64,000 nucleotides of DNA, from the NCBI RefSeq assembly GCF_900163785.1, contig NZ_FUKN01000013.1, forward strand, positions 62,001-126,000. The letters run 5' to 3'. Of this stretch, positions 1 to 64,000 are shown one piece after another (position 1 is the first letter of the stretch; every line of letters begins with the position of its first letter). The notes beneath the pieces were generated by a model. That model made no database searches. It was not told where the DNA came from and saw only the letters and a program-made list of their open reading frames with translations. Made by a program: the position numbers and the translations under genes. The stretch comes from Psychrobacter sp. JB385 (GTDB taxonomy: Bacteria; Pseudomonadota; Gammaproteobacteria; Pseudomonadales; Moraxellaceae).

Positions 1-1
1 G

Positions 2-1270
2 CAGCGTTTGCTCGACGATGCTGCTGCTATCACCGCACCTGTTTTTGTGTTGTGTGCTGGCAAAGATTACGTGGTAGATAAACAAGCTGAGCGTGATTTT
101 TATGAAGCCATTAATACACCTATCAAGCGCTGGCAGCTATATCCAGACAGCTATCATGCGATTTTTCATGAAAACAATAAAGCGGATGTGTTTGCAGATT
201 GTCTTGATTTTGCTGAGCAAGTATTTGCAACGTCAGTACAAATACCAGATTTAAATAATGCGCATCTTACCAGTGCCAGCAAGGACAAAGTCGATCGTTT
301 AGCGATTAAGCCATTTAATCCAAGCTTTGCTATCACACGCTTTGCCATGCAAAAATTTGGTCATGTCAGTCAAGCCATCTCGGCAGGACTTGAACATGGC
401 TTTGATTCTGGTAGCTCATTGGATCAAGTGTACAGTAATACCCCAAGCGGACGTGGTGGAGTTGGACGTGCCATAGATAAGTTCTATTTAAACAATATTG
501 GTTGGCAAGGAATTCGAGTAAGACGCGAGCACTTATTAGAATTAGCAGGAGAGGCGATCATGCATCTACAAATGCAAAAAGAGGCTCAAGACGGTCAGCA
601 TGCCTTTATCTCTGAACAGCCAAACCATGTCCCAAGATCATACACCCCAAAACTATTAGATATTGCGAGTGGTCATGGCGCTTATGTATTTGATTTGCTA
701 GAAAAGTTTGACAATTTACATGCTGAGCTGCGTGATTATGAAACCCATAATGTACAGGCACTACAATCCAAAGCAGAGCGTTTGAATATGGGCAATCGCG
801 TGGTAACTTATCAAAAAGATGCGTTTGATAGCAGTAGTTATCATAACAGTGATGCTGATACACTTGCATTTGATATTGCGATTGCGTCAGGAGTGTTTGA
901 GCTGTTTTCTGATAACACATTACTTGCGACGGCGTTGGCAGGGATGTACGCCAGTCTTCAGGCGGGTGGCTATCTTGTTTATACCAATCAACCTTGGCAT
1001 CCTGAGCAAGAATTTATCAGTAAAACCCTAAACAATCATCGCGGCAGTAGTTGGGTGATGCGTTGCCGCTCACAGGCAGAAATGGATCAATTGGTTGAGC
1101 GTGCAGGTTTTGAGAAAGTATCTATGCGTATCGATAAGTTTGGTATTTTTACGGTGTCATTGGCAAAAAAACCGCTCTCTGCTGATACAAGTGCCGCTGA
1201 CAAAGATAGCGGAGCATCCCTACAAGACGGTAAGACTGAGCCTACTAAGCCTAATGAGAGCCAGCAATGA
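2..1270 (+). CDS. Hydrolase/SAM methyltransferase fusion (YnbC-like), 5' truncated
   Basis: The reading frame is open at the left edge, so this is the C-terminal part of a longer protein. The first ~75 visible residues are the end of an alpha/beta hydrolase of the serine aminopeptidase/lysophospholipase type: the acid Asp lies in AGKD (about residue 20 of the visible part) and the catalytic His in DSYHAIFHE (about residue 50). A class I SAM-dependent methyltransferase follows, with motif I as LLDIASGHGAYV (about residues 216-227). This two-domain layout is that of E. coli YnbC. The stop overlaps the start of the patatin-like gene as ATGA, so the two are probably translationally coupled. The substrate is unknown; the neighbourhood suggests a membrane lipid. 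The low-complexity Asp/Ser/Lys-rich tail after about residue 390 is not conserved in the family as far as I know. Confidence 0.85.
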   Translation, partial: QRLLDDAAAITAPVFVLCAGKDYVVDKQAERDFYEAINTPIKRWQLYPDSYHAIFHENNKADVFADCLDFAEQVFATSVQIPDLNNAHLTSASKDKVDRLAIKPFNPSFAITRFAMQKFGHVSQAISAGLEHGFDSGSSLDQVYSNTPSGRGGVGRAIDKFYLNNIGWQGIRVRREHLLELAGEAIMHLQMQKEAQDGQHAFISEQPNHVPRSYTPKLLDIASGHGAYVFDLLEKFDNLHAELRDYETHNVQALQSKAERLNMGNRVVTYQKDAFDSSSYHNSDADTLAFDIAIASGVFELFSDNTLLATALAGMYASLQAGGYLVYTNQPWHPEQEFISKTLNNHRGSSWVMRCRSQAEMDQLVERAGFEKVSMRIDKFGIFTVSLAKKPLSADTSAADKDSGASLQDGKTEPTKPNESQQ

Positions 1271-2454
1271 AAACCGAGCACCCTTATGAGCGTGTTCAGC
1301 TTTTTTCTGGTGGTGGTTCGCGCTTTGGGTATTATTTGGGCAGCTATGCCGCGCTGGTTGAGCATGACCTCAAGCCGGACTTAATCATTGGAACTTGCGG
1401 TGGTAGTTTGTCCGCTCTTTTGGTACAGCTTGCGCCTGACCCTATTGCCCTCAAACAGCTTATTGAAAGTCAGGCGCTGTATAAAGTAATTGGCAATATC
1501 ACCCATGTCCCTCCTAATGAGGTTAGCACTCGCCATAAATGGCGTTATGCCAGTCAGGCATTTAACCGTTGGCGTACTTCTCATCTAGGGGTGCGCCAGT
1601 CTGCCAATATGCATGCTGATCTTTTAGAAGAGTTACAGCAGCTGGCTATGTTTCGTATCGAAAACGATAATCAATGGCTTGATGCGTTGATACACTTGGC
1701 AAATGCAAATGAGCAGACAGCAATTACTCCAATGACGCCTGATATTGCGATTATTGCCAGTCGTCTTTATCAAGGGCAAACCGTACAGGCCGCCCTTGGC
1801 CAGCCGCAGCTACAAGAAGTTTTATTTGCGCCGCCACCTTTGGCTCATCGGTATCAGGCTCAGCTAATATCAAGTTCTACTACCGAGCCAACAGCAGGTT
1901 CTACGTTTGATAAGCTCATTTCTCCAGTCAATACACTGGCGCGTACGCGTATTCATCAAAAGGTGGCCGTACTACAAAAATGGGACATAGCCACCGCAGT
2001 TCGCGCTTCGATGTCGGACATGTATTATTTACCGCCCATTCATATTCAAGAGTTAGGTTGGTGCTTGGGCGGCGTGATTAATTTAACGCCTATCGAATTG
2101 GCAGCCGCTTCTGGAAAGATTGTTTTTGCAGAAACTAAAGCAGGGTATGATCGTTGGCTTGCCGCACCTGCTATTCGTCATGTTTTTGGGTTTGACCCAA
2201 ATGAGCGCTTGGCACAGGTGCATCAGTATCAGCATAAAGATATGGCAAACGGTTTTGCCAGTCAAATACATTGGCTACCTTTTGCTGACAATGCAGCACA
2301 ATTAGGAGGGCAGCAAGTGCGAAAACGCCTAAATATAAAAACAACCATGATGGAGCTGGTACACAGCTCTCACGATACGTTTGTTCGTCAAATGCACGCG
2401 CAGTGGGACTATGGGTACAAGCGTACAGTGAGCTACATTCAGCAGAATTTTTGA
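1267..2454 (+). CDS. Patatin-like protein with altered catalytic dyad
   Basis: This 395-residue patatin-fold protein keeps the oxyanion glycine loop GGGSRFG (residues 15-21) and the downstream AVRASMSDMYYLPP signature. The nucleophile elbow reads IGTCGGS, so Cys44 stands where patatins have serine (GTSAG). The segment that normally carries the catalytic Asp (DGG/DGA) reads CLGGVINLTP, with Leu267 in place of Asp. Both substitutions were checked at the codon level (TGC and TTG). Canonical patatins are lipid acyl hydrolases using a Ser-Asp dyad, so this protein is either a pseudo-enzyme or a thiol-based variant. It overlaps the upstream hydrolase/methyltransferase gene by four bases (ATGA), which supports a shared role in lipid metabolism. 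Family assignment is good; activity is uncertain. Confidence 0.85.
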   Translation: MKTEHPYERVQLFSGGGSRFGYYLGSYAALVEHDLKPDLIIGTCGGSLSALLVQLAPDPIALKQLIESQALYKVIGNITHVPPNEVSTRHKWRYASQAFNRWRTSHLGVRQSANMHADLLEELQQLAMFRIENDNQWLDALIHLANANEQTAITPMTPDIAIIASRLYQGQTVQAALGQPQLQEVLFAPPPLAHRYQAQLISSSTTEPTAGSTFDKLISPVNTLARTRIHQKVAVLQKWDIATAVRASMSDMYYLPPIHIQELGWCLGGVINLTPIELAAASGKIVFAETKAGYDRWLAAPAIRHVFGFDPNERLAQVHQYQHKDMANGFASQIHWLPFADNAAQLGGQQVRKRLNIKTTMMELVHSSHDTFVRQMHAQWDYGYKRTVSYIQQNF

Positions 2455-2458
2455 TGCA

Positions 2459-2599
2459 ATCAGTCCTCAATATAAAAGACTCACGAGCTATCGTGTGCTA
2501 CTAAAATCAACGTTGCTTGCTGTGTTGCTTTTGATAGAAGCTACGTAAAATCCATTTTAGTAGCGCTGTCATTGTTTTATATGGGCTCAATTATTCTAT
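2459..2599 (+). repeat. Degenerate copy of ~140-bp palindromic intergenic repeat
   Basis: The gap between the patatin-like gene and the SDR gene aligns along its length with the better preserved copy at 49297-49443. Shared landmarks are AATATAAAAG near the left end, GCTTGCTGTG in the middle, and a right end ending CTCAATTATTCTAT that matches the terminal inverted repeat. It is the most diverged complete copy found. Confidence 0.45.
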
Positions 2600-2630
2600 T
2601 TTTAAACATGATGATTTATCGGTAGGCTCT

Positions 2631-3470
2631 ATGATAGATGGTGTTGATTGTTCCTATGCTAATACCAGTAGCATCCCGCATTTGGTTGTGGTTGGTGGTA
2701 CAAGTGGTATTGGCTTAGCATTAGCGCGTCGCCACCAAATGCATGGCTGGCGAGTGAGTGTGGTTGGTCACAATCCAGAAAAGATAAAAATGTTGAACCA
2801 GAGTCATCCTGATATAACCACTTATGCTTGTGATTTAACTGATGCAGTTGAGCTTGAAAAATTACTACAGCAGTTATCAGAAGTGTGTTTTCAGCGTTTG
2901 ATCTATAGTGCAGGCAGTTATTTTAATGAGCGAATCCATACGCTTGGTCGCGTGCAAAGTGACCAAATGCTGGCGATTAATTTACAAGCGTTTGAGCATA
3001 TATTTTGTTGGGCAAGTGCGCAGTTAAAGCGACAAGTAGAGAAGCAACCAGTGACTTGTCCTGCTACTTATACGGTGTCCGATGCTACACTCGGCCTTAT
3101 TTGTATGGCGTCGATAGCGGGAGTGCTGGATTATCCTTATGCCAGTCTCTATGCCAAAAGTAAGCGCGCTATGATTGCCACTGCCAGCGCTTATCGCTGC
3201 GCTTTGCAGCCTTATGGTATACAAGTCACTTGCATTGCATCAGGCTATATTGACACACAAGCTTTGCGCGATTTAAATGAAGGTGATGCCAGTCATAAGC
3301 CGTTCATTATGTCCACTGAGCACGCAGTTGATCATATAATGCAAGCGATTAGCGAAGATACTGAGCTGGCAATATTCCCATGGACGATGCGTTACATCAC
3401 TAGAATATTGAATCGACTGCCAAAACCTATATTACATCAAATACTACGCAATAAATTAGATAGGCAATAA
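2631..3470 (+). CDS. Short-chain dehydrogenase/reductase (SDR) family oxidoreductase
   Basis: This 279-residue classical SDR has the cofactor-binding glycine motif GGTSGIG (residues 22-28), a YSAG segment in place of NNAG, the structural Asn in LAINL (about 117), Ser161 in MASIAG, and the catalytic pair Tyr174/Lys178 in YAKSK. The Rossmann fold therefore looks intact and the enzyme is probably an NAD(P)-dependent reductase or dehydrogenase. The substrate cannot be read from sequence. It follows the hydrolase/methyltransferase and patatin-like genes on the same strand, about 175 bp away across a repeat element, and is convergent with a CdsA-like gene, so a lipid substrate is plausible but inferred. 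The start used is the ATG after a weak AGG; other in-frame starts are possible. Confidence 0.88.
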   Translation: MIDGVDCSYANTSSIPHLVVVGGTSGIGLALARRHQMHGWRVSVVGHNPEKIKMLNQSHPDITTYACDLTDAVELEKLLQQLSEVCFQRLIYSAGSYFNERIHTLGRVQSDQMLAINLQAFEHIFCWASAQLKRQVEKQPVTCPATYTVSDATLGLICMASIAGVLDYPYASLYAKSKRAMIATASAYRCALQPYGIQVTCIASGYIDTQALRDLNEGDASHKPFIMSTEHAVDHIMQAISEDTELAIFPWTMRYITRILNRLPKPILHQILRNKLDRQ

Positions 3471-3577
3471 TGTTCTACTAGTAAGAGTTTTCCTTGCTTG
3501 CTGTTCGCAAGCGTGACAGAGGTTAAAAAAAATTCATCTTGGTAGAGCATTCATCTTTTTAAAAAGATAAATTATAG
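3471..3577 (+). repeat. Partial copy of the palindromic intergenic repeat
   Basis: The convergent gap between the SDR and CdsA-like genes contains the core TTCGCAAGCGTGACAGAGG, shared exactly with the copy at 57837-57979, then an AAATTCAT stretch and an ending ATTATAGTCG that matches the terminal repeat. The left end appears to run into the end of the SDR gene and is degraded. Confidence 0.6.
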
Positions 3578-3583
3578 TCGGTC

Positions 3584-4474
3584 TTAGTAAAACCAATAAA
3601 CTAAGGTGAATAGCGGTACACCAATCAGTAGGCTGTCAATTCTATCGAGTACACCGCCATGCCCTGCCAGCATAGTGCCCACATCTTTAATCCCATGTTG
3701 GCGCTTGAAAGCTGACTCTAGCAAATCCCCTGCAATGCCACCGATGACAAGTCCGTAAGCGGCAAAAAAACATACCCAGCTGCTAAATGGTGTCAACCAA
3801 ATCCCAAATATCGTAGCCAGTACGGCAGCAGCGACTCCCCCAAATAGGGCACCTTCAATGCTTTTGTTAGGACTGATAGTTGGCGCAAGATTACGTTTGA
3901 ATAGCTTGTTTTTGAGCCACTTTCCACATAAGTATTGAGCAATATCGTTAAATTGACTCGAAAATAACACGAACAATAATACGCCATACTCGCTACGTTG
4001 CCATGCCACATGTTGAAGAACAATAAGACTAACAGTCAAGCTGATAGTAGCGAGTGCTAAAGCGATATCAATGTCGTTAATTTGACGCGTATAGAAAAGC
4101 TTATTGGCAGAAGGTAAAGTGAGCGTAGGTTGGTTACTGGCAAGCAATATAGGCGGCTGTAGTCCGCGCTGCTGCAATTTATAGACTAGGCGTGCTTTGC
4201 TATGCGGTCGCCACAAACGAATGATTTCGTATAAGGCGCGCAAGCCTACTAACAAAAAAAAGACTGTCAGTAGCCATGCATAAGGATGCTGACCATGGAG
4301 GTCTATTTTTGCAATCACATAGCAGCTGCATAAGATGGCCAGCATCCACCACCATGAGCGGGCGATAAAATAAATCTTGGGTAAGCGGATGCGAATGGCT
4401 GGATAGGCCAATGCACCCCAGACCGTACTTACAGTCAACATCAGACCAGCCACAAACCAAGTATCAGCAGTCAT
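3584..4474 (-). CDS. CdsA-family phosphatidate cytidylyltransferase (YnbB-like)
   Basis: This 296-residue polytopic membrane protein ends in the CDP-diglyceride synthetase signature (residues 254-280: SAFKR, then KD, then GHGGVLDRID), including the paired Lys-Asp and Asp-Arg-x-Asp residues that bind metal and CTP in the family. The family makes CDP-diacylglycerol from phosphatidate and CTP at the inner membrane. It is probably not the main housekeeping cdsA, which usually sits with uppS, dxr and bamA. It lies near a YnbC-like gene, and E. coli has the same pairing (ynbB-ynbC), so it is best read as a YnbB-type accessory enzyme. It converges on the SDR gene, with a repeat fragment between them. 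The start ATG at 4474 is followed by the expected first hydrophobic helix. Confidence 0.88.
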   Translation of the reverse strand: MTADTWFVAGLMLTVSTVWGALAYPAIRIRLPKIYFIARSWWWMLAILCSCYVIAKIDLHGQHPYAWLLTVFFLLVGLRALYEIIRLWRPHSKARLVYKLQQRGLQPPILLASNQPTLTLPSANKLFYTRQINDIDIALALATISLTVSLIVLQHVAWQRSEYGVLLFVLFSSQFNDIAQYLCGKWLKNKLFKRNLAPTISPNKSIEGALFGGVAAAVLATIFGIWLTPFSSWVCFFAAYGLVIGGIAGDLLESAFKRQHGIKDVGTMLAGHGGVLDRIDSLLIGVPLFTLVYWFY

Positions 4475-4776
4475 CGTCCATCGTCTTAGTCATACATCAC
4501 AAACAAAAGGTAAGAGTGAATTTGGCACATCATACCCAGTATCAATAGAGTACATGCTACTAAATGGAGACAATAGTATTGGGGCCATTTGACTCACTCT
4601 TTTGCGCTCTATGGGCTAGTCAAAGCAGATGCAGATATAGTCAGTTCGATATAAAATCGATACGTTGAGGGTTATGTGCGACTGGTATGAATTTTTCGTA
4701 GCCTCAGTGTTAGCAGCACGCAAGGAAAATTTATACCTGCCGCACTGTCTCGATTTTAAACTAAATCGGCTATATA
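4475..4776. other. Intergenic region between divergent-to-upstream cdsA-like gene and nadB end
   Basis: About 300 bp with no convincing gene. The right half is a minus-oriented copy of the palindromic repeat (annotated separately). The left part should hold the promoter of the CdsA-like gene, but I see no clear -35/-10 pair. Confidence 0.6.
4636..4774 (-). repeat. Full-length copy of ~140-bp palindromic repeat (MITE-like)
   Basis: The left end TATAGTCAGTTCGATATAAA and the reverse complement of the right end (TATAGCCGATTTAGTTTAAA) form imperfect terminal inverted repeats with about 23 of 35 positions matching. An inner inverted repeat (CTGGTAT...TATACC) surrounds a GC-richer core. The core reads on the minus strand in the same order as the copies at 49297 and 57837. 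It lies just downstream of nadB. Confidence 0.7.
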
Positions 4777-6780
4777 TTATCCTATGGCAGGCATTTTAGT
4801 TGCCACAACAGAGATATTTGCAGTCGAGATACCATGGTATCTGCTTGGCTTATCAATGCTATGACTATCCAAAGCAACGATTGGATAAACGACACTGGTT
4901 CGCGGTTTGCTGTCCGTGTCAGGATAATCTAGCCGCGCATGACCACCACGACTTTCACAGCGTTGATACGCAGACTGAATAATAAGAGAGGCTAAGGATA
5001 ATTGCTGCTTTAACTGAAAATATGCTAGCGAATGAAGTATAGCAGATTCATCAACACAATTTGAGCAATTTAAGTCAGTCCTATTAGGACTATGACTCTC
5101 GGTTCTATCTTTTGAAAGAATAGAGGTTTTTTTATCAGACGGTGCGTGCAATGCTTGTTGCCATTGCTGTACTTGTAGGAGCGCTTGCTTTAGTTTGTCA
5201 GCATGACGCACGATACCCATGTTGTTTGTCATCAGCAGTTTTAAGGCAGCAGTTATTTCGACAACATCAACATCAACGTCAATATCAATGCCAACATTGC
5301 AACGCGTATTGGTTATATCTTCATTGGCATATAAACGAGAGCGAGAAGGCGACAAGGCCACAGACTGAGTGTTTGTAAGGCAGGGTAGTGCCCAAGCAGT
5401 AAACACTGGTTTCACTGAACTATTATCGCATAAAGGGCTATTATATTCTGTGACGGCTGTTAAATATTGAGGCAAATGCAGCGCAATATGACGACCGACG
5501 ACCACGCATTCTAGTAAGGAATTACTGGCCAAGCGATTGGCGCCATGCAATCCAGTATAGGCAACTTCACCAGCCGCATAAAGCCCTATCACATCGGTCA
5601 AACCGTCCGCAGACGTCACCACGCCGCCGCAGCTATAATGGGCAATCGGCGCTACGGGAATAGGCTCAGCAGTCATATCAATGCCAAGTGTCTGCAATGT
5701 TTGGTAAATCTGCGGAAAATGCGCCTTTAAGAATGCTGCTGGCAAGTGGCTGACATCAAGATGTACGTAACCCAGACCATTACTATCAATTTGTTCAGCG
5801 ATAGCCCGAGCCACGATATCGCGCGGCGCAAGCTCAGCGCGCGCGTCAATATCTAGCATAAATCGTGTACCAGTTCGTGGACAATATAACCGTCCACCTT
5901 CACCGCGCAATGCTTCGGATATCAAAAAGCGACTATCGCCAAGTGCCAAACCTGTCGGATGAAATTGAACAAACTCTAGATTGGCCAAGCGGCAACCTGC
6001 TTGCCATGCCATCATGACGCCATCACCCACGCAGACATCAGGCGCACTGGCGCGCTTAAACAGCTGCCCTAAGCCGCCACTGGCCAATACGACAGCGCTA
6101 CTATGAAAGGTAAATCGGCGCTGATTAGTATGATCAAAAACATGCGCCCCATAACAGTGATTAATGACTGTATTATCCAAGTGACTACTGAATGGTGCGG
6201 TCAACAAGGCTAACGCTTCATGGTAGGGAAGGATAGTAATGTTGCTCGCTGCTTGAGCTTTAATAAGCAGCGCTTCCATAATATACCGACCAGTCGCATC
6301 ATCTGCATGAGCGACGCGGCGACGACCATGACCGCCTTCTTTGGTTAAATGCAAGTTGCTGGTTTGAGCGTTACCGGGACGTAGAGCAGCGGTGTTTCGC
6401 TGAGTATCTGAGTCAGGTATTTGGGTAAAAGGCACACCTTGTTGGCATAGCCATTCAACTGCTTGTTGTCCTGCGCTTAAAATACGAGCGGTATTATCAA
6501 CCTCACACAATCCTGCCCCAGCAACCAAGGTATCAGCGATATGATCGGCAACAGTATCCTCTTCATCTAAGCTTGCGGCGATACCCCCTTGCGCATAGTG
6601 ACTGGAGCAAATCTCAAGTGCAGATTTGCTCAGTACGGTGATCGTAAGCGATTTTGGTAGAGAGAGCGCTGTGCTCAACCCCGCCAGACCCGCACCAATG
6701 ATTAAGACATCCGTTTGTCTTATATCCTCTTTGCTATGCATATCACCAATGACGCTACCTAGGTTGATGGCGCTACTCAT
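4777..6780 (-). CDS. nadB: L-aspartate oxidase NadB
   Basis: NadB oxidises L-aspartate to iminoaspartate, the first step of de novo NAD synthesis, using FAD. The FAD-binding motif GAGLAG is at residues 29-34, followed by SSHYAQGGIA, the active-site region EFVQFHPTGL, HYSCGG and the C-terminal flavin segment GLHGANRLASNSLLE. At 667 residues it is about 130 longer than E. coli NadB. The extra length lies in two hydrophilic inserts in the C-terminal helical part (about residues 450-510 and 550-590), the first containing an Asp-Ile/Asp-Val run encoded by a hexanucleotide-like repeat. Catalytic segments are intact, so function is expected. The ATG lies one base after the nadA stop, giving a nadA-nadB operon whose product passes directly to NadA. 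Confidence 0.96.
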   Translation of the reverse strand: MSSAINLGSVIGDMHSKEDIRQTDVLIIGAGLAGLSTALSLPKSLTITVLSKSALEICSSHYAQGGIAASLDEEDTVADHIADTLVAGAGLCEVDNTARILSAGQQAVEWLCQQGVPFTQIPDSDTQRNTAALRPGNAQTSNLHLTKEGGHGRRRVAHADDATGRYIMEALLIKAQAASNITILPYHEALALLTAPFSSHLDNTVINHCYGAHVFDHTNQRRFTFHSSAVVLASGGLGQLFKRASAPDVCVGDGVMMAWQAGCRLANLEFVQFHPTGLALGDSRFLISEALRGEGGRLYCPRTGTRFMLDIDARAELAPRDIVARAIAEQIDSNGLGYVHLDVSHLPAAFLKAHFPQIYQTLQTLGIDMTAEPIPVAPIAHYSCGGVVTSADGLTDVIGLYAAGEVAYTGLHGANRLASNSLLECVVVGRHIALHLPQYLTAVTEYNSPLCDNSSVKPVFTAWALPCLTNTQSVALSPSRSRLYANEDITNTRCNVGIDIDVDVDVVEITAALKLLMTNNMGIVRHADKLKQALLQVQQWQQALHAPSDKKTSILSKDRTESHSPNRTDLNCSNCVDESAILHSLAYFQLKQQLSLASLIIQSAYQRCESRGGHARLDYPDTDSKPRTSVVYPIVALDSHSIDKPSRYHGISTANISVVATKMPAIG

Positions 6781-6781
6781 G

Positions 6782-7921
6782 TTAAGCAGCTCCTACATTG
6801 GCAAACAAAGAGCGGTCTTTTACAATATCGCCACTGCTTGCCACACGTTGTTTTTGTGATTCAGCAAAATCAAGCATACGTTGTAAGGGTTTTTTTGCGG
6901 CTGTTGCCAACTCAGGCGTCATCAGCACTTCACCGCTGTGATGGGTCAGGCAGTGCTCGATACCCTGCAAGCCATTCATTGCCATCCATGGACAAAAAGC
7001 ACAGCTCTTGCAACTGGCGCTTTCACCAGCGGTTGGAGCGGCTAAGAAGCGCTTGGTCGGTGAGCGTTTTTGCATCTCATGCAAGATACCTAAGTCGGTA
7101 GCAACAATAAACGTATCGGCGTCCATCTCATGCGTCGATTGCAGCAGCTTACTGGTTGAACCAACCACATCAGCGAGCGCCACGACGCTATCAGGAGATT
7201 CAGGATGTACCAATACTTTCGCCTCTGGATAGGCTTCTTTTAACTGTATCAGCTCAGTGGCTTTAAACTCGTTATGTACCAAGCATGAGCCTTGCCACAG
7301 CAGCATATCTGCGCCAGTCTCACGCGCGATATATTTGCCCAAATGACGATCAGGCCCCCAAATGATAGGCTCGCCTTTTGCGTGCAGATAACGAACGATA
7401 TCGATACCAACGGAGGAGGTCACTACCCAGTCTGCGCGCGCCTTTACAGCAGCGCTGGTATTGGCATAAACCACCACGGTACGCTCAGGATGAGCATCAC
7501 AAAATGCAGCAAAGTCATCGGCAGGGCAGCCCAAATCAAGTGAACATTCCGCCTCCAAATCTGGCATGAGAACGGTTTTGTCCATGCTAAGTATTTTTGC
7601 TGACTCCCCCATAAAGCGCACACCCGCGACGACTAACGTCTGCGCACTATGCGCTTGACCAAAGCGCGCCATTTCAAGCGAGTCTCCGACACAGCCGCCC
7701 GTTGCCAATGCCAAATCTTGGATAAAGGGATCGACATAATAATGAGCGACCAATACCGCATTTTTATCTTTTAACAGCTGCTTGATGTTTTCTTCGATTA
7801 TGATGCGTTCTGCGCGTGGCAGATCCTTTGGGATTTTGGCTTTGGCGTAGTCGATATTCATTTGAGTGGCAATGCGAGCATCAGTGCTCATTATTGGCGC
7901 ATCGTATGGATAGCTTTTCAT
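6782..7921 (-). CDS. nadA: Quinolinate synthase NadA
   Basis: NadA condenses iminoaspartate with dihydroxyacetone phosphate to quinolinate, using a [4Fe-4S] cluster. The three expected cluster cysteines are visible: C126 in [10 protein letters not shown]213 in [11 protein letters not shown] and C310 in [10 protein letters not shown] (379-residue numbering). An upstream GTG/ATG could extend the frame to 7996, but the ATG at 7921 has an AAGGG ribosome binding site about nine bases upstream and gives a protein close to family length. It is the first gene of the nadAB operon. An 87-bp leader separates it from a palindrome shared with the nadC promoter (8008-8026), so NrtR repression is likely (inference). 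Confidence 0.96.
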
Positions 7922-8346
7922 AATGACAACCCTTGATATTGTGACGACAATCGGTATGTCGTTAAAAGTGAATCGGTCAAATACTATTAAAAACAAGTTA
8001 ATTTAATTATGCTCATTTTGAGTATAAATACAAGTGGTTTTTAGGGTTGATTATGAAAGGATACGATTCCTATAAACTTCGTTTTTATGTTTGAATAATA
8101 AAAGGTCGAGGTAATGGTAGGATAAGATTTTGATTTTAGAGAAATTCGCTTGCGATGGGGAGGAGCGTAAGTATATGTAATCGTAATTTTTTAATTTGAA
8201 CCAATGCTTCTTTGTTCATTACTGTTTTGACACCGTTTTTAACTTTGTATCGTTACAACCGCAGGCTATGATAAGGGGACATTCAGGCTATACTAGCCAT
8301 ACTGTTTCCCATTCGTTTTATTACCTTTTGGCTCTAAAAATAAAGG
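7922..8346. other. Divergent nadA/nrtR regulatory region
   Basis: This 425-bp region holds the promoters of the divergent nadA and nrtR genes and the palindrome at 8008-8026. I see no additional gene. The nrtR-proximal half has no copy of the palindrome, so autoregulation of nrtR is not evident from sequence. Confidence 0.6.
8008..8026. promoter_or_regulatory. Putative NrtR operator upstream of nadA
   Basis: The 19-bp imperfect palindrome TATGCTCATTTTGAGTATA has half-sites TATgCTCA/TGAGtATA around TTT. A nearly identical copy lies at 9488-9506 upstream of nadC, with 17 consecutive bases shared. Its presence in front of both NAD biosynthetic units flanking an NrtR-type gene is the basis for the call. 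No binding data were available. Confidence 0.7.
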
Positions 8347-9399
8347 ATGACCTTTAACGTTATGACATTGTCTTACTCGCACGCCCATCAACAAGGTAGT
8401 GGCACAACCGAAGTAGTCGCAGTACTTGTGGCCATCACAGATCATACCGCTCGCGTCTTAACAGTCGATCAGGGTAAATTATTGCCCAATGGGCCACTCA
8501 TGCCGCTGCATCGGTCTCTACAGGCGGGCGTTCGTCAATGGGTTGAGGAGCAAACGCAGCAGCCACTTGGATATTTAGAGCAGCTGTATACCTTTGTCGA
8601 TACCAATAGGCGTAACATTGATGGTCATGCATTGGTTTATGTGAGTTATCTAGGATTGGTGCAAGAGACGCAAGCACAGCTACAAAGCCAAGCATCATGG
8701 CAAGATTGGTACGATTATTTTCCTTGGGAAAATCACTTACATGGTATGCCAAGCATGATTGTCGAATTTATCGTGCCAGCGTTACTAGATTGGGCAAATA
8801 CCGCAGAGGATGATGTCAGTCGCCAGCGCCGAATACAACGCATTGGCTTGTGTTGGGGAGTAAGTCAGCCCGTTTTTGCAGATGATGTTCAAAATATAGG
8901 AGCGGAAAATCGATTAGATAAAGAGCCTACATACGAGAGTAAAGAGTGGGTAGCCGAGCATGTATTGCTGCGTTATGAGATGCTCTATGAAGCAGGGCTT
9001 ATACCTGAAGCACCTACTTATCCGCCCACTTACGAGACAAAAATACTACCTGAACAATGGTCACAGCTCATAGGTGCGCCTATGTATTATGACCATCGCC
9101 GTGTGATTGCTACGGCTATCTCAAGGCTGCGTGCAAAAATCGAATATCGCCCCCTCATCTTTGGTCTCATGCCAGAAGTGTTTACGTTGTCACAGCTACA
9201 GCAAAGCGTAGAAGCATTGTCAGGCGTGCGTTTGCACAAACAAAACTTTCGCCGCCTGCTCGATTCACAGCACCTTGTAACAGAGACAGGAGACAGCAGT
9301 AGCGCTCAACGAGGCCGCCCTGCCAAGCTTTATCGCTTTCGTCATGATATTGAACTTCAAAGCTTGTTAATGGATAGCAAGTTGCCCAAGCGTAAATAA
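8347..9399 (+). CDS. nrtR: NrtR-type Nudix-related regulator of NAD metabolism
   Basis: This 350-residue protein has an N-terminal Nudix-like domain (about residues 15-170) and a C-terminal winged-helix part (about 255-350) with EYRPLIFGLMPEVFTLSQLQ and RLHKQNFRRLLDS, then the basic RGRPAKLYRF tail typical of NrtR. The Nudix box is degenerate: the REUxEExGU core is replaced by VRQWVEEQTQQ. This fits the family theme of a non-hydrolysing ADP-ribose sensor that lets go of DNA when NAD turnover is high. It lies between nadAB and nadC, whose upstream regions share a palindrome. The start is ambiguous: the ATG at 8347 directly abuts AAAGG, while an ATG at 8362 has more room for the ribosome binding site. 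Confidence 0.85.
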   Translation: MTFNVMTLSYSHAHQQGSGTTEVVAVLVAITDHTARVLTVDQGKLLPNGPLMPLHRSLQAGVRQWVEEQTQQPLGYLEQLYTFVDTNRRNIDGHALVYVSYLGLVQETQAQLQSQASWQDWYDYFPWENHLHGMPSMIVEFIVPALLDWANTAEDDVSRQRRIQRIGLCWGVSQPVFADDVQNIGAENRLDKEPTYESKEWVAEHVLLRYEMLYEAGLIPEAPTYPPTYETKILPEQWSQLIGAPMYYDHRRVIATAISRLRAKIEYRPLIFGLMPEVFTLSQLQQSVEALSGVRLHKQNFRRLLDSQHLVTETGDSSSAQRGRPAKLYRFRHDIELQSLLMDSKLPKRK

Positions 9400-9487
9400 G
9401 AAGCTATTTTTGCAGTTGATGATGTCCACTTGGTTAAGCATGAAAACAGGTGCTTGGGTTGCGAGAGTGTTAGCTTTACGCTATATT

Positions 9488-9506
9488 TATGCTCATTTTG
9501 AGTTTA
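9488..9506. promoter_or_regulatory. Putative NrtR operator upstream of nadC
   Basis: TATGCTCATTTTGAGTTTA repeats the palindrome in front of nadA, with 17 consecutive identical bases. It lies 47 bp upstream of the nadC ATG, a position suited to promoter occlusion. Confidence 0.7.
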
Positions 9507-9552
9507 ATTAAATCACGCTCATATTATCAGTGTATGTATATAAGGGTTAAAA

Positions 9553-10413
9553 ATGACAGTCAAACAAGAACCAGCATTAGATGAAGTATTGCTTAAACCT
9601 TTGGTTGAATCCGCCCTAATTGAAGATTTGGGTAGACGCGGTGATGTGACGTCGCAAGCAACCATCCCAGCTGATCTGCAAGCGCAACTAGAGATTAAGA
9701 CGCGGCAAGCAGGCGTGATATGTGGTATGGATTTGGCGCGTTTATCGTTTGCTTTGGTTGATGAGCAGATTGAATTTAGCGCTCATGTCAATGATGGCGA
9801 AACGGTGGCTGCTGGTACAGTGTTGGCGATCGTACGTGGGAATGCCCGTCATCTGTTGACCGCAGAGCGCACGGCACTCAATTTTATGACACATTTAAGT
9901 GGCATTGCGACCGCGACAAAAACGATCGTCGATAGTGTTGCTGCCTATCCTGCGCAAATTACTTGCACGCGCAAGACCATTCCAGGTTTGCGTGTGGTAC
10001 AAAAGTACGCCGTACGCTGCGGCGGCGGGCGCAATCATCGCTTAGGTTTGGATGACGCTATTTTAATTAAAGACAATCATATTGCCATAGCAGGTGATAT
10101 CAAAACAGCTATCCGCCATGCCCAAGAGTTTGCAGGTCATCTGATTCCAATCGAAGTGGAAGTCGATACATTAGAGCAATTAGAGCAGGCATTAGAGGCG
10201 GGAGTGAGCTTGGTCTTATTAGACAACATGTCACCTGACGTCTTATCGCAAGCAGTGGCTATGTGTAAAGGTCGCGCCAAAACAGAAGCGTCAGGGGGTA
10301 TTACGCCTACCACCGTACAAGCAGTAGCGAAGACAGGTGTTGATTTTATTGCGATGGGATACCTCACGCACAGTACCACCGCCTTAGATATCGGTTTGGA
10401 CTTTAGGGTATAG
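9553..10413 (+). CDS. nadC: Nicotinate-nucleotide pyrophosphorylase NadC
   Basis: NadC (quinolinate phosphoribosyltransferase) converts quinolinate and PRPP to nicotinate mononucleotide with loss of CO2. At 286 residues it matches the family. It shows the PRPP/quinolinate segments TCTRKTIPGLR, CGGGRNHRLGLDD and IKDNHI, then EVEVDTLEQL, LLDNM and EASGGI along the barrel strands. An AAGGG precedes the ATG by a suitable distance. The gene is separated from nadAB by nrtR but carries the same upstream palindrome, so the three de novo NAD genes are probably co-regulated. Confidence 0.97.
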   Translation: MTVKQEPALDEVLLKPLVESALIEDLGRRGDVTSQATIPADLQAQLEIKTRQAGVICGMDLARLSFALVDEQIEFSAHVNDGETVAAGTVLAIVRGNARHLLTAERTALNFMTHLSGIATATKTIVDSVAAYPAQITCTRKTIPGLRVVQKYAVRCGGGRNHRLGLDDAILIKDNHIAIAGDIKTAIRHAQEFAGHLIPIEVEVDTLEQLEQALEAGVSLVLLDNMSPDVLSQAVAMCKGRAKTEASGGITPTTVQAVAKTGVDFIAMGYLTHSTTALDIGLDFRV

Positions 10414-10669
10414 TCTGGCTTTTCGGTATTTTTATGGTAGTGGCTATCGCTTCGTACATGAATAGAGCATTGAATAAAAGTATTGTTACTCAATCAAAAT
10501 CTGACATAAGGCATAAGGCAGATAAGAAGATTTAGGCAAAGTTAATGATTTTATTGGCTTATCTGCCTATGTTACAATGCCATTTTTTAATGCTTATTGG
10601 GTCATCTTTGCACTCGCACGATGGCCTTACTTTTTGTACAAGATAGATCAATAGACAAGCGAGCGCTCA

Positions 10670-11311
10670 GTGAATACTGAAATCATCAAAATAATCTTAG
10701 CCTTTATGGTATTGATTAACCCATTTAGCGCTCTGACGTTATTTTTGGATTTAACCCGCGGTTATTCAATGAATAACCGTCGTAAAGTGGCGCGTGTCGC
10801 TTGTATGACGATTTTTATTACCATTAGCTTTTTTACGTTAGCGGGCGAGGGGTTACTAAAAATATTGGGTATCTCGATAGGCTCGTTCCAGCTGGCAGGC
10901 GGGATACTGGTGTTTTTGATTGCGCTTAATATGATGAACGGTGAGGGCAACCCTGTTAAGCCTGATCAAGAAAACTTTGATGTCGATCATGTACAAGATG
11001 CACCGCCAACCATGGCCTCTGCTGTCGTTCCGCTTGCAATTCCGATGATGATTGGTCCAGGTGGTATCTCAACCGTCATTATCTACTCTTCACAAGTCTC
11101 GGGCGTGTTGCAAGTCTCTGCTATATTGATCGCTGGATTGTTTATCAGCTTGTTTTGTTATTTGGCCTTGATGGCAGCAGGTCGTATCAGTCGTTTATTG
11201 GGCGATACGGGTCTCAACATTATGAGCCGAATCATGGGTATGTTGCTTGCGGCCGTTTCTGTTGAAATTATCGTGAACGCATTACGTACATTGTTTCCAA
11301 GCCTGATATAA
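10670..11311 (+). CDS. MarC family integral membrane protein
   Basis: This 213-residue protein has about six hydrophobic segments and the MarC/UPF0056 hallmarks: an N-terminal LINPFSALTLFL and the central AVVPLAIPMMIGPGGIST. Members are inner-membrane proteins of unclear function; the original link of marC to multiple antibiotic resistance was not upheld. The frame starts with GTG at 10670 and has only a weak ribosome binding site. It appears to be monocistronic, between nadC and a convergent acetamidase/formamidase gene. Confidence 0.9.
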   Translation: MNTEIIKIILAFMVLINPFSALTLFLDLTRGYSMNNRRKVARVACMTIFITISFFTLAGEGLLKILGISIGSFQLAGGILVFLIALNMMNGEGNPVKPDQENFDVDHVQDAPPTMASAVVPLAIPMMIGPGGISTVIIYSSQVSGVLQVSAILIAGLFISLFCYLALMAAGRISRLLGDTGLNIMSRIMGMLLAAVSVEIIVNALRTLFPSLI

Positions 11312-11421
11312 CAACGGCTTCGATATTACAACAATGTGGTGAGCAAGCGCTTAGCATAAAATCTACCTGACATGCGTGTGCTAAGGGCTTGCTACGGTTT
11401 TATACAGAAGATTGGTTTGAG

Positions 11422-12642
11422 TTAGTCTTTACTAAACTCTTTAAAATCCGCCTTACGAATTTTTGCATGAATGCCTTTTGTTTTATCGACGACCTGTGAC
11501 ACTTCAAAATCTGTTGCCGCGCTCAGATAAGCATACGCCAATGCCTCATCAATACCATACTCTCTATTCAAAAAACCAATGGCTTCACGGGTCGATTTTT
11601 TCATGGCTTCGTCTAAGTCTTCATCCAATCCGGGCGTGATCCAAAACTCAGCATTTTCACCCAAAGGTTGCGACAGCGACTTGCCAGGGATTTTATCTTT
11701 ACCCGCTTTTAACAATGTGAACTTAAAGGTTGCACGCGCTGATGCTTCGAGTGCGGTCAGAGCGACTTCACCATCTCCCTGAGCAAAATGACTGTCACCT
11801 GTGTAGAAGAGTGCGCCTGGTACTTGTACAGGATAATAGACCGTTGAGCCATCACCCAAATCATTGATGTCCATGTTGCCGCCATACATGGCAGGTGGAA
11901 CAGAATGTACAGGCTCTGAGGTATTGGCAGCCACGCCCATCAGCCCCATGAATGGATTAAGTGGGAAGCGGATAGATTGACCAGATTTGGTTTTGATGAC
12001 GCCTTCATAATCACCTTTGGCATTTTTTTCTATAGGCGTAAAGACGGAAACGTTGCCAAAGCGCTCAGGATGATCTTTCGAAGGATTGTTTTGTTGTGCT
12101 GTTTTTGGAAACTCTCCAACCAAGGTGCCTTTACCATGACGATTGGAGATAACACCATAAGGCACGCGAGGCTCGATTTTAATCACTTCTACTTTCAAAA
12201 TATCGCCAGGCATAGCGCCTCGTATTTCAAGTGGTCCTGTCACAATATGTGGTCCATCTTTATGAAAATCATGTGCTAAGTCGGAGCCAGTAATCTTTTT
12301 GGCTTCATCCAAAACATAATCGGCTGAGACACCTTTTGATTTAAAGTACTTTTCTGCATCGCGTCCTTGATCTTCAAGTAAGCCTTCATGAGACACGGTA
12401 TCAAACGTCACTGTACTTCCAGATGGCACGCTCAACACAGGCTTGGCATCTTTATTGGGTAAATAACCCCAGCTGATGGTTTGTAGGGTGGACGGCACGT
12501 AGTAGTTGCCTTTATATGGCCCTTGCTTTAGTTGGGTGGGTTTATTTGTGATTTCCTTTAAAACCTGAAAATCTTCTGCGTGAGCCAGTGATAAAGTGAG
12601 CGTACTTAAAACAAATAGTGACAAAGCCGTTTTTTTCAACAT
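11422..12642 (-). CDS. Exported acetamidase/formamidase family protein
   Basis: This 406-residue protein starts with a clear Sec signal peptide (two lysines, a hydrophobic core and cleavage near LAHA-ED). The mature part shows features of the FmdA/AmdA family: GDILKVEVIKIEP, a long beta-rich domain and the GALFYTGDSHFAQGDGEV segment. Family enzymes hydrolyse formamide or acetamide to ammonia and the acid. Many characterised members are cytoplasmic, so the signal peptide suggests periplasmic processing of short amides or another substrate. An AAGGAT precedes the ATG. The gene is monocistronic and converges with marC. Confidence 0.87.
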   Translation of the reverse strand: MLKKTALSLFVLSTLTLSLAHAEDFQVLKEITNKPTQLKQGPYKGNYYVPSTLQTISWGYLPNKDAKPVLSVPSGSTVTFDTVSHEGLLEDQGRDAEKYFKSKGVSADYVLDEAKKITGSDLAHDFHKDGPHIVTGPLEIRGAMPGDILKVEVIKIEPRVPYGVISNRHGKGTLVGEFPKTAQQNNPSKDHPERFGNVSVFTPIEKNAKGDYEGVIKTKSGQSIRFPLNPFMGLMGVAANTSEPVHSVPPAMYGGNMDINDLGDGSTVYYPVQVPGALFYTGDSHFAQGDGEVALTALEASARATFKFTLLKAGKDKIPGKSLSQPLGENAEFWITPGLDEDLDEAMKKSTREAIGFLNREYGIDEALAYAYLSAATDFEVSQVVDKTKGIHAKIRKADFKEFSKD

Positions 12643-12851
12643 AGCGCATATCCTTAGTTTTTAAAAGCAATGGTTTTTAAGAGCGATAACTTTTTAACTG
12701 CGCTTTGATTAAGGCAAGTTCTATACCATGGTAAAAAAACGCTCATTCAGTCATAGAATCTATGGGTAAATGCTCGGATAAGTTCTAATTTGGTGCTATT
12801 AAACCATTTAAGAGCGATTTTGGTGCAGCATATCGCAATATCTTAGCAGTA

Positions 12852-13454
12852 CTAACTGCGATATAAATGCCAAGCAAGGTATAGCATCAATATACCGACC
12901 AAGGCATCAAGGATGTTCCAAGCTTTTGGTTTGGCAAACAGCGGTCTAAGCAGACGCGCCCCATAACCCAATGCAAAAAAGAAAAAGAAGGATGCTGTGA
13001 TGGCACCTGCGGCAAACACGAGCTTGCTACTGGCACCTGTTGAAACCATGCCAACGAGCACCAATGTATCTAGGTAGACGTGTGGATTTAGCCAAGTAAA
13101 GCCAAAGCATAGTAATAAGGCTTTTTTAAGACTGGTGACTACTTGTCCCTCAACGGTCATTGCATGTGACACTCGCGCGCTGGCATACAAGCTTTGTAAA
13201 CCGTAGCATAGTAAGAACAGGACGCCCGCGATCTTTGCAATATTGACCACTTGAGGGTATCGTGCGGTGACTGCGCCAAAACCACCCACGCCTGCTGAGA
13301 TTAAAAGCGCATCACTCACCGCACAAAAAAGACAGACAAAAAATATGTGCTCACGTTTGAGCCCTTGTTTAAGTACAAAGGCATTTTGTGAACCGATGGC
13401 GATAATGAGCGATAGCCCAAGGAAAAAACCAGAGAGATAATCAGGGGCATTCAT
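12852..13454 (-). CDS. LysE/ArgO family amino-acid exporter
   Basis: This 200-residue membrane protein has the LysE-type start (GLSLIIAIGSQNAFVLKQGL) and the conserved GFTWLNPHVYLDT segment, with about six hydrophobic helices. LysE and ArgO export lysine and/or arginine to prevent toxic accumulation. The sequence resembles the ArgO branch, but substrate cannot be decided. No LysR-type regulator (argP/lysG) is adjacent in this window. The stop lies a little over 200 bp from the end of the acetamidase-like gene's start region. Confidence 0.9.
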   Translation of the reverse strand: MNAPDYLSGFFLGLSLIIAIGSQNAFVLKQGLKREHIFFVCLFCAVSDALLISAGVGGFGAVTARYPQVVNIAKIAGVLFLLCYGLQSLYASARVSHAMTVEGQVVTSLKKALLLCFGFTWLNPHVYLDTLVLVGMVSTGASSKLVFAAGAITASFFFFFALGYGARLLRPLFAKPKAWNILDALVGILMLYLAWHLYRS

Positions 13455-13589
13455 AGTCGTGTGCTTATAGTTTTTGAGAGTAAGAAAGTTGACAGTTTGC
13501 TTACTGGCAGCGCCAAAAAAAGCTGTTAAGATACGCTATTGGATGTACGTATGCAATACAAGCACAATGAATGAGAGGCGAAGTGTGCC

Positions 13590-14348
13590 ATGGTGGTAAG
13601 TTTGGCAAGAATGCTACAGTCGTTTGGACAAGCGCAGAATGACTTGCCAACGCTAGCGGCTGAAAATGCTCAAAGAGCGAGTATCAATCGGAATACTGAA
13701 GTCAAAGAGGCTGGAGTGACTGAAAAAAGCAATCAAGTAGGTCAGAAGTCCTCCACACTGACACCGCCTGAACGGGCGGATCGTATCTGTGATGCATTAG
13801 CACAAGTCACTGATATTGGAACACCCACGCCTTTGACGGATCGTTATTTGTCCAATCGCGCCCAAATGCGCCCCACAAATAGACCTCCTTTTGACCCAGA
13901 TACGTTATGGTATCTAAGATATGGACGCTGTCCGATTATGACTGAACTGATTGATGTGGTTGATGAGGCCACCTTAAACGCCATGCCGATTGAAGCGGTT
14001 GCCATCCTCGATCGCATCAATGGTAAGCTAAAGCGCTATCGTGAGTGGAGCAGTGAGCTCAACGAACAGCAGCAACAGCAGCACAATGAGCGCCAGTTTG
14101 TCATCGATAAGCTGGTGTCAGAGAGTATTCCAGAAGCGTTGCATCATTATGAGCAGCTACAGCGCTTTAGCCCACATCGTACTAAGAACAGTACGGTTCA
14201 AGGTAAAATGACGGCAGGTGACATGCTGACCGATTTGTTTTTAGAAATTGACTATGAGCTTGATGAATTATTGGATGAGTTGCATCAAACCGTGATGAAT
14301 CGTCTGGCATCGACGCATCGCTATGTCAAAAGTCGCACCCAAAGCTAG
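13590..14348 (+). CDS. Uncharacterised protein, paralogue 1 of 3 (no membrane helix)
   Basis: I do not recognise this 252-residue protein. The first ~130 residues are hydrophilic and specific to this copy. Residues 131-252 form a mostly helical core shared with the next two genes: IEAVAILDRINGKLKRY, a Gln-rich linker (residues 160-165), then NERQFVIDKLVSESIPEALHHYEQL, then DMLTDLF...LDELLDEL and the end RYVKSR. No signal peptide or membrane helix is visible, so it is predicted cytoplasmic, unlike its neighbours. It is the first gene of an apparent three-gene operon, with 30 bp to the next. The ATG follows GAGAGG by about 11 bases. Confidence 0.8.
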   Translation: MVVSLARMLQSFGQAQNDLPTLAAENAQRASINRNTEVKEAGVTEKSNQVGQKSSTLTPPERADRICDALAQVTDIGTPTPLTDRYLSNRAQMRPTNRPPFDPDTLWYLRYGRCPIMTELIDVVDEATLNAMPIEAVAILDRINGKLKRYREWSSELNEQQQQQHNERQFVIDKLVSESIPEALHHYEQLQRFSPHRTKNSTVQGKMTAGDMLTDLFLEIDYELDELLDELHQTVMNRLASTHRYVKSRTQS

Positions 14349-14378
14349 TTTATATAAGACCAATCCCATAAGGACGCT

Positions 14379-15059
14379 ATGATGACCCAAATGACAGCGA
14401 TGTTCGTGATGTTTGTTTTATACGGGCTGTTACCAGCAGCTGGGTTGTATCTGGGTTATCGCGGTATCAAAAAAGTCACAGCGCCCAAAATGCTGCAATA
14501 CAAAGCCATGCCGCAACTGGGTTATATTCCCGAAAAAAGCTTGCCTAATGACGTCAAAACAGCGCTTGACCAAATCAACCAAAAAGGCGAAAAGCTGCGT
14601 CTGATTTATGGCGATACCAATAACGATGGAAAAATTGACGACAAGGATACGGTCAACGAAACTTATATCATGATTCAAAACCTGATGGACACACATATAC
14701 CACAAGCAGTGGCAGACTATCGCCGCTTACATGATCTAGATGTGGCGGATGGTGCGCTCGCTGATACGACAAAAATTAAGCACTCTAACGTCACTGGCAA
14801 AGAAGCACTATTAGACATACTTAAGACAATTAATACCCAGTTCGACGATTTATTAAACGCCTCTTATCATCAAGATGGACAAAAACTGCTGGTCGCCAAT
14901 AGATATCTACAAAGTCGCTTTGATAACCCAGCAACCACGGTAGCAGCGCCTTCTTTGAGTGATATTGGCAGTCCTGATACAGTCTCTAAGACTGATAAAA
15001 ATAGCGATCCTATTGAGACAAGTCCTCAAGCAAAAAGTACTCAAGCAAAAAGTAATTAG
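14379..15059 (+). CDS. Uncharacterised membrane protein with EF-hand loop, paralogue 2 of 3
   Basis: This 226-residue protein begins with a membrane helix (about residues 7-28) and a short linker, then the shared core at about residues 56-182. Where the paralogue upstream has a Gln-rich linker, it has DTNNDGKIDDKD (residues 79-90). This matches a canonical 12-residue EF-hand/dockerin calcium loop: Asp1, Asn3, Asp5, Gly6, Ile8, Asp9 and Asp12. The core continues ETYIMIQNLMDTHIPQAVADY and ends NRYLQSRFD, followed by a Ser/Lys/Thr-rich tail with a repeated QAKST/QAKSN. Function is unknown; calcium binding is inferred from the loop only. The topology (core cytoplasmic or periplasmic) is not decided by the sequence. 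Confidence 0.82.
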   Translation: MMTQMTAMFVMFVLYGLLPAAGLYLGYRGIKKVTAPKMLQYKAMPQLGYIPEKSLPNDVKTALDQINQKGEKLRLIYGDTNNDGKIDDKDTVNETYIMIQNLMDTHIPQAVADYRRLHDLDVADGALADTTKIKHSNVTGKEALLDILKTINTQFDDLLNASYHQDGQKLLVANRYLQSRFDNPATTVAAPSLSDIGSPDTVSKTDKNSDPIETSPQAKSTQAKSN

Positions 15060-15151
15060 GAAAAAATTACTCAGCGATAAAACGATCAGCCAAAGAAAAA
15101 TGAACGCAAAATAGCATCTGATGACATGTGTGAGTGAAAAACAAATAGCGA

Positions 15152-15715
15152 GTGTATATGAGTATCATAATAGGCATTGGCATTGTGACGACAATTACTA
15201 CTTTATATTTGGGAAAAAAGTGCTGGCATGCATTTCATAAAGCGGTCGGCATCTCTCCAGGCGTACTCACGTATCAAGATTACCATGCGCCATCGTCTCT
15301 AACGACCCTAAACTGGCAGCAGCTAAATCTGAATAAAAAACATCTGGAGAATTTATCAGAGCGCCAGTTGCGCCAGCTACAGCGCATTGACGAAAAAGTA
15401 CATCACTACCAAGCATACCAACAAGAGTTACAAGCGCAGCATAAAACACCTGCGATCAATGAATCTCAATTTGTGCTGCACAAGATGTTGCATACTCGAT
15501 TGCCAGAAGTGTTGGCCAGTTACTATCAGCTCATACATATGCATAAGAACGCGAAAACTATGAATGGTGACAAAAAGGCGGAGGCGAGTGAGTTACTACA
15601 AAAGGTACTAAACAATATTGAACAACGTCTGGATACGTTGTTAGAGCAAATGGAGAAGCAGCATTTGCAAGATTTGCGAGTCATGAATCAGTATCTCGAT
15701 AGCCATGATAATTGA
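15152..15715 (+). CDS. Uncharacterised membrane protein, paralogue 3 of 3
   Basis: This 187-residue protein has an N-terminal membrane helix (about residues 3-21, SIIIGIGIVTTITTLYLG) and the shared helical core at about 70-187: RQLRQLQRIDEKVHHY, a linker, NESQFVLHKMLHTRLPEVLASYYQL, SELLQKVLNNIEQRLDTLLEQ and the end NQYLDS. It lacks the EF-hand loop of its upstream neighbour. It lies 92 bp after paralogue 2 and is followed by a strong bidirectional terminator. No known family was recognised. Confidence 0.8.
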   Translation: MYMSIIIGIGIVTTITTLYLGKKCWHAFHKAVGISPGVLTYQDYHAPSSLTTLNWQQLNLNKKHLENLSERQLRQLQRIDEKVHHYQAYQQELQAQHKTPAINESQFVLHKMLHTRLPEVLASYYQLIHMHKNAKTMNGDKKAEASELLQKVLNNIEQRLDTLLEQMEKQHLQDLRVMNQYLDSHDN

Positions 15716-15819
15716 GCCTTTAGGCCAATGAAATAGGCATGAGAGTTAAGCGGTTTTAAAGCTCTAGTCATTATATTTAAGCTGACTACATGTCTATAAC
15801 GACTTACTAATGCGACATA

Positions 15820-15859
15820 AAAAAGCTGCCCATGAGTTAGTATCATGGACAGCTTTTTT
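15820..15859. terminator. Bidirectional hairpin terminator
   Basis: The arms AAAAAGCTGCCCATGA and TATCATGGACAGCTTTTTTT pair around GTTAG and have A- and T-runs on both sides. It serves the convergent ends of paralogue 3 and rluB. Confidence 0.85.
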
Positions 15860-15902
15860 TGAGTTCATTTTAAGTCTTTAACAGACTTAAAGTAAATACA
15901 GA

Positions 15903-16826
15903 TTAACGCTTGTCATTACGGTCACGAGTGTTGCGTGAACCGCGGCTGGCAGGACTTGCGCCACTCTTAGGTTTTGCATTGCTGCTCTCGCCACGACTGT
16001 CTGCACGACGTGCTTTTAGTGGCTTGTTGCGGATACGCTCTTGTTTCTCTTTTGCCGCACCATGTAGACCTGTGCCATAACGTGGGCGTAAGCTGACTAG
16101 GTCTGTCAATGTATTGATTTCTTTTTTGTCCAGCTCTAAGAAACGGCCCGTACGCAGCTCTTTTGGCAGAGCAATTGTACCGTAACGCGTACGCAACAGA
16201 CGGCTGACTTTTAGGCCTTGTGACTCAAACAAACGACGCACTTCACGGTTACGTCCTTCTTTTAGCTTGACGTGATACCATTTATTGACGCCTTCACCGC
16301 CGCCTTCTTTGATGTCTTCAAATTGTGCCATGCCGTCTTCTAGCATCACACCAGCCGTCAAGTTTCGAGCAATCTCAGGTGTGACTTCGCCCAATACACG
16401 GACAGCATATTCGCGTGTCACTTCGCTCGATGGATGCATCAAGCGATGCGCCATTTCGCCATCGTTGGTGAACAAGAGCAGACCAGTTGAATTGATATCC
16501 AAACGTCCAACCATGACCCAGCGATCATGAGTCAATTTTGGTAAGCGTTCAAAGACCGTTGGACGACCTTCTGGGTCCTTAGCTGAACAAACTTCGCCTT
16601 CAGGCTTATAGTATGCCAACACGCGGCGACGCTTCTCGTTTTCAGCAGTGTACTTAATCTGACGACCATCAACGCGAATCTCATCGCCTTGTGTGACGCG
16701 ATCACCAATCGTTGCTGGGCCGTTATTGACAGAGACGCGACCTGCTTTGATCACTTCTTCCATTTGACGGCGCGAACCTAGACCCATACGGGCGAGGGCT
16801 TTCTGTAATTTTTCATCTTTCATCAT
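15903..16826 (-). CDS. rluB: 23S rRNA pseudouridine synthase RluB
   Basis: RluB converts U2605 (E. coli numbering) of 23S rRNA to pseudouridine. This 307-residue protein has an N-terminal S4 RNA-binding domain (KLQKALARMGLGSRRQ, to about residue 60) and the RsuA/RluB catalytic domain with GRLDINSTGLLLFTNDG, whose Asp is the catalytic nucleophile. The Lys/Arg-rich disordered tail after about residue 245 is typical of RluB, though RluF/RluE relatives share the catalytic core. AAGGA lies upstream of two adjacent ATG codons (16826 and 16823); either may be used. It ends at a bidirectional terminator. Confidence 0.92.
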   Translation of the reverse strand: MMKDEKLQKALARMGLGSRRQMEEVIKAGRVSVNNGPATIGDRVTQGDEIRVDGRQIKYTAENEKRRRVLAYYKPEGEVCSAKDPEGRPTVFERLPKLTHDRWVMVGRLDINSTGLLLFTNDGEMAHRLMHPSSEVTREYAVRVLGEVTPEIARNLTAGVMLEDGMAQFEDIKEGGGEGVNKWYHVKLKEGRNREVRRLFESQGLKVSRLLRTRYGTIALPKELRTGRFLELDKKEINTLTDLVSLRPRYGTGLHGAAKEKQERIRNKPLKARRADSRGESSNAKPKSGASPASRGSRNTRDRNDKR

Positions 16827-17189
16827 GATGTCCTTGAGTCGGTGGGTTTACATTTCTCAATGTATAAAATTTTAGCAAAGTAATTTGCAGTCGCTATTCT
16901 ACGCTATTTTAAACCTTTTAGCACGTAAACCCTTCATGAATAATTATGGTATTGCATTTATACTCAATGAGATTTTTTAGTCAAACCTCTGCCTTTAACG
17001 AGTCAATAACAGCCATTTATCCGCATGCAAATCTTATCCTGCGCTAGGATTATTTGGCTCAGACAGGTACAATACCCCTAGTAAATAAACGTTCAGTTCA
17101 TTCATACATCACTCAAGCATAAGACAGGCATGCAAATCACTTGCGAGCGCTGTCTTTACTTTTTTTATGCTTCCTATATTGGAGTTATT
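16827..17189. other. Divergent rluB/folD promoter region
   Basis: A 363-bp intergenic region between divergent genes. It should hold both promoters. I see no gene, repeat element or clear riboswitch. An ACTCA/TGAG arrangement near 16962 resembles the NrtR half-sites but lacks the correct spacing. Confidence 0.5.
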
Positions 17190-18071
17190 ATGTCTACTGC
17201 CCAAGAGTCAGCCATCGTTTTGGACGGCAAAGCACTTGCCAAACAAATAGAACAGCAACTACGTACACGCGTAGATGCCATCAAGGATAAAACTGGACGT
17301 ACACCGAGCTTGGCGACAGTCTTGGTCGGTGATGATCCAGCATCTGCAACTTATGTCCGTATGAAAGGCAATGCCTGTAAACGAGTTGGGATGGATTCTA
17401 TCCGAGTCGAGATGCCTAGCGAAACGACGACCGAACAGCTGATGGCAAAGATAGATGAGCTGAACAATAACCCTGATGTACATGGTATTTTGCTTCAGCA
17501 TCCCGTGCCTGAGCATATTGATGAGCGCGCCTGCTTTGAGCAGATTGATTTGGCAAAAGATGTCGATGGCGTGACTTGTTTGGGCTTTGGTCGTATGGCA
17601 ATGCAGCAGTCAGCGTATGGCTCATGCACGCCGCAAGGTATCATGCATTTATTGGCACATTACAACATCGAGTTATCAGGCAAAGAAGCGGTTGTCGTTG
17701 GGCGCAGTGCCATCTTGGGTAAGCCGATGGCAATGATGCTATTGAATGCCAATTGTACCGTCACGATTTGCCATTCAAGAACTGAGGACCTAGCCGCGCA
17801 CATTCAACGCGCTGATATTGTGGTTGGCGCAGTGGGCGTGCCAGAGTTGATCAAAGCTGAGTGGATCAAAGCAGGGGCAGTCGTCATCGATGCAGGTTTT
17901 CACCCAACAGACAACGGCGGTGTTGGCGATATCGAAATGCAAGGTATGGAAAATATTGCCAGCGCTTATACGCCAGTACCAGGTGGTGTGGGTCCAATGA
18001 CTATTAACACACTTATTCGCCAAACAGTTGAGGCGGCTGAAAAATCAGCGGGTCTGAGCAATGATAAGTAA
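17190..18071 (+). CDS. folD: Bifunctional methylenetetrahydrofolate dehydrogenase/cyclohydrolase FolD
   Basis: FolD interconverts 5,10-methylene-THF, methenyl-THF and 10-formyl-THF in the cytoplasm, feeding purine and methionyl-tRNA formylation. From the ATG at 17190 the protein is 293 residues, the usual length. It shows [16 protein letters not shown] with the catalytic Lys, [14 protein letters not shown], the NADP-binding [18 protein letters not shown] and the C-terminal [14 protein letters not shown]. The frame extends upstream to 17130, but the GGAG immediately before 17190 and family alignment favour the shorter form. A terminator follows at 18127. Confidence 0.97.
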
Positions 18072-18126
18072 TATAGCCGATTGTTAATAACGCTAGGTTA
18101 AGAATCCATACAAGTCATTAATATAG

Positions 18127-18156
18127 AAAAAGGCTATCAAAGGTAGCCTTTTTTTG
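18127..18156 (+). terminator. Hairpin terminator after folD
   Basis: AAAAAGGCTATC and GGTAGCCTTTTTTT pair around AAA, followed by a T-run. It lies about 55 bp after folD. Confidence 0.85.
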
Positions 18157-18251
18157 TGGATGATCAAATATCATATGTTGCTATTTGATTTGGTATGGCA
18201 AGTAAAGAATCTAGGGTTATTTTTCTTGATTGTCGTAAAATAGGCTGCCTA

Positions 18252-19925
18252 TCAGATTTGGCTCGGTAAATGTACGGGTGTGGGAGTGTTGTACATCCAA
18301 ATATGAGTGGTGTCTTTATTACCCAATGCACCCTCAAAGCTCCAGCCCCAAGTCAAAAAAGAACCGTTTTTGGAATCACTAATACCGTTTTGAGGGCGCG
18401 GTTTTTCATGAGCAATCAGGTGCATGATACCGACTGCCATGGTGTCAATATTTTTTAGATGCAGCAGTTTATTGGTGGGTTCATCCAAATTGTTATAGAC
18501 AGTTTTGCCAGTGCTATTGGTCTCACCAAATGTGCCCCAAGCGTAGAGAATACCATTGGCTTTTGAGTCGGTACCGACGGATACATTGTCTAATAATGCA
18601 TAACTGGCATGACCATTGGCATAAATACGGCGAACCTCCTTGTTAGTAAACCAAGGAAGCTTGGTCGGTGTGACAATAATGTCTGTCCATGCATCTTTGG
18701 TGCCTTTGAAGGCTTGACCGTTATAGCCCAATTGACTGGTATCATTCAACCCCCAACCATAGACGGATTCTGCATTGGTTAAGGCAAGGACGTGGTCACG
18801 ACCAGCAGCCAGCTGAATGACTTTTTCTTTATAGTCAGCTGCATTAGAGTTGGCAGGGTTGTTCTCAAGAACCTGAATGCGTGTAGGTGTGGCATGAATA
18901 TTGAGACAAGAGTGGGTTGCGGTACAAGTGTTACCATCTCCGAGATTGGCGTAAGCATCGCTGCCCCAACCCCAGACTTGACCTTTGTCATCTAGGGCAT
19001 AAGAACTATTGGCACTGGCGACCACTTGTACAATGTGTCCGATACCATTTGCGTCAGAAAAATCCACTCGAATAGGGGTGCTGCTAGACGCACTTGAGCC
19101 TGTACCCAACTGTCCTTGAGTATTGGCACCAAACGACCAAACACTACCATCTTTGGTGAGTACCAAGTTGTGCTTATAACCTGTTGCTACCATGACAGCA
19201 TCATTAATGCCTGCAATAGGACTGATATCAAGGCGGCAGTCTTGGGTTTCTCTACAATCATCACGGCCTACCTCTCCGCGACCCAATTGACCATACTTAT
19301 CAGCGCCCCAGCTATAAACCTGACCCTCTTGATCGATCGCCAGTGAATGGTTTTGATTATAGTTAATAGACACTAAATTTTTTGGCGCATGGTTTACAAT
19401 CACAGGGGTATCTGGATGTCCCATCACATCGGTCGTTTTGGTTGTCAAACCAAGACCGATTTGACCATAATTGTTGCGTCCCCAAGCATAGAGCTGTCCA
19501 TCGCGTAGCGCGCCAGTATGCGAACCTCCTGCGGCAACCGTATTCCCAAGATAGACCGTCTTAGTTGAACGCATCATATTGCCGGCATTGTCGGTAGCTT
19601 CCAACGTTATCTTGTTACTGCCCAAAGACAACAAAATACGATCATCAAAGTATCCTTTAGCATCAACTGTCAATGTTTGCGCGGGTGCTTCATTAAGTGC
19701 GTAAGTCAAAGACTTTATACCACTGCTATCCTGTACTTGTCCTGAGACAAAAACAGCTGCGACATTGGTATAGCCATTCACAAACCCACTATCGGTTGTG
19801 AGTAGCGGCGGTGTCCTATCAATAACCGTTATGGCGGCAACAGAATCAGAGTCATGGCCACAAGCAGTCAAAAGCAAGGCTATGACAATCGTCGCCATTG
19901 CCTGCATGAGAGAGGATGAACGCAT
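18252..19925 (-). CDS. RCC1-repeat lipoprotein
   Basis: This 557-residue protein has a lipoprotein signal peptide ending in the lipobox LLTAC (Cys22), so it should be membrane-anchored on the periplasmic or outer side. Residues about 45-125 form an Ig-like/cadherin-like segment (VSGQVQDSSGIKSLTYAL, EATDNAGN). From about 130 onward there are at least six RCC1-type repeats, with recurring YAWGRNNYGQIGLG, YSWGADKYGQLGRG, WSFGANTQGQLGTG and WGWGSDAYANLGDG. RCC1 repeats fold as a seven-bladed propeller, well known in eukaryotes and scattered in bacteria as surface or binding domains. The ligand is unknown. AAGG precedes the ATG. The gene is monocistronic. Confidence 0.9.
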   Translation of the reverse strand: MRSSSLMQAMATIVIALLLTACGHDSDSVAAITVIDRTPPLLTTDSGFVNGYTNVAAVFVSGQVQDSSGIKSLTYALNEAPAQTLTVDAKGYFDDRILLSLGSNKITLEATDNAGNMMRSTKTVYLGNTVAAGGSHTGALRDGQLYAWGRNNYGQIGLGLTTKTTDVMGHPDTPVIVNHAPKNLVSINYNQNHSLAIDQEGQVYSWGADKYGQLGRGEVGRDDCRETQDCRLDISPIAGINDAVMVATGYKHNLVLTKDGSVWSFGANTQGQLGTGSSASSSTPIRVDFSDANGIGHIVQVVASANSSYALDDKGQVWGWGSDAYANLGDGNTCTATHSCLNIHATPTRIQVLENNPANSNAADYKEKVIQLAAGRDHVLALTNAESVYGWGLNDTSQLGYNGQAFKGTKDAWTDIIVTPTKLPWFTNKEVRRIYANGHASYALLDNVSVGTDSKANGILYAWGTFGETNSTGKTVYNNLDEPTNKLLHLKNIDTMAVGIMHLIAHEKPRPQNGISDSKNGSFLTWGWSFEGALGNKDTTHIWMYNTPTPVHLPSQI

Positions 19926-20122
19926 AAAAACCTTAATCGAGGTAAAGCACTATCATGTCAAAAAGTAGAGGGCAAGTAAGGCAAAAGGTAAGTCTAATGC
20001 CTTATTCTTGAAACAATAGAATGTGAGTAATGGTAAGCCTTTGATAATAGCGATGAATCATATTACAAGTAAGAATAGTTATCAATTAAAAAACAGCCTC
20101 TTTAGCAATGCTGCGTGCTAGA

Positions 20123-20166
20123 AAAATGGTTATAACTTATGTTTGAGCATAAGTTATAACCATTTT
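20123..20166 (-). terminator. Perfect 19-bp-arm hairpin overlapping the corA stop
   Basis: The arm AAAATGGTTATAACTTATG (20123-20141) and its exact reverse complement (20148-20166) flank a six-base loop, with a T-run following on the minus strand. The corA stop codon (20154-20156) lies inside the hairpin, so the terminator begins within the end of the coding sequence. Confidence 0.85.
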
Positions 20167-21368
20167 AAACGCTTAAAATTATAATATAAGAAGCTACATA
20201 GAGCGATGATAATGATCATGATAACAAAGTAAGCGTACTTCCAATGCAGCTCAGGCATAAAGTCAAAGTTCATGCCATAAATACCAGCGATAGCCGTTGG
20301 TACCGCCAAGATACCAGCCCACGCAGCAAGCTTACGTACCACCTCGTTTTGTCCCATATTGACCATCGCCATATAGGTATTCATGACCACGCTTAGCATC
20401 TCATTAAGACCATTGATGGCATCTAAAGAGTGCAAAAGATGGTCATTCACATCGCGAAAATAAGGTTTGGCGGCTTGGGAAAAACCAGAAACCAGCTCGC
20501 TTTTTTTATGATTGATAAAAAAGCTACAGATGTCTTGTACGGGCAAAATAATAGCGCGCATATGGACCAGTTGCGATTTCAACTCATAAAGGTTTTTTAG
20601 CGTGCCTTTATCAAACTCGTAAGTAAATACATAGCCTTCCTGCTCACGCAAGTATCGACCCAAGCGATCCGTGATCGGCATATAGTTATCCACGATAAAA
20701 TCGAGAATAGCATGCAGCACAAAAATTGGTCCCATGCGTAGCTTTTCGGGACGACGGTGGCAGTGCTCGCGAACAGGTGCGTAAGAATTCGATGGACCAT
20801 TACGGATAGTAATAAGGTAGTTTTTACCCATAAATATCGCTGTGGTGCCATAGCGAATAATGTTGTTTTCAAGCTTTGCAGTACGCAGCACCACAAACAC
20901 CATGTCATTGTCATAGTTTTCAACTTTGGCGCGTTGATGGTCGGCGAAAGCATCTTCGATAGCCAGCTCATGCAACTCAAAAGCTTCTTTGACTTTGACC
21001 ATGGTCTCTAAGGTTGGATCATAAAGACCCAGCCAAATAAACTGACCATTATTGCTCAAGGCACGACTGACATCGGTGAGCGCGACTTGATCCAGTTTTT
21101 GACCCGTTTTACGCGAATAAGAGTAGCAATTAACGACTTCTCCAGAGCTGGATAAGTCGATATCTTCATAACGCTCTGAGTCTGGATCATAGACGGTCAT
21201 CGTCTCAATCGTGTCTTCAGTTGTGGCATCTGCATCGCCATAGATATAACTGTCGTCATTATCTAGATAAAGATGTTTGTCATTCATATTGGCGTGGATA
21301 CGAGTGACATTGGAGTTAGGTGCAATACGCGCTGTTTCTTTAATCAACGAATCGTTATTGTTTTCCAT
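20154..21368 (-). CDS. corA: Magnesium/cobalt transporter CorA
   Basis: CorA is a pentameric Mg2+ channel of the inner membrane that also passes Co2+ and Ni2+. The 404-residue protein has a long N-terminal cytoplasmic domain and two C-terminal membrane helices, with the selectivity motif GMN in AGIYGMNFDFMPEL and a basic RLKWL end. The frame extends to 21383, but the ATG at 21368 is preceded by AAGGAGGG at ideal spacing, so the shorter start is preferred. The first ~70 residues (acidic, Asp/Tyr-rich) go beyond the E. coli protein. DUF2237 lies upstream divergently placed on the same strand about 60 bp away but has its own position. Confidence 0.95.
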   Translation of the reverse strand: MENNNDSLIKETARIAPNSNVTRIHANMNDKHLYLDNDDSYIYGDADATTEDTIETMTVYDPDSERYEDIDLSSSGEVVNCYSYSRKTGQKLDQVALTDVSRALSNNGQFIWLGLYDPTLETMVKVKEAFELHELAIEDAFADHQRAKVENYDNDMVFVVLRTAKLENNIIRYGTTAIFMGKNYLITIRNGPSNSYAPVREHCHRRPEKLRMGPIFVLHAILDFIVDNYMPITDRLGRYLREQEGYVFTYEFDKGTLKNLYELKSQLVHMRAIILPVQDICSFFINHKKSELVSGFSQAAKPYFRDVNDHLLHSLDAINGLNEMLSVVMNTYMAMVNMGQNEVVRKLAAWAGILAVPTAIAGIYGMNFDFMPELHWKYAYFVIMIIIIALCSFLYYNFKRLKWL

Positions 21369-21426
21369 ACACCCTCCTTTCATAAAGTAAAAAGTCTGTA
21401 ATAATTAAAACTTATGATATGAGCTA

Positions 21427-21816
21427 TTAAAGCGCATAGCTTTTTAAGGTTTCAATATCGACTAAGCTCAATAAGCTTTCATGACAAGCTTCGAGCTTTA
21501 TTTGCGGTGCAATGTCGAAGTCTAGCGCTTCGACCCAGCGTAGGGCACAAATACACCAGTAATCTCCAGGCTTAAGACCAGTGAAACCATATTCTGGCAA
21601 AGGCGTAATCAGATCATTACCGCGACTGGCAGAAAAATTCAAAAACTCACTGGTCATTTTGGCACAAACGGTATGCTGACCGACATCATGGTTGCCAGTG
21701 TGACAAAAGCCGTTGCGATAATAGCCGGTCAGCGGGTCAAAGCAGCAGCTGGCAAGCGCTGTCCCTAATACATTGGTTTGGTTATTGGCTGGGTTTGGGT
21801 GATAATCAGACGACAT
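21427..21816 (-). CDS. DUF2237 family protein
   Basis: This 129-residue protein matches the DUF2237 family: NVLGTALASCCFDPLTGYYRNGFC, TVCAKMT, a central LITPLPEYGFTGLKPGDYWCICALRW and a C-terminal HESLL segment. Conserved cysteines, His and Trp suggest metal or redox chemistry, but the family has no established function. No signal peptide is visible, so it is probably cytoplasmic. It is on the same strand as corA, about 60 bp upstream of it, and could share a transcript. Confidence 0.88.
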   Translation of the reverse strand: MSSDYHPNPANNQTNVLGTALASCCFDPLTGYYRNGFCHTGNHDVGQHTVCAKMTSEFLNFSASRGNDLITPLPEYGFTGLKPGDYWCICALRWVEALDFDIAPQIKLEACHESLLSLVDIETLKSYAL

Positions 21817-22314
21817 GAGGCTTCCGAGATAAAAATATGTGCTAGTGTAACATGAGTCTGCGTTGAAGGCGCTGTTCTAAACACTTTGATAATGCTCTTT
21901 ATAAGCCAGATTGCCCACAGTCAGTCTCGATCAGACTTATGTAATACGAGGCATTTGAATCCTCTGGTCTGTAACACTAAAGAGAATCAATTAGATAGTG
22001 ATTATGGCGAATTGTCACTAGGCGAACCCAAACTGCTATGCTAAACTAAAGCGTAAAGTGCCTTGGCGTTTTATCAAGATCTATTAGTTTATCGCTACTT
22101 ATCGGCGTATAAAAATACTCGTCTTATCATTCTAAATTATACTTATTACTCACCCTTTTGCGGCTACCTAGTTTGTTTATAAATAATTGGGTCAATGATG
22201 TTGCGTGTTAAAAAATAAAACGTACGACGCATCATTGCCATTATAAAGACAACTTCTAAGTACCGCATTAGCATCGCGTTTTTTGGTAAGCGCTACGCCA
22301 AACAAGGATTTATT
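21817..22314. other. Intergenic region upstream of hisZ
   Basis: About 500 bp between the divergent DUF2237 gene and hisZ. It should contain both promoters. No tRNA-like, repeat or small-gene signal was recognised. Confidence 0.5.
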
Positions 22315-23622
22315 GTGTCTGTCAGTTCTGATTCTGCAAAACTCGCCCAGTCAAATACTACCAATCAAACGGTGACGCATCCTGCTACAAATGATGCGAT
22401 ATCCAATCAAAACCGCTCTTTTAGCAACTTTACCAAGGATGTTGCTAATAGTTGGTTGTTGCCTGATGGGGTGGTGGACGTGTTGTTTGAAGATGCACAC
22501 AAGCAAGAGGTGCTTAGGCATCGATTGACTCAGCAGCTCATTACACATGGCTATCAGCTGGTAAATCCGCCAATGATTGAGTTTACTGAGTCACTGTTAA
22601 GTGATGCCTCAGAAGACTTGAAGCGTCAAACTTTTAAGATTATCGATCAGCTTACTGGTCGTCTGATGGGCGTACGCGCTGATATCACGCCACAAATTTT
22701 GCGTATCGATGCGCATTGGGGCGGTACTGGCATTGCTAGATACTGTTATGCTGGTGATGTGATTCATACCTTGCCTTCTGGGCTTTTTGGCTCGCGTACC
22801 CCATTGCAACTGGGTGCTGAGATATTTGGTTGCGCGTCACTTGCAGCAGATATCGAGCTTGTCGATGTGTTATTCACTATGGTGAATATGCTGAACATGA
22901 GCGCTGCTCTACATATCGATTTGGGTCATGTGGCAATCTTTAAGCGTTTGGCTCAGCTTGCGCAATTGCAAGACGTTGATACTGAGCAGTTGATGCATCT
23001 ATATGCCAACAAAAACTTACCAGAGCTCAAAAAAGTCTGTCAGAGCCTACCAATGGGTGATGATTTTTATGTCTTAGCACGCTTTGGTCATGACATTGCC
23101 AATCTACTGGCGAAGTTGTCTGCTACGGCGCAACAAGACCACCAGATTGTAACGGCGATTGATGAGCTACAACGATTGAAGGCCCATTTACAAGACCAAT
23201 GGCAGTGCGCAGTGAGTATCGATGTGACAGAGTTGTCAGGCTATCATTATCACACAGGCATCATCTTTAACGGTTATATCAATAGTGAGACCCAGCCACT
23301 GGTGCGTGGTGGTCGTTTTGATGGTATGCAAAGTGGCAGTCAATTAGCAGGACATCAGCCACGTGAAGCGACTGGTTTTAGTATGGATGTCAGCCGCTTA
23401 CTGGCGCATACTCAGCTTAATGCGCCAACCGTTGTACTGGTGGATTACGAGGCATCACAGAGTATTGACGATGAGCAAAAACAGCTACTGTTACAACAAG
23501 TTGAGAGTTTGCGGCAGCAGGGTTATCGCGTCACTGTGCCATTAAACGCAGAAGACCGTCCCACCAATGTGACGCATCAGCTGAATCTTGTAAATCATCA
23601 GTGGCAACTACAGACTTTGTAA
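22315..23622 (+). CDS. hisZ: ATP phosphoribosyltransferase regulatory subunit HisZ
   Basis: HisZ is a catalytically inactive histidyl-tRNA synthetase-like protein that pairs with the short form of HisG and makes the first histidine-pathway enzyme responsive to histidine. The 435-residue protein resembles the HisS catalytic core (VNPPMIEFTESLL, MGVRADITPQILRI, VRGGRFDGM, ATGFSMDVSRLL) but lacks the anticodon-binding domain. It starts with GTG at 22315, with AAGGA about eight bases upstream. It is followed by purA, the order also seen in Pseudomonas after hflKC. HisG is not in this window, so it must be encoded elsewhere. The first ~45 residues are Asn/Thr/Ser-rich and absent from shorter homologues. 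Confidence 0.94.
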   Translation: MSVSSDSAKLAQSNTTNQTVTHPATNDAISNQNRSFSNFTKDVANSWLLPDGVVDVLFEDAHKQEVLRHRLTQQLITHGYQLVNPPMIEFTESLLSDASEDLKRQTFKIIDQLTGRLMGVRADITPQILRIDAHWGGTGIARYCYAGDVIHTLPSGLFGSRTPLQLGAEIFGCASLAADIELVDVLFTMVNMLNMSAALHIDLGHVAIFKRLAQLAQLQDVDTEQLMHLYANKNLPELKKVCQSLPMGDDFYVLARFGHDIANLLAKLSATAQQDHQIVTAIDELQRLKAHLQDQWQCAVSIDVTELSGYHYHTGIIFNGYINSETQPLVRGGRFDGMQSGSQLAGHQPREATGFSMDVSRLLAHTQLNAPTVVLVDYEASQSIDDEQKQLLLQQVESLRQQGYRVTVPLNAEDRPTNVTHQLNLVNHQWQLQTL

Positions 23623-23797
23623 GTGCAAGATAGACCAGTGCTCAAGGTTTGGTGGCGTCATCGATTGAACAAATATACACCAGATATGATTCATTCATTT
23701 TGAAGTTATCATGAGTTTTTGACGTTATAAACGTCACTGTTATTAAAATTATCGTGGTTTTTAAACCACTATTGCACACCTCAATACATAAAGGTAA

Positions 23798-25096
<1,299 letters not shown>

Positions 25097-25430
25097 TAAT
25101 ATTTGCGTTGAGATCAGTATCTATTGATTCCTAAAACCCCAGTGTTCGGCACTGGGGTTTTCGTTTATGTGAAATATCATGACTTTATGAACAATTTGTA
25201 TCTACTGAATTTACCTTTATGAAAGATACAATCATAAATTAACCCTATCATTTATAGCCTTAATCATTATAATAGGCAGCAATCCTATATTGGCCAAATT
25301 GGCGCTCATGTTTTTGATTGCCAAGCCATAAGTCGATTAAATCGGCACATGCCAATATAGTGGCTACAGACAAAACAAAGCAGTAACTATTTCAGTTATT
25401 ATTAAGTTTATTATTTATTAGGAGCTTTTC
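25097..25430. other. purA-ndk intergenic region
   Basis: A 334-bp gap with the purA terminator at 25133-25161. The rest is AT-rich and should hold the ndk promoter; nothing else was recognised. Confidence 0.5.
25133..25161 (+). terminator. Hairpin terminator after purA
   Basis: The perfect 12-bp arms AAAACCCCAGTG and CACTGGGGTTTT enclose TTCGG, a stabilising loop type. Confidence 0.9.
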
Positions 25431-25862
25431 ATGGCTAACGAACGTACTCTATCTATCATCAAGCCTGACGCAGTTGCTGGCAACCACATCGGCGCTATCT
25501 ACAGCCGCTTTGAAGAAGCTGGTCTAAAAATCGTTGCAGCAAAAATGCTACAACTTGATGATGAAAAAGCAGGCGGTTTTTACGCAGAGCACGCAGAGCG
25601 TCCGTTTTACAATGATCTAAAATCATTCATGATGTCAGGCCCAGTATTGGTATCAGTATTAGAAGGAGAAAACGCCATCGCTAAGCACCGTGAAATCATG
25701 GGTGCAACCAACCCTAAAGAAGCCGCTGAAGGCACTATCCGTGCCGACTTCGCTAGCAGCATCGACGAAAACGCTGTTCATGGTTCAGATTCAGCTGAAT
25801 CAGCCAAACGTGAAATCAGCTACTTCTTCAATGATGATGAAGTATGTGCACGTACGCGTTAA
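25431..25862 (+). CDS. ndk: Nucleoside diphosphate kinase Ndk
   Basis: Ndk transfers phosphate between nucleoside tri- and diphosphates through a phospho-histidine. The 143-residue protein is the standard length and shows [12 protein letters not shown] at the start, [10 protein letters not shown], the Kpn-loop-like region and the active-site NAVHGSDS with the catalytic His near residue 118. AGGAG precedes the ATG. It is flanked by terminators on both sides and so appears monocistronic, followed after 326 bp by rlmN. Confidence 0.98.
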
Positions 25863-26188
25863 TAGCGGCAATTATTGGTAGGGCTATGGTTTAATTCAGT
25901 CCTTATTAATAATTAGTTTCGCAAAACGGCTTATATCTTATGGGTATAAGCCGTTTTAACGATTATAATAATGACTGGTTTCATTGAAATTAGCATTTAT
26001 CTCCCTCATTATTATATTTCATTAGCGTTATCAATCCCTTAGCAGCATAACTTTATTGAATTTTTATCATTTATGATGCGAATCAATAAAACCTACGCTG
26101 ATAACGGATTGCTCATGCATCGCATACAGCAACACTCATATCAATAATTGCATCGATTATTCACGCTCATGCAAAAAGGTTATCTATT
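25863..26188. other. ndk-rlmN intergenic region
   Basis: A 326-bp gap starting with the ndk terminator (25923-25957), followed by AT-rich sequence that should carry the rlmN promoter. No gene was recognised. Confidence 0.5.
25923..25957 (+). terminator. Hairpin terminator after ndk
   Basis: The 13-bp arms AAAACGGCTTATA and TATAAGCCGTTTT are exact reverse complements around a nine-base loop, ending in a T-run. Confidence 0.9.
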
Positions 26189-27418
26189 ATGTCAACTGTA
26201 CAAACACCGACCCAGCATATTCCTGCCAAGCTTACAGATAGCATCAAATTGGTAGATGAGGCGCTGGCAAAAACCAATCTACTCGGTATGACACAAGCAC
26301 AGCTGGCTGATTACTTCAAAAGTATTGGTGAAAAGCCATTTCGGGCGACTCAGGTCATCAAGTGGATTTATCAACATGGCGTAACAGACTTTGAGCAGAT
26401 GACCAATTTGAGCAAATCCTTGCGTGATAAGTTGTCACTCAATGCCTGTGTCGTTCCGCCTAAGGTGATTCACCGCCAGTACAGTGATGATGGTACGCGC
26501 AAATGGGTGTTTGAAGTGACGGGTGGTTCGTTGGTTGAGACCGTATTGATTCCAGCGGATGACAGTAAGTTGAACGGTCGCAAGACATTGTGTATCTCCT
26601 CACAAGTGGGCTGTGCACTAGACTGTAGCTTTTGTAGTACCGGTAAACAAGGGTTTGAGCGTGACTTGAGTGCGGCTGAAATTATCGGTCAGCTTTGGGT
26701 GGCCAACGCCTCTTATATGACAGATGAGAATGAAAGTTTAGAAAACGTTGACCACAGTTTATGGGAAAATAATGTGACCAACGTCGTGATGATGGGTATG
26801 GGTGAGCCGTTATTGAACTACAAGCCAGTGGTTGGCTCAATGGAAATCATGCTAAGTGACCATGCTTATGGTTTGTCAAAGCGCCGTGTGACGTTATCGA
26901 CGTCAGGCGTTGTACCCAAAATGTATCAGTTGTCACAAGACATTGATGTGGCTTTGGCAATCTCATTACATGCCCCTAATGATGAGCTGCGTAATGAATT
27001 GGTGCCTATTAATAAAAAATATCCGTTAGATGAGCTAATCGCTGCTGCCAAAAACTACGTCTATGACGTCAATCCACGCCACAAAAAACATGTGACGATT
27101 GAATATGTGATGCTCGATGGTGTCAACGATAGCAATGAGCATGCAAAGCAGCTGGTTGCCTTGTTGGACGGGTTGCCAAGCAAAATCAATCTGATTCCGT
27201 TCAATCCGTTCCCGCATGCGCCTTATGACAAGTCAAGCAATAACCGTATTCATGCGTTTAGCAATATTTTAAGTGACGCTGGTTTTGTTTGTACCATTCG
27301 CCAAACCCGCGGTGATGATATCGACGCCGCTTGTGGCCAATTGGTGGGTCAGGTCGCTGATCGTACTCGTCGCTCAGCCGCTTGGCAAAAAAGTATTAAA
27401 GATCGTCAAAGTGTTTAA
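26189..27418 (+). CDS. rlmN: 23S rRNA/tRNA (adenine-C2) methyltransferase RlmN
   Basis: RlmN is a radical SAM enzyme that methylates C2 of A2503 in 23S rRNA and A37 of some tRNAs. The 409-residue protein has the cluster motif CALDCSFC (Cx3Cx2C), GMGEPLLN, the SAM-binding region [10 protein letters not shown] and a C-terminal Cys in DIDAACGQL that acts in the ping-pong methylation. The N-terminal ~45 residues go slightly beyond the E. coli protein. It opens the conserved rlmN-pilF-rodZ-ispG-hisS-yfgM-bamB-der block, although 196 bp separate it from pilF. Confidence 0.96.
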
Positions 27419-27614
27419 GCGATATTGATACGCTGCATCATCTAAAAGGGTACTTCATATGTCCATGGTGATCGATAGATAGTCAGTACGAGACATTAGC
27501 TGTCTTCTATCTATCACAATGGTAATAAAAATGTATCAATAATGACAAGTAATGCCGAGTGCAGCAATTAATGACAACTAAATTGTACTTATAGGGGCTA
27601 AATCTATTAAACTG

Positions 27615-28598
27615 ATGCCTCGAGGATCGAACGCACTGAATCACAGTTTTATGATGGCGGCTATGATGACTTCTAAAAATTCTTGTCAGTTCAAATATCA
27701 AAAACCATTTTCTCAAGATTATAAAGCGTCACGTATGGCGACTGTTCAAACAGCATTGTCAAAGCGTATGGTGTTGGCGACAACCTTAGTAGGATTACTA
27801 GTGGCTGGTTGCCAAAGCACGCCTACTAGCGATTTGACTGCTAGTACTTCCTATCAGACGTCGACGCGTCCCAACGACAATCGCAACTTAGACAAGCAAG
27901 AAATTGCCCGCGTGCGTACCTCACTTGCCGCGCAATATATCCGAAAAAACGAGCTTGATACGGCACAGCAGCAGCTTGAAAAAGCCTTTGCTGCCGATAG
28001 CCGTTACGCGCCAGCCTATGATATGATGGGCGTTTTGCTGCAACAAGAAGGCAGCAGCATCAATCTCCAAAAAGCCGACCAATATTTCAAAAAAGCCATC
28101 ATGCTCGATAAAGAGTTTGTGCAAGCCAACAACAATTATGGCGTTTATTTGTCACAGACCAAGCGCTATCGCGAGGCCGCTTCACAGTTTGAGATTGCAG
28201 GTGCGGCATTAGGGTATGAAGGTCGTATTGGCGCTTTGGAGAACTTAGGGCGTACCTACCTTCAGCTGGGTGAGCGTGACGCTGCTGCTAAAGCTTTTTT
28301 ACGTGCGCTTGATGGCAATCGCAATAGTATCATTGCTCATATCGAGCTGGTAGATTTGTTGCTAGAGCAACAACGCGTCCCACAAGCACAAAGGCTTTAC
28401 GATGAAACATTGATATTGGTACAAGGGCAAGGGATTAGTCCGCGCTTGTTACTACAAGGCATCAAACTGGCTGCTGCGCAAAATAATATAAAGACCCGCC
28501 AGCAATTGGCACAGCAACTTTTATCTGCTTATCCACTAAGTGATGAAGCAAAACAACTTAAGATTTGGCTTAACAATCCAGAGGCATCATGGAAATGA
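27615..28598 (+). CDS. pilF: Type IV pilus biogenesis lipoprotein PilF/PilW (TPR)
   Basis: PilF/PilW is an outer-membrane lipoprotein needed for PilQ secretin assembly and pilus stability. The protein has a lipobox LLVAGC after a hydrophobic stretch, then tandem TPR-type helices (DTAQQQLEKAFAADSRYAPAYDMMG, ADQYFKKAIMLDKEFVQANNNYG, AAKAFLRALDGN). The frame opens at 27615, but the signal peptide begins only after residue 45, so a later start (ATG 27735 or 27768) is likely. None has a strong ribosome binding site. The stop overlaps the rodZ start (ATGA), giving coupled translation. Confidence 0.88.
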   Translation: MPRGSNALNHSFMMAAMMTSKNSCQFKYQKPFSQDYKASRMATVQTALSKRMVLATTLVGLLVAGCQSTPTSDLTASTSYQTSTRPNDNRNLDKQEIARVRTSLAAQYIRKNELDTAQQQLEKAFAADSRYAPAYDMMGVLLQQEGSSINLQKADQYFKKAIMLDKEFVQANNNYGVYLSQTKRYREAASQFEIAGAALGYEGRIGALENLGRTYLQLGERDAAAKAFLRALDGNRNSIIAHIELVDLLLEQQRVPQAQRLYDETLILVQGQGISPRLLLQGIKLAAAQNNIKTRQQLAQQLLSAYPLSDEAKQLKIWLNNPEASWK

Positions 28599-29413
28599 CC
28601 ACCCCATCATCAAACACTCAATCTAACGCTCAGGGATCATTTGGTGCTACGTTGCAGCAAGCCCGTAAAAATAAAAAAGTCAGTATAGATGAGGCAGCGG
28701 CTGAGCTATTTATCTTGAAGCGTCATTTACAAGCTTTAGAGAATGAGAATTTCTCTGACTTGCCACAACCAGCGTTTGCGCGTGGTTTTGCCATCAATTA
28801 TGCCAAATATCTGGGCTTGGATCCGATAAAGATCGCCAGTAGCTTTGATGCTGCTTATCCTAATGAGCTAAAGGTGCAAGCATCGAATAGTACAGACACG
28901 CCGCTGCGTCCGATGGGTACATTACAGCGTGACACGCACAATCGTATCCGTTTCAATCCTTTACTGATTTTAGCGGTTATTGGGGTTATTGTCTTAGCCG
29001 TATTTTTGTTCCGTATGGTCAGTAATGCAAGTAAAGAACACAATGAAGAGCCTGTATCTACATCTACGGTCGAAGACATTTCAGCCAGCGAGCAGGCGCA
29101 AGGTGCGGCGATTAGTAGTGCTAGTGGTATTGGCTCGTCAGGCTCTGCACTCAATCTGGGTAATGCCACTGCAAGTGAAGCTGCGTTAGTCGTCACCGTG
29201 ACTGATACGGCTAACGTGACGATTACGGATGCCGCCGGTAATGATCTTATGACAGGTACCCAAACCTCTGGTAGTTATAATTTGTCAGGTACGCCACCAT
29301 TTAATGTGCAAATTGACAACATTGATAATGTCAGCTTAATGCTCAATCAAGAAGCAGTCGCTTTGGACACTTATGCCACTGATAAAAAAGCCAGCTTCGA
29401 GCTCGCGCCTTAA
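28589..29413 (+). CDS. rodZ: Cytoskeletal protein RodZ
   Basis: RodZ links the MreB actin-like cytoskeleton to the membrane elongation machinery. The 274-residue protein has an N-terminal helix-turn-helix domain (GATLQQARKNKKVSIDEAA through FARGFAINYAKYLGL, about residues 18-85), one membrane helix (about 130-148, LLILAVIGVIVLAVFLF) and a periplasmic C-terminal domain with VVTVTDTANVTITDAAGN. It is shorter than E. coli RodZ in the linker but complete in domains. Two starts are possible (28589 and 28595); the second overlaps the pilF stop as ATGA. Confidence 0.92.
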   Translation: MEMTTPSSNTQSNAQGSFGATLQQARKNKKVSIDEAAAELFILKRHLQALENENFSDLPQPAFARGFAINYAKYLGLDPIKIASSFDAAYPNELKVQASNSTDTPLRPMGTLQRDTHNRIRFNPLLILAVIGVIVLAVFLFRMVSNASKEHNEEPVSTSTVEDISASEQAQGAAISSASGIGSSGSALNLGNATASEAALVVTVTDTANVTITDAAGNDLMTGTQTSGSYNLSGTPPFNVQIDNIDNVSLMLNQEAVALDTYATDKKASFELAP

Positions 29414-29514
29414 CGGTAGAGCTGTGATTGCCAGCTATTAAAAGCTACTGTTATTAAAAGCTATTATGAATGTGTTTTTTCTTTGTTTTTTCGCTTCAAA
29501 TAAAGGGTTAGTCT

Positions 29515-30630
29515 ATGTCAACGTCAGCGCCTATTAACCGTCGTCTTACCAAAAAAATATATGTCGGTGATGTCGCGATTGGTGGTGATGCGCCGATTAG
29601 TGTACAAAGCATGACCAATACAGATACCTGTGATGTGGCAGCAACGGTCGCACAGATTGAGCGCTGCGTTGAGGCAGGTGCTGATTTGATGCGCGTGTCA
29701 ACACCAACCATGGATTCTGTCAGAGCTTTTGGTGAGATTCGTAAATTGGTCAGTGTGCCACTAATCGCCGATGTGCATTTCGATCATAAGATCGCATTGG
29801 CTGTTGCAGAGGCAGGGGCAGATTGTTTGCGTATCAATCCAGGTAATATCGGTAGCGATGCCAAGGTACGTGAAGTGGTTGCGTGTGCCAAGCACTACAA
29901 TATTCCTATTCGTATTGGCGTCAATGCAGGTTCGCTCGAAAAAGACATTCAGCGCAAATATACTGAGCCCACTGGCGAAGCAATGCTTGAATCAGCGATG
30001 CGCCATATCGATATATTAGAACGTTTGAATTTTGACCAATATAAAGTATCTGTCAAAGCCAGTAATGTGTTTTTGACAATGGATGCGTATCGCCTCATAT
30101 CTGCAGAAATAGATAATCCACTACACTTGGGTGTCACAGAAGCTGGCGTATATCGTACGGGCGCTGTAAAGTCTGCCATCGCCTTAGGTGGTTTATTGTT
30201 AGATGGTATTGGTGATACCATTCGTATCTCGCTTGCCGCAGAGCCAGAAGAAGAAATCAAAATTGGCTTTGATATTTTAAAATCACTGAATATTCGCTCC
30301 AATGGCGTCAACTTTATCGCTTGTCCAAGTTGTTCGCGTCAAGAGTTTGATGTCATCAAAGTCATGACTGCATTGGAGTCGCGCTTAGAAGATATTCGTG
30401 AGCCGCTGAATTTATCTGTGATTGGCTGTAAGGTTAACGGTCCAGGCGAAGCCAAAGAAGCCGATATTGGTATCGTGGGGGCTGCACCAAAATCGTTGGT
30501 ATATCGCATGGGTAATAAGAGCCATTTGATCGATACCAATAACTTGGTTGATGAGATAGAGGGCATGGTTCGCGCTCATGCAGAAGACTTGGCCAAAAAA
30601 CGCGAAAATGAGATTATACGAGTCAAATAG
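29515..30630 (+). CDS. ispG: 4-hydroxy-3-methylbut-2-enyl diphosphate synthase IspG
   Basis: IspG catalyses the penultimate step of the MEP isoprenoid pathway, reducing MEcPP to HMBPP with a [4Fe-4S] cluster and electrons from flavodoxin or ferredoxin. The 371-residue protein has a TIM-barrel N-terminus ([26 protein letters not shown]) and a C-terminal cluster domain with ACPSCSR and [18 protein letters not shown]. Length and motifs match the bacterial two-domain form. It lies about 100 bp after rodZ and 135 bp before hisS in the conserved gene block. Confidence 0.97.
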
Positions 30631-30765
30631 GTCAAGATACTGTGTGGCGGGTAATGATAGCGCCGTAGTATTGACCTAATACTTCATAAAAAATGATGCT
30701 CAGTTATGAGCAAAAACAACAATAATAGAGACACTTGTTCGAAATTTTAAGGATATGACCGTACC

Positions 30766-32055
30766 ATGATTAAAGCGATTAAAGGGTTTAATGATATTTT
30801 GCCAGAACAGTCTGCAAAGTGGCTGCATTTAGAGGCGATATTGGCGGATGTGCTTGGTAGATATGGTTATGAACATATCCGTTTACCGATCGTTGAGCAG
30901 ACAGATTTATTTGCCCGTGCAATTGGGGGCGCAACAGACATTGTTGAAAAAGAGATGTACAGCTTTACTGATAAGTCTGAGCCACCAACGCCACTGGCGC
31001 TGCGCCCTGAAGGCACGGCAGGAGCAGTACGTGCTGTCATTGAGCACAACTTGCTGCGTGGTGATACGCCCAAACTATGGTATATCGGTCCTATGTTCCG
31101 TTACGAGCGTCCACAAAAAGGACGTTATCGTCAGTTTCACCAGCTGGGTGTAGAGAGTTTCGGTAGTGCATTGCCGGACGCGGATGCTGAGCTGATTGCG
31201 ATGACGCATTTGATGTGGCAAGAGCTGGGTCTACGCGATGAGATGCGTTTGCAACTCAACAGCTTAGGCGAGCTGGATGAGCGTCATGCATACCGCGAAG
31301 CGCTGGTTGCTTATTTAACGGATAAAAAAGATCAGTTGGACGAAGACAGTCAACGCCGTTTAACCACCAACCCATTACGTATCTTAGACAGTAAAGAGGC
31401 GAGTACGCAGGCAATCTTGGCAGATGCACCAAAGCTTGCTGAGTTCTTAGGAGCAGACAGTCTGGCACATTTTGAGCAAGTGCAAAGCTATCTGAGCGCG
31501 CTTGGTATTGAGTTTGACATCAACCCCCACTTGGTACGCGGGCTTGATTACTATAACAAAACGGTTTTTGAGTGGGTCACGGACAAACTTGGTAGCCAAG
31601 CCACTGTGTGTGCGGGCGGTCGTTATGATGGTCTGGTAGGACAATTAAAGTCCCTAGGCACAGATGGTAGCAAACCTGTCAAATCCGAGCCAGCCGTTGG
31701 CTTTGCTATGGGACTTGAGCGTTTATTACTGCTGATGGAAGCAGTGGCACCCATTGATGATGTGCCAGCTTGTGATGTATTCGTGGTCGCTCACCCAGAA
31801 GTATATAGCGCTGGTATCGGTTATGCTCAAGGCCTACGTTATAGCCGTCCAGACGTGCGAGTCAAAATGGCAAGTGCGACAAGTCTAAAAGCGCAGATGA
31901 AAAAGGCCGATAAGTCAGGCGCTGCATTGACGGTGATTATCGCTCAGCAAGAGCTTGATGATAATACCATCAGCATTAAAGACATGCAGACAGGTGAGCA
32001 AAAAACAGTTGCGCAAGATTGGCTTGTAAACAAAGACAATTTTTCTCGCAGCTGA
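30766..32055 (+). CDS. hisS: Histidyl-tRNA synthetase HisS
   Basis: HisS charges tRNA-His. The 429-residue class II synthetase has the start [11 protein letters not shown], motif 2 as [16 protein letters not shown], the histidine loop [15 protein letters not shown] and motif 3 as [14 protein letters not shown], followed by the anticodon-binding domain. All catalytic segments are intact, in contrast to HisZ at 22315, which shares the fold only. It sits in the conserved ispG-hisS-yfgM-bamB-der order. Confidence 0.98.
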
Positions 32056-32070
32056 GTGTTCATTTATCGC

Positions 32071-32106
32071 GTCAACCGCTAATGCCAATATATTATTGGC
32101 GTTGAC
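32071..32106. other. Intergenic hairpin between hisS and yfgM
   Basis: GCCAAT/ATTGGC arms enclosed by outer GTCAAC/GTTGAC arms, with a seven-base bulge on the left. No T-run follows, so it may be an attenuating or processing structure rather than a terminator. Confidence 0.4.
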
Positions 32107-32150
32107 GTTCGCAGTAGCAATTTAATATAAATTTTATCAGGTAAATACGT

Positions 32151-32948
32151 ATGGCTCTGACACCTAATTCGCCAAATGCAGACAACTCAATGCAAGCGTT
32201 AAAGCAATATGGCAGCTACATTGTCACTGCGATTTTATTGGCACTGGCCGCTTATTTCGGCTGGACCTACTGGCAGAATAACCATGCGCGGGTCGATACC
32301 GTGGCAGCGGATCACTATGCAGACATACAGCGATTGAACGAAGAGGTCAGCTTGGCCTCGCAAAATCCCGACTTAGAAGCAGAAGCACAAGACGCACTGA
32401 CACAGAGTCGCACGCAACTTAATAAAGATATTGATGCGCTAGTGAGTAAGCATGGAGATTCTGTCTATGCTTGGCAGGCACTAATGATCAAAGCTCGCCA
32501 ACAAGTTGATAATGATGAGTTTACAGAAGCAGGCGAAACACTCAAAAAAGCACTGACAATCGATTTGGGTGATGCAGGTTTAGAAGCAATCACGCGTTTG
32601 CGTTATGCAGCGACGTTGTTGGCCGCAGGTGATGCAGACGCTGCATTAACAGAAGCCAGTAAAGACATGCCAAGCTCGTTTGAGCCAAGTCAACAAGAAT
32701 TACTGGGTGATATCTATTTGGCGCAAGACAATAAAGACTCAGCCATTAAGTCTTACAATAATGCTTGGGAGCTGTTACGCAGTCGTCAAGAAACGCGTGC
32801 AGTATTGGCGTTAAAGATGGAAAGTTTGGGTATTGTGCCTGAGCCTATCGATGAGCAAACCAGCCTCATTCAAGAGTCAGCGGCACCAGAACAGCCATTG
32901 GTACAAGATGGCGCTGCACAAAATGCTGCTGCCGAGGTTACACCGTAA
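32151..32948 (+). CDS. yfgM: YfgM-type periplasmic TPR protein
   Basis: YfgM is an inner-membrane protein that associates with SecYEG and the chaperone PpiD to assist exported proteins. The 265-residue protein has a short cytoplasmic N-terminus, one membrane helix (about residues 23-41, IVTAILLALAAYFGWTYW) and a periplasmic TPR-like domain. The Gln/Ala-rich C-terminal tail after about 230 is likely disordered. Its place between hisS and bamB matches the E. coli order, which supports the name more than sequence motifs do. Confidence 0.88.
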   Translation: MALTPNSPNADNSMQALKQYGSYIVTAILLALAAYFGWTYWQNNHARVDTVAADHYADIQRLNEEVSLASQNPDLEAEAQDALTQSRTQLNKDIDALVSKHGDSVYAWQALMIKARQQVDNDEFTEAGETLKKALTIDLGDAGLEAITRLRYAATLLAAGDADAALTEASKDMPSSFEPSQQELLGDIYLAQDNKDSAIKSYNNAWELLRSRQETRAVLALKMESLGIVPEPIDEQTSLIQESAAPEQPLVQDGAAQNAAAEVTP

Positions 32949-33033
32949 TTGTATAGTAATAAGCGTTAATGACTAATAATAGCATTGGCGCTTTACTTAA
33001 TTATTAATAATTTATTTGTAGTGAGAACCTATA

Positions 33034-34242
33034 ATGACTCAATCTATTCGCTCTAGCAAAATATTTAAAGCCAAAACCCTCAAAACGACGGCTATGCATG
33101 TAGCAGTACTGGCAGTAATGAGCACTGCCGTGATTGGGTGTAATCGCGGTATCAAACCCGTGGTCAATGAGCCAGTAAAATTGGTGCAAATTGCGCAACC
33201 TATCAGTGTTCTCCAACCTGTATTTAGCACTGATGTTGGTAACAAAAAAGCCAGCAAAAAAGATCCGCTAGACTTACAAGTTGGTTACGCCAATGGACAG
33301 ATCGTGACTGCTTCGCGTGGTGGTGATTTAACAGGCTTTAACAGTACAGGTGAGCGTGTATGGTCAGTGCAAGTAGGCGATCAGATCACGGGCGGTGTGG
33401 CGCTAGATGCATTGAGTCAGACAGCGATTGTTAGTACGCGCAACGGTCAGATTATGGCGTTTGATAGCACGACTGGTGCTAAGCGCTGGCAACAACAGTT
33501 GTCAGGTACGGTATTAACGCCAGCACTTATTACCAATAACCGCGTGATTCTTTCTGCAAACGATGGATTTTTGCATGGATTGTCGTTACAAACTGGACAG
33601 CCTGTATGGCAGTTTGCCACGCAAGTACCTGCTATCAGTGTACGTGGTAGTGCGGCCCCAACGTTATTAGACAATAAAACGGCACTATTGGCGACTGCGG
33701 ATGGTCGATTGCATGCAGTAACGACAGATAGTGGTTTGCCGCAGTGGTCAAGACGTGTTGGCGTTGGTTCGGGCAGCAGTGAAGTTGAGCGTATGAGCGA
33801 TGTCGATGGTAAGCCTATCGTAGACAAAAACCAGTTATTTGCTGTCAGCTACAGTGGTCAGTTGCTCGGTATTGACTTGGCCTCGCGTCAAGTGATGTTC
33901 GTCAAAGACATGGCGAGCTTAAAATCACTTGCGGTAAACAATCAACAAGTCATCGCAACAAGCTTGGACGGTAAAGTTGCAGCCTATGATAGAAACACGG
34001 GTGAGATGCTATGGGAAAGTGAAGAGTTGGCGTATCGCGACTTAACCAACCCTGTAATGATTGGAAATTATATTGCCGTTGGTGATTTGGATGGGGTTGT
34101 GCATTTATTTGACCCTGCTAGCGGAAAAATCGTTAGCCGCGTACAGACTAAAGGTGCTTTGAGTAGCTTGCAAGTACAAGGCAGTCGTTTGATGACGCAA
34201 AGCACGTCAGGTCAAGTGGCTATCTGGCAGCTTGCGCGCTAA
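33034..34242 (+). CDS. bamB: Outer membrane assembly lipoprotein BamB
   Basis: BamB is a beta-propeller lipoprotein of the BAM complex that inserts outer-membrane proteins. The 402-residue protein has a lipobox AVIGC near residue 36, followed by PQQ-type propeller blades: GERVWSVQVGDQITGG, STTGAKRWQQQL, TGQPVWQF, TGEMLWESEEL and a final VAIWQLAR. The N-terminal n-region is unusually long, so an internal ATG (for example MHVAVLAVM) may be the true start. It sits before der in the conserved gammaproteobacterial block. Confidence 0.94.
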   Translation: MTQSIRSSKIFKAKTLKTTAMHVAVLAVMSTAVIGCNRGIKPVVNEPVKLVQIAQPISVLQPVFSTDVGNKKASKKDPLDLQVGYANGQIVTASRGGDLTGFNSTGERVWSVQVGDQITGGVALDALSQTAIVSTRNGQIMAFDSTTGAKRWQQQLSGTVLTPALITNNRVILSANDGFLHGLSLQTGQPVWQFATQVPAISVRGSAAPTLLDNKTALLATADGRLHAVTTDSGLPQWSRRVGVGSGSSEVERMSDVDGKPIVDKNQLFAVSYSGQLLGIDLASRQVMFVKDMASLKSLAVNNQQVIATSLDGKVAAYDRNTGEMLWESEELAYRDLTNPVMIGNYIAVGDLDGVVHLFDPASGKIVSRVQTKGALSSLQVQGSRLMTQSTSGQVAIWQLAR

Positions 34243-34682
34243 CTTTTTTAATCGGCAATGAGCCAATAAGCTCGTTCTGCCACCCTTAAAAAATCAAGTG
34301 ATTGATTATAATGTTATGAAATATAGACATAAACGCTGCTTGGTCAGCGTTTAGTGCTTTGTGTAAATTGCTTGTTTAAACGCAGGCTTTCGCGTACTCT
34401 ATGCGACCGATACGCCGTAGGCGTGATTCATTTATGATAGTTGATTCATTTCAAAACAACGCCACCTCACAAGTAGGCCTTTTATTTTGGACTGGGTAGC
34501 GTGTTTATATATAATATAGACAGCCCATATACTATTTGCTAATCGCACTATAACCAACTATCATTTTTGCTACTGTTTTATCTTTATTATTTATTTTAAT
34601 TTACGGTCAAGTACAGCGCTATCGCTACTGTTATCAGAGCCACTGTACCGCCCGTCATTGTGCCCTTCACTGAGAGTAACCC
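34243..34682. other. bamB-der intergenic region
   Basis: A 440-bp gap. A hairpin AAACGCTG/CAGCGTTT with loop CTTGGT lies at 34331-34352 but lacks a good T-run, so it is only a possible terminator. The remainder is AT-rich and probably carries the der promoter. No gene was recognised. Confidence 0.45.
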
Positions 34683-36104
34683 ATGAGTATCAAGCCTGTG
34701 GTCGCCTTAATTGGTCGTCCAAACGTCGGTAAATCTACCTTATTTAATCAGTTCACAAAAAGTCGGCAGGCATTGGTTGCTGATTTGTCAGGACTGACTC
34801 GTGACCGTCAATACGGCGATGCTACCTATGAAGACAAATCCTTCATCGTGGTTGACACGGGTGGTATTGGTGAAGCAGATGATGGTAGTGGCAACATTGA
34901 CGATTATATGTCTGAGCAATCGCATACAGCCATTCATGAGGCCGATATTATCGTGTTTGTCGTGGATGCCCGTGCTGGGATGATTGGTGCTGATGCCGAA
35001 ATCGGTAAGTTCTTACATACCCTAGGCAAACCTGTTTACGTCGTTGCCAACAAAGTTGATGGCGTACATGATGCCGCACCTGCTGAGTTCTACGCGTTAG
35101 GACTGGGCGAACCGTATCCAATGGCGGCCAGTCATGGGCGCGGTGTTGGGAACTTGCTCGAAGTATTGACTGCTGATATGCCTGCGCAAGAGAATATCGT
35201 AGAGCCTAGAGGCCTAAAGCTTGCCATCATCGGTCGTCCAAACGTTGGAAAATCGACACTGGTCAATCGTCTATTGGGCGAAGACCGAGTGGTGGTTTTT
35301 GACATGCCTGGTACCACGCGTGACAGTATCTACATTCCTTATCAGCGCGATGGTAAAGATTACGTACTTATCGATACAGCTGGTGTACGTCGCCGCGGTA
35401 AAATCGATGAAAAAGTAGAAAAGTTCTCGGTTATTAAAACCTTACAAGCAATTGAAGACTCAAACGTGACTGTCATTGTGATCGATGCTCATGAAGGTAT
35501 TGTCGATCAAGATTTGCATATGATTGGCTACGCACTGGATGCGGGTCGCGCTTTGGTGGTTGCAATCAATAAATGGGATGGTCTGACCCAAGAGCAAAGA
35601 GACTATATTAAAATCGAGATGGATCGCCGCTTCAACTTTATACCTTATGTGAAGATACATTTAATATCAGCACTACACGGTACAGGCGTTGGCAATTTAT
35701 ATCCGTCTATCTTGCGCGCTTATAAGTCTTCAATGTTTGAAGTATCTACCAATCGCTTGACGCAAATTTTACAAGATGCCGTTACAGCCAATCCGCCACC
35801 AACTATTGCTGGTCGCCGTATTAAGCTACGTTATGCTCATATTGGTGGCCATAATCCACCTGTTATCGTGATCCATGGTAATCAGACCAGCGCACTTCCT
35901 AAGAGCTATCAGCGTTACCTAGAGAACCAGTTCCGTCAAGTATTTAAGCTTGAAGGTACGCCGCTCAATGTTATCTTTAAACAAAATGACAATCCATACG
36001 CTAATAAGAGCGACACGCCAACCAAGGCAAAAACGCAGCAGCTACGTCAACGTGAGCGCAATCGAGCGAAAAAATTCACCACCAAAGATAAAAAACCGCG
36101 CTAA
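34683..36104 (+). CDS. der: Ribosome assembly GTPase Der (EngA)
   Basis: Der is an essential double-GTPase for 50S subunit assembly. The 473-residue protein has two G domains: the first with GRPNVGKST (about residues 11-19), DTGG and NKVDG; the second with GRPNVGKST (about 183-191), DTAG and NKWDG. A C-terminal KH-like domain (about 355-445) follows, then a basic tail rich in Lys, Arg and Gln. All G motifs are intact. It ends the rlmN-to-der block. Confidence 0.97.
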
Positions 36105-36293
36105 TTCATAGGTTTTTAATGGTTTATTTACTTTATCGTGCCACAGAGTACGGTAAAGTAAATAAAACGCCCTTTTGCTACCATAGTTTTGTCTGTCGTA
36201 AGATGAACTAAGCAAATATCTGCAAGTTTTTCTTATCACGTCTCAAAAATACCTGTAATATACATAAAAGTTGTCTTGACTCAGTTGAGTGAT

Positions 36294-38210
36294 ATGAACA
36301 ACCGTCCTTCCAAAACCATCTCTATACTTATCTGGCGCTCTGTCATAAAAGCCATCATCTTTGCGGTGCTGGCGGGCTTTTTGTTTTCTTTTATTTATGG
36401 TTTATTGCAACACTATAAAGAGAAGCGCCATAACATCCAGCAGTTTGCTAATTTATTAACCATAAGCGCTTCAACAGCTGATAGCGCAGATATTGTGGCG
36501 CAGCAAGTAACGTTTTTGTTAGAAAGCGAGCCTAGTATCAAAAGCATTTTATTTTATTCAACGCCGCAGCCAATTGATGAGCTTAATCAGTCCAATGGCG
36601 ATTGGAAAAATGCTTTATTTGCAGACACAGTCAGTTTTAACTATCCAGTGATTAGTAACTACATCAGTAGTGATAGACCGTCTCGAGCAGTAGACACCAA
36701 TCAGCAATCAAGTGCGGCTTTATCAAATCGAGGTGTTCCATCAGACGACGATAACAGCGCCTTAGTGGGTTACATCAACATCACGTTAGATGTCGATAAA
36801 ATGCGCTTATATTGGTTTCAAGATATCATACCATATTGGCTGATCACTACCATTCTTACTGTGCTAGGTGCCTTTTATATTCTGCGTAAACTCAATTGGC
36901 CCATTAGAGACATAGAGACACTGACGAATGCCTGTGACGTGGTTTTGAAGACCTCAGATCTGAAACAGCTCCCAACCATTTCTCAACAATTTGATTTTCA
37001 AGAATTACTAAAGATTAAGCAGACGTTTATTAAATTATTCAGTCGCTTACAAAAGTCGCAACAAGAGTATGAGGAGATTGCGGTTTTTGAGCAGCAACTT
37101 CATAAAAAAGACATCTCTCTCGATGTACAGCTACATAACTTTCAGAGCATGATCACACATGAGTTAAAGACGTCACTGAATGCCATTGTAGGCGGCTTAC
37201 AACTGTTAGACCATGAGACTCTAAATATAGAGCAAAAAGATGCTGTCCAAATCATTAGAAATGGTAGCGACAAACTGGTGCTATCACTTGACCATATTAT
37301 TCAATTGAATCAAATACAAAGAGGCCAGATGAATGTCACTTTTAGTGAGTTCAAACCTCTACAGTTGCTGGCAGATTTGTTGGCAACGTTTGAGCCCATT
37401 GCACAAAAAAGAGGGCTCAAGTTAATCAGTCATATTCATCATATAGACTATAACTTAGAAGGTGACGCGGAGAAAATCCAACAGATATTAGCCATCCTCC
37501 TTAGTAATGCGATCAAGTTTACGCCAGCAGGACAAGTGACCATCACCTCACAGCTGACCCATTTTGATAAGAGTAATCGTTGGCAAATTAGCGTCAAAGA
37601 CACAGGTATTGGCATCGACAGTAATTATATTGATGATATTTTTAATCCATTTTTTCAAGTCGATTCTTCAAAGACTCGTCAATATGAAGGGTCAGGGGTG
37701 GGCTTACCAGTCGTCAAGCAAATGGCACAGCTGATGGACGCTACAATAGAAGTAGAGAGTACACTTGGGGTCGGTACAGAGTTTGTGTTAACTGTCGCGA
37801 TGCCCAGTCAAAGTCAGTCCAGGCAGAAGCATTTTTTGGCTAAAAAGACCATTATTTATTATTACTCTCATGAGATTGGCTCTTTAGGTAAAGAATTAGA
37901 GCATTTAGGAGCTACGGTTATTTATCACCAGCAAGAAGAGCTGGTACTAGAGGATATGAATGTAGGAAAAGTCGATATGGTTATGTTTGCAGAGGGCGTT
38001 GCGCCAAGTAAAGCTGAGTGGCTAGCAAAGAGAATCCGTCGATCTGAACATGAGCATCGTGCATTATTGATATATTGGTATCCTCAGCATCAAGCAAGAC
38101 AATTGGATAATTTCGAGCGCTTCTTAAAAGCAGCGGGCGTCGATTATTGCCAAAGCTCGACTTATAAAGATAAAGCATTGAGCGACTTGCTTAAGCGCTG
38201 GTTGGTATGA
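36294..38210 (+). CDS. Membrane sensor histidine kinase with receiver-like C-terminal domain
   Basis: The 638-residue protein has two membrane helices (about residues 17-37 and 183-200) flanking a periplasmic sensor domain, a HisKA dimerisation domain with the phospho-acceptor His289 in ITHELKTSLNAI, and an ATPase domain with LLSNAIKFTP, VKDTGIGID and GSGVGLPVV. The C-terminal ~125 residues have the alternating hydrophobic pattern of a receiver, but the acceptor position (usually LMDxxMP) reads VDMVMFAEG with no Asp at the end of that strand. It may be a pseudo-receiver. No response regulator is adjacent (orphan kinase). The ATG at 36294 after GAGTG is preferred to a TTG at 36276. Confidence 0.85.
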   Translation: MNNRPSKTISILIWRSVIKAIIFAVLAGFLFSFIYGLLQHYKEKRHNIQQFANLLTISASTADSADIVAQQVTFLLESEPSIKSILFYSTPQPIDELNQSNGDWKNALFADTVSFNYPVISNYISSDRPSRAVDTNQQSSAALSNRGVPSDDDNSALVGYINITLDVDKMRLYWFQDIIPYWLITTILTVLGAFYILRKLNWPIRDIETLTNACDVVLKTSDLKQLPTISQQFDFQELLKIKQTFIKLFSRLQKSQQEYEEIAVFEQQLHKKDISLDVQLHNFQSMITHELKTSLNAIVGGLQLLDHETLNIEQKDAVQIIRNGSDKLVLSLDHIIQLNQIQRGQMNVTFSEFKPLQLLADLLATFEPIAQKRGLKLISHIHHIDYNLEGDAEKIQQILAILLSNAIKFTPAGQVTITSQLTHFDKSNRWQISVKDTGIGIDSNYIDDIFNPFFQVDSSKTRQYEGSGVGLPVVKQMAQLMDATIEVESTLGVGTEFVLTVAMPSQSQSRQKHFLAKKTIIYYYSHEIGSLGKELEHLGATVIYHQQEELVLEDMNVGKVDMVMFAEGVAPSKAEWLAKRIRRSEHEHRALLIYWYPQHQARQLDNFERFLKAAGVDYCQSSTYKDKALSDLLKRWLV

Positions 38211-38214
38211 ACAT

Positions 38215-38247
38215 AAAAAAGACGCCTCTATAGTGGGCGTCTTTTTT
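38215..38247. terminator. Hairpin terminator after histidine kinase
   Basis: AAAAAAGACGCC and GGCGTCTTTTTT pair around a nine-base loop. With A- and T-runs on both sides, it can act for the kinase gene and the convergent carboxypeptidase gene. Confidence 0.88.
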
Positions 38248-38312
38248 ATAAAATAAACATTTTTATCAAACAAATAATGAACCAGATAGCTTTTGATTAA
38301 ATCAGCAGTCGC

Positions 38313-39479
38313 TTAAAGCAGATTTTTTATCCAACGTACGACGTGCTCCCACGTGCGGCTCATAAAACCTGATTGTTCGATATCACTCGTCGCTACGATA
38401 GGCACTGAAGCCACTGCTTTGCCATCGATAACCGCCATCATCTTACCAATTTCTTGACCTTTTTTGATGGGTGCTTCTAAGCTTTCAGGAATATCGACCA
38501 CCGTCGTGATTTTATTCTTTTGCGTTTTGGTGGTTAGAACCTGTAAATTGTCACCAGTTGCCAATTCTATTTCGTTCGCTTCACCAAACCATACTGGGAT
38601 TTTGCTAACAAATTGTCCGGCAGGCGCTTTGGTGACCGTTGTAAAATGGCCGAAACCCCAATTAAGCAGCTCACGTGACTGATCGGCACGAGCTTGTTGG
38701 CTCTTTGTACCCATAATGACAGAAATGAGACGCATACCGTCACGTTTACTTGAGGCAGCCAGACAATAGCCAGCAGCATCTGTATGTCCTGTTTTCAAAC
38801 CATCAACCGTAGAGTCAGTGGCTAATAAGGCATTACGGTTACCTTGCGTGATGCCATTATAGGTGAATTCTTTTTCAGAATAAATGTTGTAGTATTCACC
38901 ACTATTTTTGATGATGGCACGAGAAAGCTTTGCCAAATCTAAGGCAGATGCTTCGTGACCCTCATCAGGCATACCTGTCGAATTGACAAAATGCGAGTTG
39001 GTCATACCGATTTTTTCTGCTTGCTCATTCATTAAGATAGCAAATGAGGCTTCGCTACCAGCGATATGCTCTGCCATCGCTTTTGAAGCATCATTACCAG
39101 ATTGAATGATGATGCCGCGTAGCATATCGATGACACTCGCCGTTTTATTGACAGGTACATACATACAAGATTGACTGCTACTACCGCGGCACCAAGCATT
39201 TTTGCTCATTAATACTTGATCGTCTTCTTTGAGATCACCTGATGCTAAGCGTTGCTCAATGATATAACTGGTCATCATTTTTGTTAAAGACGCTGGCGGG
39301 AGCGACTCATTGGCGTTCTTCTGTGCCAAAATCTCGCCAGTATTGAAGTCCATTAATACATAAGCGGTATTATCCATCTCTGGTGGCTGAATGGCTGCGT
39401 TTGCCATTACTGCGCTCATAGAGATACTTACACCAACTACCAGTTGTATGAACTGGTTTTTTACACGCTTTACTGTCAT
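38313..39479 (-). CDS. D-alanyl-D-alanine carboxypeptidase (PBP5/6 type)
   Basis: This 388-residue low-molecular-mass penicillin-binding protein trims the terminal D-Ala from peptidoglycan pentapeptides. It has a signal peptide (cleavage near ANA-AIQ), the SxxK motif in PASLTKMMT, the SxN motif in SGNDAS, the KTG motif in GLKTGHTDAAG and a C-terminal amphipathic anchor (WEHVVRWIKNLL). It belongs to the DacA/DacC group; which one cannot be settled from sequence alone. It is convergent with the histidine kinase gene. Confidence 0.94.
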   Translation of the reverse strand: MTVKRVKNQFIQLVVGVSISMSAVMANAAIQPPEMDNTAYVLMDFNTGEILAQKNANESLPPASLTKMMTSYIIEQRLASGDLKEDDQVLMSKNAWCRGSSSQSCMYVPVNKTASVIDMLRGIIIQSGNDASKAMAEHIAGSEASFAILMNEQAEKIGMTNSHFVNSTGMPDEGHEASALDLAKLSRAIIKNSGEYYNIYSEKEFTYNGITQGNRNALLATDSTVDGLKTGHTDAAGYCLAASSKRDGMRLISVIMGTKSQQARADQSRELLNWGFGHFTTVTKAPAGQFVSKIPVWFGEANEIELATGDNLQVLTTKTQKNKITTVVDIPESLEAPIKKGQEIGKMMAVIDGKAVASVPIVATSDIEQSGFMSRTWEHVVRWIKNLL

Positions 39480-39780
39480 ATATCGTTACACCGCATCATG
39501 AAACCAAATGTATCTATCGCTTACGCACAGCATTGACGCTCAGCCATTATTTTGAACAACAAAAATCAACCATTCTGTTGCAAAGTAAATCATGAAAGAG
39601 AGTAGTGATGATTAAACGATAGACATAAAATTAACGCCTTATCTTAGCAAAATGCCAACCGATGGGGAATCAGTTAATGCAAAAAAAAGGGCCAAATTAA
39701 AAACAAAGTCCAATAGTTATCAAACGTTTACTCTTACTAGGAGTTTGTCATATTTTAATAGACCAAACCCAACAACCACA

Positions 39781-39831
39781 AAAAAGCCTGCTGCGTTGTC
39801 CGTTGTTGATAACGAACGTACAGCAAGCTTT
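39781..39831 (+). terminator. Possible terminator or structured RNA end
   Basis: AAAAGCCTGCTG and CAGCAAGCTTTT pair at 11 of 12 positions around a 27-base internal stretch that can itself form CGTT/AACG pairs; a T-run ends the right arm. No upstream gene on the plus strand needs it, so it may end a small RNA. Confidence 0.4.
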
Positions 39832-40036
39832 TGATTCAGACAAACTCAATGAATAAGTATCAAATTTATCTGATCTAACACATTGCTCAGCGCTTAACCA
39901 ATACATTACTCAGAACTTCAACAGTTATGATGCCGCTGTTTTATTATCGTTGATTCTAGCGGGCATCATTATTGAGAAGCGAGTGTTGATTCTTGTCATG
40001 ATACATTCTAAGAAAACACCTTAAGAGCAATGCCAT

Positions 40037-40070
40037 TAAGTGTTATCAAGATATATTTTGATAACACTTA
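40037..40070. terminator. Inverted repeat after the small exported protein gene
   Basis: TAAGTGTTATCAA and TTGATAACACTTA form perfect 13-bp arms around an eight-base loop, just past the stop at 40085 on the minus strand. No strong T-run follows, so its terminator strength is uncertain. Confidence 0.5.
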
Positions 40071-40084
40071 CTTATAACCTATGG

Positions 40085-40522
40085 TTACTGGTATTGAGCA
40101 TCCGCTAGGTCTTCACACAATGCTTTATTCTCTTGCTTTGAGAATCCCATTGTCCAGCCACGAATACCTTGTAAGATTTGACGATAATCTTGTTGGGTCG
40201 ACAGATATTGAATAGCCGCTTTAGGGTCTTCCAAAGATGGCATCAATTCATGAAGCTGTATGTTGTAAGATTTGTAAAAGCGCTGCTTTTGCTTACCATT
40301 TAACATCTGTGGACATATCTCTGAGAGCACTTGCATAACCGCAATTTCGTGTTTGGTGATGTTGATACCAGACATGTCTAATGGGATAGTTGTCGCAGGA
40401 TTATTTGCGGCAAGAGAAGCTTGAGAAAACATGGCAACAGACGTTATCAGTCCTGCAAAACCGACTTTTGATGCGGTTTTTGCTATCACAGAAGCTATAG
40501 ATAATATCGATTGATTTTTCAT
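40085..40522 (-). CDS. Small exported protein of unknown function
   Basis: This 145-residue protein has a signal peptide (hydrophobic core around residues 20-37, cleavage near SLAA-NNP). The mature ~105 residues are helical with conserved-looking features: ITKHEIAVMQVLSEICP, MLNGKQKQRFYKSY, LEDPKAAIQYLSTQQDYR, GWTMGF and a C-terminal ENKALCEDLA. The two Cys residues (in EICP and ALCE) could form a disulfide in the periplasm. I think it belongs to a Moraxellaceae-specific family of small exported proteins (possibly the one named after M. catarrhalis MCR_0457), but I cannot verify this. Function is unknown. Confidence 0.8.
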   Translation of the reverse strand: MKNQSILSIASVIAKTASKVGFAGLITSVAMFSQASLAANNPATTIPLDMSGINITKHEIAVMQVLSEICPQMLNGKQKQRFYKSYNIQLHELMPSLEDPKAAIQYLSTQQDYRQILQGIRGWTMGFSKQENKALCEDLADAQYQ

Positions 40523-41141
40523 TCAGTATTACACTCACTTATCTTTATTTAATGGTCATATGTTAATGGGTAAAAAAACAAAAGTCACATAAAATATTGA
40601 TTTATGTGTAGATATCTTGTGAGCCAAAGCCCTGTTTTAGCAACATGCCAGTAGCATATCTGTCTACGTTGCCTCAGTATAAAAGTAACTGTCCACATTG
40701 TTGTAGGTTATTGCCTATTGTAACGTTGAGCCTTGTCTTCTCACTGCTGTATGCACATTGCGATTATCAAAACATCACAACTCAGACCCAAAATATCAAA
40801 AGATTCTCAATGAAGACAGGGTTCGTGTAAACCGACTATTCAGGTATAATCCGCCTTAATAGAGGTTGCGAGATGATCTTGACAGGCAAATAACAGATTG
40901 GGTCATAGGATTTATGCAATTGTCTTTTCTTAGGTTTTAAGCTAATTTATGAGCAAGGTGCCTACTGTCAGCTTACCTATTTTACCTATGGATAGTAGCT
41001 GTGTTGACAGAGCGGAATACTAATTATTTATTAAAGCCAGTATCACTCTACTACGACTGCTTGCGGGTGAGATTATAACAATTTTATGATGATAAAACGC
41101 ACAAGTGGACGAGCGGTCAACTATAAATATATTGAGTACAA
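40523..41141. other. 619-bp region upstream of surE
   Basis: Divergent intergenic region with no convincing gene; a 61-codon frame at 40645 lacks support. TTGACA at 41004-41009 followed after 17 bases by TTTATT (41027-41032) is a possible surE promoter, and a second TTGACA occurs near 40879. Nothing else was recognised. Confidence 0.4.
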
Positions 41142-41990
41142 ATGAGATTTTTAATCAGTAATGATGATGGCGTGTACGCTCCGGGTTTGTTGGCATTATA
41201 TCAAGCGCTGTCTACAATCGGAGAGGCCGTGGTGGTCGCGCCAATGACGGAGCACAGTGGCTGTGCTAGTGCATTGAGTATTTCAGCGCCATTACATACG
41301 CATCAGCTAGACTCAGGTTTTACGGCTGTCAATGGTTCACCTGCTGATTGTATTTATTTGGCATTGCACGAATTATATCGCGATACACCATTTGATTGTG
41401 TGATTACAGGTATCAATTCAGGAGCCAATCTTGGTCAGGATGTACTGTTTTCTGGTACGTTTGGCGCTGCATTAACCGCGCAGATTTTTGGCATACCAGC
41501 GATTGCAACGTCATTGGTGGGCGGTGGTAATAAAATGAGTCAGCAGGAAGAGACCAGTCGTTATCGAATAGCGGCCGATGAGATTGTTAAGCTACTGGTA
41601 GAAACCTCGATATTGAGTGCGTGCAAAAATTTGCCCTATCACGTATTAAACGTTAATATTCCTGATGTTAAGCATGCTGATGATATTAAAGGCCGAAAAG
41701 TAACCTCTTTGGGTCACAGGAAAATTGCACGGCCTGTACATCCTGTGATTGATCCACGGGGCCGAGATGCTTACTGGTTGTCTCTACGTAAAGACCCACT
41801 TGAAGTGCTCACGGACGAAGAAAATATGTCACTATTGCTCCAAGACAAGCTAGACCAAAAACAGCAGTCACTGGCTATACCATGGACAGATGATCAAGCA
41901 GTGGCAGCAGGTTACATCAGTTTGTCACCTGTACGTTTGCATCATACGCCAGATGCCGCTTTGGAGAGACTTTCGGCATTGGTTTTATAG
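41142..41990 (+). CDS. surE: 5'/3'-nucleotidase SurE
   Basis: SurE is a metal-dependent phosphatase acting on nucleoside monophosphates and short polyphosphate, linked to stationary-phase survival. The 282-residue protein begins with the metal-binding SNDDGVYAPG (Asp-Asp pair at residues 8-9 or so), then HSGCASALSI, the NGSPADC segment and GINSGANLGQDVLFSGT. Length is slightly above the usual ~250. It is followed by an NlpD-like gene as in many gammaproteobacteria, but pcm is missing between them. Confidence 0.96.
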   Translation: MRFLISNDDGVYAPGLLALYQALSTIGEAVVVAPMTEHSGCASALSISAPLHTHQLDSGFTAVNGSPADCIYLALHELYRDTPFDCVITGINSGANLGQDVLFSGTFGAALTAQIFGIPAIATSLVGGGNKMSQQEETSRYRIAADEIVKLLVETSILSACKNLPYHVLNVNIPDVKHADDIKGRKVTSLGHRKIARPVHPVIDPRGRDAYWLSLRKDPLEVLTDEENMSLLLQDKLDQKQQSLAIPWTDDQAVAAGYISLSPVRLHHTPDAALERLSALVL

Positions 41991-42162
41991 AGTGGTGACA
42001 GGAGGTATGCACAGCCTTATTGATAGCGAGTGCTGAGAACAGGTACTGGCGATAAAACGATCATGGTGGTACTTACTCAATACTAAACGGTATAACAGTT
42101 AGCAAAAGCCTTTTGAGTCACATTAGGCATTTGTGAGCAACACAAAGAATAGGAAATTTTGT

Positions 42163-42987
42163 ATGAAAAAGCTTATGGCGGGATCGCGCTTTGCAACAGC
42201 GGCATTGATTGGTACGATGACAGTGGCGACGCTTGCGATGGTGGGCTGTGCTACAAAACCTACTTACCAAGCAGCCAATCAAGCTGGACCTAAAATTATC
42301 ACCAATGCCCAAGGCGTCCCCAATTATCATCGCGTACAACGTGGTGATACGGTCAGTCAGATTGCCGAGCGTTATCGCCTCAATTATCGCCAAATTGGTG
42401 CAATAAATGGTCTAGACAGTAAGTACACGATTTATAGTGGGCAGTGGCTCAAACTGTGGCAAGGCAATCAAGCAGCAACCAACAACCCTCGTAACAACAA
42501 TGGCTACAACACCGCTACGCCGACTGTCTCACAACCAACTTATACCTATACGCCACCCGCCACGAGCGTGCCTACAAACAATTCATCAAGTCCTGCCTAT
42601 GAGGTAACTGCGAACTCAACTTCAGGTTATCAGTATCCAAGTCGCAATCAGGTGACTCGTAACTTTGATGCTGCTGCTGGTAATATGGGTATGTGGTTTG
42701 CTGGTAATGTGGGTGATCCGGTGCTTGCCAGTCAAGCTGGCACAGTGCTTTACTCAGGTAGTGGTCTGCCAGAATATGGCAATCTCATTATGATTCGCCA
42801 TAGCGACAATTATATTACCGCTTATGCTCATAACAGCCAGCTGTTGGTCAAAGAAGGGGATACGGTACAACAAGGTCAGCGTATTGCCAATATGGGCAAC
42901 AGCGGACAAACCAATCAAGTAGGATTGGAATTCCAAGTACGTTTAAATGGCAATCCTATTGACCCACGTGCAGTATTAGGCCGTTAA
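42163..42987 (+). CDS. nlpD: NlpD-like LysM/M23 lipoprotein
   Basis: From the ATG at 42163 (AGGAA upstream) the protein is 274 residues: a lipoprotein signal with lipobox MVGC, a LysM domain (about residues 50-95, HRVQRGDTVSQIAERYRL), a Thr/Pro/Asn-rich linker, and an M23/LytM domain (about 170-272). In the M23 domain the HxxxD motif is replaced (GNMGMWFAG) and the HxH position reads LEFQVR, so metal ligands are lost. Such degenerate LytM proteins, including E. coli NlpD and EnvC, activate amidases during daughter-cell separation rather than cutting peptidoglycan. Its place after surE supports the NlpD name. A GTG at 42133 is an alternative start. Confidence 0.9.
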   Translation: MKKLMAGSRFATAALIGTMTVATLAMVGCATKPTYQAANQAGPKIITNAQGVPNYHRVQRGDTVSQIAERYRLNYRQIGAINGLDSKYTIYSGQWLKLWQGNQAATNNPRNNNGYNTATPTVSQPTYTYTPPATSVPTNNSSSPAYEVTANSTSGYQYPSRNQVTRNFDAAAGNMGMWFAGNVGDPVLASQAGTVLYSGSGLPEYGNLIMIRHSDNYITAYAHNSQLLVKEGDTVQQGQRIANMGNSGQTNQVGLEFQVRLNGNPIDPRAVLGR

Positions 42988-43111
42988 GTTCACCCTAATA
43001 TTTTGAATGGCTTGGTTGATTTTGCAGGGTATTTAAAACGGTTTGATTTTAACGTTTTTGATACGGCTGCTTTATTTGAGTCAGTTTACTTATTCACACC
43101 TGAGAATTTTT

Positions 43112-44419
43112 ATGATTATAAAAAAGCATTATATCGCTCTTTTTCCTGCCTTAGTGATGGTCGGGTGTACGAGCCAACAGGCCATGCAAAAACAAAGCAA
43201 GCCTGTACGCCAAGGCAATGTTGAGATTACACAGACTCAAACCATTCAGGTAAAACCAACGCCGCGTCCTGTCGTTGTCAAGCCTCAGCCTGTTGCTAAG
43301 CCAAGCTACAACAGTTTTTCTGATTGGAAGTCAGATTTCTCAATGCGCGCAATCTCGTCAGGTCATGATGCTGCGACAGTGCGTCGTCTTTTAGACTCTG
43401 CTTATTTGAATCAACAAGTCATCTCGTTGGACTCAGGGCAGCCAGAATTTTCCAAAATGCCGTGGGAATATGTAGACTCTGCTGTATCAGACGGTCGCGT
43501 CGGTACAGGTAAACGAAAATTTGCTGAACAACGGGCGTTTTTGTCGCAGTTAGAATCACGATATGGCGTTAATGCAGAAATTGTCGCGGCAATCTGGGGG
43601 ATGGAATCTTCTTATGGCGCGGTGACTGGAAACAGTAGCATACCAAGCTCTCTTGCAAGTCTTGCTTATGATGGTCGTCGTCAAGAGTTTGCCGAAACTC
43701 AACTGTTATCACTAGCAACCTTATTGCAGCGTGGCGATGTCTCTTGGTCACAGCTTGATGGTTCTTGGGCAGGCGGTATGGGGCAAACACAGTTCATCCC
43801 TGATACATGGCTCAAGCAGGGCGTCGATGGCGACAATGATGGACATCGTAACCCTTGGGCCACATCGGATGCATTGGCCTCTACTGCAAATTATCTTAGT
43901 AATTCAGGATGGGTTCGCGGGTTAGCACCGTTTTATGAAGTGACGGTGCCAGCCTCCTTTGATTACTCGGTGGTGGGCACTAAGCAACCAGCGGCAAGAT
44001 GGGCAGCCATGGGTGTAGATACCATAGCGGATGTTTATTTGGATGCTAACACCCAAATGGAGCTGTGGCTGCCTGCTGGCAAGGATGGTCCAGTATTACT
44101 ACTCAGCCCGAACTTCGATGTCATCAAGGTCTATAACAACTCTTCTAGCTATGCGTTAGGGGTTAGCTTGCTTGGTAAAGCGCTTGCTGGGCAAGGCGGA
44201 CTGCGAACTGCTTGGCCGCGTTATGAGCGTCCATTATCAACGGCTCAAGTGCGCAATTTGCAGCAGCGTCTGACCAGCTCAGGGTATGACACCCAAGGCG
44301 CTGACGGTATTGTTGGCACCAACACTCGTAAAGCATTCCAGCGCTGGCAGGCTGACAACGGTCAAACCCCAGACGGTTTCATCACGCAGCGTAGTGCTTC
44401 TTCATTAGCGTCATGGTGA
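43112..44419 (+). CDS. mltB: Lytic murein transglycosylase B (MltB family)
   Basis: From the ATG at 43112 (GAG about eight bases upstream) the protein is 435 residues with a lipobox MVGC at about residue 20. The SLT_2/MltB catalytic domain spans about 65-360 and contains the catalytic Glu in AIWGMESSYG plus GGMGQTQFIPDTW. A C-terminal peptidoglycan-binding domain (about 375-435, NLQQRLTSSGYDTQGADGIVGTNT) follows. It cleaves glycan strands to 1,6-anhydro ends, anchored at the outer membrane. The extra ORF length upstream of 43112 is not needed. A strong terminator follows at 44523. Confidence 0.93.
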   Translation: MIIKKHYIALFPALVMVGCTSQQAMQKQSKPVRQGNVEITQTQTIQVKPTPRPVVVKPQPVAKPSYNSFSDWKSDFSMRAISSGHDAATVRRLLDSAYLNQQVISLDSGQPEFSKMPWEYVDSAVSDGRVGTGKRKFAEQRAFLSQLESRYGVNAEIVAAIWGMESSYGAVTGNSSIPSSLASLAYDGRRQEFAETQLLSLATLLQRGDVSWSQLDGSWAGGMGQTQFIPDTWLKQGVDGDNDGHRNPWATSDALASTANYLSNSGWVRGLAPFYEVTVPASFDYSVVGTKQPAARWAAMGVDTIADVYLDANTQMELWLPAGKDGPVLLLSPNFDVIKVYNNSSSYALGVSLLGKALAGQGGLRTAWPRYERPLSTAQVRNLQQRLTSSGYDTQGADGIVGTNTRKAFQRWQADNGQTPDGFITQRSASSLASW

Positions 44420-44797
44420 AGTAGATTGATAGCATGGCTGGCTGGTTATCTTTGGTTTTAACAGTCAGCATTGTCATCGAGGTCAATGGCTAGCGTAAAA
44501 ATTGCTACCTTGTTAGCGACAACAAAAAAGCACCTTATTTAGGTGCTTTTTTGCTTTACTCTATAACGACTTTTACAGCATTCATTAGAATGATTCATAT
44601 CGCCATCTAAAAATGTGCTCAAACTGACCAGAATAAAAGTAGATGCGTGAACGGTCATACAAACTTAGAAAAATAATTGGCCTTTTCAAACCCTAAAGAC
44701 AGTATTGGCACAAGAAAATTTGGTCTGTGAATGCTACACTCTAAACAAGAGTATTTTGATAAATTGATAATGAAAATAACGACAAGAGTATACCTTT
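44420..44797. other. mltB-moeA intergenic region
   Basis: A 378-bp gap containing the mltB terminator (44523-44551) and, nearer moeA, AT-rich sequence for its promoter. No Moco riboswitch-like structure was recognised. Confidence 0.5.
44523..44551 (+). terminator. Hairpin terminator after mltB
   Basis: AAAAAAGCACCT and GGTGCTTTTTT arms around TATTTA, with A- and T-runs. Confidence 0.88.
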
Positions 44798-46093
44798 ATG
44801 ATTACCATGGAAGCATTACAATCTGCGATAAAGCAGCGCATAGACACTTATAATAATAATGACTTTCCATTACACGTTAGAGCGACCAATACCTACGATA
44901 TATTAGACAGCGGCAATCAAATTCTAGCCAAAGATATCGTCTCACCGTTTGATGTGCCAAGACAAAATGTGTCTGCTATGGATGGTTATGCGATCAGTCA
45001 AGGTAGTGAGCTTACCAAAGACAGCTCGATTGACATCATTGGCGAATCACAGGCGGGTTGTGCGTATACCGGTCATCTCACAGCGGGGCAGGGTGTGCGC
45101 ATTTTTACGGGTGCGGTTGTACCAGACAGTTGTGACACCGTGATTATGCAAGAAAACACTAACTTTGCAGAAATCAGAGATACCATCGATAAGTCACAAC
45201 CTTATGCGATCACCCTTAATCATACGGCTCAGGTTGATAGCAATATTCGCAAACAGGGCGAAGAGATTGAGTCAGGAGAAGCGGTGTTATCGGCAGGCAA
45301 ACGTATCAATCCTGCTGATATTAGCTTACTTGCCAACTTGGGTATCAGTGAAATCAATGTTTTTCAGCCATTAACCGTAGGTGTTTTGGCGACTGGTGAT
45401 GAGCTTGTTGCTATTGGCAATGAGCTGACAAGCTTGGCGCAAATCTACAACTCCAACACCCCAACGCTTAAGAGCTTATTGTCAGATTTGCCAATCATTA
45501 TTCAAGATTACGGCATCATTCCTGATGATTTGGCGCAGACGACCGCTGCTGTCAATGCAGCCATGCAGGACTGTGATGTCTTGATATCCACGGCTGGAGT
45601 ATCGGTTGGCGATTATGATTTTTTGACCAATGTGATTGAAGCGCTGGGGCAAATCAATCATTATAAAGTGGCGATGAAACCAGGCAAGCCGTTTGTGTTT
45701 GGCGAATTAAATAAAGGACTGGATAAGCCTGTGCTGTATTTTGGATTGCCAGGCAATCCATTGTCTACGGTCGTTGGCGCACTACAGTTTGTCATACCAG
45801 CACTCTGGCAGATGTCAGGTGCAGGTGTGGCAGAGCAGCCTATGATACTGAATGTGAAAGCGACGCTGACCAATGATGTCAAAAAATCACCTGGGCGCAA
45901 AGACTTTCAGCGCGGGTTTTTGTCTCAAAATGAAGCAGGTCATTACCAAGTTGAGTGCTTTTCAGGCCAGCAATCACATAGAATCAAACAGCTAAGCCGT
46001 GCCAATTGTTTTGTTGTTTTGGATAAAGACAGTGGTAGTGTTTCAGCCAATAATCTAGTGACGGTACAACCTTTTCCATGGCTGCATCGCTAA
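44798..46093 (+). CDS. moeA: Molybdopterin molybdenumtransferase MoeA
   Basis: MoeA inserts molybdate into adenylylated molybdopterin to give the molybdenum cofactor. The 431-residue protein has the N-terminal MoeA region with SAMDGYA, then GVLATGDELV and the MPT-binding TAGVSVGDYDF, followed by PGKPFVFG and GLPGNPLSTVVG, and a C-terminal beta-barrel. It heads a same-strand moe/moa/mob cluster. Motifs are intact and length is typical. Confidence 0.96.
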   Translation: MITMEALQSAIKQRIDTYNNNDFPLHVRATNTYDILDSGNQILAKDIVSPFDVPRQNVSAMDGYAISQGSELTKDSSIDIIGESQAGCAYTGHLTAGQGVRIFTGAVVPDSCDTVIMQENTNFAEIRDTIDKSQPYAITLNHTAQVDSNIRKQGEEIESGEAVLSAGKRINPADISLLANLGISEINVFQPLTVGVLATGDELVAIGNELTSLAQIYNSNTPTLKSLLSDLPIIIQDYGIIPDDLAQTTAAVNAAMQDCDVLISTAGVSVGDYDFLTNVIEALGQINHYKVAMKPGKPFVFGELNKGLDKPVLYFGLPGNPLSTVVGALQFVIPALWQMSGAGVAEQPMILNVKATLTNDVKKSPGRKDFQRGFLSQNEAGHYQVECFSGQQSHRIKQLSRANCFVVLDKDSGSVSANNLVTVQPFPWLHR

Positions 46094-46241
46094 TTGATTG
46101 GTTGCTAATTTGCTATAAGGCGATCACTTAAAAACTGATACAGAAAAACTGAAGAAAAAGAGAAAATCAGCCTTACAATGGTAAGCTAAACGCGAATAAT
46201 AAAGCAATGCTGAAAATCAGCACTGCTAATGGCAATAAAAT

Positions 46242-47357
46242 ATGAGTGATGACAGCGTCAAAACAGACAGTACCCAATGGTATTCGCCTACCTCAGTATC
46301 TATGATATCTATGACAGATACGGTTGAGCATTATCAGCCGTTGTCTATGGTTGCACCTACCGATAATACAGTTGAATCCTATCCGCCTTTGACCGATGGG
46401 TTTTCTCGTCGTTTGACTTACTTGCGCCTATCCATTACGGATTTTTGTAATTTTCGCTGTGAATATTGTTTGCCAAACGGCTATCAAGGCAAGCGTCCTG
46501 ATGACGAGCTGAGTGTGCCTGAGATTGCCACATTGATACGTGGGTTTGCGCAGGTCGGCACCAAAAAGGTAAGAATCACAGGTGGTGAGCCTTCTATTCG
46601 CCGTGACATCGTTGATATTATCAAAACCGTCAAACAAACCAAAGGCATAGAAACCGTCGCGATGACGAGTAATGGTTATAAGCTTGGCAAGCATTTAGCC
46701 AGTTGGCAAGCCGCAGGATTGGATCAGCTAAACATCAGCATGGACAGTTTTGATGCGGCGACCTTTCATAAAATGACAGGTTTTAATACGTTGCCACAAC
46801 TCCTTGCAGACATGGATGAGCTACTAGATACCACAGATATCAAACTTAAAATTAATAGTGTTTTGATGGCAGAAACTGCTTTTGAAAATCTATTGCAAGC
46901 CATCGATTATGTCAAAGACAGAGCGGTCACTTATCGTTTTATCGAATTTATGCAAACCAGTGATAATAGTGATTTGTTTTTTGCACAGCATGCTCAGTCT
47001 GACATTATTATCGATTATTTATTAGAGCATGGCTGGCAGCCAAATGAGCGAGGCGGTGCTGATGGGCCAGCAGTCGAATATAGCCATCCAGATTATGTTG
47101 GTCGTATTGGGATGATTGCGCCCTATGCCGCGCACTTTTGTGACACGTGCAATCGTCTAAGGGTAAGTAGTCAAGGTAAGGTGCATCTGTGTTTATTTGA
47201 CCAAGGCAATTATGATATTCGCCCATATCTACAGCAGGATGATGTGACAGGATTGGTCAATACGCTGCACAGCTTTATGCCGATCAAACCTGAACATCAT
47301 CACTTACATGATTCAAATAGTGGCATTATGCACAATCTATCGATCATTGGTGGTTAG
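46242..47357 (+). CDS. moaA: GTP 3',8-cyclase MoaA
   Basis: MoaA is a radical SAM enzyme that starts molybdopterin synthesis by cyclising GTP, and works with MoaC to give cyclic pyranopterin phosphate. The core has the N-terminal cluster motif CNFRCEYC, the GGEPSIRRD segment and a C-terminal cluster site FCDTCNRLRVSSQGKVHLCLF, ending in IIGG as in the family. The first ~50 residues are an extra hydrophilic segment with an imperfect internal duplication (TVEHYQPL / TVESYPPL). A start nearer MSMVAP or later would give the family length. It lies about 150 bp after moeA. Confidence 0.95.
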   Translation: MSDDSVKTDSTQWYSPTSVSMISMTDTVEHYQPLSMVAPTDNTVESYPPLTDGFSRRLTYLRLSITDFCNFRCEYCLPNGYQGKRPDDELSVPEIATLIRGFAQVGTKKVRITGGEPSIRRDIVDIIKTVKQTKGIETVAMTSNGYKLGKHLASWQAAGLDQLNISMDSFDAATFHKMTGFNTLPQLLADMDELLDTTDIKLKINSVLMAETAFENLLQAIDYVKDRAVTYRFIEFMQTSDNSDLFFAQHAQSDIIIDYLLEHGWQPNERGGADGPAVEYSHPDYVGRIGMIAPYAAHFCDTCNRLRVSSQGKVHLCLFDQGNYDIRPYLQQDDVTGLVNTLHSFMPIKPEHHHLHDSNSGIMHNLSIIGG

Positions 47358-47419
47358 GCTGCCTCAAGAGTAAGAATAACTGCCCATTTTTTATTAAAAA
47401 AAATTATCAAGGAATATCT

Positions 47420-47971
47420 ATGAGTAAACCCGCTGCACAATTTACCCCACTGAATATCGCGGTATTGACCGTATCTGACAGTCGCACACTCGCGGAGGAT
47501 ACGTCGGGACAGTATTTGGCAGATAGCCTGACAGAAGCGGGACACCATTTGGCAGACCGTCAGCTGATTACGGATGATATTTATCAAATACGAGCGGTTA
47601 TCAGTGGCTGGATTGCTGATCCAAACGTCCATGCAGTGATAACCACGGGCGGCACAGGATTTTTTATCAGAGACAGTATGCCAGAAGCAGTGCAAGTGCT
47701 GTTTGATAAATCTATCGATGGCTTTGGCGAAATGTTTCGTCTAATCTCAAAAGATGAGATTGGCATGTCAACCATACAGTCGCGTGCAGTGGCTGGCATG
47801 GCAAATGGCACGGGTATTTTTTGTTTGCCAGGTTCGTCTGGCGCATGCCGTACTGGTTGGACAAAAATTTTGAAAGAGCAATTTGATAGTCGCACTCGTC
47901 CTTGCAATTTTGTACCGCACTTCATGGCACAAAATCCTAGCCACGATCATGACAGCCATGATCACGACTGA
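47420..47971 (+). CDS. moaB: Molybdopterin adenylyltransferase-type protein MoaB
   Basis: MoaB/MogA-family proteins adenylylate molybdopterin before MoeA inserts molybdate. The 183-residue protein shows the family signatures VLTVSDSRT, TTGGTGF and LPGSSGACRTGW. It carries a C-terminal tail of alternating His/Asp/Ser (SHDHDSHDHD) absent from E. coli MoaB. The ORF end overlaps mobA. No mogA is adjacent, so this protein probably does that step; E. coli MoaB itself is largely inactive, so this is an inference. Confidence 0.92.
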   Translation: MSKPAAQFTPLNIAVLTVSDSRTLAEDTSGQYLADSLTEAGHHLADRQLITDDIYQIRAVISGWIADPNVHAVITTGGTGFFIRDSMPEAVQVLFDKSIDGFGEMFRLISKDEIGMSTIQSRAVAGMANGTGIFCLPGSSGACRTGWTKILKEQFDSRTRPCNFVPHFMAQNPSHDHDSHDHD

Positions 47972-48692
47972 ACCTTCAAACGCTCAAGATAATTTGGCAG
48001 GTGTGGTTATTTTGGCTGGTGGCGCGTCTCGGCGGATGGGCACAGCAAAAGCGACGCTGACGCTACCAACCGATGAGCCGCTGCTCAATTATCACGTTCG
48101 TCATGCACTGACTCTACGGGTGCCTGTACTGATTGCAGACAACGAACGTGGTTTTGAGATCGACTCAATACTAACGGAAAATGAATCACAGTCGCCTATC
48201 ATTCATATTGCTGATTATAAAGTCGCTAAAAGCGAGGAGAAGAATAAAACGGGTGGGGCATTGGTTGCGATTGAATCTGCATTGCAAACGCTGATCACTC
48301 TAAATAACTTAGTGGCTTTGGAGAACAAGTCGCTATCGCAATCCTCGTGGTTGCTGGTGATCAGCTGTGACAGCTTAATACCTGCGATGGATTTGTGGCA
48401 GAATCTACAGTCCTCGCTTGCACAGGCTGAAGACAAAAAAGTCATTTGCTTAGCAAATGACGAGCATTTATATCCACTATTGGGTGTTTACCGAGTCGGT
48501 ATTGAGCCTGATTTAAAGGCCTACATCGATAGTGGTGAGCGTAGAGTCATGTCATTTATTAATCCCGTTGTTCAAACGGTGCAATTTTTGAAACAGTGGC
48601 AGCCTTTAACCAATTTTAATACACCCGCAGAGTTTATACAGGCCTGCGCGGCTTTGAGCGATTTAAATACAGCGTTATCAAGAGAAATATAA
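47958..48692 (+). CDS. mobA: Molybdenum cofactor guanylyltransferase MobA
   Basis: MobA links GMP to the molybdenum cofactor, giving the dinucleotide form used by DMSO-reductase-family enzymes. The nucleotide-binding motif LAGGASRRMGTAKATL lies near the start, and a further metal-site region holds VISCDSL with its Asp. From 47958 the protein is 244 residues; the ATG at 47949 is an alternative. Either way it overlaps the 3' end of moaB, including the codons of the His-rich tail. No mobB is present here. C-terminal PLxNFNTPAEF is typical of MobA. Confidence 0.88.
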   Translation: MITTEPSNAQDNLAGVVILAGGASRRMGTAKATLTLPTDEPLLNYHVRHALTLRVPVLIADNERGFEIDSILTENESQSPIIHIADYKVAKSEEKNKTGGALVAIESALQTLITLNNLVALENKSLSQSSWLLVISCDSLIPAMDLWQNLQSSLAQAEDKKVICLANDEHLYPLLGVYRVGIEPDLKAYIDSGERRVMSFINPVVQTVQFLKQWQPLTNFNTPAEFIQACAALSDLNTALSREI

Positions 48693-49229
48693 ATGAATAT
48701 GGACAGTCAAAAGAACCATCACCAAGAAGCTAGCCATCAGGAAGTCAGGCAATCAGCTTTATCGCATTTAGACAGTGATGGTGACATCACCATGGTTGAT
48801 GTCAGTGGTAAAACTGCCACGACGCGAGAGGCGACTGCGATCGGGCAAGTTCGCTTTCCTAGTGAGATATATCAGCAAATAAAAGCAGCTGATGGTATGA
48901 CCAAAAAAGGAAGCATCACTCAAACCGCGCACATTGCGGGAATTATGGCTGCTAAACGTACGCATGATTTGATTCCCCTTTGTCATCCATTGCCACTCGA
49001 TAAGATTGGCCTAAGTTTTGAATACGATGACGCGCTTGATAGCATCATGGTCAGCGGTGTGGTCAAAGTCACGCATAAGACAGGGGTTGAGATGGAAGCG
49101 TTGACAGCTGTTAGTGTTGCCTGCTTGACCATTTATGATATGACAAAAGCGTTATCACATGACATCGTGATCGATAACGTTCGCCTTATCAATAAAACAG
49201 GTGGTAAGTCAGACTATAAGCATGCTTAG
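48693..49229 (+). CDS. moaC: Cyclic pyranopterin monophosphate synthase MoaC
   Basis: MoaC completes cyclic pyranopterin monophosphate formation from the MoaA product. The 178-residue protein has MVDVSGK near residue 33, HIAGIMAAKRTHDLIPLCHP, and the C-terminal GVEMEALTAVSVACLTIYDM with KSDYKH. Its ATG immediately follows the mobA stop (TAA then ATG), so translation is probably coupled. The first ~25 residues are polar and family-variable. It is followed by a repeat element and then moaD. Confidence 0.96.
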   Translation: MNMDSQKNHHQEASHQEVRQSALSHLDSDGDITMVDVSGKTATTREATAIGQVRFPSEIYQQIKAADGMTKKGSITQTAHIAGIMAAKRTHDLIPLCHPLPLDKIGLSFEYDDALDSIMVSGVVKVTHKTGVEMEALTAVSVACLTIYDMTKALSHDIVIDNVRLINKTGGKSDYKHA

Positions 49230-49296
49230 AGCTGCAAAGCTTGAGAAAAAACATGGTCGTTTGATTGATTAAACGTATGAAGAGTATCAAGCTGGA

Positions 49297-49443
49297 TATA
49301 GTTTGTTTAATATAAAAGAGATGCGATGAGCATGGTGCTCTGCTGGTGTAAATTTTCCTCGCTTGCTGTGCGCTTCGCGTGCCAGAGGCATCGAAAAATT
49401 CATACCAGCCTCACTGTATTATTTTTAAAGTGAATCGACTATA
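49297..49443 (+). repeat. Best-preserved copy of the ~140-bp palindromic repeat (MITE-like)
   Basis: Left end TATAGTTTGTTTAATATAAA and right end (reverse complement TATAGTCGATTCACTTTAAA) are terminal inverted repeats. Inside, CTGGTGTAAATTTT and AAAAATTCATACCAG form a second inverted pair around a GC-rich core containing CGCTTGCTGTGCGC. It lies immediately upstream of moaD, ending 22 bp before its ATG, and so probably provides part of the moaD leader. Confidence 0.75.
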
Positions 49444-49465
49444 GATATTTAGAAGGGAAGGGTTT

Positions 49466-49747
49466 ATGAGTAATACTGCCGTGGTAACCATTGCTGATGC
49501 GACAATGGATATTAACGTTCTATATTTCGCGAGCCTAGCGGATGAAGCCAATTGCCAACAAGAAACGGTCACTGTACAGCAATCGACGTCACTGATTGAA
49601 TTGTATGAGCAGCTTTGCCAAAAGCATCGCTTTAGTCGTCCGCAGTCAGAGCTACGAGTGGCCATCAATGATTATTTTGCAAAATGGACAGACGCTATCG
49701 CTGATGGGGACAGCGTGGTATTTATCACACCTGTCGCTGGCGGCTAG
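49466..49747 (+). CDS. moaD: Molybdopterin synthase sulfur carrier subunit MoaD
   Basis: MoaD is a ubiquitin-like sulfur carrier whose C-terminal Gly-Gly is thiocarboxylated and delivers sulfur to MoaE. The 93-residue protein has the expected fold pattern and ends exactly in PVAGG. The first ~12 residues go beyond E. coli MoaD (81 aa). AGGG precedes the ATG. It is bracketed by two copies of the intergenic repeat (one full, one partial) in the same orientation. Confidence 0.93.
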   Translation: MSNTAVVTIADATMDINVLYFASLADEANCQQETVTVQQSTSLIELYEQLCQKHRFSRPQSELRVAINDYFAKWTDAIADGDSVVFITPVAGG

Positions 49748-49806
49748 TTTTTAACAAAATGTATTCCAGCAGCACTGTATCCGTTTTAAAAAATTAATCG
49801 ACTATA
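49747..49806 (+). repeat. Right half of the palindromic repeat
   Basis: AAAATGTATTCCAGCAGCAC, then a TTTTAAA stretch and the terminal ATCGACTATA, match the right half of the copy at 49297-49443 and begin at the moaD stop. The left half is absent. Confidence 0.6.
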
Positions 49807-49829
49807 AAAATAAAAAATAGAGATAATCA

Positions 49830-50321
49830 ATGACAGATAATGTCCACAGTCATTCCATGACTATTAAGCGTAGCGTTGATGAAGTTTATAAACTGGCTGA
49901 GCGTGATGGTTTTGCCTTGTTAGACACCGCCATTAATGAAGACCGACTGAAAAATACCCTAGACGATGACAGTTGTGGGGCGTTTGTCTGCTTTGAAGGT
50001 CGAGTACGCAATCACAATAATGCCACAAGCGTTGAGCGTTTGACGTACTATGGTTATGAAGATTTGGCACTCAATCAAGGCCGTGCGATCATAGAAGAGG
50101 CCAAAAAGCGGTTTGAGATTACGCACGCTATTGCCATCCACCGTATCGGTGCTCTAGAGATTGGTGATGTGGCCGTCTGGGTTGGCGTGGTATCGGCGCA
50201 TCGTTATCCAGCATTTGATGCGTGCCGCTGGATATTGGATACCATCAAGGCAGATATCCCCGTTTGGAAGCAAGAGTATTATGAGAACGACGCTTCTAAA
50301 TGGCTCAGTAACAATGGCTAA
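49830..50321 (+). CDS. moaE: Molybdopterin synthase catalytic subunit MoaE
   Basis: MoaE combines with two MoaD to convert cyclic pyranopterin phosphate to molybdopterin. The 163-residue protein has the catalytic features GRVRNHN, a conserved YEDLA-containing helix region, IGALEIGDVAVWVGVVSAHR and C-terminal VPVWKQEYYE-like IPVWKQEYYE. Length is typical. It lies about 80 bp after moaD, separated by the partial repeat. Confidence 0.96.
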   Translation: MTDNVHSHSMTIKRSVDEVYKLAERDGFALLDTAINEDRLKNTLDDDSCGAFVCFEGRVRNHNNATSVERLTYYGYEDLALNQGRAIIEEAKKRFEITHAIAIHRIGALEIGDVAVWVGVVSAHRYPAFDACRWILDTIKADIPVWKQEYYENDASKWLSNNG

Positions 50322-50414
50322 GCAATCGCGGCTAAGCAGATCAAGCACAAAAGCAGATATGAGCTACAATTGCTGCTTGCGGCGGCTATTTAGTTAATCG
50401 ATGTATCTGGCACG

Positions 50415-51188
50415 ATGTATTTTCTAAAACCATTCTTTATCCGTGATAACACCCCTACCAATGAGACGAGCAGTGACAGTATGATAGATTCGTCGCTTAT
50501 GTCAGACATGCTGAGTCCATTTTGGGTCAGCATTAAGCTTGCTAGTATCACCACCTTATGTTTATTAGTGTTTGCGACGCCTGTGGCGTATTGGCTGGCG
50601 AAACCCAGCCGTAAACAAAGCATGGCACGCTTTAAAGTTTTAATCATGGGCATCATCGCTATGCCGCTTGTCTTGCCACCCACCGTTATTGGTTTTTATT
50701 TGTTATTGCTACTCAGTCCTAGTATGGGAGTGGGTAAGTGGCTTGCTACTTATCATATTGGCTCTTTTATCTTCACCTTTGAAGGTCTAGTCATCGGCTC
50801 CATTGTCTACTCATTGCCTTTTTACATCCAGCCTGTATATGCCCAGTTTTTGCGCATTCCGCGCAACGTTATGGACGTGGCGCATCTGCTTGAACCCAGC
50901 GCGCTGAAGCGTTTTATCAGAGTGGTTTTGCCACAAGCGCGCACAGGTATTGTGCTTGGGAGCTTGATTAGCTTTGCTCATACGATTGGTGAGTTTGGTG
51001 TGGTGTTGATGATCGGCGGCAGTATCTCAGGGGAGACCAAAGTGGTATCGATTGCGATATATGAGCAAGTCGAGGCGCTTAATTATGAGGCCGCGCACAT
51101 GATGTCAGGTATTCTGATTATTATTGGAATCATTATGGTGGTCTTGATTGCAAGTGTGAGCCGTATGAATCAGCGTTCGTTAAGATAA
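50415..51188 (+). CDS. modB: Molybdate ABC transporter permease ModB
   Basis: ModB is the membrane channel of the molybdate ABC importer. This 257-residue protein has five to six hydrophobic helices and the permease EAA loop region ARTGIVLGSLISFAHTIGEFGVVLM, with PLVLPPTVIGFYLL typical of ModB. The first ~30 residues are hydrophilic, so the true start is probably the ATG of MLSPFWVSI or nearby. It follows moaE within the molybdenum cluster. No modA (binding protein) or modC (ATPase) is found in this window, so its partners must lie elsewhere. Confidence 0.93.
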   Translation: MYFLKPFFIRDNTPTNETSSDSMIDSSLMSDMLSPFWVSIKLASITTLCLLVFATPVAYWLAKPSRKQSMARFKVLIMGIIAMPLVLPPTVIGFYLLLLLSPSMGVGKWLATYHIGSFIFTFEGLVIGSIVYSLPFYIQPVYAQFLRIPRNVMDVAHLLEPSALKRFIRVVLPQARTGIVLGSLISFAHTIGEFGVVLMIGGSISGETKVVSIAIYEQVEALNYEAAHMMSGILIIIGIIMVVLIASVSRMNQRSLR

Positions 51189-51279
51189 CGTGATGAGAAA
51201 TGGGAGTCGCAATTCTTTTATGTTAGACGTTATTAAGACAATTATTTTTATCATATCACGTCGTAAAGATAGCAAATTA

Positions 51280-51966
51280 TCAAGGCTTTGGTATATGAAG
51301 CTTATAGCCCACACCAATTTCAGTTAAAAAATAATTTGGCCTAGAGGGGTTGTCTTCAAGTTTTTGCCGTAAGTTGGACATAAATATCCGCACATAGTGC
51401 TCTTGGTGATTGTGACCCTTGCCCCATACTTCTGTCAGTAGCTGCTGATGTGTCATGACTTTTTCAGCATTTTTGATCAATACCGTCAGTAGCCGATATT
51501 CGATCGGGGTGAGATGAATGTTGTCACCATTTTTACTGACTTGTCTTTGCGCCAAATCAATATTGACGTTGCCGAGTGTCAACTCAACTGGGGTCTCATA
51601 TCCTACTTGCCAGCGCCGCATGTGAGCGTTTACTCTAGCGATCAACTCACCCATGCTAAAGGGTTTTACCAAATAATCATCTGCGCCCAGATTTAACGCT
51701 TTGATTTTATCTTGCTCATCACTGCGCGCCGACAATACCAAAATAGGGAGCGATGACCAAGTTCGAATGTCTAAGATCACATCGCAACCATCTGCATCCG
51801 GTAAACCCAAATCTAAGATAAGTAAATCGGGGCGTCGAGAGGCTGCTTCTATCAACCCTCTATTTGAGCTGTCTGCTGTAAAGACTTGATAGCCTTCTTG
51901 CTCCATGGCAGATTTTATAAATCGGGTAATATGAGCTTCGTCTTCGATAATTAGAATGGTTTTCAT
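51280..51966 (-). CDS. kdpE: Response regulator KdpE
   Basis: KdpE is an OmpR-type regulator that activates kdpFABC under potassium limitation or osmotic stress. The 228-residue protein has a receiver with the acceptor Asp52 in LLILDLGLP, the acidic pair at EDE (8-10), the conserved Lys in LVKPFS, and a C-terminal winged helix with TPIEYRLLTVL and HYVRIFMSNLRQKLE. It overlaps kdpD by four bases (ATGA), so the pair is co-translated. Confidence 0.96.
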   Translation of the reverse strand: MKTILIIEDEAHITRFIKSAMEQEGYQVFTADSSNRGLIEAASRRPDLLILDLGLPDADGCDVILDIRTWSSLPILVLSARSDEQDKIKALNLGADDYLVKPFSMGELIARVNAHMRRWQVGYETPVELTLGNVNIDLAQRQVSKNGDNIHLTPIEYRLLTVLIKNAEKVMTHQQLLTEVWGKGHNHQEHYVRIFMSNLRQKLEDNPSRPNYFLTEIGVGYKLHIPKP

Positions 51967-54785
51967 AGTGCCTTATTTTCTGAATGTATTGTCATCTCTG
52001 ACGCGCCGAGTACAAACTTTTCATCAAACATATCTTGTTCTGATAACGGTTCCCACGGTAGCACTATAACAAATTGTGCGCCGTGCGGCTGGATATTGTG
52101 TGCGCTTAGCGTGCCGCCTAAATGTTTAACCAAATCTCGACTCAATGCCAGACCCAATCCCAGTCCTGTGGTACTACTTTCCGTATCGCCGCGCGTGAAG
52201 CGTTCAAATATTTTTTCCTCCATCCCTATCGGCAAACCTTGGCCACTGTCTGTTACCGTTATTTGATAGTGGGGCAGGTTTTGGTTATGTGGAGGGCTTT
52301 GGTGACGTTGCGAGTTTTGGTTTCTTTGAATATATGATGGTTCATCGAGTGTGGCTTGAATTTCAATAGTCGCACTATCTGGGGTGTAGTTAATCGCATT
52401 GGTCAATAGATTGTTTAAAATCCGCGACAAAATAAGCTCATCCGTATAGATAAAATCTACCGCATGAGGAATGTCTATTTTAATCTGTCGATTTTGTAGA
52501 TAAGGGTCAAGCTGGCGGATATTGCTACCGATGATTTCCTCCAAACTGACCCACTGCTTGTTTAGTTTCATCCCGCCAGACTGGAGTGCCACATAATCTA
52601 AAATATTGATAACCAAACGCTGAATCACACGAGCTTGTTGTTCGATGTCGATTGCCAACTGCTTTTGTTCATCGAGTTCTAAAGGTTGGGTGGCAAGCGA
52701 GGTGGCAAGTCCTGACAGTACGGTAATGGGCGTACGAATATCATGAGATAAGGCTGATAGTAGTGAGCCACGCAGGCGCTCTGATTCCACTCTAATAAGA
52801 GCGTTTTGAGCAACTTTTGCGTAATGCACGCGCTCTAATGCGAGCGTAATTTGCGCGAGCGCCACATCAAGCGTTCGCTGCTGCTCGGGCTGATTAAAAT
52901 TATCGTTATCTGTCGGTTTCAGTGCCAATACTGCCAGCACACGACTAGAGGTTGTAAGCGCTCGATAATGCATAGCGTTGGCAGGTAGGGTATTGGTTGC
53001 CAGACCTGCGCTTTCGTTGTGATCGAACACCCACTGCGCTACCGTCCAATTAAAATCCGCTGGCGCGTTTGGCTCACAAACAAGAAGCAGCTTACCATCG
53101 GCATTTGGCATCACCATGAGAGCTGTGCTCGCGATATGCGTGTTCAGCCATACAATTGACTGACTGATGATTTCGTCATTTTTGCGCGCAGCACTTAAAT
53201 TTTGCGCCAAGTGACTCATCGAGATGGCTTGTTGCTCACGTTTGCGTGCATTTTGCGCCTGAAAGCGTAAGCCTACGGCTAGGTTATTAATGATTAAAGA
53301 GACAATGAGCATGACGGCAAAGGTGACAAGATACTGCACATCGCTCACGCTAAAAGAAAGCTTGGGTTCCACAAAAAATAAATCAAAACTTAGCACACTC
53401 AAAAGCGCGGCAAATATTCCTGGGGCGCGGCCAAAGCGCACGGAGATAAACACGATAACTAATAAATAGAGCATCACCACATTGGCCAAATCAAACCAAC
53501 GCGTCAGGGCGACTAGGCTAACGGTGACAAGCGTACAGCCCAACATCGCTATCAGATAGCCCGTACGATTGTCTGTAGAAGATAAGTCGGAGAGGTTCCA
53601 AAAAGGGGGTTGGCGCTCGGCTGTCAGCTTATTTTTCTGTTTGGTTTGATTGACCAGTATCAAGTCTAAATTCAAATCTTGCTCTGAGATTTGCTTAACC
53701 AATGAGCCGTTAAAATAAGAAGCACCTTGGTTTTGTCCGATAATAATACGTCCAATATTAAATTGATGCGCATAACTGACCAAGCCCTCAGCCACGGTAA
53801 TGGCACTGATAATCTCTGTCTTTGCGCCCAATTCATCTGCTAAGCGTAGGGCATTTAATACGTTTTGTTTATTTTTGGCGCGTTTATAAGGGCTTCTAGG
53901 CGTCTCCACATAAATAACATACCACTGAGAATGTAAGCTGCTGGCAAGTCTTGCAGCATGACGGATAAGGCGTTCGCTATGCTCGCGAGTACTGATGCCG
54001 ACCAAGAGCTGATCTGCCGTATTCCAAATAGAAGATATGCGAGATTGATTGCGATAATCGCGCATATCAGCATCGACCAGATCCGCCGTTCGACGTAAGG
54101 CAAGCTCACGAAGGGCGATTAGATTGCCTTTTCTAAAGAAGTTTTTTATGGCGTGTTTTGCTTGGCTGGGAATGTAGACCTTGCCTTCATGCAGTCGTGC
54201 TAGTAGCTCATCGGCTGGCAAGTCGACCAATACCACTTCGTTTGCTTGATCAAAGAACCAGTCGGGGATGGTTTCTTGTACCACGACGCCTGTGATTTGA
54301 TTCACCACATCGTTTAGGCTCTCTAAATGTTGGACATTAACCGTGGTATAAACACTGATACCCGCTTTTAAGAGCTCATTGACATCATGCCAACGTTTTG
54401 GGTGCCGAGATCCTGGCACATTGCTATGGGCCAGCTCATCCACCAACAAGATATCAGGAGCACGCGCCAACGCCTCATCAATGTCGAACTCTAATAAGGT
54501 TTGCGCCCGATACTCAATCTGATGTAATGGCAGTATTGGTAGTCCCTTTAGCAGCGCCGCTGTCTCACTACGGCCATGCGTTTCTACGATACCGACTAAG
54601 ACATCGAGTCCATGCGCTTGATCTCTTTGAGCGGCCGAGAGCATATCGTAAGTTTTTCCCACGCCTGCCGAAGATCCAAAGAAGATTTTTAGTTTGCCTC
54701 TACTCAGCGTGTCTTCTTGCTGCTTTATTTGCTGCAATAAATCTTCTGGATTGGGTCGCTGATCACTCATGTCTATGTTCGTCAT
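51963..54785 (-). CDS. kdpD: Osmosensitive K+ sensor histidine kinase KdpD
   Basis: KdpD senses external K+ and ionic strength and controls KdpE phosphorylation. From the ATG at 54785 the protein is about 940 residues. Domains in order: an N-terminal KdpD domain with Walker A GSSAGVGKT (about residue 37), a USP-like domain, four membrane helices (about 410-505), a GAF-like region, HisKA with SALSHDIRTPITVLSG and the ATPase domain with GLGLGLALSRDLV. A GTG at 54797 is an alternative start within the 16-bp repeat array. It is longer than E. coli KdpD (894 aa), partly through a Gln/His-rich insertion near the ATPase domain (RNQNSQRHQSPPHNQNLP). Confidence 0.96.
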   Translation of the reverse strand: MTNIDMSDQRPNPEDLLQQIKQQEDTLSRGKLKIFFGSSAGVGKTYDMLSAAQRDQAHGLDVLVGIVETHGRSETAALLKGLPILPLHQIEYRAQTLLEFDIDEALARAPDILLVDELAHSNVPGSRHPKRWHDVNELLKAGISVYTTVNVQHLESLNDVVNQITGVVVQETIPDWFFDQANEVVLVDLPADELLARLHEGKVYIPSQAKHAIKNFFRKGNLIALRELALRRTADLVDADMRDYRNQSRISSIWNTADQLLVGISTREHSERLIRHAARLASSLHSQWYVIYVETPRSPYKRAKNKQNVLNALRLADELGAKTEIISAITVAEGLVSYAHQFNIGRIIIGQNQGASYFNGSLVKQISEQDLNLDLILVNQTKQKNKLTAERQPPFWNLSDLSSTDNRTGYLIAMLGCTLVTVSLVALTRWFDLANVVMLYLLVIVFISVRFGRAPGIFAALLSVLSFDLFFVEPKLSFSVSDVQYLVTFAVMLIVSLIINNLAVGLRFQAQNARKREQQAISMSHLAQNLSAARKNDEIISQSIVWLNTHIASTALMVMPNADGKLLLVCEPNAPADFNWTVAQWVFDHNESAGLATNTLPANAMHYRALTTSSRVLAVLALKPTDNDNFNQPEQQRTLDVALAQITLALERVHYAKVAQNALIRVESERLRGSLLSALSHDIRTPITVLSGLATSLATQPLELDEQKQLAIDIEQQARVIQRLVINILDYVALQSGGMKLNKQWVSLEEIIGSNIRQLDPYLQNRQIKIDIPHAVDFIYTDELILSRILNNLLTNAINYTPDSATIEIQATLDEPSYIQRNQNSQRHQSPPHNQNLPHYQITVTDSGQGLPIGMEEKIFERFTRGDTESSTTGLGLGLALSRDLVKHLGGTLSAHNIQPHGAQFVIVLPWEPLSEQDMFDEKFVLGASEMTIHSENKAL

Positions 54786-54796
54786 TAAGGCACTCA

Positions 54797-54876
54797 CTTA
54801 TCATGGCGCTCGTCTATTATGGTACTCACTTATTATGGCGCTCATTTATTATCGCACCTACTTATCACTGTGCGCA
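54797..54876 (-). repeat. Five 16-bp tandem repeats at kdpC-kdpD junction
   Basis: Five contiguous 16-bp units (CTTATCATGGCGCTCG, TCTATTATGGTACTCA, CTTATTATGGCGCTCA, TTTATTATCGCACCTA, CTTATCACTGTGCGCA) fill the gap between kdpC and kdpD. The unit boundary coincides with the start of the extended kdpD frame. No spacers separate units, so it is not CRISPR. Confidence 0.7.
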
Positions 54877-54897
54877 CTGCTTGTTGCTTAGTGTAAA

Positions 54898-55623
54898 TCA
54901 ATTGACACGAGACATCTCATCTAATGCTAAGTTGACAGCCAATACGTTCACGCGAGGCTCGCCCAGCCAATGAAGCTGGCGACCTTCTGTATGAGCATCA
55001 ATCATTTTTTGTACTTGCTCGCTACTGATGCCTCGTATGCGTGCCACTCTATTTACTTGCCACTCGGCAGCAGCAGGGGAGATATGTGGATCTAATCCAC
55101 TACCTGACATGGTGACCAAGTCAAGAGGAATGGGCGTGGTGTTTTGTGGATCGGCTGCTTTAAGTTTTTGTACTTGCGTCTCTACATTGGTGACCAACTC
55201 AGGGTTTAGTGGACCTAAGTTGCTGCCCGATGATTGCGCTGCATCGTAGCCATCTCCAGCGGCTGATGGGCGAGTCCACAGGTATTCTGGTTGATCAAAT
55301 GTCTGGCCAATGAGCGTAGAGCCAACCAAGCTGCCGTTTTGCTCTATCATGCTGCCGTTGGCTTTGTTCGGCATGGTTACTTGCGCGACGCCTGTCATTA
55401 ATAAGGGATAGCATAAACCTAAAGTGATGGCTAAGACGATAAATAACGACAATGCGGGTTTGAGCATGGGCATGCGAGTGGCCGTCTGATCAAGTTTTGC
55501 GCTTTCGTTGTCTTTACCATTGTCATTATCGTTAATATGTGAGTGTTCAGCGTTCATAGGAGAAGCAGGTTGCGTCGCGTTACTAGAAGGCATGGGATAG
55601 TTAGGTTGCATAGTCGTTATCAT
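54898..55623 (-). CDS. kdpC: K+-transporting ATPase subunit KdpC
   Basis: KdpC is the small single-span subunit of the KdpFABC K+ pump and stabilises ATP binding. The 241-residue frame contains the family core from LKPALSLFIVLAITLGLCYPLL through NKANGSMIEQNGSLVGSTLI, GSNLGPLNPEL and the periplasmic LPLDLVTMSGSGLDPHISPA segment. The first ~50 residues, before MPMLKPALS, are Asn/Asp-rich and not found in E. coli KdpC (190 aa); the true start could be the internal ATG. It lies 11 bp after kdpB. Confidence 0.95.
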   Translation of the reverse strand: MITTMQPNYPMPSSNATQPASPMNAEHSHINDNDNGKDNESAKLDQTATRMPMLKPALSLFIVLAITLGLCYPLLMTGVAQVTMPNKANGSMIEQNGSLVGSTLIGQTFDQPEYLWTRPSAAGDGYDAAQSSGSNLGPLNPELVTNVETQVQKLKAADPQNTTPIPLDLVTMSGSGLDPHISPAAAEWQVNRVARIRGISSEQVQKMIDAHTEGRQLHWLGEPRVNVLAVNLALDEMSRVN

Positions 55624-55634
55624 CCGTATTGTGG

Positions 55635-57773
55635 TTATACCAAGTGCAGTGCGTTAATAATAAGGTCAATCAGTTTGATGCCGACGAAGGGTAAAAGTAG
55701 CCCGCCCAAGCCGTATATCATTAAGTTGCGACGTAATAGATTGATGGCAGAATCAGGTCTATAAGTGACGCCGCGCAGCGCTAAGGGAATAAGAAACACA
55801 ATAATTAACGCGTTAAAAATAATGGCGGACAAAATGGCGCTTTTGGGACTGCCCAACTGCATAATGTCGAGCACCCCAAGCGCTGGGTAGGTACTGGCAA
55901 AGGCGGCTGGGATAATCGCAAAATACTTGGCGATATCGTTTGCAAGACTGAACGTCGTCAAAGCACCGCGAGTCATCAACATCTGCTTACCCGTTTGTAC
56001 CACTTCAATGAGCTTGGTCGGATTTGAGTCCAAATCAACCATGTTGGCCGCTTCTTTGGCGGCTTGAGTCCCGCTGTTCATAGCGACAGCCACGTCGGCT
56101 TGAGCCAAAGCAGGCGCGTCATTGGTACCATCGCCAGTCATAGCGACCAGTTTGCCTTGACGTTGATAACTGCGTATTCTCTCCAGTTTTTGTTCTGGCG
56201 TGGCTTCTGCCATAAAGTCATCCACGCCCGCTTCAGCGGCAATAGCGGCAGCAGTTAGGGGATTGTCACCAGTGATCATAACGGTGGTAATACCCATCTT
56301 ACGCAGTTCAGCAAAGCGCTCTTTTATGCCCGATTTGACCACGTCTTTTAGCTCTATGATGCCAAGTAGCTGTCCGCTGTCGGCCACAAGCAGTGGCGTA
56401 CTACCGCGGCGAGCGACTTCTGCGACTTGTTGATCTAGATTATTGGGCAGCTTGCCGCCTTGGGCTTCAACCCACTTTATGATTGCATCAAAAGCGCCTT
56501 TACGAATATGGCGACCATCAATATCTGTGCCACTCATACGCGTTTGTGCGGTAAATTCAATCGTGTCAAACGAACGCGCTTTCCATACCTTATCGTCGAT
56601 ATCAAAACGACTTTGCGCAAGCTTGACGATACTTCGGCCTTCTGGCGTCTCATCGGTTAAAGAGCTGATGAGAGCTACCTCGGCAAGCTGGCTTTCTGTT
56701 ACGCCTTGGGCAGGAACAAATAGCGCCGCTTGGCGATTGCCATAAGTGATGGTGCCCGTTTTGTCGAGTAGTAAGACGTCAACATCACCTGCCGCTTCTA
56801 CCGCGCGTCCAGAAGTCGCGATGACGTTGGCTTGCATCATGCGGCTCATACCGGCAACGCCAATGGCTGATAATAAACCGCCAATGGTGGTCGGTATCAA
56901 ACATACCAATAATGCCACCAATACTACGATAGATATCGGCTCGCCATTGCCTGAAGACAGCACGGCAAATTGTGAAAAAGGCAATAACGTGACACACACC
57001 ATCAAAAAGATCAGGGTCAATGCGACTAATAAAATGGTCAAGGCGATCTCATTGGGTGTCTTGGTACGTTTTGCCCCTTCTACCAACGAAATCATACGAT
57101 CCAAAAACCCTTGTCCTGGGGCTTGCGTGATACGAATCATGAGCCAATCGGACAATACTTTGGTGCCGCCCGTCACCGCATTAAAATCACCACCACTTTC
57201 ACGAATGACAGGGGCTGACTCGCCCGTGATCGCCGATTCGTCTACTGAGGCTAGGCCTTCTATGACCTCGCCATCAGCAGGAATGATTTCGCCTGCATTG
57301 ACCAACACGATGTCATCTTGATTTAGCGCCGTCGCTTGAATCATCGTTGAAGTTGAGCGTCTATCAGCATTCGTCAGTTTGCGAGCTTGGACATCTTGGC
57401 GTGCCTGTTTAAGGCTGGCGGCTTGGGCTTTACTGCGACCTTCTGCCAAGGCCTCAGCGAAGTTTGCAAACAACAGCGTAAACCACAGCCAAAAAGTAAT
57501 GGCTAGCGTAAAACCAACACCTGATTGGGACTGAGTCAGCATGGTGATGGCCAAAATGCTGGTCAGCAATGAGCCGATATAAACCACGAACATCACGGGA
57601 TTGCGCCATTGGACTCTTGGATCAAGTTTAAGTAACGCGGCTTTTAACGCTGGCTTGATCAAAGCAGGATCAAGTAGTCCTTGTGTAGGTTTTTTGGGCG
57701 CGCCTGACTGATTGGGATCTTGTTGTGACTGCAAATGGGGGGACTGCTCGTTAGGATCTGATATAACCTTCAT
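55635..57773 (-). CDS. kdpB: K+-transporting P-type ATPase KdpB
   Basis: KdpB is the ATP-hydrolysing subunit of the high-affinity KdpFABC pump. From the ATG at 57773 (GAGGA upstream) it is 712 residues. It shows the actuator TGES (about residue 183), the phosphorylated Asp337 in [21 protein letters not shown] and the conserved intramembrane region. The first ~35 residues are polar and exceed the E. coli protein; an ORF extension to 57854 has no ribosome binding support. Order kdpA-kdpB-kdpC is standard. Confidence 0.97.
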
Positions 57774-58022
57774 GTTGGTATTCCTCACATAATCATAAAA
57801 ATGGGTCGATTCATTGTTGGGGTATAGAGTCAATCTGTAGTCAATCCAAAACAAAAGTGGTACATATCGTCATCCAGTTCTACTGGATGCAATTTTTCTC
57901 ACTGGCTGTTCGCAAGCGTGACAGAGGCTTCGAAAAATGCACCCCAGCAGAACGGTACTTTTTTTAAAATGGATCAGTAAAATGATGAATAAGATGACTC
58001 AGTGCTAGCCGATATAAAACGG
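57774..58022. other. kdpA-kdpB intergenic gap with repeat
   Basis: Unusual for the kdpFABC operon, where kdpA and kdpB are normally adjacent, this 249-bp gap holds a copy of the intergenic repeat (57837-57979) inserted between the two genes. Confidence 0.7.
57837..57979 (+). repeat. Copy of the palindromic intergenic repeat within the kdp operon
   Basis: The left end TAGTCAATCC and right end GGATCAGTA are weak inverted repeats. The core TTCGCAAGCGTGACAGAGG is identical to the copy at 3471 and the surrounding CTTCGAAAAATGCACCCCAG matches the other copies. CATCCAGT/CTGGATG forms a small internal hairpin. It lies between kdpA and kdpB. Confidence 0.65.
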
Positions 58023-59735
58023 CTAGCCTCCCAGCATCCAAATCTGCTCTATGATGGGCCCAAGTGCTAAAGCTGGGACAAAGGTTAAGGCGCCAATCAT
58101 AAGGACAGTGCCGACCAAAAGCCCAACAAACAACGGCGTGGTGGTGGGTAGGGTCCCGCTATTAACTTCGAGTCTAGGCTTTTGCACCAACGAGCCTGCC
58201 AGAGCCAATACAGGAATAATCACACCAAAGCGTCCAACCAACATAGAAAGACCAAGCATCAAGTTATAAAACAAGGAGTTCGCGCCTAAGCCGGCAAACG
58301 CGGAGCCGTTATTATTGGCAGCTGAGCTAAAGGCATAGAGCACTTCACTAAAACCATGAGCACTTGGGTTAAAAATACCTGCTTGACCAGAAGGCGTCAT
58401 CACGCTGATTGCAGTGCCGAGCAATACCATAAGGGGCGCAGCTAATAGTGCCAATACCACCATTTTCATCTCAAAAGGTTCGATTTTTTTACCAAGATAT
58501 TCAGGCGTACGGCCAATCATAAGGCCTGAGACAAACACTGCTAAAATAGCGAAGAGCAACATACCGTAAAGACCTGCACCCACACCGCCGAACACGACTT
58601 CACCCAATTGCATCTGTAGCATGGTGCTAAGACCACCGAGCGGCGTGAATGAATCGTGCATTGCGTTTACTGCCCCGCATGACGCTGCCGTCGTGATAGT
58701 GGCAAACAGCGATGAGGCCACAATACCGAAGCGTATCTCTTTGCCTTCCATGTTGCCGCTCACACTGGCATCGGTAAGGCCGGAAACTTGTGCCGCTAGC
58801 CAAGGATTACCAGCAAGCTCACTACTCACCGTCAATGAATACATGCCCACGAACAAGACAGTCATCGCGCCCAAAATCGCCAAGCCTTGCTTTAGGTTGC
58901 CACTTATTTTGCCAAGACAAAAACAAAGCGCGGTTGGAATCAAAAAGATAGCCAACATTTGAATAAAGTTAGAAAGCGGCGTGGGGTTCTCAAACGGGTG
59001 AGCGGAGTTGGTATTAAAGAATCCGCCGCCATTGGTGCCCAGCATTTTGATGGCTTCTTGTGAGGCAACAGGGCCCAAAGCGATGGTCTGCGTGTCGCCT
59101 TGTAAGGTTTGTACATCCATATACGTCGATAGCGTTTGGATAACGCCTTGACTCATCAACAGCACAGCGATGATTGCAGCAATGGGCAGTAGGATATAAA
59201 TATTACACCGCCATAAGTCTATCCACGCATTGCCTAGATGAGCGCTTTGCTTGAGCACCAAACCCCGCATCAACGCAAAAGCCACCACGATACCGGTAGC
59301 AGCGGACAAGAAGTTTTGTAGAGATAAGCCCATCATTTGCGTCAGATAGCTCATGCTACTCTCGCCGCCATAGGCTTGCCAGTTAGTATTGGTCATGAAA
59401 CTGATGGCGGTATTCATTGCCAAGTCCCACGTAACACCTGTCATGTTGGCTGGGTTGAGCGGTAAGCGTCCTTGCGCCAATTGCAAAACAAACAACGCCA
59501 AAAATCCAATAACGTTAAACAGAACAATGGCTAACGCATATTGTTTCCAATTCATACCAAAAGCACGATTGCCCTTATTGTCTTGACCGATCATACCAAG
59601 CACGCTAAAGAGGCGCGACTCAAGGGCAGAGACAGGTGCTTGCATACGCTTTAGCATGTAGCCTGATAGGAAGTATCCCAAAACAAACAAAATAAGCAGG
59701 TATATAACCAGCTGTGATAAGGCATACATTGTCAT
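58023..59735 (-). CDS. kdpA: K+-transporting ATPase subunit KdpA
   Basis: KdpA is the K+-selective channel-like subunit of KdpFABC. The 570-residue protein has ten or more membrane helices and the family selectivity-loop regions, including [65 protein letters not shown] and [14 protein letters not shown]. Length matches E. coli (557). Its ATG overlaps the kdpF stop by one base (TAATG). Confidence 0.97.
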
Positions 59736-59815
59736 TAGAATGCCTCCGGCTTAACCAAAACATACAGCAAATAGAGAAATAAGCCGAAGGCAAGAAGTCC
59801 TGCAAAAACGTCCAT
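59735..59815 (-). CDS. kdpF: KdpF small subunit
   Basis: A 26-codon frame directly upstream of kdpA encodes a single hydrophobic helix beginning [18 protein letters not shown] and ending VKPEAF, closely like E. coli KdpF (YLLYALL then RPERF). It is too short for most ORF tools. Its stop TAA shares one base with the kdpA ATG (TAATG). KdpF stabilises the KdpFABC complex in the inner membrane. Confidence 0.9.
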
Positions 59816-60074
59816 AACACGCTCCAAAAGTAATAATGAAGGTCCGCTATGAGTCGTTGGTCAGTAGTAAATATGGGGTATAAATGGAGGGCTTAGCACG
59901 ACGTTCACGAGTAGGATGTGAGGGTCATCGCTTGGTTGTATCTCGATCTATATCACTGACAACGCATTCATTGACGGCTCGTTTATTAATGGAAACAGTA
60001 TGCCAAGCGAGGTATAAAAGTGTTGTCAAGATAACAAGGCGGGGTATAAAGAAAGTATAAAGATGAGAGGCGGG

Positions 60075-60851
60075 TTAACGTTTTTGAGTATCTGATAATG
60101 TGAGTTTGGTCGGCTGAAATTGGCTGTTTTTATTTTCATCAAAACGCTTGAAAAAAATATGTGCCAATGCGCAAGCAATGGTCAGTGACAGCAGCATCGA
60201 GACCAAAGTATGACTAAAGAAGTGGTCGCCAAACAGCATTTTATACAGCCCCATTGTCCATCCTAAGACTGTGACTGTGGTAAATATTTGATAGCGATAC
60301 TTTTTTAACGTCGGCAAAAAGGCCAATCCATATAAAGAAAAACCTGCGCTGGCATGAGCCGCTGGGAAGCATCTGGCGGGCGTAGCTGCTACGATATTTT
60401 GCCACAGGTTAAGGTAGGGCAGATCACCGTTAAAAATAACCAAGTCATTCGGGCAGCTCACATGGGTGACGCCTTTGAGCGTGGCAATGCTAGCCGGTAC
60501 AATCGCGATTATAATCAGTAGATAGCCGATCTCTCGAATTGGTAACGGAAGCAAAAATCTATCAAATTTATGGCGATGCTGCGAGGCAGCGTCAGGCAAA
60601 GATTGTCGGTACTTTATGATTAACACTGCTATGAGGTAGACCGCCAGTAGGATCAGTAGGGCTTTGGGCAAATCATAAAAGATAAACGCATAAGGCTGCG
60701 CGCCCTTTTCTAGTAGCCAGTGTCCATTGCTATAAAAAAGCTCACTGATGCGTATGTCCAACTGGCTATGCTCAAAAACCAAGGTGGCAATGATGGTCAC
60801 GCACAGTAATTTTAGCCAGCCCCAAGCCATTGAGTGGTTTTCTAAAGTCAT
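60075..60851 (-). CDS. PAP2-family membrane phosphatase
   Basis: This 258-residue protein has about six hydrophobic helices and the three PAP2 active-site segments: KGVTHVSCP, CFPAAHASAGFSL (PSGH motif as PAAH) and GDHFFSHTLVS. These carry the usual Lys/Arg and the two His. The branch resembles lipid A or undecaprenyl-diphosphate/PEtn-linked phosphatases that sit beside eptA/mcr-type genes, the PAP2 commonly found next to mcr-1. It follows dgkA on the same strand 66 bp away. The exact substrate is not resolved by sequence. Confidence 0.88.
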   Translation of the reverse strand: MTLENHSMAWGWLKLLCVTIIATLVFEHSQLDIRISELFYSNGHWLLEKGAQPYAFIFYDLPKALLILLAVYLIAVLIIKYRQSLPDAASQHRHKFDRFLLPLPIREIGYLLIIIAIVPASIATLKGVTHVSCPNDLVIFNGDLPYLNLWQNIVAATPARCFPAAHASAGFSLYGLAFLPTLKKYRYQIFTTVTVLGWTMGLYKMLFGDHFFSHTLVSMLLSLTIACALAHIFFKRFDENKNSQFQPTKLTLSDTQKR

Positions 60852-60898
60852 GATACACCTGATAATGTATATTAAGTGATGATAGCTTCCAGCGTGCT

Positions 60899-60935
60899 GC
60901 TATAAAAAGACAGACAACTATAAAAAGACAGACAG
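60899..60935. repeat. Tandem duplication at the dgkA 3' end
   Basis: CTATAAAAAGACAGACA occurs twice in a row, and the second copy contains the dgkA stop codon. It is a short direct duplication of about 18 bp. Confidence 0.6.
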
Positions 60936-61388
60936 CGCCATTAACCATAAGACGGTTAAAAGAAACAACGACAAAAATTGTGCAGCGGAGCCGACATCTT
61001 TTGCTATCTTGGCGAGTGGATGCTTGGCGGTTGAGGTATGATCGACGCAAGCTTCGATACCGGTATTGATCAGCTCAACAATCAAAGATAAAAAAGAAGC
61101 GATGACTAGCATCATTTTTATGCTCATTACAAAAGGCATAAAAGCGATAGCCATAAACAGGGCAAAGTTGAACCACACGACTTGTCTAAAAGCTGCCTCA
61201 AATTTATAAGCTGCCTTAAATCCGTCCATTGAATAGCCAGCAGCTTTTATAATGCGGTAAAAGCCCGTTTTACCTTTTGCGCTCTCTGCAAAGTTATCAG
61301 GCGTGAATGCACTATGATGTGCTGCCTGATTGATAGAGCTGTGACTGGCTGTCTTGTTTTCAAGATTAATAGGAGTGATTTTATTCAT
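60918..61388 (-). CDS. dgkA: Diacylglycerol kinase DgkA
   Basis: DgkA phosphorylates diacylglycerol to phosphatidate at the inner membrane, recycling lipid left after phospholipid head groups are donated. The 156-residue protein has the family signature KFEAAFRQVVW, ELINTGIEACVDHTS (catalytic Glu/Asn region), KHPLAKIAKDVGSAAQ and three membrane helices. The first ~40 residues are an extra hydrophilic segment compared with E. coli DgkA (122 aa). Its place beside the PEtn transferase makes metabolic sense: PEtn transfer from phosphatidylethanolamine releases diacylglycerol. Confidence 0.93.
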   Translation of the reverse strand: MNKITPINLENKTASHSSINQAAHHSAFTPDNFAESAKGKTGFYRIIKAAGYSMDGFKAAYKFEAAFRQVVWFNFALFMAIAFMPFVMSIKMMLVIASFLSLIVELINTGIEACVDHTSTAKHPLAKIAKDVGSAAQFLSLFLLTVLWLMALSVFL

Positions 61389-61618
61389 ATAGAATTCTTA
61401 ATGGTCTATTAATATCAAGGTGCGCGCTCGGCTTTGCACGACCAAAAAAGCAGCCAAGCAAAATCGATATAGCCTAAGTATAAAACGGGTGAGATTAAGA
61501 AAATGTTAAGAGCGTAAGCAGAAAGGAGAATAAAGAATAATTTGGACAAATGGCATCGCCCGCCAGTTCAGTGGGCAATGATTAAATGAAAATTGTGGTG
61601 ATAGTAGGCGAAGTACGG

Positions 61619-63046
61619 TTATTTATAATAAATACTAAAAGTGCTGCCACCTGAATGATTGGCTTGATGGGTCAGCTGCCAGCCCATATGAGACATGATG
61701 CGTTGTACGATACTTAGTCCCAAACCTGAGCCTTCAACCTTGTGATTGATATCATGCTCTGGTGACAAGGCTGTGCCGGTACCCTCGTCTTGATAGTCAT
61801 GAGTCAATCGCTCAAATCGTTCATATAGCAGCGGCATCATCGCCTCAGGAATACCAAGACCAGTATCAGTGACCATGATTTTTTCGTCATCGATAGTGAT
61901 AATGACTTCGCCATCATCCGTGTACTGAAACGCATTTTTTATCAAATTGCCCAATGCCATTTTTAATAGTTCAGGACGAACACAGGCGCTATATTCTTGC
62001 TCAGCGATTATCTGACACGTCACGGTCTTATAGCGCAGCAAATAGGTCAGTCGCTGCACTTCGGCTAAGGCAATACTATTAATGGATGTTTGCGGCGCAT
62101 CGAGTTTTTCAGGTGCGCGCGAGAGCAAGAGCAGGGCGGTGATAATCTCGGAGGTCTCACGGGCTGTATTACTGATACGATTGGTAAATTCGTTCAGATA
62201 GCTGTCTGCTGCTAACTGTGATGCCAATACCTCAGAAGCACCCATGATGATGGTTAAGGGCGTGCGCAGCTCATGGCTGACATCACCGGTGAACAGTTGC
62301 TCGCGCTTGAGATACTGCTCTAGCTTATGGTTTTTTTCATCGATAGCTCGCGCCAACACCCCAACTTCAGATGGCATGTGTGTGAGTTCCGTTAGGTTTT
62401 TATGATCCGTTTCGACTGCTTGTTTTAAATCGAGTAAAGGCTTGATGATTTGTTTGGAGGACAAATGAGAGAATATGGCGGCAATAAGCAAACTCAAAAT
62501 GACCGCCACTTTTAGTGTATCCGCAAATATATCTTCTAAGTTTTCAAAGATTTCTAAAACAGGGTAGTGACTCATCACCATTTCAACCCCTTCCAAGTAC
62601 GTCAAAATGTAAGTCTGATTGCCTTGTTGATAGGCGAAAAAATGAAGGTTGCCGTGGGTTTTGCCAGACTCACCGTCTATAGTGACAGACTTCTCTTGCA
62701 CCGTTGCCGTTGCTGTTGTTTGCAGGTTGGCAGGTGCATTGTCGTAGCGGTAAATTGTGATACCTGGATTAGCGGTATAAATAGAGCGATCGCCATACTT
62801 CTCTTGGCTGATATCAAGCTGCTGCAACAGCCGACCCTTAACCAACTCTTGTTCTATTCTGCTCTCCGCGTATAGAAAAATACTGACAAAAGCTCCGCAT
62901 AGCAACAGCGCGAATATAAAGTAGGACAATCGAAACTTATTGGCTATCGAGTCTATATTAAACATAATATGGAGGTGCTTAATCGAAGGAGGTAATTGAT
63001 ATAGTGAGCGATGGTAGATCGTATGAGGTGCCATCCATTGAGTCAT
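61619..63046 (-). CDS. Sensor histidine kinase (PmrB-like position)
   Basis: The 475-residue kinase has two membrane helices (about residues 39-57 and 190-210) around a ~130-residue periplasmic domain, a HAMP-like linker, HisKA with the acceptor His in TGDVSHELRTPLTII, and an ATPase domain with LGNLIKNAFQYT, VTDTGLGI and GSGLGLSIV. Its ATG overlaps the regulator stop (ATGA). The position next to eptA resembles pmrAB or similar polymyxin-response systems, but sequence alone cannot say which stimulus it senses. Confidence 0.9.
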   Translation of the reverse strand: MTQWMAPHTIYHRSLYQLPPSIKHLHIMFNIDSIANKFRLSYFIFALLLCGAFVSIFLYAESRIEQELVKGRLLQQLDISQEKYGDRSIYTANPGITIYRYDNAPANLQTTATATVQEKSVTIDGESGKTHGNLHFFAYQQGNQTYILTYLEGVEMVMSHYPVLEIFENLEDIFADTLKVAVILSLLIAAIFSHLSSKQIIKPLLDLKQAVETDHKNLTELTHMPSEVGVLARAIDEKNHKLEQYLKREQLFTGDVSHELRTPLTIIMGASEVLASQLAADSYLNEFTNRISNTARETSEIITALLLLSRAPEKLDAPQTSINSIALAEVQRLTYLLRYKTVTCQIIAEQEYSACVRPELLKMALGNLIKNAFQYTDDGEVIITIDDEKIMVTDTGLGIPEAMMPLLYERFERLTHDYQDEGTGTALSPEHDINHKVEGSGLGLSIVQRIMSHMGWQLTHQANHSGGSTFSIYYK

Positions 63047-63744
63047 ACTACCGCGTTTTCTGATTTATTGGGATCGATGATTTGGTAACCAACACCAGGC
63101 ACTGTCACTATCATGATTTTGTCAAAGGGCTTGTCGACCTGCGCCCGTACGCTATGCATATGAGTGCGTAGCGCATCACTGCTCGGTATATCTAGACCCC
63201 ATACTTTTTCTTCAAGTTCAGTTTTGCTGACGACTCGCGGTGCGGCGCTCATTAGGATATGTAGTATCTTAAATCCAGTTGGGGTGAGCTTAATCGACTT
63301 TCCTTCACGCATAATAGTATGCTCGCTGTTGTTCAACGATAGCGCTCCCACAGCGATACTGTGTACAAAATGATCGTCCTCATGACGACGTATGAGTGCT
63401 TTGATACGGCACTCTAACTCAATCAATGAAAAAGGCTTGACCAAATAATCATCAGCGCCGCTATCAAAGCCTGCCACTTTATCCAAAATCGTATCGCGAG
63501 CAGTGAGCATGAGGACAGGCGTTTTGTCGTGCAATTCTTCTCTGAGTTTTTTGCACAGCTTGGTGCCATCCATACCTGGTAGCATCACATCGAGCAATAT
63601 CACGTCATAATGATTGCTTGCGGCGAGCGTTAGCCCACTGTAGCCATTATGTGCGTTGTCCAGCTCAAAGCCTTTTGGCTCAAAAAACGCGTAAATATTG
63701 GCCACGATATCGGGGTTGTCTTCAATAACAAGTATTTTATACAT
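63043..63744 (-). CDS. OmpR-family response regulator
   Basis: This 233-residue regulator has a receiver domain (acceptor Asp52 in VILLDVMLPGMDG, acidic cluster EDN near residue 8, Lys in LVKPFS) and a C-terminal winged helix (GKSIKLTPTGFKILHIL, ALRTHMHSVRAQVD, PGVGYQI). It is paired with the kinase by an ATGA overlap and lies 74 bp downstream of eptA. It most likely controls the PEtn transferase and its neighbours, in line with PmrA-type regulation (inference). Confidence 0.93.
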   Translation of the reverse strand: MYKILVIEDNPDIVANIYAFFEPKGFELDNAHNGYSGLTLAASNHYDVILLDVMLPGMDGTKLCKKLREELHDKTPVLMLTARDTILDKVAGFDSGADDYLVKPFSLIELECRIKALIRRHEDDHFVHSIAVGALSLNNSEHTIMREGKSIKLTPTGFKILHILMSAAPRVVSKTELEEKVWGLDIPSSDALRTHMHSVRAQVDKPFDKIMIVTVPGVGYQIIDPNKSENAVV

Positions 63745-63818
63745 GATGCTGACCTAAAAAATAGTGGTTGCCTAAAGGATGGTGATGGCCTAAAGGTTGG
63801 AGCAATATAAAAAAAGAT

Positions 63819-64000
63819 TTAGTTATTTACTTTAAAAAAGGTTGGCGCCCCTTTGACTTCGTCAGTCGTAATGCCAAAAAAGCTCAGCAACGTCGGCGTA
63901 ATAAAATCGTGTGACACCGGCTGACTGCTCATATTAGAGAGACTGTCCGCATCGATGTTATTACTATCCGGTGACCAAATGACTGCGGGCACGTGCTTTT
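63819..64000 (-). CDS. Phosphoethanolamine transferase (EptA/MCR family), C-terminal part
   Basis: The last 60 codons of a minus-strand gene cut by the right window edge. The visible protein reads KHVPAVIWSPD, then VSHDFITPTLLSFFGITTDEV and ends PTFFKVNN. This matches the C-terminus of inner-membrane phosphoethanolamine transferases (HVPxxxWxPD, SHDxxxxTLLxxFG), which transfer PEtn from phosphatidylethanolamine to lipid A phosphates. The catalytic Thr and zinc ligands lie in the part outside the window, so activity cannot be judged. The stop is 74 bp before the response regulator gene. Confidence 0.85.
   Translation of the reverse strand, partial: KHVPAVIWSPDSNNIDADSLSNMSSQPVSHDFITPTLLSFFGITTDEVKGAPTFFKVNN

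Follow-up and report, generated by a model that had tools for sequence, protein, structure and literature searches.

Six copies of a palindromic repeat were reported between the genes of a 64,000-nucleotide stretch of the Psychrobacter sp. JB385 genome (hereafter the window), a genus of the Moraxellaceae, and the question raised by this locus is what kind of element the repeat represents, how it has spread, and whether its symmetry is of use at the RNA level. The best explanation, to which we assign a probability of roughly 0.88, is an IS630-mobilised MITE family of approximately 145 bases with a predicted inner RNA hairpin. Under this proposal, the copies would be non-autonomous MITEs moved in trans by IS630-family transposases. 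Each copy would have transposase-type ends of 25-30 bases at either side, and its interior, in which CUACUGG...CCAGUAG encloses a conserved GC-rich tip, is predicted to adopt an RNA hairpin.

Copies of the Element in the Window

All six copies proposed by the initial annotation, including the half copy, were recovered by an HMM derived from 30 copies of the same genome, whose training set includes the window copy at 49297-49443 and excludes the other five. This search covered 305 stretches of DNA, and the same 305 stretches reversed, which served as the control, yielded no match. The covariance model found five of the six, missing the half copy.

The first copy (2455..2595, + strand; 58.1 bits with covariance model R2; HMM 2458-2594, E 9e-14) is decayed, starts immediately 3' of a reading frame that terminates at 2454, and is flanked by two + strand genes. 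The second (3433..3577, + strand; covariance model 72 bits at 3433-3576; HMM 3447-3563, E 2e-14) is flanked by two frames that converge on it, with ends at 3470 and 3584, and has a left arm that is mostly lost or degenerate, with clear similarity from 3447 and a right end that reads directly as TTATAG. The third copy (4636..4774) is full length with both ends present, and its neighbours are a phosphatidate cytidylyltransferase-like gene and the nadB gene, both on the - strand. It had been described as inverted, a reading that the HMM shares (- strand, E 4e-19) and the structure model does not (+ strand, 87.6 vs 63.9 bits), and given this disagreement, its core seems to have been flipped relative to its arms.

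The fourth copy (49297..49443, + strand; 123.9 bits; HMM E 4e-34) is full length and sits between moaC and a moaD-like gene, followed by the half copy (49755..49805, + strand; HMM E 6e-5, model positions 96-144), which consists of the right arm and right end only, lies between the moaD-like and moaE-like genes, and is absent from an orthologous gap in another stretch (L081). The last copy (57836..57982, + strand; 98.0 bits; HMM 57837-57976, E 7e-28) is full length with a decayed right end, and separates kdpA from kdpB, two genes of the - strand. The KdpB frame that runs up to 57854 is over-extended, given that its family match begins at residue 60. The shared TATAG-type ends are full in 4636-4774 and 49297-49443, and decayed or partial in the other window copies. 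The claim that the copies occur only between genes holds in the window, as judged by open reading frames, and fails across the family, in which 13 of 349 places share more than 60 bases with a frame (20 places were too close to the end of a stretch to be judged).

A simple core pattern did no better than chance in the window (6 found vs 8.1 expected). No Rfam match was obtained in the window at the gathering score, and a search of three loci at E up to 1 gave two matches, both outside the elements. Within 49000-50000, the promoter scan found 3 hits vs 2.9 in shuffles, and the terminator scan found 2 vs 0.9.

Size, Age and Distribution of the Family

The 30 aligned copies range from 114 to 163 bases (approximately 145 being typical), 12 of them having an exact TATAG at the left and 17 an exact CTATA at the right, so that the element is short, bounded by terminal inverted repeats, and too short to hold a transposase gene. 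The common boundaries and genome-wide copies suggested by the initial annotation were borne out by blastn, the covariance model, and the alignment. In the genome of the window, 40 blastn matches to one copy were found, together with at least 127 covariance-model matches (150 of 1260 first-look candidates were scored, and some places were counted on both strands), and the HMM marked 94 non-redundant places in the stretches of this genome and 349 overall, i.e., many dispersed copies.

The family was matched in 95 of 105 genomes of the genus and in one of 194 other genomes of its taxonomic family, and in an exact scan, all 80 named stretches among the matches listed were from Psychrobacter; no plasmid record matched the one element that was searched. 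As the 30 copies have a mean identity of 62%, and the only IS630 found in this genome is a broken remnant, the family looks old here. In eight relatives, the closest within-genome pairs are 95-99% identical, and activity looks recent in these genomes for this reason. The repeat had been called undescribed, and no earlier account of it appeared in searches of full-text papers, few of them from subscription journals.

The Predicted Inner Hairpin and Its Wobble Skew

When RNAalifold was applied to the gappy alignment, no structure was predicted and model R1 had no pairs; the hairpin emerges after columns consisting mostly of gaps are dropped and incompatible pairs are penalised less heavily. The resulting full-length consensus hairpin carries compensatory changes, with 86 double-changed cells against a shuffled mean of 44.4, a value reached by none of 500 shuffles, and pairs that contain at least one double change are not unusually numerous (24 vs 21.8 shuffled). 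The inner segment folds better as the complement than as the modelled strand (mean -29.6 vs -27.6 kcal/mol), the complement being lower in 80 of 125 cases.

The mismatches of the inner stem on the modelled strand are mostly A-C, with few G-T (GT 20/AC 64, 59/275 and 15/144 in three sets), which means that the complementary strand keeps its G-U pairs. Counted by position, AC is favoured at 12/13, 17/19, and 17/19 inner-stem positions, and there is no lean in the outer stem (GT:AC 10:10, 11:11, and 11:10), although these sign tests are not fully independent, as the three sets share descent. Such a trace, rich in A-C and poor in G-T, is what would be expected from selection on an RNA of the complementary strand, and given the skew of the inner stem and its absence by position in the outer stem, it suggests that selection acts on a one-strand RNA hairpin. 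The long RNA hairpin envisaged by the initial annotation is therefore supported as a predicted fold with covariation and strand-specific wobble, from which its action as RNA may be inferred. This hairpin would form within operon transcripts at the moaC-moaD, moaD-moaE and kdpA-kdpB gaps that hold a copy, and would probably be kept as RNA when the adjoining genes are transcribed.

It is conceivable, and deserves serious weight even if we think it somewhat improbable, that these are MITEs whose inner hairpin does nothing as RNA, with the palindrome arising as a by-product of their origin and the skew from strand-biased mutation or shared ancestry, given that the copies are related and a few ancestral subfamily differences could recur at many positions. 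This alternative is favoured by the hairpin tip, where the wobble runs the other way, owing mainly to a single fixed T-G pair, and by single-column transition rates, on which the inner skew is only slight in the named set. Also at odds with the main proposal, the outer stem leans to G-T when counted by copy, and its G-to-A changes exceed C-to-T in all three sets. Against the alternative, the inner skew and the even outer stem by position come from the same copies, G-to-A and T-to-C are not consistently in excess together in the unpaired columns, and the double-changed cells exceed all 500 shuffles. A bias in gene orientation was dropped as support for an RNA role, as the lean of one set (41 vs 23 in the first look, 61/92 tandem cases when counted again) did not recur in two other sets (25/53 and 18/41; total 104/186, p 0.12), and this failure also counts in favour of a hairpin without an RNA role.

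Insertion and Target Site

Five copies in related genomes, all outside the window (19 rows examined), have clean empty sites with one TA duplicated, which provides the target-site duplication that the initial annotation had proposed to look for. At another locus (L130), the closest empty alleles carry CA, and three further loci (L338, L077:1181, and L291) and the half copy of the window have 13-17 extra bases; no clean empty site was found when the window region 2300-4900 was compared in relatives.

An RNA family maintained by the host for regulation or termination, in which mobility would be incidental, might account for the conserved fold and for the preference for convergent over divergent gaps (86 vs 36, against 184 vs 182 among all gaps; p 1e-4). 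This preference can also be explained by the loss of insertions that hit promoters, and the copies are missing from the matching gaps of other species, one of them being inserted inside another copy (L084), all of which makes such a family improbable.

IS630 Elements with Matching Ends

A predicted insertion sequence with the same ends as the repeat exists, which is a new observation, and it is of the type that the initial annotation had recommended seeking. These IS630-family elements of the genus, of about 0.9 kb (about 905-980 bp), share the MITE ends: of 25 testable loci, 19 carry the MITE-end pattern at 14/17 or better on each side, a score that the best of 120 random positions reaches in 32 of 2000 draws. 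Over positions 7-20, the MITE consensus ends match 27 IS ends at 11.5/14 (shuffled 8.09; none of 5000 as good). The IS630 elements resemble the MITE in the TA next to the ends and in up to 24 of 30 terminal bases, which is the best single match, and differ from it in encoding the HTH_Tnp_IS630 and DDE_3 domains, found in L212 and L223; the comparison covers the ends only.

An IS630-type N-terminal piece was matched in 42 of 60 genomes of the genus, that of the window included, where the sole DDE_3 match and the sole IS630 N-terminal match both lie in a broken remnant (C11:167408-168003), and domain-family searches found no intact IS630. This remnant is also the one IS630 (C11:167408) among the 13 listed solo ends of this genome checked as IS ends, the others looking like decayed MITEs, sister MITEs, or sequence of other kinds. 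A transposase acting from elsewhere had been proposed, and the intact elements with matching ends are found in relatives (L212), the genome itself having only the remnant; the likely parent, as judged from sequence, is an IS630 element intact in those relatives and not in this genome. The copy number of the MITE does not track the presence of the IS across genomes: two (G018 and G033) have at least 53 and at least 55 MITE matches and no IS match, and another (G028) has 17 IS matches and three MITEs.

The MITE-like nature of the repeat is upheld by the shared boundaries, the TA duplication at five sites, and the IS with matching ends, and cut-and-paste by an IS630 transposase would account for the shared ends and the TA duplication. 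Palindromes of the REP/BIME type, which a REP-associated tyrosine (IS200-like) transposase would spread in place of a DDE enzyme, would also be mostly intergenic and of high copy number. They are barely credible here, given the terminal inverted repeats, the duplicated TA, the DDE-type IS630 ends, and a length of about 145 bases, REPs being 20-40 bases long. As one genus holds both the MITEs and the IS630 elements that are probably their parents, trans-mobilisation becomes directly testable, and the wobble skew offers a cheap test of RNA-level selection that is applicable to any palindromic MITE.

Relationship to Known Systems

A 2007 review (PMC2229807) describes RUP of Streptococcus pneumoniae as 107 bp long, with 108 copies, intergenic, with IS630-Spn1-like ends and a TA target, and as the sole bacterial repeat of such a kind with matching IS ends; it gives indirect evidence for its mobilisation by IS630 as well, and no other signature of structure or function. 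By description rather than sequence, RUP is like the Psychrobacter MITE in its intergenic location, IS630-family ends, and TA target, and unlike it in belonging to another phylum and in being described without a feature comparable to the covarying inner hairpin.

The same review sorts the Correia elements (CREE, NEMIS) of Neisseria by length into classes of about 107 and 155 bp and gives them TA termini, with no matching IS ends known (PMC2229807), and CREE are described as unique to Neisseria. They share with the Psychrobacter MITE a similar size, the terminal TA, and a mostly intergenic location. Among four published CREE end variants, two match the right MITE end at 17/20 bases, and none of 5000 shuffles fits the two MITE ends as well as the four variants do; this likeness covers the ends only (up to 17/20), without identity to the 26-bp Correia inverted repeat. 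CREE ends compared with the IS630 ends themselves gave no significant fit (481 of 5000 shuffles as good).

The near-match offers a candidate answer for the enzyme that moves Correia elements. It may be conjectured, speculatively and as a proposal we consider unlikely, that both belong to one IS630-driven MITE superfamily, the long-missing Correia transposase being of the IS630 type, and that the Psychrobacter MITEs persist because selection maintains their inner stem as an RNA hairpin of one strand, by which the surrounding operon mRNAs are protected or processed. If the Correia link is true, IS630-type elements with TATAGTGGATT ends and a TA target would be expected in Neisseriaceae or their neighbours.

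Finally, MITEAba12 of Acinetobacter and other Moraxellaceae is described as a 113 bp element with GGCTTTGTTGCACAAA ends, 9-bp target duplications, and ISAba12 as the proposed parent (PMC6382973), so that it is likewise a MITE of the Moraxellaceae, and differs from the Psychrobacter family in its ends, length, target duplications, and parent.

The MITE Family and its Distribution

The window spans C11:62001-126000 of a genome of 3.3 Mb. A blastn search with the segment 49290-49450, which contains the copy at 49297-49443, returned 40 matches across the genome of Psychrobacter sp. JB385, 30 of which were obtained as loci, put in one orientation, and then aligned. These copies share a left end near TATAGTCAGTYCTAAATAAAA, a right end near TTTTAAARTGAATCGACTATA, and a stem formed by CTACTGGTATAAATTTTT and AAAAATTTATCCCAGTAG; the tip, CTTGCTTGCTGTGCC..GCAGACAGAGGC, is conserved. 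The initial annotation had described six related copies in the window, and the HMM derived from the 30 copies recovered all six of them, with no hits in the reversed-sequence control. When run on 305 stretches, this HMM marked 405 places, or 349 without duplicates (94 in JB385, 177 in named records, and 78 in relatives), which are not densities, given that the stretches were picked around earlier matches.

The family is real and genus-wide. A covariance model found a match in at least 33 of 57 genomes, including at least 33 of the 36 from the same genus (JB385 included), and in none of the 21 genomes of other genera among the candidates scored. A family-level draw of 299 genomes gave at least 96 with a match, of which 95 belong to the same genus (JB385 included) and one to another; 10 same-genus genomes were listed as match-free, and 183 unlisted match-free genomes were assigned to other genera by list order. 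Part of the candidates of each genome was scored in both surveys, and the per-genome counts are thus minima. An exact scan of named genomes returned at least 116 stretches, and all 80 among the matches listed belong to Psychrobacter. This family was not described in the literature searched. The one genome of another genus, G121 (genus g28, same taxonomic family), gave a single match, a strong one (E 6.7e-18), which may reflect transfer or assembly contamination.

Target Site and Genomic Neighbourhood

Searching the two flanks of each copy separately against all the loci produced 37 candidate pairs, and the top 19 rows, which represent ten elements, were inspected. The target-site duplication that the initial annotation proposed to look for is clean in five of these ten, where the flanks join at one TA in the empty allele and a TA borders the element at each end in the filled allele: locus L314 compared with L176 and L081, L131 with L074, L361 and L084 each with L106, and L077:6833 with L092, L365, and L019. 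JB385 supplies none of the five filled copies, and its sequence gives one of the empty alleles, L019. The element at L084:1002-1138 is inserted at a TA in the core of a second family member, and those of L314 and L361 are located in a different repeat, with a match of ~45-73 bases per side. Four of the ten elements present 13-17 additional bases, and the closest empty alleles of L130 carry CA rather than TA.

In the window, the copy at 49297-49443 and the half copy at 49755-49805 neighbour moaC, moaD-like, and moaE-like genes, the copy at 57836-57982 lies by kdpA and kdpB, and that at 4636-4774 by a phosphatidate cytidylyltransferase-like gene and nadB. Convergent gaps are favoured over divergent ones (86 vs. 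36 elements, against 184 vs. 182 for all gaps), which is the pattern expected if promoter insertions are lost.

IS630 as a Candidate Parent

A pattern derived from the MITE ends, scanned against the JB385 genome with up to three mismatches, gave 211 matches, compared with 103 for a control pattern, and also found a solo end at C11:167408. The segment C11:167408-168003 (L188:909-1504) is a broken IS630-type insertion sequence, with 596 bases between two TATAGT ends, an N-terminal transposase frame that matches HTH_Tnp_IS630, and a C-terminal piece of DDE_3, and it holds this genome's sole match to DDE_3 and its sole match to the IS630 N-terminal piece. A search of 60 genus genomes with its N-terminal protein found relatives in 42.

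The initial annotation had tentatively attributed mobility to a transposase elsewhere and suggested a search for an insertion sequence with matching ends, which does exist in the relatives, while the searches of JB385 itself found only the broken remnant. Of 30 insertion sequence loci obtained, 27 were entered and two were too short, which left 25 testable, and in 19 of these both ends agree with the MITE-end pattern at 14 or more of 17 positions, at spacings of 905-921 bases (16 loci) or 967-980 bases (three). A score of 14 was reached in 32 of 2000 random stretches of 120 positions, although the null for the right end, where the search spanned 280 positions, is somewhat higher. The domain scan took in L212, L223, and L188: L212 has one frame of 278 residues with both HTH_Tnp_IS630 and DDE_3, which are split between two frames in L223, and L231 resembles L223 in appearance. 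At best, the MITE and insertion sequence ends share 24 of 30 bases, and IS630 is a credible parent of the family.

RUP and IS630-Spn1 (PMC2229807, PMC3049150) provide a mechanistic precedent for the proposed mobilisation by IS630. Among the known elements compared, Correia elements have the most similar ends. Of the four Correia end variants printed in PMC5039591, two agree with the right MITE end in 17/20 bases and two reach 14/20 against an insertion sequence end; the fit of the four to the two MITE ends exceeds all 5000 shuffles, whereas 481 of 5000 shuffles fit the IS630 ends equally well. A Correia link would be a bold proposal and is kept solely as speculation, and assignment of the Psychrobacter MITE to either RUP or Correia is not claimed.

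The 30 JB385 copies have a mean pairwise identity of 62% (maximum 90%), and the closest within-genome pairs are 95-99% identical in eight relatives, each represented by at least four retrieved copies. Given that the N-terminal and DDE_3 searches found no intact IS630 in JB385, the family looks dormant there. MITE copy number does not track IS630 presence across genomes: G028 has at least three MITEs and 17 insertion sequence matches, and G018 and G033 have at least 53 and at least 55 MITE matches, respectively, with no insertion sequence match in either.

Conservation of the Predicted Hairpin

The consensus, folded after dropping the mostly-gap columns and lowering the penalty for incompatible pairs, is predicted to form a single long hairpin. 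On this structure, 79.1% of the cells pair, compared with 37-43% in slid versions; two-sided changes occur in 86 cells, against a mean of 44.4 after shuffling, and a covariation score of 0.194 compares with 0.141 after shuffling. None of 500 shuffles reached either value, but the number of pairs showing any double change is unexceptional (24 vs. 21.8 shuffled).

As palindromic ends kept alike as DNA could also yield covariation, the mismatches were checked for whether they are of types that RNA tolerates. On the modelled strand, the G-T to A-C mismatches of the inner stem number 20 to 64 in the 30 JB385 copies, 59 to 275 in 125 copies of named records, and 15 to 144 in 72 copies of relatives, and A-C is favoured at 12/13, 17/19, and 17/19 positions, respectively. 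In the named set, columns 85 and 153, which form one pair beside the internal loop, contribute 76 of the 275 A-C, and 58 to 199 remain without this pair. Since A-C on one strand corresponds to G-U on the opposite one, these pairs are retained in the complement. As the structure was built for the modelled strand, where G-U pairs were permitted, the bias of the method opposed the skew observed. By position, the outer stem is balanced (10:10, 11:11, and 11:10, in the same order), with a lean to G-T when counted by copy, and the tip leans to G-T chiefly through one fixed T-G pair. When transition rates are compared column by column, G-to-A and T-to-C are not consistently in excess together in the unpaired columns. 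The outer stem, however, has a higher rate of G-to-A than of C-to-T in each of the three sets, and by this measure the inner-stem skew of the named set is slight. Overall, the inner stem is probably maintained as RNA.

If this RNA were read along the complement, adjacent genes might more often run that way, a prediction that is unsupported overall (104/186, p 0.12), with 61/92 in the named set, 25/53 in JB385, and 18/41 in the relatives.

Related Elements and Other Observations

Two JB385 loci, L196 (C5:54377-54522) and L195 (C11:358711-358857), represent a sister subfamily whose tip is related but whose stem differs, pairing TGCCAACGTCATATTTT with AAAATATATCGTTGGCA in L196; L191 and L197 are similar, and the ends of the subfamily resemble TATAGTCAATCCAATATAAAA. 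In three of 242 compared copies, L020:1412-1549 (added by hand), L135:4615-4752, and L346:1093-1237, the core lies in the opposite orientation to the arms, and the same seems true of the window copy at 4636-4774, judging from its HMM and structure-model orientations. Inversion has been reported for Correia elements in a review.

Elsewhere in the window, two 46-base stretches (34704-34749 and 35223-35268), 76% alike and 519 bases apart, lie in one reading frame, and the first translates to GRPNVGKST; they presumably encode the pair of G domains of a GTPase of the Der/EngA type.
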